Assembly (NCBI GenBank): GCA_963971425.1
Contig: OZ020514.1
Location: 41,639,158 to 41,703,157, forward strand
Source: Bryoerythrophyllum caledonicum
Taxonomy: Eukaryota > Streptophyta > Bryopsida > Pottiales > Pottiaceae
Reading direction: 5' to 3'
DNA length: 64,000 bases
The position numbers and the translations under genes are program-made. Under the pieces are notes generated by a model. It did no database searches. It saw nothing but the letters and a program-made list of their open reading frames with translations, and was not told where the DNA came from. This document shows positions 1-64,000 of this stretch, one piece after another (the stretch's first letter is position 1; each line of letters opens with the position of its first letter).

Positions 1-774
1 GGCATCTAGAATGTAGCATGAATCAAATTATTACCTAAAAAGCCAAGTGCATGTTTCCATATATGTGCACACAAAACACAATGGGCATCATCCGTGTTGC
101 GATGCTCCTAGCTTCTTTTTACCTATTCACCACAATGTTATATCTTGGACCATGAGAAATTTGAAGTATATATACTCTACACTAGCGGTGGTAGTAGCAT
201 TCAAACAAGATCAAGACATAACATTAAGTAGTAGTGATAGGACTCACCTTTTTGATATGGAAGAGGGCTGTAAAAGAAACCACACAAGAACCAAATTTTA
301 AAGAAATGAGAAGAAAAGACATATTACCAGTACTTTGAAAGTGAAAGGAGTGAGTCAAATCTATTAACAAACCTTACTAAAATACAATAAGTTTGTCATG
401 AAGTCATAACTCGACACTTTACAAATCATGGGAACCACTTTACACCAGGCTGTATTACCCTGTTCATCTTTACGATGAACACTTGCAAACTCGACACTTT
501 ACACCCTGTCGATGGTTGACACTTTACACCCTGCAGACCATCATTATTACCCTGTTTATCTTTTGCTTCACTGCAAACTCCTGAAATCATTCAAATTTTC
601 TCTTGCAGTGCTCTGATGTGGTGCGAGTACCAGACAGACTTCTGAATGGTTTTGATAGGACCTATGCTCAAACTGTGATGTCATATCTGAACTACCAAGT
701 ACTGCATTCATTTGTTGCAACGTCAATAATGTCATGATTCCATACACGTTCATCTCCTGAGTACAACAATGAAC

Positions 775-870
775 ACTTGCAAACTTTCGCCTGCCACCCT
801 GTTCAAAAAGCCCAAACTTTCGCATGCCACCCTGTTCAAAAAGCCTAAACTTTTGCATGCCAACCTGTTC
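775..870. repeat. ~33-bp tandem repeat, about 3 copies
   Basis: Three successive imperfect copies contain the phrases 'caaactttcgc', 'tgccaccctgttcaaaaagc' and variants. Copies two and three differ by a few substitutions, so this is a young local duplication. No coding role is apparent. Confidence 0.7.
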
Positions 871-1040
871 ATCAAGTTGCAGGCTTGGCTGCCTGCTGCA
901 GATCAGGGGCTATATTTGTTCGAATACTCTCTTTTGTAACGGCGCTTCGGCGCCAAGGTAAGGTCGTAACTCCCATTCTAGCTCCAGTCGCTTCCACGCT
1001 CCGGACTCTTGCTCCACCTTCTCTGTCAGTTTCGAGACTC

Positions 1041-1185
1041 CAGCTCCACGCTCCGGACCTTGCACTCTCCAGCTCCACGCTCCGGACCTTGCACTCTCCA
1101 GCTCCACGCTCCGGACCCTGCACTCTCCAACTCCATGCTCCGGACCCTGCACTCTCCAGCTCCACGCTCCGGACCCTGTACTCTC
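1041..1185. repeat. 29-bp minisatellite, 5 copies
   Basis: Five head-to-tail 29-bp units start at 1041, 1070, 1099, 1128 and 1157. Each contains 'cagctccacgctccgg' followed by 'accttgcactctc' or 'accctgcactctc'. Units differ at only one to three bases. Partial relatives lie on both sides (from about 990 and to about 1230). Confidence 0.9.
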
Positions 1186-2293
1186 TTTTCGTTCACTTTC
1201 CACGCTCCAGTCTCCAGTCTCCACTCTCGCTCCACTTCCGCCTGCTTCACGCTCTTCTGCAAGTTCTGAGATACTCGATCTATCCGTTGCTCCACGCCTG
1301 AACTTGTTTCGGTCTTGCTTTAACTTGCTTCGTTACCTTCATGGGTTTTCTCTCCGGACTCGCTTTGAACTCTCCGAACTACCTCCGACTTTGATGCACT
1401 TGACTTGAATATTCTTTTTGTCGATCAGGTCTTGGCTTGGGAGCAGTTGTCTGCAACCTCGCGACTGTTCGTGACTTCGCCCTCCTCGCTCTCGTCGGAT
1501 TCCAATCTTGTCGCCAGATTATGATTTCTCCGTCCATTTCACTTTGCTCACTCTCAGTATTTTACATCGCTCTCTCTCCACGAAACGGAAACCTTGTACG
1601 TTATGGCACTATCACTTGTCAGTGCCGACATCTTTCCGGTTACTTATCATCTTCCTTGTTTTTTAGACCAGCTCATGATTGCATTATTCTTGCTATTTTT
1701 TATTGTTGTTGGAATGTAATTGCTCTGTCACTGCATGACCTTGGAGAATCTTTCTTTGCAGGTAATGTTCTGGCACTATCACGTGGGTCAATCGATGTGA
1801 TTTGGCAAGGATAAGAAGAGAGAAGCATTTTGGACTTGATGTGTTGAGAGGTTTGAAACATTTCTGTTACAGTACATTGCATGTTAGAGTGAATTATGAT
1901 AGAGTTTGGGTTTAGGTACATGGTCATGTTTTTTTGTCTTGATATATTGACATGTTTCTCATCTTTTTGTACTTTTTGCTCTCAGATCTGAGGAGAAAGA
2001 ACAAAGAATCATCTGTCTATGGGGCATGAAGGGTAAAATTTTGGCCATTGATTTATAAGCATTTTCAATTTTCTCACATTTATGAAGGCTTGTGAAGATA
2101 CTAATGCACTTTTGATGTTGTATATCAGATCTTTGCAAGGGTGTTGCCACAATGGAGTATGACTCATACAATACCATAATATTAAATATTTGAAATCTTT
2201 GTACAATTTTTTTATCATTTCTACTTATGTAGAAATCAAACACCGTCCCTATTTGGTTTTGGGCCCTTTTATTGAATTCTTTGCACAATCTTT

Positions 2294-2384
2294 ATGTTAG
2301 TAACTCAATGCGCCTATGGTACCTCCGCTTGGGCACAAGTGGAAAATCAGGCTTCGGCCGAGGGGTGACGGTCTGAGTTATTAA
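2294..2384. repeat. Short inverted-repeat element (hairpin or tiny MITE candidate)
   Basis: The 11-bp ends TTAGTAACTCA and TGAGTTATTAA are inverted repeats with one mismatch, about 90 bp apart, enclosing a GC-richer core. No target duplication could be settled. About 30 bp downstream, near 2410-2440, the stretch 'ATGGG-ATCGAAA-CCCAT' resembles a tRNA T-arm, so a SINE-like relic is an alternative. Confidence 0.3.
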
Positions 2385-2858
2385 TGTCTAGTTTGTTGCA
2401 TGTTTTCATAGAGGTGCTATGGGATCGAAACCCATACGGTGTAATTGGTTACTTTAATTCATCAAATTATATATTTTTTCTAATTACATTGTATTTATTT
2501 TCTTTCTAACAATTTAAAAAATAGTGCAAAATAAAAAATAAAAAATAAAATAAAGAACGGAAAAGGAAAAAAAAAGGGTAATGCCAAAATTTACACGACG
2601 TATTTTCAAATTTACTAGTGTGGAATGATCCACGCCAAATTTTCAACTTTTTGTTACCAAAAAGGTGAACTTTTAGAAAAAGTTTGAATCTTTTACTCAA
2701 ATTCTACTACTTTTTATTGCAAAGTGCATTTTGTTTCACCATTTTTGGGAAGATAGTAGTTATTGAATTCAATACTTGTTTTTTAAACTTTTACATCAAT
2801 TTTCTACTTTCAATGAAATTATTGCAATATTCATTTGACACATTTTTTATACATGTAG

Positions 2859-5216
2859 ATGGCGTCACCTCCACCGCCAGACCGTGGATTAAGTCTTTCT
2901 CCTGGCGAACAATTGATTGCTCGCTTGGATTACGCAACGGTGAATGAGCGTCTTTCAAGTCCAATGCCACACGGTCGCCGGGCTTTGGACATGTCTCAAG
3001 AGGAGGTCGATGCGCTCATTACAGGTACGATTGGTCATTCTACCTTGCAACCTAGGAGATTAGTCCTAAGCATGCCAAATCAGGAGGTTAATCCTCTTTT
3101 GGCAAGTTCATCTAGAGCTCCTCTATTACCCCCCAGAGCACGCCGTTATCAGCTTCAGGGTAATATTCGAGTTCAACAACAAGAGAACATACGAAGACGT
3201 CTAGAGAATAGACGTTTAGAGCGTACCGTGAGAAATATAGCTCCAAATCCCATACCCTTGAACCCTCTGGTTGTCCAAAATAAGACAAGGGATGATACAA
3301 ATGTCTTTAGCCTTAGCGGGATCCAAGGCACTCAAGGCGAGAGGATTATGGAGTTATTAAATAGACGTGGTACTCATACGGAAGCTCGATTTGTACTAAA
3401 TCAAGAGAGAGAAGAATTTGAGGAAAACATGAAACAAAAAAGACAGGCTTTGGAATTTGAAAGAAGTGCTATGCTTTCTCAAATTGAAACTCAAAGAGTA
3501 TCTCATCAGCGGGATATTTACAATAGGAGAGCTACAATGCTTCAAGAGATAGAACAAGAGAGAGATACTTTGTTGCTTCAGGTTCGAATTGAACGAGAGA
3601 ATCTCGCAAGAGATCTTTTGAATAGGAATACCATTTCTTCACCATTGGTAACAACAGAGGATAACTCTAAACGATTATCTCCTTTACAGTGTCCATTAAG
3701 TAGCCCCCCTCTATCAAACACATGTTTCCAACAACATGTTTCCGATTTACAAACCGTAGCGGTTTTAGAGGATATAGGAGGACTTCGAACAGTTCTTTTG
3801 GCACACGTTACGACCTACCAAGCCATTGAAGACATGCATGTTGTTTTAAACGACCTATCATTAGATGCATCATCAGGGCTTTTCATGCCCTCTATGGTTT
3901 ATTCTCAACATCCCCGTTGGTCCATTATTACAACTATAATGGATTATGCAAATGAGCATGGAGGGTTGGTCTTGAAATCTCCTTCCATGGATGATTTATT
4001 TTCCATGCCCATGCCTTTGCCCTCTATGACAATTGAGAGAATTTCAACAAAAGGATACATTGGTGGCCGCTATGATGTATCTCCACCAATTACTTATGGT
4101 CATGGAAATGTTTTATGGTACCAAGGGAAAAAATATTTCAAAGTGAATTCTCATGCATTGCATGTTCGTAATGCACGGGTGGAATTTTGGAGTGGATCAT
4201 ATATAGCACACGGACTTGATATTGAGTTATTGCGGGTGTTTGAAGTTCTTGAATGTATTATTGATTCTATGACTGGTGAAGCACTATTTATTGGAAGGGA
4301 GTTTTTACGGCGATCGGATGTTCTATCGAGAGGCTACAAAGTTCCTTCATTTGTCCATTCCGAAGAAGTGGGAGGGCGGAAGTGTTTATGCCAAGAGATT
4401 TTTTATACAACTACGACTATTCTAGAATCAATCAAGAGTTTGTACGGTAAGTACTTTAAATTTGATAAATGCCAATGAATCTTAAATTTCGAATTTATTT
4501 CAGTCTAATTTTTTTTTTAATGTGTAGGTGTTGTGGATTGCTTCTATACACTCAAGTCTTATCGATTATGGTCAGGACGAGTGTCATTATGTATGGCATA
4601 CTTTTGTCATTACATGATCATTGTTCACGGAAATAACACAATATGGCGACCGCTATCCGTGGATTCTACGTCAGAAGTTGTAGTTAAGCGACTTGCAACT
4701 AGCCGTGCCTACTCCACAAATGGAGTATTACCATCGTCTATTGGCATTCCTCAACCTCACGTACGGGTTGTAGTGTTCCGGAATATACTTGGTCGTCAAA
4801 TCTATGATAGACTCACAAGTATGCGACACTTGAGGGGCTCAGGTGAACAATCATATATCGATGTTGATTGCGATAGCGACACTTGGAGTTGTGTGTTTTC
4901 TCCTATACTCCATTTAGGTCTTGTTGACCATCACAACAATCACATTCGAGTGACATTATCGGGTTATGATTTACTTCGCCAACACATATTCTATGCATGG
5001 TCAACCTTTCCTTATCGTGAATTAGGTGATGTAACCGATGATTGTGCTCATCCCCCACGGAGTCAAGTCGACCCGACTATGACATTTAGTTTCTACGGGC
5101 ACTCCATTTGTGTTCCACATTTACGTGTTTCATTTACATGGGAAAGATTTGTTTGGAACCCCGTGCATCATCGTTATGAAGGCATAAGTGCAGTGCATCG
5201 TCACATTAGTCCATAA
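2859..5216 (+). CDS. Coiled-coil protein with BAH-like region (transposon-associated candidate)
   Basis: Two exons, 2859-4446 and 4528-5216, join in frame through a canonical GTAAGT...TGTGTAG intron (phase 1) to give 758 aa ending in TAA. The start is the ATG at 2859, which opens MASPPPPDRGLSLS. Residues about 155-255 are a strongly charged Glu/Arg/Gln-rich coiled coil. Residues about 430-560 have the rhythm of a BAH domain: a 'WSGSYIAHGLDIELLRVFEVL' stretch, then 'GREFLRRSDV' and 'QEIFYTTT'. The BAH call is by eye and moderate at best. The remaining C-terminus is unrecognised. The gene converges on the gene at 5408-8767, with 191 bp between stop codons. The pairing and the intact frame suggest a young mobile element carrying two genes, but I found no terminal repeats. 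A host gene pair is the alternative. Confidence 0.65.
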
Positions 5217-5407
5217 TTTGGACTAATATTATGTATTGTTTTACAATTTTTAATCTACAATCAAGCGAATTGCTGAGCTGATTGTTTATTTGGGCATTGA
5301 AGGTTTATTGTTTTACCTTGTGTTGACTTTCAAATAATAAATGCCATGTAAATTAATCAACCATAACAAGATTACAAATAAAAAACAAACATAAGATAAT
5401 AGATAAT

Positions 5408-8400
5408 CTATTCTAACACCGGTGCTGTGAACCCTCGTCGAGGTCGGGGACTACTAGAAGAATTTCGTCCACGGCCCCGATTTGGACCTCTTCCACGTCC
5501 AGGAGTAGCAATATGTCCTTGCAAAGGTATCTCCTCTAAAGTTTCTACATTTTCTACAGTAGGAATGCTTGAGATACTCGAGGGTTCTAAAATAGATCCT
5601 TCCGGTATTGGACACAAACTAGGTCTCTTGGTTTGGCGTCTAAAAGAATGGCGTGACGCCTCAGCGGCAATAGCGGACTGAGTTATCAATCTCGTACGCA
5701 CTAATGGTTGATGAACCTGATAAAATAATATGCAATTAGTATGCGTAAAATTAGTAAAGTGATAAACGGTATAGTACAAAATATCATAACCTATTAATAA
5801 ATGTTGTAAATTCTTACCTCAAGGTGAGGCGTAGTCACGACATTTTGAATTCTTTGATACTTATCATACCAATTTCTAAAAATTTGCTTGATTTGATGAG
5901 GAGCCACTTGACCATCATATGGTGTTGCCAAATCTTCAGCCTCTTCAATACTTATGAAGATCGAACCCCTTCTTAGGAATTCCTGCTTTAATTCACTTCG
6001 AATTGGCTCTTGTATCCATGTTTTTTGCCTATATTTCTATATATGTTAACAACAAAAACAATGAATAAGAAATAATATTTGTCGTATGAAATTTATTAAA
6101 AAAAACATTAACAAAATACAATATTAAAAATCACCAATAAGACTTGTAATAAATCTTGAGTTCTCACCGGAATCATGTCACCGTAAGACATTCTCAACCG
6201 TACATATTGAGTAAGGATTTCCTTCTCCAAATCCATTCGATCCCATTCGGCGGTTCCACGAACCACCGCCGGCGGTCCACCTCGTCCAGCCCCTTGTGTC
6301 GTGTGCATATTCTTCGCTTCCCGATGCTTTCTTTCAATAACCTCATTCTTTAATCGCCCTAGGGTGATACAAGGAGGCAATGAACGAGACATTTCTCCAG
6401 CGTGTGCTACTTGCACATGAAAGTATGGTGTGAATTCATGAAAACATTTGGATGCATACCATCCAAATTCACGTGCTACATAAGAAATGCTATCCTCCAA
6501 TGGTAAGTTTTGGGCAGTGCGAATTGGATCATAGGCCCTTTGAAGAGTATCAAATCGCCGATATGCATCCCACATCTTATACATATTCATGAACCGTTCA
6601 GGATCGGTACCCTCTTTAACGACATCCAATAATAAATCCATATTCAAGAGTATACGGTCTGAGATAATACCATCCGATTGTCCATAAGTCAAAGATTTAT
6701 ACTCAACTCCCGTTGTTGACTTCACTATAACCTGTATCCTCAATGGAGGATTTTGCATGGTTGCACGCAATGTTTCAAACCTTGAAGGTCTTCTTTTGTC
6801 TATCAAATCAAGCTCTTGAGCAAAACGTTCAAGGTATTTGAACATTTTCAATATAGACCGGATAGATGCATGTCTAGTACAATACACTAAATCACTCATC
6901 GACGGAGGAGTAATCTTATGGATGTTTGGCCTATTCATTGGCCACTCTTTAAGTACCAAGATCGTTGGTACACAATTATCTCCATCTAATAACAATAGAG
7001 GTAATAAGGGTGTATCCAAACCTACATCTAAAGGAATAGATGGATTCAGCTCTTGTATGAGAGATTCTCTCATAAAATATTTCTTTGCAACTGAGGATAT
7101 AGTATCCTCAATTGCTAATGTTTCTTGCGAAGTGACATTTGCCGAAGTAGGTTTTGTAGCCATACACCATGGACAAAAATTTTTACCTATTGCGGATGCT
7201 TCACCTCTAGTGACAAGACTATATGAACAGGCTAAATCATGGCACTCATAAAGTTTAAATTGCAAGTACCGGTTCTCAATAGTAATGCCTTTGACAATGA
7301 GGTCTTTTAGCTGGTCAAGGATATGGCCACCTAATGGAAATGCATCTCGATTTCCAATATGAACTAGTATCTCACTCTGTGAATCTTTTCCTTCGTACTT
7401 AGCTATTGATATGCAAGATAGTAGACCACGATCATGCAAAAGTTCTAGGCATATTTCACATACCTGACCTCCACGATTCCAATGACATCTTGCATCAATT
7501 CCTAGTTTAAAATACACCACATCTTGCAAAATTGTTCCTGATCTCCTCTCGTATAATAATATCATAAAAATACACCAAGCTTCAACGCTATCAACTTGTA
7601 CTCCAAAAGATACACCATCCGTTCTTTGCCAACCAAGACCATCACGTGTAGCCTCTTCTACAAATTTCTATAATTCACATATTTACGAAATCAATAAAAT
7701 ACAAGAAACAATGTAGATTTCCTATAACTTATAAAATATCCATTTAATACATCAAATAATTACTAAAACTTTGAATTAAAATCACACAGAGAATAAATGC
7801 TTACCTTCATTCGTTTGATGATATTTGAACTTGTAACATTCTTGAAAACTCCAAGTTCGTCAATAGCCTTAATGGCTCACAATGCTTTATGAGTTAGACC
7901 AGAGTCTACCATAAGCAAAGCAAAAATATCCGAATTGAAGTAACTTTGAATCCTTTCAAGAACCTTCTTCTCAGCAATATCTTCAATAGATGTTCGAACG
8001 GTCCAATTTTGCATAGCTCGATCCAAGCCCAAACGTCGTTTTAATATGTCACTTGAACCCTGATATTGAATTGCTTCCATTACATCTTCATCTCCAATTT
8101 GGTCTAATGGAATCCCCGTCACAGCTGATGCGGAGTAACAAATGCCTAACCACCATTCTCGCTTCCGACGAGTTAGGTATCCCCCATGAGCTAAATCATT
8201 CATATGTTTTCTTACCCTTGCTTTAGGTGCTAAATTTTCACCTTCCCTCAAACCCCCTCTATTGTAAACATCAAAGAAATCACCAACACCTTCCATAGTG
8301 TTGGCCTCAGAATCTTCATCAACTTCATCCAAGATTGGCCCATGCATTAATGATAAATCATTAACACATCTACTAGAAGATGCTACATTACCATTGTGTG

Positions 8401-8767
8401 CATGGTCATTTTGAATCAATGATGGTTCTCCAATTTGTGGTAAAGGATAAATAGGTACCTCATTGCAAGATGAAGATGGAATAACAATCGATGGTGACCT
8501 TTGGACCCTTGAAACACCAATAGTCTCTGATGATGATAACGAGACATGATTTCTGCCTCCATGAACCGGAATAGATGATGATACAAGAAAACCCGTTGAT
8601 GAAGGTCTAGGAACTCCCAGGCGAGGTGCACGGCGTCGAACTCCACCCACCGGTGTAAAAGTCAGTGTACCGGTAAATGGAGGTAAAGTTGGAATTGAAT
8701 TACACGCTTGACTTGTACGAGTACTCGGCGAAGGTGGTGAATGCAAATGATCTCTCATGTTTTCCAT
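5408..8767 (-). CDS. DDE-like transposase candidate with CPWC zinc pair and RGR tail
   Basis: Four exons on the minus strand, 8767-7805, 7667-6168, 6036-5818 and 5716-5408, all join at phase 0 with GT-AG borders, giving about 995 codons plus stop. Exon 1 encodes a Ser/Pro-rich N-terminus and carries one in-frame TGA near 7874 (CGA to TGA would explain it). Exon 2 holds the conserved-looking core: Asp near residue 379 in 'KLGIDARCHW', Asp near 465 in 'ECHDLACS', Cys-Pro-Trp-Cys at about 486-489, and Glu near 780 in 'LKNEVIERKHREAKN'. The D-then-CxxC spacing recalls CACTA and RAG1-type transposases, but I cannot assign it to a named superfamily. The last exon ends in an RGRG-rich basic tail typical of nucleic-acid binding. 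Its partner is the convergent gene at 2859-5216. Function is inferred from pattern only. Confidence 0.6.
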
Positions 8768-10079
8768 TGTATATACCTACACATGTGTAAAAAATATAGT
8801 TAGCTACTGAAAATTATAGATGGTTTAAAATCAAGTTTCAACCATAGAATAGTGTAAGTAAGACAATCATTAGAAAGTCTAAAATATGAACACTATGCAA
8901 ACCAAAGCACTATACTTCTCACCGAAGCACATCGTCTGGGAAAGGGAGTCCAACCTTAAAATCCTCCATATTTATTCTAAAAGTTATGAATACTTCAATT
9001 GGTAACATGGAATTGAAGGCCCAAAATCATCTTGGCCAATCTCCACCATTGCATCATGTTGTTATTGTGTTTAGCATACATCTATTCTAATCCACTAAGT
9101 CCAAAACAAGCATTTGCACATCACATGCTTTCAATAAATTGAGTACTTGCATATAATTGATTTTGTCTTTATTCCTTTTCATATGAACTTTACTGGTGGT
9201 GGCCCACACTGTAGTTTATTATTACGTGTTCCCAACATTTTATATTTTACAAATTCGCTAAACATTATTTTATTTACCGCAGTGAATGTTATTTAAGAGT
9301 TCCCGACTCGTTCCCAGTATGTTCCTTATTATGTTCCCTAGTATGTTATCAAATATTTATGCAAAAGTTTTTCTTTTGACATGCCACTTCATCATGCATT
9401 GACCTGGTGCTTGCTTTTAAAAGATATAGTAATCCATTTGCCAACTACTTTTGCAAGTTGGAGGAATAATTCTAATATTTTATTGTAGTTGCCATTTGGA
9501 GTGTAGTGCATGATTTCATCATACACACCATGTCAGCCCATTTTTAGGACGCTTTTAATGGCCTATGTTGACTTTTTATCAAATTCATGGAGTATTTTGG
9601 CCACATGTCGGTTACTTTTGTCTTTTGAAGGAGGTTGTGACTTGCAATAGAAGGTTTCTAGGTTGTTTTTATCATTTCTTTCTCGGTTTTCACCATTGTC
9701 ATCCCATCTTTTCCTCTCAAATTCTTTACAGGACGAGCCTCTACTCTTTGTAGAAGAAGAATCATTTGCCAATTGGCTTTTGATTCTTTTGGCAAGAGGT
9801 CCATATCTTCCATCTACTTAATGTTATGGAACTATTTCGTTAGAGTATTGGAGAATTAGAACGCACTTCTCACCAATTTCATATTATAAAGACTGAAGTC
9901 CAAACACTTGCGTATTCAATGAGAGTAAATGGTGAGTGATATTATATTCTTTTTTATTGTTTCTGAAAGTGATTTAAGCTTTGAACATTATTTTTATTGA
10001 ATTTAATACATGAATACTCTATTTTGTAAAGATTCTTTTTGTAAAAACGATTGAGATGGTGCTCAAGTTTAGATCATTA
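8768..10079. other. Intergenic, AT-rich, no clear gene
   Basis: There is no convincing reading frame. A 69-aa minus-strand frame at 9563-9772 is Lys/Ser/Arg-rich without a domain. Around 9270-9360 the phrases 'gagttccc', 'cgttccca' and 'tgttccct' recur, matching in reverse complement the GGGAAC-rich repeat at 16840-16979. This may mark the edge of the same repeat family. Confidence 0.5.
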
Positions 10080-11406
10080 GGTTACAAGCTGAAGAAAAAA
10101 TTATTTTTCTTAACTTTATCCACCAACAAAGATTGACCCGAGGAAAAGGCCATTTGTAGTTGTTTTTTAAGATGAATTTATGAAATCAATCTCAAAAAGA
10201 TTTTCTCCAAATAATTCATGGGCCCTGGATTTCACATTCAAATAAAACCAATGTGGATTGCCTCTTTATGCCGTTGTTGTTCCAAATTAAGATGGAAAAG
10301 GGATTCCAATTTTCTATATGTAATGTAGCAACGATGTTAAAGAACGTCATGAGGGAATTGCTTTGGAGTTTGTTCTAATGCATGTTTTGCTTTAATTGGT
10401 GAAGTACGCATGTCCGCAATTATCATTGACAAACACAAGACATAGTTTACTGCAATCACCAATGTGGTTGATAATGACCTTCATTGTTGGACTATGAAAG
10501 GGGAAAATAGAGTACAAGTAGCAGAGAGAGTTCTCTTATGTAACTTCCATGTTATGAAAGCATGGAATAAGAATCTTCTCAAACGAGTTCCTATGGCAAA
10601 TAAAGACCGAGTTTGATAAGAGTTAAATATTGCATAGTCCTGATGAAAGTCATTTTGATGAAAATTTGAGCAACTTTGCATAGAAATTTGAGCAACTTTG
10701 CATAGAAATTTGAGCACATACCTTTTTTTGGACCATACATATTTACAAGTTGGGCCAATTTAATTGTATCTTTGTGAAGATTATGGCCAAAGTTTGAGAA
10801 ACTCTTTTCTTATGATGGTATGAATACCGCTAACCATGTTGAATGCCATTGAGAATGAATTAAATACACTTTGTTACAAGACAAGGTCAACCAGCCTCTC
10901 CTAGACCTCATTGTAGTCATTGTTGGGAGTGCAAAAGACGGCACCCGTGTTGGGCAACCGACTCTCTTGAATCAACTCATGATGGCACAACACATCAATG
11001 ATGTTATTTTATTTATTTAAAATAATCTTTCATTTCTTGTATTATGTTGATATATGACTAATAATTTCGGCATATAGGTCATTTGGAGAGGTTTTCAAGA
11101 AGGTCGAACGGTAAATGACATTGATGTCATTTGAAAAGAAGAGAGAAGATTTTTAAAGCTTATGTGATGGCTCCATCTAATGTGTCACAAGTGGTGGATG
11201 AGGCACATTTATCATTCCGTATTCAAAGTAAGAGCAACGATGGCTGTGATATAGTGTGTCTTAAAACACATGATTGTGATTGTCCGAATCAAAATTCTAC
11301 TTGCAAACATATTGTGGAGGTGCAATGCATTGTTAAAGAATATTATAAAGAGTTAAGTATTGAAGTTATAGAGGAGATTATGCCAATGGAAAACAATGTT
11401 CCATAA
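10080..11406 (+). pseudogene. Decayed MULE transposase with SWIM zinc finger
   Basis: Translated pieces on the plus strand match the order of a Mutator-like transposase. Near 10220-10330 there is a 'LDFTFK..NQCGLPLYAVVVPN' type stretch (the DDE first-Asp region). Near 10410-10570 follow 'IDKHKT' and 'RVLLCNFHVMKAWNKN', the hallmark (L)C.FHv..AW motif. At 11131-11406 a 91-aa open frame holds a SWIM finger: Cys-x-Cys in 'HDCDCPNQ', then Cys-x-His in 'STCKHI'. The 'VPN.DGKG' and other positions are interrupted by stops, including TAA where CAA would be expected, and frames shift several times. The element is inactive. No terminal repeats were recognised. Confidence 0.7.
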
Positions 11407-13155
11407 ATTTGAAGTTGTGTTGATTTTACATAGCATCGGAGTCCATGATTGATTAGAATTACAATGCCATGTGCAATAATAATACATTTCAAAGATGTCA
11501 TTGAAGTTTCCTTTCTTTGTTTATAGATCTATGTAATACATAAATATTTATTGATTGCTAGCTCGTAAAGGACCAAGGCATTTCACAGGAATTTCTACTC
11601 CTTTGATTAAAAACTACTAAGACTAGTTTTTTTGACAATGTCACCGTAGGATCTTCTTCTAAACTTATACGAGAGGATCGGTAAAAAATTGTGAAATTAG
11701 ATACTAATATTATGGATTAATAGATTATGGTAAATAAAGTAAAAAGTCCTTTGGGGATTTGAATTGGTGGTGAATTCTAGACTTCTGGGCTTGTTTTGGA
11801 GCTCATCATTTTTGGAATTCTGCTGACCGTGTGACGGGCGGAGGCGGCAGCTAAGATCTAGCTAGGGAGAGCGAGTATTGGGCGAGGAGCGGGTACCGGG
11901 GAGGTAGGGATCCGGCCGGAACGGGGGCGAGAGGGAAGTTAGTCGAGGGCATGCTATGGGCAAGAGAGTGGGGCGGGCAACCTCGTCTCCAGCCAGCTTC
12001 AAAATTGAGGATTAGATGTGACCAATTAGAACCGTTGATCTAAGTTCTGATGATCCTCGCCCTTGAATTCGAACACAAGGGTATATGCGATATATCCAAA
12101 AGAAATGAGTGAACCCATATTAGGGTAGGAGACTATTAGACAACTAATTCATCAATGCTAGGTGCTATGCGGGCGCAGGTGGCTACTCGGCCTACGGGCC
12201 AAGGGACAGGACCTCGGCACCTAGATCAACGACCCACAATTGGTGCAGGAGATTGATGATTGCGATTGATCAAAGCTAGTCCTCAATTTCGAGGCTGGCT
12301 GGTTGCGACGGGCAGACAAGGAGGCGGGCCCTTTCGACCCGCCCTTAGAGCAACTCCACCGCGGGCCCCCATCCCATCAGACCTGCCCGGTTTGGGGGGT
12401 GTGGGTGGCATGGCCCCTCCATCACGGGCCCATGGCACCGTAGACCGCCAAATATTTTGGCAATTTTTTAAAGAGCAACGGTTTTTTTAAGAGCACGTAT
12501 TATGGCGGCCTCCTTGAAAATTTCACTAGGCGCGACCTTCAATGACGATCAACCACATGGGGCCTCCGCAAGGTTCAGAAAATTTTCTAGTTCTGCGGTG
12601 CATGATTGCACTGACTGCGTCACTCCGGGCCCGCATTCCAAGTTCTTTTGGCAGCCATATTACCCCGGTTTCCAGACCGCCGAGTGGCGAGGCTGGGGTG
12701 GGCAGCCCGGTTATTCTCATTTCTGGCGAGCCCCTGGTGACGAGGGCCCAGCCTGCAACATCTCAACCGGACTCTTTACCCTCCTGTGCAAAGGCCATAC
12801 TCTTTGCTCATCGATTCCAGAGCCGTTTTGATCTCACACTTACTGCCAGTCTCCTCACTCGGTGTGCATTCTTATCTTCATCGCGTAAGAAATGCAGGAG
12901 CCTTGCCTCGGTTCTATCCGCCACCTGTAGTGGATTTGTCAACTGGACTTCTCCCAACCATCCAAGGGCGGTTGAGCAATTGGATTGGTGTTGGAAATGA
13001 TGGAGTGGTGGTGGTCGGTTGTGATGATGTGGAGGTCGTGATGAGGTTGTGGTTTTGGGTTGTGAGGAGATCAAATGCGGAGTGAGGTTGGGAACGTTAC
13101 AGTTTCGTATATGCTTTAGGATTCGGAATTGGAGAAGTGGGTTGAGGCACTCAAT
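11407..13155. other. Upstream region of the PCO gene, GC-rich patches
   Basis: 11830-12000 and 12290-12800 are GC-rich against an AT-rich background. They contain open frames on both strands (for example 12260-12490, 12502-12831, 12542-13000) with no domains, as expected of GC-rich promoter or leader DNA. 12000-12060 has the phrase 'ccaattagaaccgttgatctaa', of a kind familiar from plant promoter regions. 12350 begins 'agagcaactccacc', a MITE-like terminus, but no matching end was found. Most of this is probably promoter and 5' leader of the gene starting at 13156. Confidence 0.45.
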
Positions 13156-15415
13156 ATGGCCATGTCGTCGACTCCTGCTGTACAACGCCTGTACGACGTG
13201 TGTAAGAAGATGTTTACGTCCACCTGTGCGCCGACGGAAGCGCAGGTGTCGAACGTGCGGGCCGTCCTGGGTAATTTTATCTTTTGAGCCTCTTGTTGTG
13301 ATGTCTTATGTTTCGCTTGGAATCAAAGAGGTTGATCATATGGGTGGTAATCCTCATTTGGAGCACATGTCGTTTTTGCTGTCGTGAAGGAGATGGGCAC
13401 AATTTGGGGCTTGGGAGGATAGCTGTAATTAGAGGATAGTTATCTTATGGGTTTTACTTTATTAGGGGAGGTTATGTTTCGTGGTAAATATTATTCGGCC
13501 CTTTTTGTTCATTATGGTGGGATTTGCAGAGAATTTGCCTGATTTGGAGTTGACTTTTAGTGTGGTTAATTTATTTTTATGTCTGTTTTTGGGGGTTCGC
13601 TCAAGGGGCGATTGTGTGCTGGTAGAGATTGTCGTCAGGAGGCCGAGATAGTGTGTTGTTTTGGATTAGAGAGGAATGTTGGTTGATTCGGGGTAGCTTA
13701 AAGAAACTTTCTTGTTGCAGATGCTATTAAGCCACAAGACCTGGGATTGACAGTTCAATCAGACCAGCAGAATCGAAGCGATCGAGGTTTTGGTGACGAT
13801 GGTCAAGAGAATTGGCGTTCAAGATTTCCTAGATATGCACCCCCGATCAGCTATCTTCACCTTTATGAGTGCGACCTTTTTTCCGTAAGTGTAGGAATTG
13901 ATCCTCTGGCTGACTCTGTCTCTGTTCCATTTGGTCCCGCTGAATCGCTGAACCTATTTTGAAGTTTCGGTAATCCTCTCGAAAACTGAAGGTGCTCTGC
14001 GTACTTTATTCTCATGGGCGTTGAAATTTCTGTATATTTGTGATCTTGAGTCTGAACCTGATCTGATTATACTTTCAGCTCTTTTTGTTTTTGAAGATGG
14101 GCATTTTTGTTCTTCCCACATCTGCGAGTATACCTCTTCATAATCATCCAGGCATGACTGTGCTAAGTCGCCTACTGTATGGGAACATTCACGTAAGGGC
14201 CTATGACTGGGTGGTTCCTCATGATGAGAGGTTGAACAAAAATCCAGCAATAGGTATTTTCTCCTTCTGGATACATTAATAGGGCTTCATTTTCATCCTT
14301 GTCTTCAAATTTTTTGTGAATATTAGTCCTCATTGTTTCTTATGGAGTTGTATGTTGGTGCTTTCTGCTCTGAGACATTGATCTCTCTAATCCTCGTGTT
14401 GCCTTTAGCTTCTGCCGACATTGAAGCACATTGTAGTCTGGTAACGCGTAGACTGTCATTTTCGTATACTGTCTACAACCGCGCCTTGAACGAGACTAGA
14501 ATATTAAATTAAGTCACTGTAGAAGTAGGGATGATTTGACACTATATCTATTCCATTCTAGGTAGTGTACTATACGACGAAAATATTTACTGCCCAACGT
14601 CTTTCTATGGATCTGTTTTAATAGTTCCTTTGTTTTCGTCAGTAGGATTGCCTTGGACAGCGGTATACAAAAATTTGCATTGTACAGGAAAGCTTTTTAT
14701 CCTCTTTTCTGGTACAAGCTACAGATTAACTGTTGAGGGTGATTCTTGCAGCTCGACAAGCAAAATTAGTGGTAGATCATGTGCTTGGAACAGGACTTAA
14801 TGGAACAGAGCCACAGCGAGCATCAGCAACGGAGGTATTGTATCCAACGTCAGGTGGTAACCTGCATGCCTTCACCGCCCTTACGCCATGTGCTGTGTTG
14901 GATGTGCTAGTTCCACCGTATTCACCAGGCACTGGCCGACATTGCACCTACTACCGTGCCACGTCAAGTGATGGTGAGTGAAGCATCTTTTTTTGTTCAT
15001 GCAATGGCTACAGTGTATTCCTTGATCGCAGTCCCTAATGTGATTTCTACACTTTTACAGCAGACGAGCACGGTCAGTGACCTTCTGAATGTGCTCGTCT
15101 GTTGTAATTTGGAATTGAGCCAATATCTTAGAGTCAGTTCGTGCTGTATATAATGCACAGTTCTGCGCAGACAAGTTCTCAAGTTGGCGTAACTGCACCA
15201 CTGATCCAAATCTCACTTTGTTGGTCTGAGCAGGAGTGGTTGAACCTGGATTGGTTGAGTGGCTTGAAGAATTTCACCCACCTGATGACTTTTTGGTTCA
15301 GAGGGGCTTTTACGAAGGCCCTAGAATTCTTCCAAGCAACAAGCAGAGTTTGCCACCAGCTTCTGCTTTTTACATCGAGACGAAATGTTCTGTACCTGAT
15401 GTGTCCAACGATTGA
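13156..15415 (+). CDS. PCO: Plant cysteine oxidase (N-terminal cysteine dioxygenase)
   Basis: Five exons, 13156-13270, 13721-13884, 14097-14253, 14752-14973 and 15234-15415, have GT-AG borders and matching phases and give an uninterrupted 279-aa protein ending in TGA. The ATG at 13156 opens [20 protein letters not shown]; an in-frame TAG lies 13 codons upstream. The PCO/ADO cupin is clear: '[13 protein letters not shown]', '[17 protein letters not shown]' with Fe-ligand His108 and His110, '[18 protein letters not shown]' with His184 and the conserved Asp196, then 'GRHCTYYR' and the closing '[11 protein letters not shown]'. Known role of the family: it uses O2 to oxidise N-terminal Cys of ERF-VII, VRN2 and ZPR2 proteins, marking them for the Cys/Arg N-degron pathway and so sensing oxygen, in nucleus and cytosol. 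Length and all key residues are normal. This is a functional host gene. Confidence 0.95.
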
Positions 15416-16839
15416 TACGGGTGTAGAATCTGTCAGTATTGACAGCTTTGAAATGCTCGTGTTTAAAGTAGAGTTGCCATGCCAGTAAATCCCCGGAACA
15501 ATTACCCGGATTCACGTATGTATGCATTGCTTAAGTGTGAAGGGTAATATGAAAACGCAGTTGGAATTAGTTTTGAACAAATACCTGCTCACGAATCTCA
15601 ATATTTCTCAAATATAGAAACTCTTAATTTTGTGTTTATTTCTTTTCGTTTTAAGAATTTCAACTCACATGCTACTATTTCAAGTATATTTCAGCATAGG
15701 ACTATATCTAAAGTCGAATATCGACTAGCCTCGATTCCCCACCTCGACGCCCCAGCTGCCCTGCAACTGCACATGCCATCACGAACAGATCCACCATCAA
15801 CCAAATCCGAGCAACAGACCTGCAATCCCACAACTTACGCAATTCATTCGAAAGATTATTCGGGACTTAATAAAATATGTAGTAGAATAACTGAAGTGTT
15901 CGTTAAGTCTAGAAGAGTTTCTAGATTTTAAGATTTCCAGAAGTTTCAGGATACCAATAAAGTAAAAGATTCAAACATAACTGTTTGGATTATCATGCAC
16001 GTAAAATATGTGAAAGTGGTCCGTTTTCGTTGCGCTCATTTTTTCGGGACATATGAACAGAAGTACAACTCACAAAACAGAATTTAGCTTTCCATTACAC
16101 CAAACACTGCACATAGTGTAAACCAGACTATTTCGAAATATCTACACTAACTCCAGTACACGCAAATTACAGTGGTCCACATCAATTCTCAATCCACATC
16201 AAATCATGTTCCTCAAAAAATAGTGTGGGATGTTTCAAAATTGTTGACACAAAACTAATGTGGATTATAAAGAGGTGGGGGCAAGCAGCGGTGAGGTAGC
16301 AGAAATGGCAACAAGCAATGAAGAGTGGAAGATATTTGGTACTGAGTGGCAGTGTGGTGGCAAAGTATGGCATGACACATGTTGAAATGTGTCCACATCA
16401 ATTGTATTCCAAAACCAAAATTGATGAGGTCCACATCAATTTTCACCCACATTACCAATGAATCCATACTATATTCAGTGACTGGTGTAGGATACGGATC
16501 TCTTGTTTCCCATTGGGGAAAGGGCAAATACCTGAGACCATGTCCATTCACAATACCCTAGACCGGTTAAGAGATCACGTCTTTCAAGCAAAACCTCCTC
16601 AATCAATGGCAATCAAATCTCAGAATATAGACAACAAATATTTCCACGCAATCTACTCTAGTGTCATTACAATGTCATCGCCGAATTGTCAAGAAATTCC
16701 TGCACCAAAGCGTCAATAAGCTAACGCACATGAGTGCGGATGGGGCTGCGATGGGGTCTTAAGTTCCAACGACTAGTGATGGCCCCACTAAACAGAAAGT
16801 AAATTTGGATGTAATTTGAAAGGTCCAAATTGGTTCCCA
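15416..16839. other. Downstream of PCO, no gene seen
   Basis: Short frames such as 15632-15931 and 16255-16551 have no domain or codon bias. 16140-16450 repeats phrases like 'ccacatcaat' several times. I see no RNA gene. Confidence 0.5.
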
Positions 16840-16979
16840 ATGTCAACGCATTGGGAACTCTACGGGAATGGGGGACTGCACTTGGGAACACTATTAGGAA
16901 CATGTTAAGAAATCATTGGGAGCACATTGGGAGCACATTGGGAACTTTGCAAAGACAAATTGGAAACTCTATGGGAATG
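16840..16979. repeat. GGGAAC-rich repeat, left part (split by the LTR element)
   Basis: The words 'cattgggaac', 'attgggagcac', 'ctatgggaat' and close variants recur every 15-25 bp. The same pattern resumes directly after the LTR element at 33381. One older repeat, perhaps the subterminal end of a DNA transposon, was therefore split by the LTR insertion. Confidence 0.65.
16975..16979. repeat. Target-site duplication, left copy (GAATG)
   Basis: GAATG precedes the TGTTAA end of the left LTR and is repeated exactly at 33381-33385 after the right LTR. A 5-bp duplication is usual for Ty3/gypsy integrases. Confidence 0.85.
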
Positions 16980-17827
16980 TGTTAAAGGGGGATTTTACCC
17001 AAAGATTAAGTGAAACATCTTCTCTACGCTCATTCAAACTGTAGTTCCAAGCCATAAGAGACAAGTCAAGGATCTGACTTGTATTGAATCCAAAACCTCC
17101 AATTCGACCTAGATCTGAATCTAGATCTGAATTCAGGGTTAGTTAGGACTTCGTTTCTGTGGTTTTTCTTACGTTTAACGCACAGATCTGAAGTTTCCGC
17201 ACTCAATTACAGCAAATCAAACCATACCCACAACAGATCCGGACTTGATTCTAACTCTAACATGCTAGATTTGATGAGGGTTTAGTAGATCAAGCTAGAT
17301 CTATACCAGATCTAGTGTATTTAGGCTAGATCTACAGTACCCACAACCAAGTTGCACGACAAATGCTCTTCTAACCACCAGATCTACGCACACATTCACA
17401 CCACTAACACAAACACACAAGAAGTAGTATCCAATTTATGCTTTACTTCCTCAAACCTTCACAAACCTCTTCCATACTTACTACAACTACAGATTCGCAT
17501 ATTAGCTTCAGATTCTAACTCTCTGATCCTACTTCTACAACCTAGTCTAACATACCAAGAGAGCTCTAGACACACACACACACGAAGAGAAGAGAGGAAA
17601 AGTGAAGAGAGCCTCCAAACCCAAGAGGGCGGCTCTCTACCCCTTCCAAACCCTAATCTGTCCTAATGGATGAAAGGTGTCCGGATGGATGACATCCATG
17701 TCCGAACAATTTCATCCAAAGTACATGACAGTTTCATCCACTGGTTTACGTTCTAACCATAACTACTTAGTAACTTCAAAAAAATTACTACCGGGACCTT
17801 ATAATAAGCCTAAATCTCCGGTTAACA
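16980..17827 (-). repeat. 3' LTR of the Ty3/gypsy element
   Basis: 848 bp, with TGTTAA...TTAACA ends. It is nearly identical to the copy at 32510-33380. A short CA-rich run and 'acacacacacac' lie near 17570. Confidence 0.93.
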
Positions 17828-17840
17828 TTATTCCCCTTTT
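17828..17840 (-). other. Polypurine tract
   Basis: On the minus strand AAAAGGGGAATAA lies directly against the 3' LTR. This is the expected place and composition for the plus-strand primer of reverse transcription. Confidence 0.75.
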
Positions 17841-18206
17841 GAACAACATCTGCCCTCAGATGTTCATGTGGTGCTGGAGAGAAACATAACTCTAGACACA
17901 AAAATACTGATTACTAATATCCAGAGTACGAAGTCACCTCTAAAGCTCTACTGGACATCTCTAGCCACTTGAAAGAAGAACTACCTCGTGGGGAATATCT
18001 TCAATGCTTGTCAAACCGACTCCAGGGTCTGAACTGGTCGCTGTTTGCAAATCATGTCCAGAACTGGATATTGTCGCCTTCAGCTTGATCGATGTGGGTC
18101 TTGAAACTGTCTTCGGGTTGAGTGTCTTCGTCAATTCCACCCTTGGAGGTGGAATAGGCGTCTGGACTGGCCCTAGGAAAGTGACTAGAGGAGCCATTGG
18201 ATAATA

Positions 18207-20975
18207 CTACTGATACTGCGGTGCATGCCCTCCCGTACCAGAACCCATACCATAATGTCGAGATACTCCACTAAACGGATAATGTCCCGGAGGTGGATAA
18301 GGTCCCGGAGGTGGATAAGGATATGGACCTCCGTAGCCTCCTGCTCGAGCGTAATGCTCCATAGTAGCCACGTGGAACACTAGTCGTCCTCTACCACCTT
18401 GGACGTCTGGAGATCCTGAAGAAATCCTCGCTTGACCCTGAATGGATCTAGAACTAGAGCCACCCTGGAAAGGATAAGCTGCTCCCGAGAACGGAGTAGT
18501 CTGTGGCTGAAAATCTGGAGTTGGGAGAGGAATCGTCCGGTCCCAAGGAAGGGTCACCGTCCTGGCAGCACGTGCCTTGGACTGTGGAGTAGCCTGCCAT
18601 CCAGTCTCAGTGTCGGAGGCAAGTGCAGAAGTGTCTTGAACACTGCCAGATGTACCACCCTCTGGAGTTAGATTAATCCCCTGCTCTGGAGGGTCGTCCA
18701 ACTCCTCATAGGAACAGTAAACAAACTCCGGGTAAGCATCCACAAACTTGAGGAGATACTTGTTCAAACGATCCAGATCTACCTGGTAAGCACCCACCTC
18801 ACTGAGTAGTTGTCGTCGTGAAGCAGCAAAGAGAGGCTTGGTTATCCCACGGCTGGAGATCATCTGACGCCCCTCTATTAACTCCAGTCGATGAAGAAGT
18901 TGATGGTTATCAACCACCAACTGGTCAAAAGCCCAAAGTCGAGCACTCATATGAGTCTCCAGTTCCACCTTCTTGACATGAGCTGCTGCAACAATCGCCG
19001 GGTCAAATCTGGACATCTCCAGTTGCGAGGTATCCAACTCCTTTCCTTTAGCCACCAAGGCCTGAGAAGTGTTCTATAGTTGAAGCTGGAGTGCCTGAAT
19101 TGTTTGTTGGAGTTGAGCCTGATCCTCAAGTAGTTGAATTCGAGTTGGCTGCGTCCGTTCCAACTGGCCTTGGAGTTCCTGAGTTCTGGACAACGTCTTG
19201 GTATTGAGATCGAGATACCGCATTGCCTCCTAGAGTTCTGCTGCAACTTCTCGTGACTGCTGCTGGACCTGGGAAATCGTTTGTTCCACCGCCATAGTTG
19301 TTGGAGGAACCTCGGAGTATTGGCCCGTTGGCTGGGAGTCTTGAACGGAAGGTAACTCCTCGAGAATCGCCTTCCTCGGTACGATACGTGGTTGCTCCTG
19401 TGGAACCTCAGAAGTGCTCGGTCTGTATTGTGGTGGAGACTCCTCGTCCATCTCTAGATGGGTCTGGACTAGCCTCCGCAACCGCTTTGGTACTCTGGGT
19501 AATGGGCTGGGAAACTCTACTCTTGGTGTAGTTGCTGGTGAAGGTTGTCTCTGACTGGAGGTGACCACACCTTGCTCTATCTATCAAAGCTCTGAAGAAT
19601 CCAGTTCCTCTACCGTACTGTCTGCAAGTGTCTGGGGGGTCCCTATAGGTTGAGCATGTCTGGTCTTCTTTTGGGTTTGGATGGGGCTCTGTGGCGGACT
19701 CCTCTTTGAGGATTGGTTCCTTATGGACCGTCTGCCTGAAGGTGTAGTCGGAGGAGGTGGTCCATCTGGAGATGGTGTGAGAGGAATTGGGTTTCCCATG
19801 GTCCGTCCTCGAGAGCCATCACTCTCATGCACATCCAAAGGTGAGCCATGTAAAGGGTTCTTGTGGCCAACCTGGACATCTAAGTCACTGTACTCCTCGT
19901 CATGTGGGAACCAGCCCCCGAATAAAGCGTTGATCAATGCCGCACCTGGAATCTCGGACATCCCTCCAAGATATACTCGGGTCAACATCCACTGCAGTCC
20001 AGAGATCACTAGTGGTGTCCAGTCGTGGTTACCACCCTTAGATTCTACCACAGTGTATAGATGAGCCATGAGGTCATCATTGGTGTGAGAAGACCTTTTC
20101 TTCACACACGGTACCTCCACCAAAGCCTGGATGCGGGTCTGGTAAAACTTTGAAAATCGTGCTATAAGAACACCATCGGTAGAAAAATGCTTGGGCGTGA
20201 GCTTGAAACGTTTCTGATTCAGTCAGTGTGAATCTTTGGCGCTCCTGGAAACAATTAACGTCTGAGTGCCTTCCAAACCCAGGGCCTCCTAAACCACCTA
20301 ATAAGTATTGTTGATTGAGATGCCCCTTACCACTGCCCGTATTGGTGACTGTGGAGTTAGTACCTCGGGTCTCTCGTGGATGAATCCTTCCACAGAATCC
20401 CGCACCAACTCCTCCCGAGGTGGAGACCATGTGTACTCATAGAACGCACCAAGTCCCACCGATCCAGCCCCAGCATCATCCTGAATATTTCGCCAATTCT
20501 TCAAGAATCGTAAAGGTTGAAACTGGAGGTTCAATCTGCGGTTTACCTGCCGAGGGATGTGCATCCGTCTGGGGACTCTGGCATCCTGCTGAGTGACTTT
20601 TCGCCGGACTGGAACTTGGTCTCCGGTGTTTGACACTCCAAGAATACTCCTCCCACGTCTCGTGCTCCTAGGTGCCAAGTTTACCTGCAACTCAGCAAGG
20701 TTGGACATCCCTACAGTCCGAGGTATCTCTTCAGGGGGTCTAGTTGGTAATGGAAGTATCTGATGCTCTGGATCTTCGCCTGGAAGGACAATTAGTTCGG
20801 GAGGTGCTCCTCTCCCCAGAGGAGTCATTAGGAACGTCACAGACTCTGTAGGCTGGACTTGGTATGGCATTGAACATCCTGGATCACGCACGAGTATGTC
20901 GGGATTGGTCTCCAGGGGTATGGTTACTGGAATGGGCTGTCCGGGTTCTAGAGGTTTGGACGGTGCTCCCGCCAT
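18207..20975 (-). mobile_element. Extra open frames between integrase and 3' LTR
   Basis: Successive minus-strand frames at 20975-20298, 20123-19584, 19568-19230 and 19058-18207 lie in the position where some plant elements carry an env-like or accessory gene. Their products are Pro-rich, with a Gln-rich helical part (about 18950-19300) and a C-terminal Gly/Tyr/Pro-rich repeat near 18220-18340. I recognise no envelope signature, signal peptide or membrane segment. The origin of this module is unknown; it could be a captured host gene. It belongs to the fossil element. Confidence 0.6.
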
Positions 20976-23900
20976 CCTCCGCTCTCGTGACTCCTCCTGG
21001 TCTCGTACTTCCCTACACTTACCAATCCAGATCCTCTTCCCCTACACTTACCAATCCAGATCCTCTTCCGGTATTTTCCAGTCTGGAAGCAAATTCAAGA
21101 ATGCTAGACAAGTCTAGACTAGGTTCATGATACCTGAAAACTCTAGAGTGACGCTGTTCTAAAACTAAATTGGTTTTTGTTTTAAATTTTTATTTTTATT
21201 GTTAACACTCTGGTGTCTATCTTTTAATTCGAGCAAAGCTTTCAATACCGCAACGTTCGGGACCTTACTTGTGGTTCTTGAAACTGTCTACAATTGCTCC
21301 TGGCGATCCTGGTCTTCGCTCCCAGCTGCTACAGCTGCAGTCGTGGCTTCTTTATGGAGGTTGTCTCTGGTATGCGGGTCTTCCTCTCTGATGTTACCTT
21401 GACCCTCCACCTTCCGGACTTCGACACTCTCGTCAGGTTGAAGCCTTCGTGTTGTTGCTGCATATATAGCCTGCGCCTTGTTTGCTTCAAAACTCCTCGT
21501 TGCTCTTGTCCCACGCTCCCCTCTTTCCCTTTTGTGGTTTGCTTTGACTCTAGTTACGGTATTATCATTAGTAATCTCTGCCGTTGATGTTCTTGCTTCC
21601 TTCCTCGTGCCTCCGGGCACCCCTGCACTCCTCTCCAAATCCTCTCCTGCGATAGTAATGTGCTCCCGAACTGTCCTTGCTTCGTCTGGTCTGTAAGTCG
21701 TGTTCTTCTTGGTCCTCGTCACCTGCTGCAACGTCTTGTCTTGAGCGTCCTCCTGTCCCTCACTATATTGTCTCGGTGTTGAGGCTCCGAACGTTTCTGT
21801 CTCGTTTACCCCCCTTGTGATCTTCTCGTTCCTGACTCTCCTCGGGACTTCCTCGTGAAGATTTACCACCGCAAGGGTACCCTTAATGTGTCGTGATGTC
21901 GCATGGAAGTCGTTCGTCTTCGGCGTCTTGATGCTGGACGTGGTCTCCCTCGCGCTTGCAGTTACTCCGATTCTCTCGATCGTACACACCGGGACGTTGA
22001 CCTTGTTCCGCACCACAACTCTGTGCTCGATAGTCTCCCCAAAAACCTTAACGGCTGCAGTCTTCTCCGCTGTCCTGGTCACCTTTGTCTTCCTGGTGGT
22101 GGTGTCGTGCGCCCGTTTTGAGGCAGTGCCCTGTGCGGTCTTCGTTTTCCCCTCGGTTGCGTCTGCTACAGTGCCGCTCTCTCACCCTCCAGCTACGTGC
22201 TCTTGTGTACTTCTTGCCGCTACTCTTTTTTGTGATGCTTCAGCTACTGTGTGCCCTCGTGAACCGGTCTCTACTGTCTTCTCTCCGTGCAAGACTGCAG
22301 CTGTCCGCTCTTTGGTATCTCTTTTTGCTACTCCCCCTTGCAAAACCCTAGCAATCTTCTCCAAACTTCCTAACTCTTCTTCCTCATCTGCAACAAGCAG
22401 GTGCTGATCTTGTACCTTCGCCCAAACCGCGTCCTGAGTTGCAGCTGCTCTGTCGAGATCGCCCGTGACTCCAGCTCCTCTCGTTCTCACTATTCTTGCC
22501 GCAGTGCTCCCATGTGAGGCTCTCGCCTCTCTATTATCTTTCCAGCCCCCTTCAAGCTTTCGAAACCCTCTTGTGTATTCTCCCCTAACCCTAACCATTC
22601 TCGGGGCTACAGTGTCGTCGCCTCCTCCCTCACTGTCTTTAGTAGCATTTCTTCGCGCTCGCTCACACTCCTATCTCACCTCGCCGCTCACGTCCTCTTC
22701 TCTTTCGCACACAACTTCCTCTTCTTGTCCTCGCATGCTTTTGATTGTGGCTTGACATTGATGATCTTCATTTACATTGGATGACATCGTCCTCATCCAG
22801 GGTTGTTCATCCAGCCCGTGCCAATTCTGTCCAGATTGCCAAGTATCATCCATACCGGATGATTTTTCCACAGATTGACCGTTTCCATCCTAGATGGATG
22901 AAAACTGCTTCACCCAAAAATTTCTGTCTTCTTCAGAAAACATAATATTCGTCCTCCAGTCATCAGTTCTTTTGGATGTTTCCTTAACTCCTCCAATTTT
23001 CGTCACTGGCACAATCCACCAATTTTCATCCCTTTTGGATGAAATCAATTTTTGTTCCTGGTCTACCTCCCTATTACATACGTCTAGTGGGAACAAAAAT
23101 TCTTCATCCAATGGGGATGAACTTTCTACCATTCTCCAGTGTTCATCCGATCTGGACATCTTCTTTTTCTGTGAGCGAATTTCCTCCACTATCGATGGAA
23201 CTTGCGCTTCTCCACTATCTTCAACTAATTCGGGTGAACAATTCATCATACAACGGGATTGTACGTGAGTAGTAATGTTCCTGCTCGGTCTCGACTTTTT
23301 TCTACTTCCTTGTCAATCTTCTTTCTCCACTACTTCCACCGTATTGCAGCCCAATATTAATCCCCAACGTTTCTCCTCCACTTCTCCTCTCCATTCTTCT
23401 TCCTCTTGCTGCTTCTGGTTGTGGCTGGACTTGCATTCTTCTCCCACATAACTCCCTAATTTGGGGTTCTCCAACTCCAGTTGAATAGTGCCCTACTAAT
23501 TGTTTTTTGCCAGTGTTGAAGTAAACACTGGACTTTTCCATTTGCCGTGATTCCTTAGTACCACTTTTTGGTACTCGCCCGGATTTCCTGTGTTTCCCAA
23601 GTCTTCTTCAGACTTTGCTTCCGCAAACTCCAGACATCCTAGTCCCTCCTGGTTCATCTGATCGTTTCAACCATCCTGTTCCACCAATTTCACCTTGTCT
23701 GGACCACTGTGTTCAGGCAATTCCCAATTGTCTTAACCCTTCTGTCCGGATGACTCTAGATTATCCTCCAAGCCACCCCTTCCAAGCCACTCCATTTGGC
23801 CTGTCTGAGCCATTCGCACTATCTGGTTTGCTGGAACTCTCGTAGTATCTGGACTTCCTGGGAAAGTTGGAGCCTTCTGAATTTGGTCTTTAGGACCACT

Positions 23901-24050
23901 ATCCCCCTTTTGCTGCTCAATCCGTCCCTGGATTGAGTCATTTGAAAGAACTGAGAGTGTCCGGGTGGTCTCATAAAACCTATAGGGCTTGAGTTGTTGA
24001 TGTTGACCAAAATTGGATTTGGCTCAAAGTTGTCCACCTTCACTAGAAGA
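20976..24050 (-). mobile_element. Low-complexity region between integrase and the extra frames
   Basis: 21200-22700 is pyrimidine-rich on the plus strand and open in several frames on both strands, a composition effect. 20998-21069 contains a ~30-bp direct repeat ('cctacacttaccaatccag...'). 22750-23270 is rich in 'ggatgaa'/'ttcatcc' phrases also present in the LTRs. 23820-24050 retains a stretch typical of the integrase C-terminal end. Confidence 0.45.
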
Positions 24051-25173
24051 GTTGTGTTGTTCGGTAACCTGTATTGAATCCGGTAAGGCCCAAATCACCG
24101 GCTCTTGAATTTACCGGTGTGCTCCTTGTGGCCCTTTGGATACCATAAAACATGATCTCCAATCTGGAAGTCCTTCTGCTTGAAATGTTGCTGACTCCAG
24201 AGTGCTCGGTCCCACTGCCGTTTGCCAACCTGCTTCTGGGCCATTGTCCGGTAAGTGTCCACCTGTTCCAGATCGGCCATCCGAGCTTCCAAGACCCGTG
24301 TAGCTGTATAGTCCAGAGATCCTTCCGATGTCCGGGTCGGGATCAAGTACTCTGTTGGCATCATCGGATGTAAGCCATACACCAGCTGGAATGGTGTATG
24401 TCCAGTTGACACCTTGTATGTTGTTCTGTAGGAAAACAACACAATATGGAGATGTTCATTCCAGTCCGTGCGTTTCTCATTCACCAACTTTGTGAAGAGA
24501 TGGCCAATTACCTTGTTGATAGATTCCGCTTGACCATTGTCTTGTGGATAGTATGTTGTAGAAGTTCGGTGTTGGAGTAGAAAATGGTCCACCAGATACT
24601 CGATTGTTTCATTGATAAAGTGGAGCCTTGGTCGCTGACAAGTGTCAAAGGACACCCATACCTGGTCAATATCTGTTCATACAGAAATCTTGCAGTGATA
24701 GCAGCAGAGTTTGTTTTCAAGGCCTGAGCCTCGACCCACTTGGTAGCATAATCGGTTGCCACCAGAATGTACCGACACCTTGTTCTGGACGCCATGGGTT
24801 TGATGGGCCCAATAAAGTCCAGTCCCCACTTCATGAAGGGCTCCGCGGGCATGCTGGTAACAAGTTGAGCAAGTCCCATGGTTGTCATCCCTCCCACCCG
24901 TTGGCATTTGTCACAGGCCCAACAATACTCCGATACGTCTCTGTGTATGGCTGGCCACCAGTATCCAGCATCCAGAATCTTTCGTGCGGTAATGTCTTGT
25001 GAAAAATGACCGCCTCCAATTCCCATGTGTAATTTCCGCATCACCAATTCGGCTTGACTGGGGTCCAGTACTTGATGGATAACCAGATCTTGCCCCCTCT
25101 TGTGCAGCACTCCAGATATGAGCGTGAACGGAAGGGATTTGAGGATGAGCTTCCATTGTTCGTCCTTAGTCAA
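24051..25173 (-). mobile_element. Integrase region
   Basis: The zinc-binding HHCC region ('HMGIGGGHF' through 'CWACDKCQ') lies near 24880-25040. The catalytic core follows with 'GLDFIGPI' and 'LVSDQG', then the C-terminal region. This is the standard Ty3/gypsy integrase layout. It is part of the fossil element. Confidence 0.85.
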
Positions 25174-25199
25174 TTCAAGTCACAAATGTCCAGTGCGGA

Positions 25200-26999
25200 G
25201 GTTGGTTGTCACATCCTGTAACCATTCCGGGTTTACATAAAACAGACCCGCATCTCCAGTTTGATCTTCCACTCCAGTTGGAGGTTCACCATTGGATAAT
25301 CTGGACAACGCGTCCGCGATCCCATGGGTCTTGTCTAGTTTATAAACCACAGTAAAATCGTACTCCTGGAAAAGTAAGAGCCACCGTGCGATTCACCAGG
25401 ATACCTGTGGTTTATTGATAAGGTACACTAAAGCCATGTGGTCAACATAAAAGACAATTTTGTTGCCCAATAAATAGTGTTGGTACTTACTCAGAGCATA
25501 CACCATCGCCAGAGCTTCCCGTTCACTTGTGGGGTAGTTCTTCTCAGCTGAATTCAACAGTCGAGAAGCATAGGAGATTGGTTGGTCACATTTCCAAGTG
25601 GGATTCTGGGCCAGCATGACGCCCACAGCAATGTTAGAGGCATCTATATGTATGTGGAACTCCAGATTCCAGTGGGGGACAACGAGAATTGGGGCGTTTT
25701 GGTACCTCTCCTTGATGTCCAGCCAAGCCTTCTCGCATTGTTCAGTCCAAATGAACTCCTCAGTTTGGCGCATGAGCTTGGTAATGGGTTCCATGATGTG
25801 TGCATAGGACCTGATATAGCACATGTTGAACTAGGCAAAGCCGTTAAACACCTGGACGTCTCTAGGTTTTGTCGGTCTTGACATGTTGGCAATGACCTCG
25901 ATCTTCTTCGGATATGGAAATTTGCCTTCTGAGGACACGACGTGGCCTAATATAATTCCAGAGTACACGAGTAGTGCACATTTCTCCGGGTTTAGACTAA
26001 TGTCGTACTCCCGACACTTGATAAAGCACAACCAAAGCTTCTCCAGGTGGGTGAATATATCACTGTAGACATTGAAGTCGTCTAGGAACAGCTTCATGAA
26101 GTCGTCAATATACTCCTGAAATGCTTTGTTTACTGCCCTCTGGTATGTGAGCGGAGCGTTCTTGAGTCCAAATGGCATGACTATCTAGACGAAAGCTCCC
26201 AGTCTGTAACAAAGGCTGTCTTGTATCGATCCTCCGGGGCAATTTGGATCTGATGATATCTAGAGTATCCGTCCAGGAACGAGTACATCTCATGACCTAC
26301 CACAGTATTCAGAACTTTGTCTGTAAAAGGTAATGGATACGGATCTTTTTTGGTTGCTGCATTTAGCTTCCGGAGGTCTATGCATATGCGTAACTTCCCA
26401 TTCTTCTTGGTCACAATGACTATGGGGGATAGCCATGTAGCATCCTCCACTCGTGCGATGAATCCAGCCTGGAGTAACTTGTCCAGATCACGCTTGACAA
26501 TGCTGGCATAGTTTGGATTTATCCTATATCTGGCTTGATGGACTCGAGGGATGTCTTTCTCCAACTCAATCCGATGCTGGGCGATTGAAAGAGGAATCCC
26601 CTTCAAATCCTTGTATGTCCATGCAAAGACATCTTTATACTCCCGAAGGAGTGTCTCTACTTGTGCAGCCAATTCTGGGTCAAGATTAACATTTATCCGT
26701 AAATACTGTGGCTCTTCTTCGGTCGCTACATTGACCTTCCGCAGTTGTTCTGACTCGGGAAGTGTCGAGGCCGCCACCTGCATGTCCTGGACCTTGATCC
26801 TCACGGGAGTTTTGTCTACATCGATGTCACCTTCTGTGAATGTGTAAAAATGCTCCGGGTACATGGCATGTGGACTCTTCGGGACCTCCGACGAAGTCTG
26901 CGAGTCCGGTGTTGACGCTGGTACTAGCGGAGTATCCATTATGGGGTCTGAATGTGTACCTACACCAAAACTAGGTAAGGTTACCATTCCGACGACCAA
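25200..26999 (-). mobile_element. Reverse transcriptase and RNase H region
   Basis: RT finger and palm phrases 'WLSPIVIVTKKNGKLRICID', 'YSFLDGYSRYHQIQIAPED', 'MPFGLKNAP' and the 'FLDDF' active-site block occur in order. RNase H follows with 'FHIHIDAS' and 'SEREALAMVYAL'. These are typical plant Tat/Athila-type sequences. Confidence 0.9.
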
Positions 27000-27077
27000 G
27001 ACATCTAGTTCTGTATCCAGCCATCGGGTCTCCTCTTCTTCTGTCAGTCCAACTTCAAAGCTGTAAACGACTACAAC

Positions 27078-28346
27078 CTATGGGAGTTTAGGTCTGGGGC
27101 CTGTGCACTGGTTGACTGGAATGGTCTTCACTGTGCCGCCTCCACGAATGGTCACAAGGTTGTTGCCCCAATCGTGCTGGACTTTGGCATCAATGAGCCA
27201 TGGTCTTTCGAGCAACATGCTGTAAGCTTCGTTAACCTCCTTGTTCTTGATGATCGTAAAACTAATCATGTATGGAATACCATGACTATAAATCTTGACA
27301 TTCCATATAAGGCCCACCGGTTCCACTACCGTTTGATCTGCCATACGTAATCTGTACGGTGCAGATTGTGGGTCTCTGAGACCCAAACGCTTCCGCTCCT
27401 CTTCCGTGATGAGATTAACTCCAGAGCCTCCATCCAACAGAACATTTTCCAAAGTGCCAGTACCAACTTGTACGCGTAGTACCGGTAAATTCCGGTCTAC
27501 ATCTACCGCAACACTAGAGACTGGATTCGGTACCTTGGAGGTATCGGGGTCGATGGTCGGACTAGTACTCTGGTCCGGATTTGTCTCTGGTTCTAGAGAG
27601 GGGAACAAGTGAGTCTTCATAAAATCACTGAGGTTGGGGGCCATGTGCAGTAGCTGCCCAAGAGTCATCATCATTGGACTCTGTAATATCCTCCTCCCAA
27701 CTTCTGGAATGATATCTGCTGGGCCTCCTGACTTAGGTGGCTCGCTCGGTGTGGCCTCCTTGGGGCGGATTGGACCTTCCAGGACATCAAAGTCTGGAAA
27801 ATCCAACCACTCTTCAAAAGAGGAAGGTACAACTTCCTTGTCTAGGTCTGGAGTAGGCTGAGTAGAAGTTGTTCCTTGATCCACCTGCTCCTGCTCTTGC
27901 ATCTCCTTGAAGGTATCCATCATTGCGTTTCTCAATCTTTCTTCTTCTTTCCAATCGGCCTGAGTCCACGCGTTCCAAGATTTAGGTGCTTGGTCCTCCT
28001 TGTCTCGTGCTGTTATGCCCGCCTTGAGACGCTGAGCTCTCGTCAAGCTGGCCACTGCAACTAGATCTTCTGCCTCCAGTAACTGGATTTCCACGTTGCT
28101 CACGTGGTGGGCTGGATGAGCCTTGTTTTTAGCCGTCGTGGCAAGAAACTCTTCCCACTCCTTCTTACATGGATAGTTGTATCTCCGGTGTCCCGGTTGA
28201 CCGCATAAGTGGCAAACCTCCGGCCTGTTATGATTGGAGTCTCCACCCGCACTGCGCGAATGCACCGGTCTCGAGTAGCTTCTAGAAGAATTCTGTTGTG
28301 TGCCTTGGTTCGATTCAGGCTGGATCCGGACTTCATTTACATGCAC
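27078..28346 (-). mobile_element. Gag C-terminus (zinc knuckle) and protease region
   Basis: A 422-aa open frame runs from a knuckle-like 'CHLCGQPGHRRYNYPC' near 28150-28230 to a retropepsin-like domain with 'NVLLDGGSGVNLI' near 27430. A second, canonical CX2CX4HX4C knuckle lies just upstream near 28380-28450. Confidence 0.8.
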
Positions 28347-30500
28347 TCATGCTCCCTCCGTGGTTTTTCGAGGCAGTCCTTGTGGATTCTCTGGATTGAA
28401 CCAGCAATCGGGCTCCAGATGTCCTGTACGTTTGCAGCGGGTGCAAAATTTCTTGGGCGCTTCCTGAGTGGCCGCCTTACTTGTGGTGCCTCCACCCTTG
28501 CCACTGGAGTCGTTTCTTTAGATCTCGATGCTTGTTGTTTTACCATTCAGGTCCAAACAGTTCTCCTCGCATCGAAGTGCTGCATCCAACAACTCTGTCA
28601 AAGTCCGGGCTGGAGCAATGCTCATGGTAAACTTGATGAATTCCAAGAGTCCAGCTCTGAAGTCAGTAATCCGGAAACCCTCTCCTGGATCCGACTGCAG
28701 ACACTTCATCAATGTCATGAACCGGTCGTAGTAATCCTGGACTTTTTCTTCCACCTGTTGTGCGAAGGACTTCAGTTCCCTGTACACGGCTTCATCGGTA
28801 GTCTGGCTCCGATAGCGTTTCTGGAATGCCGCCTTGATATCACCCATGAGCAGTACAGGTGATTCTCCAGATATGTCTCATACCAGGCTCCAACTTTGTC
28901 TCCCAACGTCGTCCCAAACAAGTTGATGATCACTTGTTCGTCGGTTTCGCCATTATGCCACAATGTCCTCTCGAACTGGAATATGTCAGCATCTGGATTA
29001 CTCCCCTCCTTGTTCTTGGTGTACGTTAGGGGTTTCCTGTTCGGTACTACCGCCGGGGGTGTTGCGATTCGCCAAATTGGAGCTGGTGCTCGGGGTCGAG
29101 CTGAGTAATCTGGTGGAGGATACATCCGGATGGGTCCTCTGTAGGTGGTTTCTCCAGGCGGCAGCGGTCGGTCGTCGACCACTGGTGGATAATTGGAGCT
29201 TGGTTTTGGAGCCAAACTCGGAGGTGGGCCCATTCGTACAAACTCTTGAGTCCTAGATCTAGGCCCTGGTGTAGCGACCTGAGGTGGGTAGACCGTAGGA
29301 TACGTACCCACATACGGCTGCTCCATGTAGTGCACCGGTTCTGGTGTCCTTGGTAATGTTCCAATAGGATGGACTGGACCTCCTGGACCAGCTCCCATTG
29401 TCCTGGAAGGCCGCCGGTCCATGAATCCCCATTCCTCCAAGCCTGGTGGTCGGGATGAGTCTCCCAACCGCTCTGTAGGGCCGGTCTTTGGGAAATGTCT
29501 CCATCTTCCCAATGGGTCTGGTTGTGGTGCTGCCGTTGATGGCTCCGCTACACTCTGCCACGCGTCCCACCATTGGAAAGTCTTATGTCGAGCCTCGTCC
29601 TTCCGCCTTTGAATGTCTTCAGCCCTCTGGTCCTCCAAGCGTCGTTGCTCTTCCTGCCATGTCTTCTCTGCCTCTTGCCGTTGGGTCTGCCCTTGCAGTA
29701 ACCTCATAGCTTCTAGGAGTTTAGGTCCAGATCTTGTCTGGTAGCCCCACTCCCTTCGGTACGATTGTACTGGGCCTCCTTGTGTCCTTTGGCGTCTTGC
29801 TTCCTTCTCCGCCCTGTGTAGAGCCTTAAACTCATCTAGCATGCGCCTTTGTTTAGAAATGAACTCTAGATCATGGTCGAAGTCCTCCTCCTCCTTGAAG
29901 TGGACTGTTGGTGTCTTTCATACAGGTCGTAATCCTTGATCGCCCCTGTACTGATCTGGTCCTGGACGTCCCATCTCTGGACCGTATCTCTGACTCATTT
30001 CATCCAACTAGCACAGAGATTGTCAGGAGTTTGAGCTTCATACCTTGGAGTCGGCGGTCTTCCCCATGCCCGGAGATCCATCCTCTCCTCTGGGATTGGA
30101 TCATTGACCAACATGCTGACATTTGTTTGAACCGGCTCCCATTGGTGGTGGAGTATGCCTTCGTGGACTCCAAACTCCCTCCGGTTCATCTTTGGTGCTC
30201 CCTTTGCTTCTCTGTTGTCCTACCTTGTCCGGATTGGGAGCTCTCCTGGATCTTCGAGTCCGTCTGGTCTTCTCGGGGGCAAATCGTATGCCCCCTTTGT
30301 GATGAATTCTCGCTAATCACCTCCATGTCTACTGGATGTCTCCGGTTTGCCGTACTCTCCTCTGAGCATGGGTTCCGATACCCTGAAGTGTCCTCTCCCT
30401 CTACTTTCTGCTCCTGAATCCTCGGTAGAATTTGTCTCCTCTCTTGTTGTGCTTGGAATCTAGCTGCGAGCTCCATGTCCAGACCTCCATAGTCTCCCTC
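28347..30500 (-). mobile_element. Gag region
   Basis: Minus-strand frames 29842-28772 and 28847-28518 give a Pro/Arg/Gln-rich N-terminus followed by a capsid-like part ('FERTLWHNGETDEQ', 'VEEKVQDYYDRF', 'DFRAGLLEFIKF'), as in plant Ty3 Gag. It lies upstream of the zinc knuckles. Confidence 0.75.
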
Positions 30501-32509
30501 CATCCTGTAGCAGGTGCTGCCACTGTATGTTATGACTTCTCTGTTGTATCACTCCAGTAGTGTGCTTCTCCAGTACTCCAGTGTGTGGTCCTCCAATCAG
30601 CTACCTCCTCCGGTACTGCCTTTGTCACCTGCACCTGTTCTGGTCTTTGCCACTGTCTTGTTTCTACACCCAGATCACCACACTCATACCAGTAGTTAGT
30701 AGTACATGCTCATCATTCAGGTAAGGTTTTTTCTCGATTCTAGATCATTTTTTTTGCCTTCAAATATTCTTTGCCAACATTCTTATTGGGATAACACTGG
30801 TCTAGCCACTGCTTCCTCTTTTGTTCATTTCCCATAGGATGTCCGGATTCTGATTTCCAGCTACACCCTTTCTCCTTACCTAATTTCAAGTTTGAGTCTT
30901 AGGTCCCAATTCTGCCCCAACTGTTCTCAACTGATTTAGGTTTTCGTCTCTTGTTTTTCTTCCCGCCATACACATTTGTTATTTTCATTGTTCGTTCTTC
31001 CCTGTTTATGGTTTATATGTTTTAATTTTAATTTTTGTGAATGTCCAGATGTTAATTCATATCTTGGGTTACATCTAGATCATGTCTTAGTTTTGTTTGG
31101 GTTGTTACTGGTATATCCAGTAATTGTCCAGAATTTTTGTTAACATCCAGTTACTGTCTACGTTCAGTTACTGGTATTTGTTTAACTTCCATAGATGACA
31201 TTCATCCAAACAACATCCTCATTTCATCTCATTGTTGCAGAACTGTGAAATGTTTGGGTCTGTAACTTACCTCAGTTTCAATGGACTATCCCCTTTTTTA
31301 CGTAGGATCAGTCCTCTAATCCACACATGGATACGTCTGCACTGCACTTAATCGCCTCCAGTGTATCGTCTTCCAAGCCACTGCTCCAAGGTTCTAGTGC
31401 CAAGACCCGGGTCATAGCAGGTGTCCGGGGGTCATAGTCAGAAGTGTTGGGCGCGTCACTGTCGGTCTGCTACTGAGGATGAGGTGCAGACACGTATGGC
31501 TCCCAACTGGATAAAGACAGTGCGTCGCTTTCTGCACTTGTGGCCCTTCCTTCGGCTTCTAGGGAGTCAAACGGCAGTCTTCTGGACTGATGCAACGCCA
31601 AATCCTCGACCGTAATCTTGGACGTCTTTTTGTACCGGGGGGTAGGTCGGGGAAGGCTCTGATTAGGGTGATATGAGTCTGGACACTCCAGATGTCGCAG
31701 GATGCCCCGCTAAAATTCTTCAGGTCTGAGATGGTCACAGCCAAAAGGGCTGTTTGGAGCCGTGTAGAATGCTTCTTCCTCCTCAAAGCCCTGGTAGCGG
31801 CGATTGCCAACGTAATGGTCAAAGTTCGCAATGGATCGTTCCAATGTGAGTTGCGCCTCAATCTTGAACTCTGTGTTTGTCCTTGATCCCATTCACCTGG
31901 ACTTCGTCAATCTTGTGTGGCTGCTACAGATAATGCAGAGACGACACCAGTGTTTGAAAAACCCTGTCCCTTTCTGGACTGGATTGTACTGCAGGATCTC
32001 GTCAGGGTATCTTCCGATCTTCACTTGAGCAGGGTCTCTCCAAGATTTCTGTGGATCTTCACTGCTATAGGGTATCTTCAGGATCTCTGGTGATCTTCAG
32101 TGCTGCAGGGTCTCTTTAGGAGCTCTGTGGATCTTCACTGCTGCAGGGTATCTACATGATCTCTGTTGGACTTCACTGCAACCGGGTATCGCCAAGTCTC
32201 TACTGGTCTTCTGCTACAGGGTCTCACGTGGGTCTCTATGGTCTTCTACTGCAGGGTATCACCGGATCTCGGTTGGTCTTCTGCTACAAGGTATCACCGG
32301 ATCTCGGCTGGACTTACTTGAGCCGAGTAGCGCGTGGATATCAGCCGGTCTTCCTCTGTTTGTCTGTCTGTGTCTGTCTGTCTGTCTCTGTCTGTCTTTA
32401 TGATGTTGCTGCCGCTTGATCAACCACCACCGGCTACCCTCCAGAAGGCTGCGGTCTCACGCTGCGGGTCACAAGAGCCACGTGATTCGAACTTATGCAT
32501 GGTCGCCAA
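30501..32509 (-). mobile_element. 5' leader with tandem repeats
   Basis: About 2 kb between the 5' LTR and gag has no long frame. 32030-32320 holds roughly eight degenerate ~32-bp units ('ggatcttcactgctgcagggtatct' and variants). 32350-32400 is a TGTC microsatellite. Confidence 0.7.
32481..32508 (-). other. Primer-binding site, unusually long tRNA match
   Basis: One base inside the 5' LTR, the minus strand reads TGGCGACCATGCATAAG and onward. Read on the plus strand, the stretch ending in CCA looks like a tRNA 3' end: T-arm loop TTCGAAC at 32486-32492 with a five-pair stem, then acceptor strand and G73-CCA. An Arg or Asp type tRNA is plausible. It is not a tRNA gene. Confidence 0.65.
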
Positions 32510-33380
32510 TGTTAAAGGGGGAATTCACCCAAAGATTAAGTGAAACATCTTCTCTATGCTCATTCAAACTGTAGTTCCAAGCCATAAGACACAAGTCAAG
32601 GATCTGACTTGTATTGAATCCAAAACCTCCGATTCGACCTAGATCTGAATCTAGATCTAAATTCAGGGTTAGTTAGGACTTCGTTTCTGTGGTTTTTCTT
32701 ACGTTTAACGCACAGATCTGAAGTTTCCGCACTCAGTTACAGCAAATCAAACCATACCCACAATAGATCCGAACTTGATTCTAACTCTAACATGCTAGAT
32801 TTGATTAGGGTTTAGTAGATCAAGCTAGATCTATACCAGATCTAGTGTATTTAGGCTAGATCTACAATACCCACAACCAAGTTGCACAACAAATGCTCTT
32901 CTAACCACCAGATCTACGCACACATTCACACCACTAACACAAACACACAAGAAGTAGTATCCAATTTATGCTTTACTTCCTCAAACCTTCACAAACCTCT
33001 TCCATACTCACTACAACTACAGATTCGCATATTAGCTTCAGATCCCAACTCTTTGACCCCACTTCTACAATCTAGTCTAACACACCAAGAGAGCTCTAGA
33101 CACACACACACACGAAGAGAAGAGAGGAAAAGTGAAGAGAGCGTCCAAACCCAAGAGGGCGGCTCTCTACCCCCTCCAAACCCTAATCTTTCCTAATGGA
33201 TGAAAGGTGTTCGGATGGATGACATCCATGTCCAAACAGTTTCATCCAAAGTACAGACAGTTCATCCACTGTCGTTCAGGACAGTTTCATCCACTGGTTT
33301 TTGTTCTAACCATATCTACTTAGTAACTTCAAAAAAATTACTACCGAGACCTTATAATAAGCCTAAATCTCCGGTTAACA
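32510..33380 (-). repeat. 5' LTR of the Ty3/gypsy element
   Basis: 871 bp, TGTTAA...TTAACA. It differs from the other LTR by scattered substitutions and a ~24-bp extra segment near 33255-33285. It is followed by the GAATG duplication. Confidence 0.93.
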
Positions 33381-33460
33381 GAATGCTTTATAAACGCAAT
33401 GGAAACGAAATGGGAATGCAATAGAAACTTATTGGAAACTCTACGTGAACAATGGATCAT
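33381..33460. repeat. GGGAAC-rich repeat, right part
   Basis: It begins with the second GAATG copy and continues 'atgggaatgcaatag', 'ttattggaaactct', the same word set as 16840-16979. It is the continuation of the target repeat. Confidence 0.6.
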
Positions 33461-36400
33461 GGATGAATTATTAATATGATTAAAAGATAAATCTGAAGAA
33501 GATAACCAAATGGTTTGGTTAGGAATCAAATCAAATTTTACCAAGAAACTGGTTTGGTCCTATGAAGCCGAACCTGGACTTTTAGGGACCATATCTGGTC
33601 GAGCATGACCCTATAAGGGCCTCATGTGCATTAGCTTAATGGTACATGGTATCACCACGCCATCCCAGTTGCCATTGTCAGGTGTCAGCTGGCCTTTGAA
33701 CAACTTTTGGTCCCTTTGCATGTCTTTGGGTCGAGATTATCACTCTTGTCGCCTATTTCCGTATTGTTATGTGTATGTACTTGGTTGCTCTAGAATGTTG
33801 CGTTGGCTTCACCTCTTGGGCTTTTTTTCTCTTATTATAATAGACATATATAGTATGATCTAAAAACATTATTGTCAATGGCATCTACCATTATACCTTA
33901 TTTCTTGTTATAAATTGACATCTATGAAGCCAAGTGAAGCCACGTAGAAGATACTGGGCAGCATTTCCAAGTAGGAAAGGACTTATCCAAGTTTGACTCG
34001 ACCCTGTTGTAGACATGGGGGTTTCACTTGTCTGCCATCTATATAATAAAAGATAACGGTACTTGCCATATAAAGTCATGTGCTCTTCTACAGCAGTTTA
34101 GGTAAAGCCACGTGGCAAATACTAGGTGGCATTTTGAAGGATAAGATAAAGACTAAATTGAGAGATTTTAGGGGATCATTTCCGAGGAAGAGAACAAAGA
34201 CTTAATTTGAGACGAGAACTCAAGTGGGCGTTGTTCATACGTTGTTGGGGACACCGAAGGTTCTAGTAGTGTAGAATACTTCAAAAAATGTAGTTGTTAA
34301 ATTCATTATTTTTATGTATGATAGAAAACAATTTTTTATGTGTCTGTCCGGAACATCTGCCAATTCTACGCCAAAGAGTTTTCATATGAATGTTCCAAGG
34401 TGACATTATTAAGATCAAAAGCTTTTGGAGAAATCAATTTATCTCTGAACATTATGACTTATAAATCAAATGTGCCCTTTGGAAGAGTCATTTGAATGCA
34501 TCCGTTCATTAAAATTCGAATAGCCATGTCATTAATATTAGATTTGGTGATACCCAGATAAAAAAATTTGGACAAAAACTTAAGTATTTGGATGACACAA
34601 TGGGATATACTACTCCAAAAATATATAGAGTAAGTAATGGGTATTTAAAGTAATAAATGACTATTTATAATACATGGCGGGATATAATCTCCCTCTTGCT
34701 AATTCAAAAATTGGTTTTCTAATCACACACCAAGATTTTACGAGGAAAAAGGAAGATGGTGGAGATAAAGAAAAAGTAGTAGCTTGACTGCCACTGCTTT
34801 GCTATGTTGATGTGTCCTTGCTTATGTTGATTTGGGCATTCCTGTCGACGTCAACATTAAATTTTTAGTTGTTCATAAAGAAGTTCATAAATACTTCTTT
34901 AAAATGTAACTAAATTTTTTATTCAAAAGCAAAGTTACATTCTACAAAGATGATGATTTGGATGAAATATTACCGCATCGAATAGTTTGCAGAAGAAGAA
35001 TGAGTCTCGACAAAATGAGGCACATTGTACATGCATATGAAGCAAAAATGAAGTGACACGCTTTCCCTTTTTAATTTAATTTTCCAATGACTCTCCAATT
35101 CTTCAATTCCACCTTGGACTGTCAATTATGACGAGGGTTCTACTTGTTGTATGTGAAAGGTGATGACGATGAGGTTTAATCCATTATACATGAATGTTTC
35201 AAATTGGTGTTGTTAAATTTTGTTTGATATATGAATGCGCATGTTACAAGTGGATGTCTAACAAAATGTGGACAAAAAAGAGTCCAAGATAAGAGTTGGG
35301 TTTCCATATAATCAGCCATTGGCCAAGAAAGATTTCAAACATGCGATTGGTAGACCATTGAGGAAGGGCAACCCTTCTTTTCAACACCTTAATCTCTAAT
35401 GGACAAGCGACCATTTTAGAGAAGTGAAATGTATTCAATGCCTTGATGATGTTTTGCAAATCTATTTTTGTTGTAGATTTTCTTATTGTCAAAAGTTCAT
35501 GAAGAAATAACACATTATGACGTATAGATGTTGTTTTCAAAATGCAAATTAATATTCCAATGAAAACACAAAAAAGATGCAAGAAGAAAACACAAACACA
35601 TAAATATTGATTAGAACCAAAATACAATGTTATCGGTCCGCCATTCACAAAATGTACCATGCAACATTATATCATTGCTATAAACTCCTTGTACACTTCA
35701 AAATAAGCCATAAAACCGTATCAATGGAAAAATCTGATACAAATCAAAAAGTAAATGTGTTCTAAATTAGTGTGGTAGGTAGTATAAGAATGGGTTGGAG
35801 ACGACATTGAATAAAAACAAGATAGTCAATAAGCCATTGATGGAGAGAGACCTACCGTACAACTTCCAAACAATTGACAACGTAATGCCCATAATTACGT
35901 GCCTCTGTAACCACCAAGTGCACCCGCCTCGGTTGTTTTGCTTGCAACGTATATATGGGGAAGAAATCAATTTTGTAGGGGAAGTAGATGAGCAGAAGGA
36001 TGTTGTTAGCCACCCCCAAAATTACTTTGTCTTTGGTTGGAGGAGTTAAATGATCCCAAAACAACCATGGGATATAAAACATGCAGTTGTAGATACGTCA
36101 CAGTGATCATGGGTCAACATTCACAAAAAACACTGGATTCATCTTGCAATTTTGTCAAGATTGTAGATAATTACAAACTGTGGTCAATATTCTATATCTC
36201 CAAGGAAATTAAGAGTTGTCAACTTAGTTTTGTCTACTATAAATAAACAACAATCTATAAATGACTTCTTCTGAAAGAATGTTCAAGAGAAGCCATTAAC
36301 TTGCTCAGAGGCATCTTTGGCGAGAGCCTTACATTCAGGCGGGCGAGTATCATTCAAAATAGCGTTTTAAGCCCATGCTCCCATACAACATCTTCATAAA

Positions 36401-39400
36401 GGCGATCTGAGGAGGTTGCAATGCAAGGGTACACAAAAAAAAGAAGGCCATTGATGCAAAGCATAATATATTCTCAAATGGATGATGGAAGAGCTTGTAA
36501 ACATTTCAACTAGGAGGAACCCTAAAAAATGATAAACAATTAGTCATCATGCAAAATATGGATGTAGTGACTTACCACGTTGGCTAGCTGCCGATAGCAA
36601 GAGACTACAACAATTAAAAAAATACTAGAAAATTAATTTCATATAGAACATGCAAGTATTTAGCAGATAGAAAAAAAATAGAAAAAAATAGAGATGTTTG
36701 TAAACAACTAATTACAAGACATTGTCTTCTAAATTTATTAATATTCACTGGGAGAAGTTGAAATCATTGAAGTGGGTATTTGTAGGTGAAGCCGTCTACG
36801 CAAAGAGGTTGTCTTTGGTAGGGGTATGTCCTTTAAAGGTTCATATGAACCAAACGATGGCATGTTATACCCTTTGTGTTCACCTTTGACGACCTCTCTT
36901 ATGGAGACTATCTCCCAAGAAAATAGGGGGCTGATTCACATTGGGATGAGTGCGGTAAAATACTTAGCATGTCGATTCCAAACTTAAGAAGTTGAGTCAA
37001 CCGAGGAATGAAGAGACTAAGAAGATACGGCTTCATTCCTCAAAGTGTGTTCTCCCCAATTCGTGAATATTGTATTAAATGAATTGCATAATAGGATTTA
37101 TGGAGGATATACGGGAGGGGCTTGTCATCTATGAAAGGGATGTTTTGTTCATTGGCATCAACACCAATATAAAAGCAATGTCCCTGGAAAGGTGAGCAAG
37201 TTTCTTTACAACGTATCTGGAACCTTTGTTACAAAATTCACTCAAGCAAAGGTATCAGAAAACATTGATCCCATTTCTTTGATGTCCTTGGATAAATCGG
37301 AATACACTTTGAATAGGTGATCAACATGTCTGATCATGCTATAGTCCTCCTTGGTAGACCAAAATGCCAATGAAAAGTTTCATTAACAGAATGTGAGTAA
37401 ACCAAGAAGATTAGGTCTAGATCTGCGATGATATTTGGTGTGCCTTTCTTTTCCACAAAGACCATGACATTTAGCCATTAGAAGTCTTTTAATATTTTGG
37501 AACTATGTAGTAACTTGATGGACCTATCTGGATGTTCTTTGGTACAACTTCGAAGTTGATGCAAACAACTAAGTGTGTGGTTGATGTATTCGTCGCTGGC
37601 CCGCCAATGACTTCAATCACCTAACGACCTCTTCATGATTGATAACATGGTCTGTGATGGACACACGGGAACATTGCATGATCACAATCAATCGTTTAGT
37701 ACGTGAGGTCTTGAGAATTTCCAAAGGCTAGATAAAAGTAGAATTGATTGCTTTGAGGTCAACATTTTGAAGAAGAGCGGAGATAAAGACATTCTTAGAT
37801 GAAAGGTTTGAGTGTACATCATTTGAGGTAAATGCAAGCATCACAAGTTTTTGAACTCTAGCTTGAAGGATTTTTCTATGATCTTTAGAAATCTTCAACG
37901 TATGACGTATTGCTATAGATAAGAATAAGAGATAATGCTCATCTCATCAAGTGATGACATTGGCGGCCAGTCGACAACAAATTGTTAACATCGAATAGAA
38001 CCAAAGAAGAAATCAACCTACCCAATTATGACGTCTAAATTAATATATAGTGTGCCACAAACATTAGCGACAACGATGCTACTATTCTATGCGTTTCTGC
38101 AAAGCCTTTAGGAACTTTGCTCACAATCCAATCACTCCAAAATACTTTACCGGAGGCCCATCTGCTAGTCTATCTAAGGGTCATGAAGTGAATGGAGAGT
38201 GTAGGAAGTTCCTGCAAGCTTTGCAAAAAAGAGCGGCAAAAAAGAGCGGCAAGTAGCTGACTCAGAGACTATCATATTGCACATGTTAGGTTCGGCTTGT
38301 TAGAGTGTCTTTGGAGGTTGGTTTTTGTATTGTAAACCAACCATGAGGTCATAGAGCAAAAAAAGACCTAAGACCTATCTCTAGATACTAGTTAGGATTA
38401 AGATTAGCGCCGCTTGGTGGTTGAGTCAATGGTGGTGTCTTTGAAACCTCATTTGGAACTCAAATTCCAAATAACCCCTACGTGTGGTTGAGGGAGACTC
38501 ATCTTTCTCAAGTTGAGTCTCCCACATGATGAAGTGAAGGAGTGTCTCTAATTCAATAGCTTCATTGTGATTATGCTATCGTTCATTAGAAATGGCATGG
38601 ACTTGACATGTTTGTCTATCACAAGCAAATTTCACTTATTGGTTACTTTAGAAAGATCATGCCATGACGATGGTGTAATCGTGACATTATGATACATCAA
38701 ATGGGTTATTTCTAGGGCATAATGCGCTCTTCTGTGACCTAGGATTTGATGTGCCCATGTGCTTCATGACTTGAGCTAGGTGCTAGACTTCAAGCAGTGC
38801 AATGTGTTCTATGTCATTCTTCCATGGTGGCACATCCACAACAATTTAGAGTTATTGTTGGTTGTTCCATGTCTTCCTTTCTGTGCCAACACCATCCACG
38901 ATGGCAGAGTCCACGGCGACAATGGTGAGTGGCTCTTCCATGTCCGCATCATTCTAGTTGGCATGTTCAGCGTTGCATATACTTTCATCTTCATATTTCA
39001 CTCTTCTCTTTCTATCACTGTAGGTTTTATGATATACATTTCCCGCTCCCCCAAAGTTATATGATTTACACTTATAAGTTAGAGATGCTTCATTGAGATT
39101 GTTGTAATTGAAGGATAAACCTACTTTTTATACCTAATCTAGGCGGATATAAAATTTATTATAGCAATTATGTTAGTATTATAATATACATTCTAATTTA
39201 TTTTTTTTGTGATTCATCCTTGATTAAATGTTTTAGCCTTCCAAAACTATATATCTATTACACTTACACATTTGGCTTAATGCCAATCGTCAATGTTGTA
39301 TAAAAATAAATAAGAGCAGATAGTCTTGCAACAGAGTAGAGATGGTCTTATTCAAAATGTTTTGTATGCTGCAAAAATAAATCTACAGTATCCACATTTA

Positions 39401-41510
39401 CATCACTATTCACGAGTACCGGATAAATATTATTGACATGGTTTGTGGGCTTTCAGAAAACAAAAAAAAAGTCTGGTAGCCATAGTTACGACATTCAATG
39501 TTGTATTTAAAATGTGTGGGTGCCACTTAAGTATTGCAACCGCTTCGCGATCTGTTTTTACAGGCAAAAGATCTTGACGTCCATCCTTTGTATTAGAGAT
39601 GGACCATGGAAACCAAGATCACGCCGATAGTATTCAACGTGAAGTGCATGTGTATTCCGCTGCTCCCCATTCAACGCCACATTGTTCAAGACCCCTCTGT
39701 ATTCTTCCATATTTGTCCAAATTCAGAATTGAGCCTTAAATTGTGCCTTAAATTGTGGTCCTTGGTGTTTGACTTGGAAGCTATTGGGATTCTCTTGGAA
39801 TTGTCATCGCCTATAAACAAATCAGAATCGCTTCCAAACAAAATGTCCCTCTTATCCTCTACCTTGTATCTAGTGTCTTCATAATTCCACCCAGATTCAG
39901 ACGAACTACAGATTGAATCTTCAGAGGTGTGTGACATAGACGTCAAGTTATCATCTATATCCATGGCGGTGTCTGGCGTATCCTCGTCTCTCTTCCTCTA
40001 GTCCTTCCGCGCCTTTACGACAGGCCTTTGTATCCATGAACGCGGCCATATTTGATTCTTTGCTTGTAGATGTCCGACCAAATTCCTCCTTCTGTCAATG
40101 ACTATATAATCAGACGTATGTCAAGTAACATACTTCACACGACATCACTGGCTTGATCTCTAGCACGTAAGGCTTTAATTAAACGATAACAAATATAATC
40201 AGAATAAATTAGTGTAGACTTGCGAAACTTTGCAGAATTTTGTTGTATCCTCCTCTGCCGTAACTTTGTGAGTTACCTTCGTTTTTCAAGCGTTCATCTG
40301 TAGCTAGCTTGCACTCTAGCGACTTTGCTTTCTTCACGAGATCCTTCAAGTCTTCATATATGCAGGGCCAATACACTTCAAGAACTTCTCAAGTGTGAGA
40401 TTTACAAATAAAATAGGTGTGAATTGAAAGGTTTAATAGAAGTGTGGAATCCTTCCCTCTTATTTCTCTTGCCACTATACTATCTTCTGTTCAAGATTTC
40501 TTTTATGAAAACTCAATAGTCTATGAAATTGTAGAATTTTCTAGACAAGATTTATATTTTGAGGATATTGCAATTGCTAGTGTAGATGATGTTAATGTTG
40601 AAATAAATTCAACTAATGTCAATGACATTGAACCGTAGGTTTGGAGGTGAAAAGATGCTAAATATCTAGTTGAGATTTTGCCAATTTTATGTTGGAAAGT
40701 GGATGTGAAGTCTTTATCACTAGATAGACTTAGAAAATGAATAGAGTATGTAACATATTTTGTGCAAATGAAAGGTGTGATATCAATGAATTTAGAGAGT
40801 ATAATTGTCTCGTCATAAAAAAGGAGGCATCAAATGTCAATGCAATCATCCAAACACTAAGCTTATATGAGGTAACTAACACCATATTCGTTATATTGGG
40901 AAATTTCCATGACTTTGAAGATATATGATCTTTGAAGTATCTATATATATAGACATTTGTAGGTGCAGAGCATAAAGACAATGCACCAAAAATACTATAT
41001 TTCATTCCATGGATGGACTAAATTAGCCGAATGTCCAAAAAATGTAACAGTAAAGGAAGCATATACCATTAATTCAAGCTTTATTCAAAACTTTATGAAA
41101 AAAAGTCACACAAAACACCCATTTACACTGAGGCAAAACACAATCCTCCTATCACTAATCAAATGGTCTAGGGAGTTCCTCCATAAGCCTCTATACGTGT
41201 CTTCAAAAAAGCCCTCTGATGTTGCTTAGTCCATGTTGGGCCATTCTCTTGCATTAACGGACTCTCTTAGAAGACGCTGCAAACCCCGCCTACGCACCTC
41301 GTCAGTGTTTGATTTGGGCAGCGAGTGTCGGCGGGTGGAAGCGGAAGGAGAGCATTTGTTTCTAGTAGCATTTCCTGAGAGAATATGGGGACGGAGACAT
41401 TTACCAGATGGGTCCTGCACAATAGGCGCCACATACAATCCAAATAAATACACTTTAGATCAAATACTCCTACACGGCACACATGAAAACTGTATCAATA
41501 AGATCCATCC
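33461..41510. other. AT-rich gene-poor stretch
   Basis: No supportable gene. 33930-33975 and 34095-34145 share an imperfect ~45-bp phrase around 'gaagccacgt'. 36300-38240 looks like decayed coding DNA on the minus strand: short peptide runs without consistent frame, no family recognised. 39686-39964 minus is an open 92-aa acidic Ser-rich frame of unknown status. 40444-41230 holds only short frames. Confidence 0.4.
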
Positions 41511-41514
41511 TAGT

Positions 41515-41543
41515 GCACTTTAGCTCGAATGGAGCTAAAATGC
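41515..41543. repeat. A-type palindrome
   Basis: 'gcactttagctc', a short centre, then 'gagctaaaatgc', with one mismatch between arms. It is the first copy of the family on this side. Confidence 0.7.
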
Positions 41544-42295
41544 TGACGGGAAAATTCACAGACCACATTTAACATCCAACGAATAAAAACAAGCTCAACT
41601 GAAACAAAACTACATGAGTGCAATGTAGCTCAACAATAAACCAAGATTGTCTAAGCAAGAACGACTCAATAGTGCAATAACTTGGAGGTCAACCTAACAT
41701 GCACCGTGAGCGAGCGTTGGGAAGTAGCATCCCTTAAACCGTCATAGAGAATACGCTTTGGCGGAGTACAACTATCCGGATTTAGACGCGGAGACCCTGG
41801 AACTGAGTGAGGCCACAAAGGCGAAGGTGAGTTGTTCCTTTCATGAATTGGCTCCCGCGCAATAGGGCTTTCAACAACTCTGTTGTCCACTGCCATGGTC
41901 GAAGAATCCATGGTTGACTGCGCGGTTGCAGCAGAGTGCAATAAAAGCCCTTTACTCCGAAGGGAAAGGGCGAACCCCTCCGGGCCCAGCAAGGAATCCA
42001 CGGACGCCCGACAATCACAATCCTGTAGAGAGTTCAACTAAAGTGACGCTCATATACCTCAGACCAATTGACGAAAATTCCAATCATTCAAAACAATACG
42101 ACATTCCATTAGCAGTAGGTATCCATTCCGGAAAACAAAACAAAGCGGCGAAACATCTCGGTTTCACTAATCAAAAATATATATACACAAAAAATTATCC
42201 AACAAAATTTACAAACTGGCGTTGCAGTCAATCGATACAGTTTAGCTCTATCCGATCTAAAGTGTAATACGGATCTAAGCGTTTTCAATGGCATT

Positions 42296-43060
42296 AAGAG
42301 CGGAGATTCTGATAGGCTTGGATTGCGTTCCAGATTTTCGCACACTGACCACACGTCTTTTGATCATTATAGAACATCTCCCGGCCACAAGGATGTTCGG
42401 CCCCGTACTACGCTAGCTTACTCGGAAACTGATGAAGGTCGGAGAGATATGGCAGCAATTCCTCCAGCAGTACAGAATCATCTCTCGCGCCATCATGTTT
42501 GTGCGACCATGATGGAAGAAGAAGGATGTTCTCCGGCAAATTGAGCATATGCTTAATCGGGTTGTCGTCAGTGACAAGCATATTCACCGGAGTATACTCA
42601 CGACCCAACCTATTGAAGAGATGGTTCGATAAGGTCTTCAAGAAGATGTCCTTCTAAATGCCAAATTCCTTCATGTAGATTGTTCTCCTATCGACTCTAC
42701 GCTTGTGAACCCTATCGCAACCCTCCTGACCAAAGATCCTAAGAGGGTACGAAGAACTATGCTGAAAAAGATATTTACATATCTGACGAGTTGTGGATTC
42801 CATCATCGAACTCCAGATCGTGATGGTGGCAATCTTAGAAAACTTTGTCAGGAATTCAGCACAACCAAGACGCACTCGAACTAGTTTAGGGCCTACTTCG
42901 GCCGGCTACGAAGCCGAGTGAATGGACGAGTCAGAGTTCCTCGATCCCCTAGCCTGCCACGAAGGCTCACACGTGCATAGAATCCTATTGAAGTCCAGCA
43001 CAACATTCAACCACCTGCCCTCGAAATCTGATAGGACTCTAGGCATCTCTTATAGATTAC
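42296..43060 (-). other. Locus A: FCP1/NIF (HAD) phosphatase-like module
   Basis: In order: 'LNVVLDFNRILC' (HAD motif I region, D-x-N), 'LGCAEFLTKFSKIATITIWSS' (motif II region, WTs in active enzymes), then 'VNMLVTDDNPIKHMLN' (motif III/IV, active form IDDSP) and 'DDSVLLEELLPYLSDL'. The layout is that of PF03031-type CTD phosphatases. TAGs lie near 42907 and 42655, and the frame may continue to a TAA at about 42296. The catalytic second Asp of DxDx(T/V) is Asn. Confidence 0.6.
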
Positions 43061-43710
43061 TAGCACCACTTATTGATGCCTTACAGACCTGGTTCGAAAA
43101 TTCCAGGAGAACGAACAACATTACTAAAGATTCATTAACAACGACGGGTCAACAAAATGTAGAACAAAAGAGGCAAACGGGGGAGAGGCATCATGGGGGG
43201 GGGAGAGTGGAGTGTGAAAAGTGTTAGAAGAGTACCTCAAGAACTTCATCGTCTTGTTGCATTTTGTCTCGGACCCCCATCCATCCCAACGAACCCTGCA
43301 TGGTGTCAAGGGGTTCCGAGTACCCCACAACCATTTGGGGGCACGGTTCAGAGACAAGAAGAGGTGGCTCCAGGAAAACAGAATCATGATTGATCTCGTC
43401 TACGAGCACGGTTGAAGCTACGACAACGTCTTCTACGACTGGGACTGCAGTTAAGACGACCTCATCTATGACTGGGTGAGCAATCGCGTCATCACCAAAA
43501 CTTAGATCTGAAAAAATTCAACAACTTCAACCAATCAGCTGATGCGCACATAGGACACTGATACAAGTCAGAGTCGTCATATGTCAAGTAGTTTAGCTCA
43601 AGTCGAGCTGAAGTGCTCGCTGAGCACTGTAATATTAACAAAAAAATTTGGAGTACAAAATTGGACATTTACAAAATGTTCTGCCTCTATACACTCGCAA
43701 CTACGTTACA

Positions 43711-44673
43711 CTAACCTGACGATGAGCTGGGGGCACTTGCGATAGATATGTCCCAAGGGGGCGACTTCGGAGGGGAAGAGGGGCGGGCCGATGGGGATGG
43801 GGGAACAGGAAGCGATTGACCCCCAATGGAGACAGGGGAGGAGCTCGCCAGAGACGGCAACAACGAATCGTGGGATAGAATCCCTGACTCGCCTTCCGCT
43901 GAGGGGGGCGGTTGGGGGAATGCTGCATGAACTGCGGGTGGTGTCGTGGCGATAGCAGGCAAATTAGCCGACATGAATCTCTGCATCATGAGCATTATAT
44001 CGGCATGCCTTTGATCTTGGTCCCTCTTTATCTCTTCGTCACGCCTCCGCTGTAGATCCCTGAGCTTCTGGTCACGCTCCGATAGCCGCTACTCCATCAA
44101 CCTCATCCGGGTGGTCTTCTCTTTGAGCTTCTTCTCGAGGGCGATCAATCTGCTGTCATCCTGAGCGCTGCTCGCCATAGCCAACGGAGAGTGCCCGCTC
44201 GCGCTGGCGACCTTCCTCTTCTTGGCCGCGGGATGAGCGGATGACCCGCCTAAGGTGGGAGTTGAATGAGGCCTATCGGAAATATCCAGCGAATCCAACT
44301 CCGGGAAGTCGAGTTGTTGCCGCGAGGAACCGATTGTGTCTCCCGCTTCAGATTAAGAGACACTCTGAAACTCCGGAGGAGTGGCGTCAACAAAGTCGTC
44401 ATGGGACTCATCATCCGGAGTGGCCGTGCTCGAGCTCGGGCACACAACCAGGGCCCTCGAGTCCTCATCTTCCTCCTCATCGCCGAGGTCAACAATTGCT
44501 TTTCTCTTCCCCTTGGCAACTGCCGTGTCATGCTCGGGGAAGATCTCCGCGTTGACGTGATACAAACCAATAACAAAATCGGCCCAATCCAACGTCAATG
44601 CGACCTCCATGGCGTCGTTGTGGTCCTGCTCATCGGTGTCGTGGGATATGCAGAATGCCTCCAGATCCAACAT
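43711..44673 (-). other. Locus A exon: end of MTase-like fold, acidic linker, coiled coil, Pro/Ser tail
   Basis: Acceptor ggtgtgcag then 'MLDLEAFCISHDTDEQDHND', the expected SAM-acidic-loop part of the fold. Next come an acidic linker with 'KGKRK' and 'GDEEEDEDS', a Lys/Arg-rich coiled coil near 44200-44030, and a Pro/Ser-rich tail. One TAA (44353) and one TAG (44089) interrupt the frame. The exon ends at a possible donor (TCAG|GTTAGT). Confidence 0.5.
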
Positions 44674-44824
44674 CTGCACACCAATGGATTGAACGAGTTA
44701 TACATTATGTCGAATCGAGCTAAAAAGAATACAAAGGAACACGGCTACTTAAACTCAGCTATTAAAACTTGAAAGGATACGACATGATTGATGACGGCTA
44801 GAAAATCATATAAGTATAAGCCGA

Positions 44825-44943
44825 CACTTTAGCTCGACTCGAGCTAAAGTGCCACGCTACAAAAGCATAAGCAACAACCTCTCTGAAACAATCCATGCAC
44901 AAAGAGAGAGAGTATCAACACTTTAGCTCGACTCGAGCTAATC
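44825..44943. repeat. Two A-type palindromes in a locus A intron
   Basis: Copy 1 (44825-44851) is a perfect 13-1-13 palindrome, CACTTTAGCTCGA around a central C. Copy 2 (44919-44943) has a full left arm and a right arm decayed at its end. Both lie in the intron between exons 46314-44959 and 44673-43711. Confidence 0.85.
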
Positions 44944-44958
44944 TACAGGGAAACTTAC

Positions 44959-46314
44959 CACACTCGCAATCAATAATTTTGTCCTTCCAAACAGTTGGAC
45001 AACTGCCTCCTCCTTCTTGCAGAATAGCTCCAGGACCTTGATGAAGAACTCCATCCTCAGCTCGTTCATGTTCATGGAGTACGCCAGCTCGTTGTACTTG
45101 CGAAGCTTGGTGTGCAATACATGCTCTGGAGCTGCGTAGGTCTTCTTCACGGCCAGGATCTGCGTGAGCTCTTTCTTGAAGAGAAAGAGGAGGCCAATAG
45201 TGTCGAGAGCGTTGTTGCTCTTCGGTGCAAACCCCCCCAAGCGCTTGTTCTCGGAGGGAAGGTCCTTCGACTACAGCACATTGTATACATGGGCCCTCAG
45301 CAAACGCTGTCACTTGAAGGTGTGACTGCTCATCGCCACAAATGAAGAGCCAGGCTGGAAGATCGGTGAGGAGAGGCTGCCCTTTCGATGTGAACATCGT
45401 CATGAACTCGTCGAAGAAGGGCCTCTCCAACGACAATGTTGCCTTCTCAGAGAAACTAGGGATATTCTGGAAGTCGATAATGCCGAGCTTCACGTTGGAG
45501 CCCATGTTGCGCCTCGAATCTGAAGGCCACGTCCCAAGCAAATTTGTTGCCGCCTTGTACGAACGAAAGTGCAAGGCCCCTTGCGGTAGAATAAACCGTG
45601 ACTGCACATCGATGAAGACTCTGAAGAACTCCTTAGCATACGGATAGAGATCTTCACATTTGCAGTTGCAAAACTGCGTCTGCCTCGAATCCTTGTAGTA
45701 TGAATCCGGTGGACCCCAATCCAGGAGGGCACGCTTTGAGGCCTTGCTGACGTTGTAGTTCTTCTTGAACTTCCGCTAGTTGGAACGACTGTACGCTCTA
45801 GAGCTATAGAAGAAGGCCGGCTCCAGCCGGATCACTTGAAGCTCCATTCGAGCGACCTCCTTCCTCTTCCTCCGATCCACCTAGTCCCGGGCGGTGTAAC
45901 AATCCTCCAGCATAGAATTTGGCTGCTTTATAACCACCTCACCGTAGGGCAGTTTCCGAGATGTCCCTGATCGATTGAGAATGTGCTTGCCCATTTACGC
46001 GGATCGGCTTTGGTCATCTTGCCGAGATACTTGAAGAACTCGTGCGTTAGGATCCCATCATTTTCAGGCACCTAAGACTTGACGTCCTTGAACTTTGCCA
46101 AGGGCGTCAAAGTTGAATCAACGTTGATGAGGTCGCCATGCGCCGCCGAAGAGATGACATCCGACCAGAGCTTGAAGGTCTCATCGGTCGAGGTGATGAT
46201 CTTCACCTCGTTCGTAATTGAGAGCTCCTTCGCCTCTCCGGCTTTCTTGAGCGCTGCCTGGCTCTTCGCAACGTCGATCATTGCGAAGCGCTCACGAACC
46301 ACATTAAGAAATGG
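44959..46314 (-). other. Locus A exon: helical region and degenerate DNA-methyltransferase-like fold
   Basis: Opens 'PFLNVVRERFAMIDV' after a tacgcag acceptor. A helical part with a Cys-rich 'QFCNCKCEDLY' (near 45660) is followed by 'VKLGIIDFQNI' and 'AWLFICGDEQSHLQ', the places of motif IV and the next strands of N4/N6 MTases. It ends with 'FFIKVLELFCKKEEAVVQLF', matching the '..LI..F..PGD.VLD.F' run-up to the SAM motif I. The DPPY/SPPY catalytic tetrapeptide is not present. In-frame TAGs occur near 46073, 45882 and 45777. Confidence 0.55.
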
Positions 46315-46393
46315 CTGCGTAGAACATAAACAAGGTCGATTGAGTTTACAATTTAAGTAGAAATATAAACATATCCAGTAGGGTCCAATAACT

Positions 46394-46619
46394 GCAAGTT
46401 AACTTGAGTCGAGCTAACTTGCACTCTGAGAGTATACAATGTAAGCGATTTCAATCTCTATACAACATAATACAGATAGTGAGCAAACATACACTTTAGC
46501 TCGAGTCGAGCTAACTTGCAACCTTAGAGTATACAATGTAAGCGATTTCAATCTCTATACAACATAATACAGATAGTGAGCAAACATGCACTTTAGCTCG
46601 AGTCGAACTAAAGTGCATG
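46394..46619. repeat. Three A-type palindromes in a locus A intron, on a 97-bp duplication
   Basis: Copies at 46394-46422 (arms changed together to gcaagtta/taacttgc), 46492-46519 and 46585-46619 (flanks extend it to catgcac...gtgcatg). A 97-bp unit is tandemly duplicated between them ('agtatacaatgtaagcgatt...' at 46431 and 46528), with unit borders at the palindromes. Confidence 0.85.
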
Positions 46620-46640
46620 ACCTTGGTTATGATATATTAC

Positions 46641-48084
46641 CTCAAACCTCTTGTCATTGGCAATCTCCAATGGCGTTCTCCGTCCTGACTTGTGAGACCC
46701 GCAAATGCCCGCGGCGGAATGCTTCGGCATTGGTCTACCAGCTTGGATCCACAAAGCACGAGAGCCAAGGATATTGGTTGCCTACGTCGGCTTGAATTGG
46801 ACCAAGTGATCCACGCGATTATAATATGCGGATATCTTCCTCAGCTTTTCCGGATCCTGCGTCCAGACAATGTAACACTGCCATGTTCGGAAGTGCCTTC
46901 TCATAACCTCCGGGACATTGCCGTTTATCATCTCCTTTGAGGCAACAACGTTGTGCTGGCCGTTGATGATGTAGTAGTCGCAGTCGCTGCTCCTTAACCG
47001 TCGTTGGCATAACATTGAGCTTCGGCATGACGCAGAGAGTGTGCTTCTGTGTCTTGTCCGGCATTTGGAGGTAATAATGCTTCAACTCCTCCATACCCCG
47101 AGGTTCGAATGCACGGATCGTCCATTCCGGCGGTGCATTATGCAACCTCATCACGTCAAGCTCGATCTTCATCTCTCTGTCTCCCTGGAAGAAGCAGCTC
47201 TGACACTCCGTCCAGAATTTTTGGTAAATCTATTGGACGTTGTTGTAGTCGATTGTCTCTCCGAACCCGAGCGCCTAAGGGAGCTCGGAGAGTGCACAGG
47301 CCATCGAATTGGCTAACTCCTCCTGTGATACGAGCTTCGTCCTCTCTCTTGAAGAGGTCTCTGACTTCTTGGCAGCTGAGCGCTTCTTGACGGGGGAAGC
47401 GGACAGTGTGTTGCGTAGGGTGCTTCGACTTGTTCTTGCACCTATTGTTCTAACAGGTACCGACGCTTGACTCATATCCTGGCTATCGGTCACGGCCCCC
47501 GAAACTATCAAAATTTCTATCGGGCGTCTCCCCGCGATATGTTTTGCCTTATCTAGAGCGGCGAAGGTACTCATTCTCGATAGATTGACGCGGAGTTTAT
47601 TAGCCACAGCCTTTGCTTTCAGCGAGGGACCGCTACTAGTCTCCCATTTCTTTAGAGAGATTTCATGGTCGACCCGAGTCACTATTTCATCAAATTTGGA
47701 CGACCTAGAAGAATCGACTAAATCCTGGATACAAAAGGGTGATGAAACATTGTTCACTACAATAGTGAACATATAAGGCTCTACGGACTCAGTGGTTGTC
47801 ACACACGACAACTTAACGTGCTCGTTATCTTTGTGGACTACATCAATAATTTTAGTGGTGAAGTCCATGTGCTGGGGTCGACGATAGCACCAGCAAAGGT
47901 ATGACCAAACACTAAATGATCCGTATAGGTCGCCCACAAAAGCGTCCACTTCAATGTCATTGATGGGTCCTTTAGCTCCCAGCAATCCAAGTGGTTGTTG
48001 TCGTCTCCATCATCATCATCAATGTCGATGGGCTTTGGCTGGAAGAAGTGCTGCAGTTGAGTCACAATCATGTCCCTCTCAGAT
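46641..48084 (-). other. Locus A exon: N-terminal domain, basic linker, ParB-like module
   Basis: The acceptor is at 48085 and the donor after 46641 (GAG|gtaata). The N-terminal ~200 residues match locus B only in length and pattern. A Lys/Arg/Ser linker follows near 47350 ('KKRSAAKKSET'). The ParB-like part comes next: 'PPEWTIRAFEPRGMEELK' near 47100, then 'YYIINGQHNVVAS' near 46960-46920 in another frame, then 'CYIVWTQDPEKL'. ParB and related proteins carry a G-x-R/N-x-x-A type loop of this kind. The locus B counterpart is 'HFYKIGGQLGVAAHRQLL...FVTILWTKKESF'. In-frame TAGs lie near 47275, 47231 and 46783. Confidence 0.6.
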
Positions 48085-48150
48085 CTGCACACACACGAAA
48101 CCGAGCACAAATATTAGATTGCTTAAATGATCATCCAATTAGGACGGCGA

Positions 48151-48187
48151 GGTTACACTTTAGCTCGACTCGAGCTAAAGTGTAACC
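48151..48187. repeat. Perfect 37-bp A-type palindrome
   Basis: 18-bp arms (GGTTACACTTTAGCTCGA and its complement) around a single central C, with no mismatch. It lies just upstream of the first clear exon of locus A. Confidence 0.9.
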
Positions 48188-48656
48188 AAATACAAGTATG
48201 TCAATAATACTCTGCAACAAAATTTAGTCATTTGGAAAACCTCACTAGACCCATTAATTCAATTCATGCCAACTTCTCGTTCAACTTCTTAAACCGTGGA
48301 ATCGCTTACGAACCGATCCAATCACTCACGAACCTCACTCTTTGAGGTAGAGAAGTGGTTGGAGTGGGACTGAAGCTCATGCACACTTGTGAAAGGTGAA
48401 TGAGAAGTTGACATGAGTTGGGTCATCGATATCATCGGTAAACTTTACTTTTGGAATGCTTTTAGGTCCGAAAGTAGTGGTGTTTGAGTTGTAATTTAGG
48501 TCATTTGTTTTACACTTTAGCTCAATTCGAGGTAAACTTTGTTGACTTTGATGATTCAAAAGTTCATCTTTATCGAGTACTTTGGGTTCGAGATTTGTTA
48601 ATATCACCAACTTAGCTTGATCCAGGTTTTAGCGCGACCATAGACGCATTCAATTG

Positions 48657-48955
48657 GCTGCACTTTAGCTCGAGTCGAGCTACAGTGCAGACAAAGATGC
48701 ACTGGTCATGTACATTTCAGCTCTACTTGAGCTGAAGTGTACAGGACTAGTGCATCTTTGTCTGCACTTTAGCTCGACTCAAGCTAAAGTGAGCCAACAG
48801 TGCACACTATTGGCCCCACTTTAGCTCGGCTCGAGCTAATGTGCGACCTATAATGCGCTCTATTGGCCGCACTTTAGCTTGAGTCGAGCTAAAGTGGGGC
48901 CAACAATGTGCTCAATTGGACACACTTCAACTCAACTCGAGCTGAAATGTGTTGA
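48657..48955. repeat. Array of six A-type palindromes
   Basis: Copies lie near 48660, 48712, 48763, 48817, 48868 and 48922, at a spacing of about 52 bp. Spacers such as 'gccaacagtgcacactattggcc' are themselves partly palindromic. Arms vary but mostly vary together, for example TTCAGCTC with GAGCTGAA. 48661-48791 is also one large nested palindrome. Confidence 0.85.
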
Positions 48956-49639
48956 GTGAATGCTGATTTTATTAGAGTTTGTGCAAAATTGTCTTCTGTC
49001 TAATGATATTTAAGGTGTAGGGTTTAGGGCTCCTACGTGACAATATATATTTTACCCTTCAGCCATTGATAATGAAATGTTATTCCAGTACTTTTCTGTT
49101 GGAACTAGACGTCTTGCAAGAACAATAACAAACCCTCAAACACAATCAATCAACTAATCACTCTATCTCAAAATCAAAAAACAACAACATGCAAACAGAA
49201 AATACAACCACACAGAAGCAATCAAAATGCAGAACCATTGAAAAACCTAAACATAAATCAATACATTGAACATTCAACACATTGAACGTTTCAACACATT
49301 CAACATTCAACACATCGAAATCAGCACATTCAAAGCGGCACATTGAAACCAAATTTTTTAAAGAAAAACCGAAGTGGTATCAACACTACGATAGAAATTA
49401 ACACCAATTCCACAAAACAACAATCAACACACGCACTCCCAATACAAATAGAAACTAAGAGCATGAGACACAACAAATGCCTGAAGAAAAGGAAAAAAAA
49501 TCATACAATCACTGCAAACACCAAACACCAAACAACATAATTTCACCAAAAGAAAACCAGAAACACGAAACAACAAACATAATTCACCAAACTAGAAAAA
49601 CCATTAAACAATTATAGAAGAATGCAATCTGTACACATA

Positions 49640-50250
49640 CCTTTAAGTGTCGAAAGTCTTCTTCAGCTTCTTGTTCTTCCTCCTCTTCGAAATTCAAGTC
49701 AATCCTTCACAGCTTCACGCGTTTCCATTTCTACGTGCTTGAAACCTCACACAATTCTAACTCTCACTTCCTACAAACCCTATGAGCAGAAAACCTAAGC
49801 CTACACGTTTCAGAGAAGGTGTGCAACAAACCCTGACAGAAACTCTATCAACGGTGCCGCTACAATCACAAACTCACGAGTACTCTACACGAACAAAGCG
49901 CAACAAAAGCACAAGCGCAACACGAACACGAGCGTATCACGAACACAAGCGCAACACGAGTAGAGCGCAAAAAAAACACGAACACGAAGAGGATGAGCAT
50001 AGACACAAACACGAAGGACAAACACAGACACAAACACGAAGAGGAACACGCACAGGATCATGAAAATGGGAGAGAACTTGCGGCCCGATTCCAAACCCTG
50101 GACATCTTCGACTTCAAACCCTAAGCCGTGACGTCGGCTCTTATAGCCGCGTGGATACCCTCGAGATACCCTCAGGATACCCTTGAGATCGCCGTGATAT
50201 CCTCGGGATGCTCCCTCAGATATCGGCCTAATACCCTCGGGTATTATGGT
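49640..50250. repeat. Low-complexity and short tandem repeats
   Basis: 49860-50050 is made of variants of 'cacgaacacaagcgcaa' and is open in several frames without meaning. 50145-50245 is a degenerate ~11-bp repeat around 'gataccctcgg'. 49650-49720 on the minus strand reads as an acidic stretch ending at a possible splice donor. Confidence 0.6.
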
Positions 50251-50925
50251 GGATGCACCATCTTTTTCAGAGATTTTTTTTTTAAATTACTTTTCCATTT
50301 TTAAAAAAATCAGTTTGATTTTGTACATTCTCCATTTCATTTTTAACAAAAGTTAAACCTTCTCGTAATTTCAGTTTATACGCGTTTACAATTTCTCTAC
50401 TTGTAAGTTTCCAAGACAATTTCTCTGAGCCTAAAACACTACAAATTTGTAAATTCTGAGGCAATGATCGGGAGTCAAAGAAAATATAATATTTCCAATT
50501 TCAAACGTATGATCTCATTTAAGACTTATATATTCACATATTCTCTATAATACACAAACATTGATTGCACGGACGTGAACAACTCATGTTTTTAGTGTTG
50601 AAAATAGGATTAAAGTGCTTGGTTTTCTTTCATGCTCTGAGTGGATTAGCTGGCTTTCACTTGACACAATTTTAATTACTGCATTACACAAGGTGTAAAT
50701 TCATTACCATCGTTATATATAAGTTCCTTTTACACTAGTTATTAGGTGTTGGAGAGGGGTGAAGCACATTTAAAATAGTTCTAACGATACGATTTAGGAT
50801 TCTATTACTTTGAATTCCAATTTTCCTTTTTTGTGAGTTTGATATTTATTACTCTGTGAATCGAACAGACTATTAGTATGTTAAGACCACATCTTGCAGT
50901 AGTATGAAGGTAAAATAAATGCCGG

Positions 50926-51027
50926 TGCACACTTTAGCTCTATTGGAGCTAAAGTGTGCATATTTTCTTTTTAGTTCCCTACATTTAGTGATGGTGCACA
51001 CTTTAGCTCTAATAGAGCTAAAGTGTG
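50926..51027. repeat. Two A-type palindromes, subtype with TATTG/TAATA centre
   Basis: Copies at 50926-50960 and 50997-51027 share GCACACTTTAGCTC arms but a different 5-bp centre from the copies in locus A. The ~70-bp unit (palindrome plus 'tattttctttttagttc') is repeated here and again at 52476-52620. Confidence 0.85.
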
Positions 51028-51117
51028 AATTTTTTCTTTTTATTTCACTTCATTTTGCTTTAGTATGTTAAGCTTTAGTATATTTGCTTTTAGTGTAACG
51101 ATACAAATAGTGTAGTT

Positions 51118-51373
51118 AGAGCATCTCCACTTGTGATGGGGAATTTTCCACGCCATCACGAGACGTGCCCAAGTTTGAGATGACGGGAGAGGGGTTACCC
51201 TTTCCCTTCCGCACCCGTCCTAGAATTGGCCACTCCAAGGGAACGCCAGCGCTCGCTGCTGTCGCCGTAGTTGGCCCTTTTTTCTTTAGTTTTCTATTGT
51301 TTTTTTAATTCCCTCGTGTCATTACATGATTGGACACATTCTCCCGGACCCTCTGCCCCGGTGGAGATGCTCT
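51118..51373. mobile_element. MITE candidate, 256 bp
   Basis: Perfect 13-bp terminal inverted repeats AGAGCATCTCCAC bound a GC-rich 256-bp stretch in AT-rich DNA. Flanks are T-rich; a TTA/TTT duplication is possible, which would suit PIF/Harbinger-type or related elements, but it is not exact. No coding capacity. Confidence 0.7.
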
Positions 51374-51659
51374 TTTTCTAGTACACTATTTGTCAACAAG
51401 TTGGCAATTAGTTTTGGCCGTCATTGTCATTAATATTATCCTTCATTTGTCCACCTACTGCAGTTCATTTTGTATTAGCCCTCAATCAAAATCCTACCAT
51501 AGCACACAAATTTGTTACTTCATAAATAGTGTTAGCTCAGAATCTTCTGCCAACCGGTTGCCATGCATTTATTCTTCTTGTCTCATCTTCAACCTCAAAT
51601 TCTTATCGTCTTATTCACAACTATTCTCATTCTTTTGTCTTGCATTTCTTTTACATTAT

Positions 51660-52030
51660 TTAGGAATATTTAATGAATATTTAATGTGTAATCATATCTT
51701 AAGCCAATAACTAATGACTATGTAATGAGTTTTTATAGAATATTTATTGTCTATTTGTATATATGTAATTTTTATGAACAGTTAAAGAATATTTAAATAT
51801 TATTTAATGAATCTTTAGAGTTTTAAAAGTATATTTTATGACAATTTAATTAATATTTGTATATTTTTATATTTAAGGATTATTTATAGAATATTTAATG
51901 TATTGTTAATGAATAGTAAATGAATAGTTAATAAATTTCAAATGTAAAATCAATGTGTATTCGCATATTCAATGAGTATTTAATGAATATTTACTGAATA
52001 TGTAATGCACATTGAATGCATATGTGATGG
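51660..52030. repeat. AT-rich degenerate tandem repeats
   Basis: The words 'tttaatgaata', 'gaatatttaatg' and 'aatgaatagt' recur at irregular 10-25 bp spacing over about 370 bp. No gene. Confidence 0.65.
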
Positions 52031-52475
52031 ATATCTAATGAGTTCTTATTTTTCCAATCTTCTACTTGAAATTTCATTATTCCTTCATATGTATATTATA
52101 CTTTGTCCAATTTTTGAGATTTTCCTTTTGCTTCATACCTACGTCCTATTATTCCCAAGCTCTTTCTTGCAAATTCTTGTTTTTCTACATGCACTCAACC
52201 CTTCTTGACTTTGATGCTCAAGATGTAACCAAATCATTATTAATGTTTCATACAGTAACTGTCCACAAGTAAAAAACTTTATGTTCCACTATTTACTAGG
52301 ATTGACATTTAGTGTAGTAGTTGACATTTAGCGTAATATAGTTTTGTCACTACACTTACTGTAAATTTTACAATTAGTGTATGGTTTTCTATTTAGTGTC
52401 CACTAGAAGCCATCTTCTGTGTACTGGAGCTACATAGTGCAATTTTGCTTTCTAATCCACTCCATTTAGTGATGG

Positions 52476-52625
52476 TGCACAATTTAGCTCTAGTAGAGCT
52501 AAACTATGCATATTTTCTTTTTAGTTCATTGGACCTAGTGATGGGGCACATGTTAGCACTACTGGAGCTAAAGTGTGTGCACACACTCCTTTTAGTTCAT
52601 TGCACGTAGTGATGGGGTACACCCC
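52476..52625. repeat. Decayed A-type palindromes
   Basis: Copies at 52476-52510 and 52546-52580, and a remnant near 52616, are separated by the same 'tattttctttttagttca' spacer as at 50960. Mismatches between the arms are more frequent than in locus A. Confidence 0.75.
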
Positions 52626-53977
52626 TGCTAAAAACCAAGCTGACGTATGTGCAATGTGTATTTCCATTTCTTCAAACAATCATTTTGAACTCCGTACTTC
52701 TCTTTATGGTTAAGTATTTCACAAGGTGAAATAGAAATCTTTTGAATTTTAAAAGGATTTTCAAATTATATAGACCTAAACCTCCAATAGTAATATTAAA
52801 AAGCAAAAAAATATGACCATCTCCTAGTCTTCAATGGATATGAAATCTAAGTATTTCTCGTACCCTAAATCAATAATATTTGACAATGTGTGAAAATGTA
52901 TTAATTGGGATATAATCTTATTTTTCACTAGAAAAATATCATGTTTTTCCACAATATCAAACGTTCTAATATTACTTCTATGTATTTAAAATATCACATT
53001 CCATAGTGTGTCATAGCAAAAGGTTTTTAAGCCGCTTGACGTGCCCGCAATCAAGAAGTTCCTCTTCTGGCTAGCATAACTTTTATTGAAGACGTTCAAT
53101 GAGAAAATAAATTACTTAGAAATATGCCTCATGACTTCTATCATCCTTCTACAAAATTTTAAGAATTTGAAATATAACTTGCGACCATTGGAACGTGCTC
53201 ATAAACTAATTATTCTTTTTTGCATGTACATAATTTAAAATTACTTACATTATGATCATTAAATTATGCTTGATGCACTAAGTGATACACTTTGTATAAG
53301 TTATATTTTATATTTTGATTATCCTTTTTTTCTCATGAGGAGGTCATTTCATTTCTTGTTTAAATCTTTTAATATTGTTCCACTCTCTATGTTTTACAAA
53401 TGACAAAGTCTTAAATTTCACGTCAAAACATGAAATAAATTGTGTATGGTCAAGAATTCCTCCATCTTTAATGTCATGTTAGATTGTCACACCCTAAACT
53501 CATGATAATATAATTTGAACTAAAGAATAAGATATTTTAATCCAACAATTAATTTGCGCATATTTTCGACCTTTGAGTACTTAGTGGATAGTAACCAATT
53601 TCGATTCCAAATCCAGACCTTGGGGACACTTGGGATTCTTGCAAAAGAATAAACATTCTAAATTGATTACAAAATAATAACATTATGCAGTTTTAAAAAA
53701 CCCAAAGAAATGATGTCCAAAGCATTTTTGAATACATACTTTTTTGCTCAAAATACACGTGCACATACAATATGTTTTATTTTTCTTTAATGTGACTCGT
53801 TCGTTAAGGTCTTTGCTTTCAACTTTATGGATAAGTCCTATTTGGATTGTAATACAAATTCTTTCTATTCATCTCAAAATCTTCTCTATATTTTCCTATA
53901 CCTTAGTTGAATTGTCAACATCCGAAATATTCAAAGTATTAGTAAATTGAAATGAAATATCATCACAAGGATAATAC
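52626..53977. other. AT-rich spacer, no gene seen
   Basis: No frame with a recognisable product. A 68-aa frame at 53744-53950 is compositionally biased. Nothing else noted. Confidence 0.5.
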
Positions 53978-54070
53978 CTAAACCAGGACCCTAAATCCTA
54001 AACCCTAAATTCCAAACCCTAAACCCTAACCCTAAACCCTAACCCTGCGCGTTATCCTAACCCTGAATCC
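53978..54070. repeat. Interstitial telomere-like repeats (CCCTAAA)
   Basis: About ten intact or degenerate CCCTAAA/CCCTAA units are mixed with variants such as 'cctaaatcc' and 'ccctgaatcc'. CCCTAAA is the plant-type telomere unit. The degeneracy indicates an internal, not a terminal, site. Confidence 0.8.
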
Positions 54071-54684
54071 CACAGTTATGTGTATATTACTCACATGTGC
54101 GAGTATATTTGAGGTTTGTACTCTTCCTTATTTTAATCGACCGGGAAATAGTGGATTCAGTTTCTCGCCGAGATTTAAAATTTCCACTTTTTATGGGGTT
54201 GTGGAAAAGTTTCTTCCCGCCAATTCTGAAATTGTAGCCCAGAATGGAAACGGTCGTGTTACCGTGAGTGACCTCGCCGAACTTCGGCCAGTTTTCTCAT
54301 TTTTTCCTTCTCAGTTTGGTTGATGTGCAAGGCTCGTGGGTGGGAGGCTTGGAGGTGGTACAATTGTGGGAGGTTGAGGAGTGCAACATCTATAGATTGC
54401 GCACAGTTGAGCAGGGCGCTTGCGCGAGGCGGCCACGCACCGGTTGTCTACTTCATAAGGTACAAATGTATACATTTTGCATTCTCCGTGCACTCTAGCA
54501 TTTAGGATGTGACACTGATGCTTATTGCTCTACTTCCTATTTCTACTGTGATTTTGAAGCATCACTGCGGCTATCTTGATGACTGACGCAAAGATTTGGG
54601 CTCTAGTATACAGAAAGGCAGATCCATTGGCTGAAGAGTTTGTCTGTATGAAGCCCGAAAATGATGCCGAGAATCACGGAAGGA

Positions 54685-54713
54685 CATTCTAGCTCAAATG
54701 GAGCTAAGATGCG
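54685..54713. repeat. Last A-type palindrome
   Basis: 'cattctagctc' ... 'gagctaagatgcg', decayed. The first B-type repeat starts within about 70 bp of it, so this is where the two palindrome territories meet. Confidence 0.6.
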
Positions 54714-54777
54714 ATATTTAAGTAAAAATGGACTTTAGAATAAAATGTGGACTTTGAAATCCGGACTTTACTACGAG

Positions 54778-55085
54778 ACCCGGAGAGCTCCCGATGTAGG
54801 TTACGTGGAGAGCTGGAGATATTAAGTTTTCATAAACCGAAAAGGGAGGTCCCGAACCATGTTATGTCCAGACCGGGCGAGCTCCCGATCCAAGTTACCA
54901 CGTGATCCGGGGAGGTTTCATCCAGGTGACCCTGAAATCGGGCGAGCTCCCAATCCAGTTACGTTGGGACTCGGGAAGGTCCTCATTCAGGTTAAGTCTA
55001 ACCGGGCGAGCTCCCGATCTTGGTTACGCCGTGATCCGGGAAGGTCCTCATCCACGATATAGCTAGACTGGCCGAACTCCTAATC
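54778..55085. repeat. B-type repeats, GGGCGAGCTCCCGAT subtype
   Basis: 'accgggcgagctcccgat' and variants recur four to five times, alternating with 'gtgatccgggaaggtcctcatcca' phrases at a combined period near 110 bp. They are related to the GATCGGG...CCCGATC family but have a GAGCTC or AAGGTC centre. Confidence 0.75.
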
Positions 55086-55455
55086 CCTATTTTTTTGGGG
55101 GAATCTTAACAAAACAGAGACCTGCTAACAGTTGACCAGCTAACAAAACCACATCTCTTAGAATTTGTACATCGAGGTTACATCCTAGACCGAGCAAAGA
55201 AAATAGACAATGTTCATGTGTTGCATTGAATTGAAGACCTTTAAAGAATTGAAAATATAAAAGGGAGTAAATAGACATTCATGTATGCAATGATTTGAAG
55301 ACCAATAAGGAATTGAAAATTTATTCACATAATATTGGAATGTGCAACAGTGGGAACAAAAAACAGAGAGAGTACCCATCTATATTAGGTTACCTCTACA
55401 TATTCAAAATAACGCTCACGAAAAATCTCCTACGCTCTCAGGATCTCCCAAAACT

Positions 55456-55482
55456 GTTTCGATCGGGGGCTCTCCCGATCCC
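55456..55482. repeat. B-type palindrome
   Basis: 'cgatcggg-ggctct-cccgatccc', an isolated copy just downstream of the last FCP1-like exon. Confidence 0.75.
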
Positions 55483-55601
55483 ACAGTCCTGATCGCGTTC
55501 ACCTCTATTCTTTTAGTCCCCAATCGAGTGGTCTTTCGAACTCAGTGGCCGAGATTGCATCACCTCTACCTACTCTTAAATAGTTCGCCATATTGCCATT
55601 G

Positions 55602-56199
55602 CTAACATAGTATCTGTTTACACTGACCATCCATATCATGTGTATGAAGATACTCCTTTACAGACGGTGAAGATCGCAGCGGCAGGATGAACGGAAGCAA
55701 TGTTGTTGCAATGTCAGGTATAACTTTCCTTGCATTGGGTAAGGTCATCTCCCCATGCCATGACTTTGGAAAGTAGTATGCCAAGTTTCCGTTCATCAAA
55801 TTCCGCCACGTGAAATCGTCAACCATCAATATCTGGTCCTTTATGCCGAAGTCCTTGGTTGCTTTGTCGTGAGTTAGCCGTAGTAGATCCTTCATGCATG
55901 ATGGATACCTCGCCGGCAAAGAACACTTATTTCGTCCATAAACAAAAAGGAGTTTTGTCCTTATATCTTCGGGGAGGATGACTTGAAGAACCTTTCTCAG
56001 GCGTTTGGCTTGCATTGACGACCGTATGCCAACACGGAAGGACCTCAGAAGGATTTGGAAGAATTCTACGAGACCAGGCCGAACTGCTATGTTCTTCGGA
56101 TCAAATCGTTGTGGGTTGTGATTATGGTATGGCTTGAAACAAAGCAATCCGTTGACAACAATAGGACAACTTTCTTCGAGTAGTCACGGCGTCGCTGTA
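55602..56199 (-). pseudogene. Second FCP1-like module (B2), degenerate
   Basis: Directly downstream of the gene ending at 56378, an exon-like stretch with a tgtttacag acceptor near 56199 encodes 'PIVVNGLLCFKPY' (HAD motif I region without its Asp), 'VRPGLVEFFQILLRSFRVGIRS' (motif II region) and 'DQILMVDDFTWRNLMN' (motif IV region). It looks like a tandem duplicate of the FCP1-like module at 57081-56378. It could be an alternative 3' end of the same gene or a separate relic. With the nucleophilic Asp absent it should not be a phosphatase. Confidence 0.5.
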
Positions 56200-56377
56200 A
56201 ACATAACAAAAAAAAAGAATGTTATACACAATAGACAAGGTAATGTACAAAATATTGAGGGGAATCATAACAAAACAGCTATGACATGGCGTTGTCAATA
56301 GCGTAAAAGAGCGTAACAAGCCCTGCAGGTATACAAAACCGGTGTGATAAAATCATAATATACTAGACCACTTCAGT

Positions 56378-57081
56378 TCACGACGGAGAAGATTTAGGTG
56401 AAATAAATCTACAAGTTTGTTGGTCCCACGATTGAGAGCATCCTTTTACTATATTTTCACCTACTTTAGAGCGTCTAAGAATAGAACCATCAGTAAATCC
56501 GGAAAGGAGACTGGCCTGTACATATTGAGGTACAGAACAAAGTGAAGCTATCATACTCGACAGCCACGGACGCAGGGTCTCGCGGAGGAAGTTGTCATCC
56601 ATATCACTAGTCCACGTAGGTGGGTGAATAGCACTGAACTCGTTATTCAGGAGATTCTTCTCAGGACTATCGTCAATAAGCAACGTTAGGTTGGGGTCAA
56701 TGAAATCATGGTCCCTTGCGAGTTTAGAGAGGTCCTTCAGCATGTACCTCTTGGTAGGATGGTCCACTCTAGGATAAGTGGACTTCGTCGTATCATCTTG
56801 CGACAAGACTATAAGCTGAACTTGTGTCAGTTTAGTATCACGTAGAAGTGCTGTGACCATATCATCCACAGTATGGGACATCGCACAACTCCATATGACC
56901 ACATTAGCCTTACTGCGCAACCACTCTAGAAAAACACCGCCCTCGGGTCTAGGAGTGCAGATGCGGTTAAAGTGAGGCCTATGAACTAAAAATCCATTTA
57001 AGTCCACAACGACAGTGTACTTCGGTACCCTTACCGTGGATTCCCGAGGTGCTCGAGGCTCAGCTGCTCGAACTGGACCAC
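56378..57081 (-). other. Locus B exon 8: FCP1/NIF (HAD) phosphatase-like module
   Basis: Contains 'YTVVVDLNGFLVHRP' (motif I, D-x-N), 'GGVFLEWLRSKANVVIWSCA' (motif II region), 'KDLSKLARDHDF' and 'NLTLLIDDSPEKNLLN' (motif IV, intact IDDSP), then 'DDNFLRETLRPWLSSM'. These are the landmarks, in order, of FCP1/SCP-type CTD phosphatases. The second Asp of the catalytic DxDx(T/V) is Asn and the following Thr is Phe, so it may be a binding-only pseudophosphatase. The frame is fully open to TGA at 56378. Confidence 0.7.
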
Positions 57082-60000
57082 CTGAAACAAGAAGCAATAT
57101 CCAAAGGTGAGCCATACTCTATCAGACAAAACATGGAAATGGGCTTTAGAGAAGGGCGTCTCAAGTAGAGGATGGAGCGAGCACCCGATCTCCATAGAAA
57201 TATTGGGCGCGCTCCCGATCACCACTGGACGATCGGGCGCGCCCCCGATCTCAACAGGAAGAATTTGTCACACGAATTACTCAGAATGAAACATAGGCGT
57301 GGAATCTCACCATCAATTATTGATGCCGGAACGGCACGTTCGCTGGACAAATGACACTTTGAAATGCTTCCGATTTCGGTAAAAGCTGCGGCAGGCTTTG
57401 ACACGCTTCCACTAGGAGCAACGACTTGAAGATCTTTCTTCGCATCTGCACCAATGGATCCTAGATGACCAAGTGCAAATTAGGACCGATGAATATAAGA
57501 GTCAGAAGAAAATGAACAAATAACCAAAGGCAAGAGATACCTACCTAGGAGAAGGGGATTTCCTCGAGCAATTGAGGAGCACTCCAAGGAAGACGAGACA
57601 TCAGCTTGAATCATGGCTCTTTCAAAGATTAACCCGTCATGGACTTCCGCAACGGCAGATTCCGATGGAATGTTAGCGGGGCTAAGAGGCTTCAATACAT
57701 CATCGAACATGCCTTCGTAAGCCCCTTCATCGACTACCTGTTCGCAAGGTGAATCCGTCAATGAAAGATTACGCCCCGGAGTAGAAGGTAGTTGCAGAGA
57801 TCGTAAGTCAGTAAGTGCGCTGACAACCACCACCTCCACTTCGGTTGGGCCTTCCTCAGGGTCGGGCACGTGACCATCAGTGGCGTCGCCAGATGAAGGC
57901 TGATAGGATTGATCTACCTGCATCAAAGCCGGCCCGGACAAAGGAGACTCTACGACTGCGGGAGTAGTAACTGCTGCTGGGACACGTACAATCCTCGCTG
58001 TTATCCGCGTTCTAGAATCGATACCTCGGACTCTCATTGCCCTTTCATGATCGAACGGAATACAAATTGGCTCCCTTGGTGGGGATTCAGGCCTGTTATA
58101 CCACCTCTCTTCCGCCTCCAGTACCTCCCGCTCCTCATCCGACTCTCTCACCCTTCGTTCTTCCATTGTCTCCTCCCTTGCTTTGTCTTGCCCAGCTCTG
58201 CCAACCTCAATTCCATGCCTTGATAATCTATCGACGTGCATATCCTCCACGGAGTGAGGGGTGTCTTGGGTGGATACTGAAGAAGGAGATACATCGTGAG
58301 GGTTGGCGGATATTGGCTGCGCGAAGGACATACATTCAGTGGATGGACATACAAATGTCAACAATCATACCCAAAGCCCAAAAAGATCGGACTGGAAGAT
58401 CGGGTGCGCACCCGATCCGGACCATGAGATCGGGGGAGCACCCGATCCGATCTGGAAGATCCGGAGCACAACAGATCTGATAGACGAAACCGAAGGCGAA
58501 CCCGGTCCCATCGGCGAGATCGGGAGCGCACCCGATCCGGTCAAAGAGATTGGGAGCCCACTCGATCTCAATATACCTGAATTTCAGAGTATGAAAATTA
58601 AACATTACAAGAGAAGCAGACGTTGTGGCAGACAATGAATGCGTATTGAGAATGAGGGGGTGGGCTGTACCAAATTCGAGGACGGCGATCCACTCGTGCG
58701 GTAGGCACCGACACTCCGTGCTGCCTGCAAGAAGGAGGACTACTGAAGATATAAACACTACCAAAGATGTATTATGACGCACTACATTAATTGGTTCAAA
58801 GTCAATTATAAAGTGTTTAAGTCCATGGAAAAAAAGTAGTCGATGGGTCATACGTTGCCACCAATGTCAGTGTTGTCCCGGCCAAGATGCAAATGTCGCC
58901 TGGTGTCAGAAAAAATAACGCTTGGTTCGGCCTCGGTCTCGGACAGATGGCGCTGAGTGAGTTCTGCTTCGTCGGCGGGCTGACTCACATCAGGTCTAGG
59001 TAGCGCAGCGATCGGATTTCCTATTGGGGCGCGTCTTCCATTCGATCCATTGTCGTTGTTGTCCTCTTCCTCAGCGCCCTCTTCAGTACGATCCGGATCC
59101 GGTATCTCCCCTTCCCTATTGTCGTCCTCTTCGTCGTCACGTTCCGATTCATTGTCTTTTTCTTCGTCACTCTCAGGGCCACCGTGGTCAGTGCCAGCTT
59201 CATCTTCTGAAGACTCTGACAGAGTCTTTTGTCGTGCACTCCTGAGAACGATTCTTCTCTCTGGCCGTACATTTTGGGCAGGTGCACGTGAAACGACCAG
59301 GGACTTCTTTCTAATTCTCTCTGCCTTGGACAACCTCTTCTTAGCCGGCGGAGCCTCACGCGGAGCCTCAGGCGGGGTAAGGGCTAGAACCTGACGTGCA
59401 TCCCAAAATTTCTTTGCATTGTCAAAAGCAAAGGTCTTGTCTGCTGTTGAGAACACAACCTCCACGACTCTAGCACCTTTGGTCTGCAAGAAAAGACCCG
59501 TTTTGAACGTAAGGTACATGATTAACGCAGCTAAAAACATCAAGAGCGAGAGTGATAATGATGACAAATGATGACATCATTCTTACCAGGGATATCCAGG
59601 TAATCGCAAAACCAGCTCCGACGTTGATAATAACAACGTTTCGACGGCAAAGTACACCAATCAATTTGTCCACCGCGTCAACGTTGAAGTTGGCACGCCC
59701 GACCTGATCACAACTCGATTTGGAGACGCTCTCGAAGTCCTTCGCATTCCACACAGGTTGAAACTATAGATCAGGCCCGAAGTAGTCTCGGAAGCTTGCC
59801 TCCGCTGCGTTGCCATCGGTCTGCCCAAAGACGAAATTGAAGTAGAGGGGTAAGGTTGGCTCAACCAATAGCGGTTTGGCAAACTACTCGGCCAGAGAAG
59901 TGAGGTACATTGTCGACGTGTAATCCCAAACATGTCCTTGAAGATAATTTTGATTTTTATCATTGAGCAAGTTCACCAGCACAACCAACCCAACGCGGTC

Positions 60001-63000
60001 AGTTATAAACACACGTGGACTTCGCGCTCTCCTAAAATTCTGCTTATCCCTACTCTCCATTGCCGTGAAGCATTTCACCATCTCTTGCTTCAGGACGGAT
60101 GCATCTCCGGATCCGTGCTGCCCTTGGTTGACGAAGCAGTAAATGTAGATCTGCTTCAAATTCTTCGCACTGAAGGTCTTCAGGCTCTCGTTTGTCAAGA
60201 TATTCTTTACATCACCGGTTTTTCTATCCGGCGACCTGACACGATAGTAGGATTCCATAAGCTCTTCAGGTTCTTCTCTGGATGCGCCACAACTACCACC
60301 AGCACTATCCCTCTCACTGTCCCTCAGCTGCTGAAACATAGTCTTGAGCAAGGGTGCAATGTCGTCTGTCTTATGAGAGGGGTTCAGATTGGCAGTCCGC
60401 TCCGAGAAGAATAATTGACCACGCTCGTCTTGACTCAGTCTGTTGTACCAACTGAGAAGTACATCCTCGATAATCTTGTGGGCAGCAGAAAATTGCTCGT
60501 ACTCCTCCTTATATGGTTCTTCTACCGTCTTCTGTGGAAGCGGCTTCCCCTCAAAGTGGTGCATGAGCTCGTTCTTCAACACTCTCAGCCTCCTCTCAAT
60601 AAAGCAAAGGTCCTTCAGACTCCTCAGAACAGCCGGCTTCTTAAGTCCCTTTGAGAATTTCACAGAAATTTCTTTCCGCATCACTATGTCGGCCATCTTC
60701 TGACACTCATCATTGGTTAGTCCATACAGATCCTGAAGATCGTTCTTGTGGAGCGCCCAAGACTCCCTGTTCTTCGCCAGCTTCGAAGCGCGACTTTTTG
60801 ATGATGACCAAGCTCCTTTGCGTCGTCGTCGTCATCGACACTCGTAGAAAGGACTCCTAGAACATTGTTCCAAGGATTGGGAAGTAGTCCGTCGATGTAT
60901 AACTCCTCGACTTGGACCCATTGTTGGAAGAGAGGATTCAGAACGTACAACAACGAAAGTTTCGGCGCTCCACTACTTTTATCGAGATCCAGAGCGCCTG
61001 GTTTGTTTTCTGAGAAACATGCTTTGAGCTTCTCAACAAATGCCTGAAAGCATGAAATGAAGTAAGTACACTCTCGATTGAGGGAGAAGATTGGGGGCCC
61101 CGATCCTGGAGTAAAGCAAAAACAACGAATAAAAAGAACTGGAAAACTTAGTGGAAATGATGAACCTCAATAAACTAAATGGAATAGTACAACTTACATT
61201 GAATTCTTTGGTGTTCAGGGCACCATTCTGTTTGGGCAACGGGTTGACAAGCTCGTTCCAGCATCTCCGAGCTGTTTGCAACTGATTTAAATAATTGCCC
61301 TCCTTCCGATTACCAACAAAGTCTTGGTTTAGGAACTTGCTGAAGTACGTGAGCTGGTTGAATGACTCCTTTTTTGTCCACAATATCGTGACAAAGTACT
61401 TACGGGCGCTGGCGGCGTCGCGATCACTGAGGCTACCTTCTTCGAGGAGCTGTCTGTGAGCTGCGACACCAAGTTGGCCTCCTATTTTATAGAAGTGCGT
61501 ATCCCTGTTGATTTGATCCCGTCTTGGCTGTTCGGCAAATAATTCCACGCCTCCGTCTTCCGTGTTTGGGTCATCAACTGGAGTAGGAGGTCCCCTTATC
61601 GGCATCATGAAGACATGTTGCAGCGCCACGTTGAAGGAAGGAATCGTCCTCTTCTACGTGACTAAAGCTTCGACTCGCGACGGTAAAAGAGGTCGGTACA
61701 TGATTGTTGGTGCCTGAGCCCTATGCAGGTTGTCAATGTCGACGAGGAGGTCCGGTTCATTTGGATTGTCCTTGATCTTGAAAGGGCGCTGGCCGAATAT
61801 GTGCAAAGGGGCGAACTCCGTCTCAAAAAAGTCGCGCAACTGTAGAAGCTCCTTCGTAGTGAATTTCGCAACAGCGGAGTGGGTAAGATTCACAGCTTTG
61901 GCCAATGTCATTCCCTCAGCAGTTTTGGCTTCGGGTTTCTTCCAGGCCGACTTTTTCTTGATGGGTTTCTCTGCCACAGTCGGACCGCCGCCCGTTGAAG
62001 CTCTCTTCCGCTTTGGAGGGGTGATCAGAGGACGCCGCTGGCTTTCTTCCTCTCCCACGTTTTTTGCAACAACACCCGCCATCAACTCAGCCCAGACCTC
62101 ACACAAGTCACTTGCGTCGACACTATCGCCATCGATAAAGAACCCCAAGTGCTCCACATCTTCGCAAAGCGAATAATTCAATCGTGCGGTGGGTAGAACT
62201 AAACCAAATAATTTTCTTGCTCTTGCTGATGCTACATATTCAGTGACGATCGCAAGGACGTGTTTTGTTGATTGAATTTTGTACAGTCCCAGAACCTGAG
62301 AGTCCTTGCTTGGTAATAAGCGTGGCGGTCCGTTGCGCTGTCTTCTGTCCTCAATCAAGATGACCGGTGCGACGAAGGTTCTACCCTGAGCCTCTTCTAT
62401 CCCCAACTCCAGACCCCATTCCTTGGTCATGTCGGCAAGGTAAAAAGCGGCAGGCTGCGATTCTGAGTCTCCTTGATAGGACATTGTGAGCAATCTGCAA
62501 CTGATCGCAGGTTTAAGCCTCACCGGGAGCAACTCCTTCGGCACATTCTTTAACGTTGCACGGTTGGCTCTGCGAAAATGAACGTGGCAGATCGGGCGCG
62601 CTCCCGAACTTGGGGGATCAGGTGCGCTCCCGAACTTGGGGATCGAATGGGGGACCCGATCTCGACTAGGATATCGGGCGCGCACCCGATCCCAACCCAG
62701 ACATCGGCTGCGCGCCCGTTGTCGACTGCCATCGGGTGCGCTCCCGATATCAATTACGAGATCGGGCGCGCTCCCGATATTTTAGTGGAGATCAAACAAG
62801 CACCCGATCTCCACTAGGGTATCGAGCGCACACCCGATCCCAATCCAGACATCGGCAGTGCGCCCGTTGTCGACTGCCACCGAGTGCGCTCCCGATATCA
62901 ATTACAAGATCGTGCGCGCTCCCGATCTATACGAGGAGATCTTGAGCTCTCTCGACCGCCACTTTCTTCAACGAACGCACTCCCGAGATCTCTTATGAGA

Positions 63001-63799
63001 TTGTGGGAGCAAATTATCTCCCAGTGTAGATTAGGAGCGCTCCCGATCTTATTGCAGATCGGGCGCGCTCTCGATCATCACTACGAGATTTTGAGAGCAC
63101 CTAATGGCCATTAGAAGATCGGGTGCGCTTTCGATCTTTTAGTGGAGATCGAATGAGCTCTTGATCTCGACTAGGGTATTGGGTGTGCACCTAATCCCAA
63201 CCGAGGCATCGGGTGCACGCCCGATGTTGACTGCATTTAGGACCAACATACATATACTTGGCAAAAAGTACTACTACCTGGTTCAGCCACTCTGGCTCAA
63301 AATTTGGCTTACTGATCACCACTGCTATCGGGTGCGCTCCCGATTTCAACTCTGAGATTGGGCGCGCTCTTGATCTATAGGAGGAGAGTTGGAGCGCTCT
63401 TGACCGCCTTTTTCTTTACTGTGGGAGCAACCTATCACGAACTTGATCGGGTGCGCTCCCGATACTATTGCAGATCGGGCGCGCTCCCGATCATCACTGG
63501 TTGATTTTCAGAGCACCTAATGGCCATTACAAGATCCGGTGCACTCCCTATCTTTTAGTGGGGATCGAACGAGCTCTCGATTTCGACTAGGGTATCGGGC
63601 GAGCACCCGATCCCATCCAAGGCATTGGGCGCGCACTCGATGTCGACGACGTATATACGGTCACATAATATACGGTCATATAATATACGGTTTCATGTAT
63701 ATGGAAGTATATGAACAGTTCAAATATGAATGAGCAATGAAATACTTACTGGTTCAGCCACTCCGGCGCCAGATTCGAGTGACTGATTGCCACTGCCAT
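56378..63799 (-). CDS. Locus B: giant ParB-like / methyltransferase-like / FCP1-like gene
   Basis: Eight exons can be placed: 63799-63750, 62569-61198, 61043-59587, 59483-58854, 58724-58671, 58316-57545, 57460-57311 and 57081-56378. All introns are GT-AG, and every join agrees in phase provided one single-base frame change near 60790 is allowed. The sum is about 1,729 codons ending in TGA. Three in-frame TAGs occur (61654, 59884, 59764). Order of parts: MAVAISHSNLAPEWLN start, N-terminal domain, basic linker, ParB-like module, helical region, MTase-like fold, very acidic linker, then FCP1-like module. The gene may instead be two genes, since a TGA follows directly at 58848 if the GTATGA donor is not used. 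Five of the flanking or intron segments hold B-type palindromes. A recently dead gene, or one whose TAGs are tolerated, are both possible. No function is claimed. Confidence 0.6.
57176..57253. repeat. B-type palindromes in a locus B intron
   Basis: Three copies in a row: 'gagcgagcacccgatc', 'attgggcgcgctcccgatc' and 'gatcgggcgcgcccccgatc'. They lie in the intron between exons 57460-57311 and 57081-56378. Confidence 0.85.
58385..58575. repeat. B-type palindrome array in a locus B intron
   Basis: About five copies, such as 'gatcgggtgcgcacccgatc' and 'gatcgggagcgcacccgatc', about 35-40 bp apart, in the intron 58670-58317. Arms GATCGGG/CCCGATC are well kept; the 6-bp centre alternates among GCGC-type words. 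Confidence 0.88.
58854..61043 (-). other. Locus B exons 3-4: helical region, MTase-like fold, acidic linker
   Basis: Exon 3 (61043-59587) carries a helical region, then 'SPRVFITDRVG' and 'LYFNFVFGQTDG', and ends at 'VDKLIGVLCRRNVVIINVGAGF'. Exon 4 (59483-58854) opens 'TKGARVVEVVFSTADKTFAF'. Across the junction this is a SAM-binding motif I (VxxxGAGF) and acidic-loop pattern, aligned with 'AVVQLFGRTKLLIASV|MLDLEAFCISHD' of locus A. Motif IV (DPPY/SPPY) is lost. The rest of exon 4 is basic ('PAKKRLSKAERIRKK'), then a long Asp/Glu-rich tract. A frame change near 60790 lies by a run of A on the minus strand. TAGs at 59884 and 59764. Confidence 0.55.
61089..61105. repeat. Single B-type palindrome in an intron
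   Basis: 'gattgggggccccgatc', near-palindromic, inside the short intron 61197-61044. It shows that the family also occurs as single copies inside locus B. Confidence 0.65.
61198..62569 (-). other. Locus B exon 2: N-terminal domain, basic linker, ParB-like module
   Basis: Acceptor cgcag at 62570, donor AAT|gtaagt after 61198. The N-terminal domain (about 62500-62080) has no known name. It is followed by a Lys-rich NLS-like linker ('PPKRKRAS', 'KPIKKKSAWKK'), then 'DLLVDIDNLHRAQAPTIMYR' and 'HFYKIGGQLGVAAHRQLL', aligning with 'IELDVMRLHNAPPEWTIR' and 'DYYIINGQHNVVASKEM' of locus A. ParB N-terminal domains share this G.....A loop. In locus B the INGQH core is IGGQL, so activity as a CTPase or nuclease is doubtful. 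One TAG at 61654 splits the frame. Confidence 0.6.
62583..63242. repeat. Main B-type palindrome array, proximal part
   Basis: About 15-16 GATCGGG...CCCGATC-type palindromes at about 40-bp spacing fill intron 1 of locus B. They are organised into longer units: the phrase 'gcacccgatcccaa...cagacatcgg...gcccgttgtcgactgcc' recurs at about 62671, 62819 and, more diverged, 63178. Centres are GCGCGCT, TGCGCT, GCGCAC and similar. Confidence 0.9.
63278..63325 (-). other. Duplicated copy of locus B exon 1
   Basis: On the minus strand this encodes AVVISKPNFEPEWLNQ followed by a GTAGTA donor-like site. It is clearly related to the true first exon (MAVAISHSNLAPEWLNQ, 63799-63750). It lacks an ATG at the matching place. 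It sits inside the palindrome array and was probably carried along when array segments duplicated. Confidence 0.75.
63323..63642. repeat. Main B-type palindrome array, distal part
   Basis: A second run of seven to eight palindromes parallels the order of the proximal part, including 'tcaactctgagattgggcgcgct', 'gaccgcctttttcttt' and 'ctagggtatcgggcgagcacccgatcccatcc'. This indicates duplication of a ~420-bp block with exon 1. Confidence 0.88.
63643..63749. other. Short spacer between array and exon 1
   Basis: AT-rich, with a triple 'atatacggt' repeat near 63650-63690. The splice donor ACCA|gtaagt of exon 1 lies at its right edge on the minus strand. Confidence 0.6.
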
Positions 63800-64000
63800 T
63801 CTCGCCGATTATAAACGCTGCGGAGTATTGACCTGATTCAATAGGTTGCCTCAGCATCGATGATTCCAGACCCAATTCACAATTCCTATACAGCAGACCT
63901 CAAAACCATCTACAGCATTTGACTAGGAGAATCCAAATCGATTATCTTCGAATGAATATGATGAAACCCGAAAGCAATTCACTACATTCTAATCAATCAA
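63800..64000. other. Putative promoter side of locus B
   Basis: 200 bp upstream of the first ATG of locus B on the minus strand. I see no clear TATA box or other element, and no palindromes of either family. Confidence 0.35.

Follow-up and report, generated by a model that had tools for sequence, protein, structure and literature searches.

Private motif codes on transposons are already known from the VANDAL elements, which are Mutator-type transposons and whose motifs are read by VANC proteins. CACTA (En/Spm) transposons, which end in CACTA and generate a 3-bp target duplication, carry subterminal repeats that are bound by TNPA. In bacteria, ParB loads on palindromes and then slides outward as a CTP clamp. 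The VANC proteins of the Arabidopsis VANDAL transposons act as anti-silencing proteins (PMC10398659). Here we describe two related giant transposons, each of which carries its own palindromic motif and a gene for a ParB-like protein.

The window, a stretch of 64,000 nucleotides from Bryoerythrophyllum caledonicum, lies at 41.64 Mb on a 65-Mb contig of a 437-Mb genome. The initial annotation had described two ParB-like loci, A and B, each within its own territory of private palindromes, with bacterial parS as the model. Instead, these territories are the bodies of two related, multi-copy giant DNA transposons, with B nested in A (Table 1). The copy of transposon A at locus A measures ~18.9 kb and runs from 40878 to 80232, past the end of the window, and locus B is a 20.4-kb relative (20,413 bp, 54709-75121) that sits inside it. 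Alignment showed that the A sequence breaks off at 54708 and resumes at 75122. Since A is interrupted exactly at 54709-75121 and is continuous there in another copy (copy c), the apparent border between the two palindrome sets at 54.7 kb is the edge of the B insertion. The alignment with other copies and the insertion edge ruled out the possibility that A and B are host genes.

Long blocks similar to locus A recur along the same contig and end in an inverted repeat. The core of this terminal inverted repeat (TIR), AACACCATATTCGTTAT..., was found at 18 distinct places of the DNA examined, and both ends were found in six copies. An exact 4-bp target duplication flanks four of these six (AACT in the window, TAAT in copy c, CATC in copy d and CCTA in copy e), while that of copy b is one base off; both ends of copy h, which adjoins an inverted second copy, were read and no target duplication was found. 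The ends of B are imperfect 28-bp inverted repeats, with a TAAG duplication in the one two-ended copy. Two further B copies, at 22.17 and 34.78 Mb, align with B and have one matching end each. A and B belong to a single group of giant DNA transposons with TIRs, ~19 and 20 kb long and flanked by 4-bp target duplications. The insertion of B at 54701-54711 hits the right arm of an A dyad, a single case that is perhaps due to chance; an A dyad, or its bound state, could attract insertions.

A search of the genome with the ParB exon of A yielded 85 scored matches of 90-100% identity among 2116 first-look candidates. The exon is free of stops in 30 of the 85 scored copies, and the stops of the others comprise 66 TAG, 20 TAA and 15 TGA. 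The window copy of this exon contains stops and a frame break; in its decayed state, this copy of A could serve as a target but not as a source. An alternative genetic code with TAG read as glutamine, prompted by the mostly TAG stops of the window, was ruled out by the 30 stop-free copies and by the presence of TAA and TGA. More likely, the stops arose through C-to-T decay of methylated sites.

Two further features of the window were noted. A short array of CCCTAAA-like units (the plant-type telomere repeat) lies within transposon A at 53977-54046, where other copies align as well. Direct repeats of ~0.9 kb at 17014-17886 and 32544-33421 (68-100% identical by translated pieces) enclose frames at 24.1-28.3 kb that match reverse transcriptase, integrase and, weakly, a zinc knuckle; together they are probably a Gypsy-type LTR retrotransposon.

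Table 1. Features of the nested transposons A and B in window coordinates.
Feature	Position	Strand	Remarks
Target site duplication AACT of A	40874..40877	.	Second copy at 80233-80236 (window coordinates, locus L027)
Left part of transposon A, TIR AACACCATATTCGTTATATTGGGA...	40878..54708	.	Aligned to further copies along this contig; right part of A from 75122 to 80232
Target site duplication TAAG of B	54705..54708	.	Second copy at 75122-75125; within the right arm of a decayed A dyad
Window part of transposon B, TIR ATGC..A..ATTTAA.TAAA.ATGGACTTT	54709..64000	.	A single end with this TIR seen in each of two further B copies
FCP1/NIF-like phosphatase exon of A	42284..43016	-	Approximate; position inferred from an open frame in another copy, L012:4312-5046
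MT-A70-like methyltransferase exon of A	44932..46320	-	Approximate; placed from the open frame of copy L015:5143-6612
ParB-fold exon of A	46623..48062	-	Fold match; stops and frame break in the window copy
Two NIF/FCP1-like frames of B	55602..57118 (55602-56183, 56378-57118)	-	Pfam
Frame(s) of B after the ParB-like exon, at the position of the methyltransferase in A	59590..61166	-	tblastn of an open sister frame
ParB-like exon of B	61036..62583	-	One TAG stop here; open in sister copy L030:1448-3019
22 A-type dyads, CACTTTAGCTC-N5-GAGCTAAAGTG	41516..54711	.	Window scan, up to 6 of 22 mismatches; starts at 41516, 42238, 43589, 44701, 44825, 44919, 46395, 46492, 46589, 48156, 48513, 48661, 48713, 48765, 48817, 48870, 48923, 50930, 50999, 52480, 52549, 54685
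33 B-type dyads, GATCGGGNGCGCNCCCGATC	54777..63642	.	Scan, up to 4 of 18 mismatches; last start 63623

Both A and B carry a DUF7869 (transposase-like) gene and a divergent ParB-like/FCP1-like gene. The Pfam matches of the former have E-values of 1e-42 (A) and 8e-38 (B); judging by its place in the element, the DUF7869 protein is a putative DDE transposase. When seven open frames of the right halves were compared with Pfam, three matched DUF7869 and no other family was matched at E up to 0.1. No report on DUF7869 was found among the open-licence papers searched, and a sequence search of the PDB with the transposase frame (E up to 1) gave no match.

Of the labels that the second gene had received in the initial annotation, ParB-like and FCP1-like were supported, and methyltransferase-like tentatively so in A. 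The NIF domain of the FCP1-like part scored above the Pfam cut-off in A (E 6e-19, in a sister copy of the exon) and in B (E 2e-14 and 3e-5). The ParB N-terminal fold was recognized in the A exon by a weak Foldseek match (best E 9e-3), and the B exon owes the same label to profile-profile comparison with the A exon only; a profile of the A ParB exon run against six-frame translations missed the B exon (E up to 0.1). No ParB-type helix-turn-helix or DNA-binding domain was identified in the structure model, which is poor after residue ~440. The MT-A70-like part, examined in A only, matched MTA1/METTL14 in Foldseek with probabilities up to 1.00 and weak E-values of 7e-3 or more. Among the members of two alignments compared with Pfam, none matched ParB or MT-A70 at E up to 0.1, and one of 58 matched N6_N4_Mtase (E 0.029). 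The CTP motif of ParB, GERR, reads GQHS in the ParB-like protein, and DPPW, the catalytic motif of MT-A70 proteins, is not evident in the consensus of the MT-A70-like exon; nucleotide use and catalysis are therefore doubtful. No ParA ATPase was matched among the A and B frames scanned in Pfam, the NCBIfam search gave no match above the cut-off, and the ParB exon found only five unrelated ATPase chains in the PDB by sequence (E 0.23).

Metagenomes often contain homologues of the A exons (63 for the ParB exon and 78 for the methyltransferase-like exon), and among the named relatives is one of the moss Physcomitrium patens. Some relatives of the transposon proteins are recorded as coming from uncultured cyanobacteria (Leptolyngbya, Synechococcales), but their contigs may be eukaryotic and wrongly binned. 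No homologues of the B piece 59884-60831 were found at E up to 1e-3, and viral contigs scanned with the A ParB-exon profile gave 101 pattern matches and no relative.

The initial annotation had counted some 20 palindromes around locus A and some 30 GATCGGG...CCCGATC palindromes around locus B, in close agreement with the 22 and 33 dyads of our scans (Table 1); at up to five mismatches, 39 B-type units were found. Within the window both sets are confined as that annotation stated, and neither type occurs in positions 1-40877. The sets do not end with the window, since A dyads continue at 75149-79895 and B dyads at 69950-75009. In 30 first-order shuffles, the mean number of dyads was 0 for 40878-54708, where 21 A dyads were observed, and 0.07 for the B segment of the window with its 33 dyads. 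Lone 7-mers occur elsewhere (GATCGGG at 50466, CCCGATC at 13842). A general hairpin scan (score 9 or more) found 16 hairpins in 41.5-54.75 kb, five in 54.75-63.7 kb and 12 in 0-41.5 kb, with 0.9, 0.25 and 2.5 expected, respectively. An imperfect hairpin with 23-bp arms at 15055-15107 is unrelated to the A or B palindromes.

The dyads are nearly absent from coding sequence. Introns were read from the DNA alone, as gaps between conserved open frames with GT/AG ends. The earlier observation that the palindromes fall in introns and not in exons held in the window, where none of 30 A arms (up to one mismatch) lies in coding sequence, which makes up 34% of the stretch, and none of 28 B dyads (up to three mismatches) lies in six B exon intervals, four of which are the window's own open frames. 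Four other copies of A gave 0 of 45, 0 of 45, 0 of 40 and 2 of 48 coding arms, the last being copy c; the coding share of the five A copies is 34-40%. Of 65 B dyads, one (72292, past the window) is contained in the open frame that immediately precedes the DUF7869 frame. Besides introns, A dyads occupy the DNA between genes and near both element ends. Many dyads are organized in tandem units of 97, 69, 53, 47, 30 and 28 bp, with a 148-bp higher-order copy, and the spacing of B dyads in arrays is mostly 30 bp or near multiples. A short exon with an EWLNQ-type end is present twice, at 63279-63322 and 63751-63801, each time with its own palindrome-filled intron, a pattern that reads as a tandem exon-intron duplication.

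The annotation had raised the possibility that each palindrome is tied to its own paralogue, and this association was supported, also in a third family. Six A stretches contained 14-33 A dyads and no B or C dyads, three B stretches contained 52-65 B dyads, no A dyads and 0-2 loose matches to C, and two stretches of a third family, C, contained 11-12 C dyads and no A or B dyads. Across the genome, the exact A arms occur 4909 and 4836 times, compared with 48 and 42 for the reversed word, an enrichment of ~100-fold. Among the first 100 sites listed, 95 could be placed; 93 lie in or within 300 bp of A copies, and the two outside correspond to about what the control rate predicts. The exact B palindrome was found at 126 sites, with none for the control.

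Family C emerged from the search with the B exon, which gave 88 matches among 1588 candidates. Identity was at least 59% in 55 of these and 39-47% in the other 33. The latter are the C-like relatives, and introns upstream of two of their ParB-like exons hold a third palindrome, GATCGTAAGATCTTACGATC, with a 28-bp period. Its exact form occurs 46 times genome-wide (control 0), and 1830 sites were found at up to three mismatches (control 6). Taken among the exon matches listed, and thus as lower bounds, at least 30 of the 46 exact C sites have a C-like exon within 1 kb, and no listed B exon is found within 10 kb of any of the 46; likewise, at least 39 of the first 50 B sites listed have a B exon within 10 kb, and none of the 50 is close to a listed C-like exon. 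Near none of the exons listed are 16 of the 46 C sites and 11 of the 50 B sites. Conversely, some exons lack their exact palindrome: on the covered part of contig C1 this applies to 5 of 19 B exons, and among the 33 C-like exons 13 are without an exact C site within 10 kb. These 13 may point to further families with their own motif. All three families examined thus have their own dyad-symmetric motif in introns adjoining the ParB-like exon. Where whole elements were read (A and B), there are tens of dyads, also between both genes and beyond, and almost never in coding sequence.

We consider, with about even confidence, that the dyads are putative family-private binding sites of a protein encoded by the element, most likely the ParB-like protein, in a VANC-style self-recognition. 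The dyads would be read by a protein of the same element, and the ParB-like protein is the best candidate because a sliding clamp suits an element with many loading sites. Like bacterial ParB at parS, this protein may form a CTP-gated clamp that loads at its private dyads and then spreads along its own element. Such spreading would limit the methyltransferase-like and CTD-phosphatase-like parts to self copies. The likely purpose would be to keep the element expressed despite host silencing, as VANC does for VANDAL. A private motif would make this action family-specific, and motif and protein would be expected to diverge together.

The main rival explanation is that another protein of the element is the reader. 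The transposase-like protein, or some other DNA-binding protein of the element, might assemble the transposition complex on the dyads, which would then resemble the TNPA-bound subterminal repeats of CACTA, an explanation that we regard as unlikely but as deserving some weight. Its gene is present in both families, dense arrays lie upstream of it past the window (A 75149-75478, with eight A dyads at 47-bp steps; B 69950-70640, with 24 B dyads at exact 30-bp steps), and dyads occur within 0.7 kb of both A ends (41516; 79561-79895). However, dyads are also found in the introns of the mid-element ParB-like gene, far from the ends. Moreover, the transposase is the more conserved protein between A and B (39% identity over 363 amino acids, compared with 26% over 179 columns for the ParB region), yet the motifs of A and B are unlike.

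The second rival explanation is that the dyads are neutral. Tandem duplication, template switching and gene conversion within each family would then have multiplied palindromic repeats that are tolerated outside exons only. The clear tandem units and the 148-bp higher-order copy fit this explanation, and the contrast between core and spacer is moderate when unbroken arrays are taken by position (1.49 and 1.11 bits in 24 B units, 1.64 and 0.95 in eight A units, 1.61 and 1.18 in ten units of a C intron); the stronger contrast for B of 1.27 bits per column in cores and 0.29 in spacers is inflated by the picking of units by their core. Nevertheless, the core is better kept than the spacer in all three of these arrays. 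When copies of A were compared pairwise with the window left out, arms were 91.2% identical (9066/9944) and flanks 77.7% (31379/40364), and arms were ahead of flanks at 11 of 11 sites, with one further site lacking usable copies. This holds for dyads without close neighbors as well (arms and flanks of 0.918 and 0.886 at 42238, 0.948 and 0.860 at 43589, and 0.929 and 0.754 at 48156). The comparison of copies with the window gave 91.5% for arms and 81.0% for flanks (10 of 10 sites), and the copy-to-copy test is preferred because the window sites had been chosen for intact arms. Neutral spread is further at odds with the presence in each of three families of a different motif in the intron adjoining the ParB exon. 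Tandem growth and gene conversion may be behind part of the conservation, but we judge it improbable that they account for the dyads as a whole.

That the palindromes act as RNA hairpins in introns, in splicing, small-RNA production or editing, appears very unlikely. Many dyads are intronic, and the two arms of A change together beyond expectation (121 cases, 75.9 expected; 62 compensatory, 45 of them at one position). On the other hand, the distance between A half-sites is 5 in 101 of 101 pairs although 0-14 was allowed, leaving no free loop. The centre positions of B pair less often than by chance (12 of 98, with 27 expected), and its arms show no clear covariation (36, with 31.1 expected). 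In addition, many dyads lie between genes, and Rfam gave no match in 40800-64000. Taken together, these features fit DNA sites of a symmetric protein better than RNA hairpins. Finally, it is hardly credible that A and B are host loci whose ParB proteins each command a parS-like territory on the chromosome, despite the ParB fold and the palindromes near the gene. Both are copies of transposons, one nested in the other, and bounded by TIRs and target duplications; the A exon alone has at least 85 scored copies, and the motifs travel with the copies.

If the dyads are indeed read by the ParB-like proteins, a broader interpretation can be offered, which we regard as tentative and somewhat doubtful. 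Eukaryotic giant transposons may have taken the clamp/parS logic of bacterial-type ParB as a self-recognition code, in which each family would have its own clamp and its own loading palindromes, the MT-A70-like and CTD-phosphatase-like modules would be delivered against host silencing, and clamp and palindrome would co-evolve as orthogonal pairs. If true, self-recognition by private motifs arose more than once, and naturally orthogonal ParB/parS-like pairs exist in a eukaryote. How a transposon escapes silencing without harming its host is an old question, and it now becomes a direct binding question of three proteins and three palindromes. Searches of open-licence papers turned up no other case of giant transposons with DUF7869, a private dyad code and a candidate reader of ParB fold.

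Compared with the known systems, A and B resemble the VANDAL elements in the family-private distribution of their motifs. They differ in having a DUF7869 transposase-like gene and a 4-bp target duplication, with no match to a Mutator transposase among the seven right-half frames. Furthermore, the VANC motifs have 8-9 bases and are not palindromic, whereas the motifs of A, B and C are dyads of 20-27 bp with a ParB-fold protein as candidate reader. With CACTA elements they share the combination of a TIR transposon and many copies of a private motif, but their ends are not CACTA, their target duplication has 4 bp and their motifs are found throughout the introns of the whole element. The 4-bp target duplications are the single feature that agrees with Sola-type elements (Sola2: PMC3627910), and the AT-rich duplications given there for Sola2 are no rule in A (CATC, CCTA). 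The N6-adenine methyltransferases MTA1/METTL14 (MT-A70) are the best fold matches of the second A exon, which differs from them in its identity of only ~10%, an E-value of 7e-3 at best and a catalytic motif that is not evident. Bacterial and plasmid ParB-parS systems (also Noc and KorB) share with A and B the ParB N-terminal fold and palindromes near the gene; in contrast to them, the gene described here belongs to eukaryotic transposons, comes with MT-A70-like and FCP1-like parts and is accompanied by tens of dyads per element.
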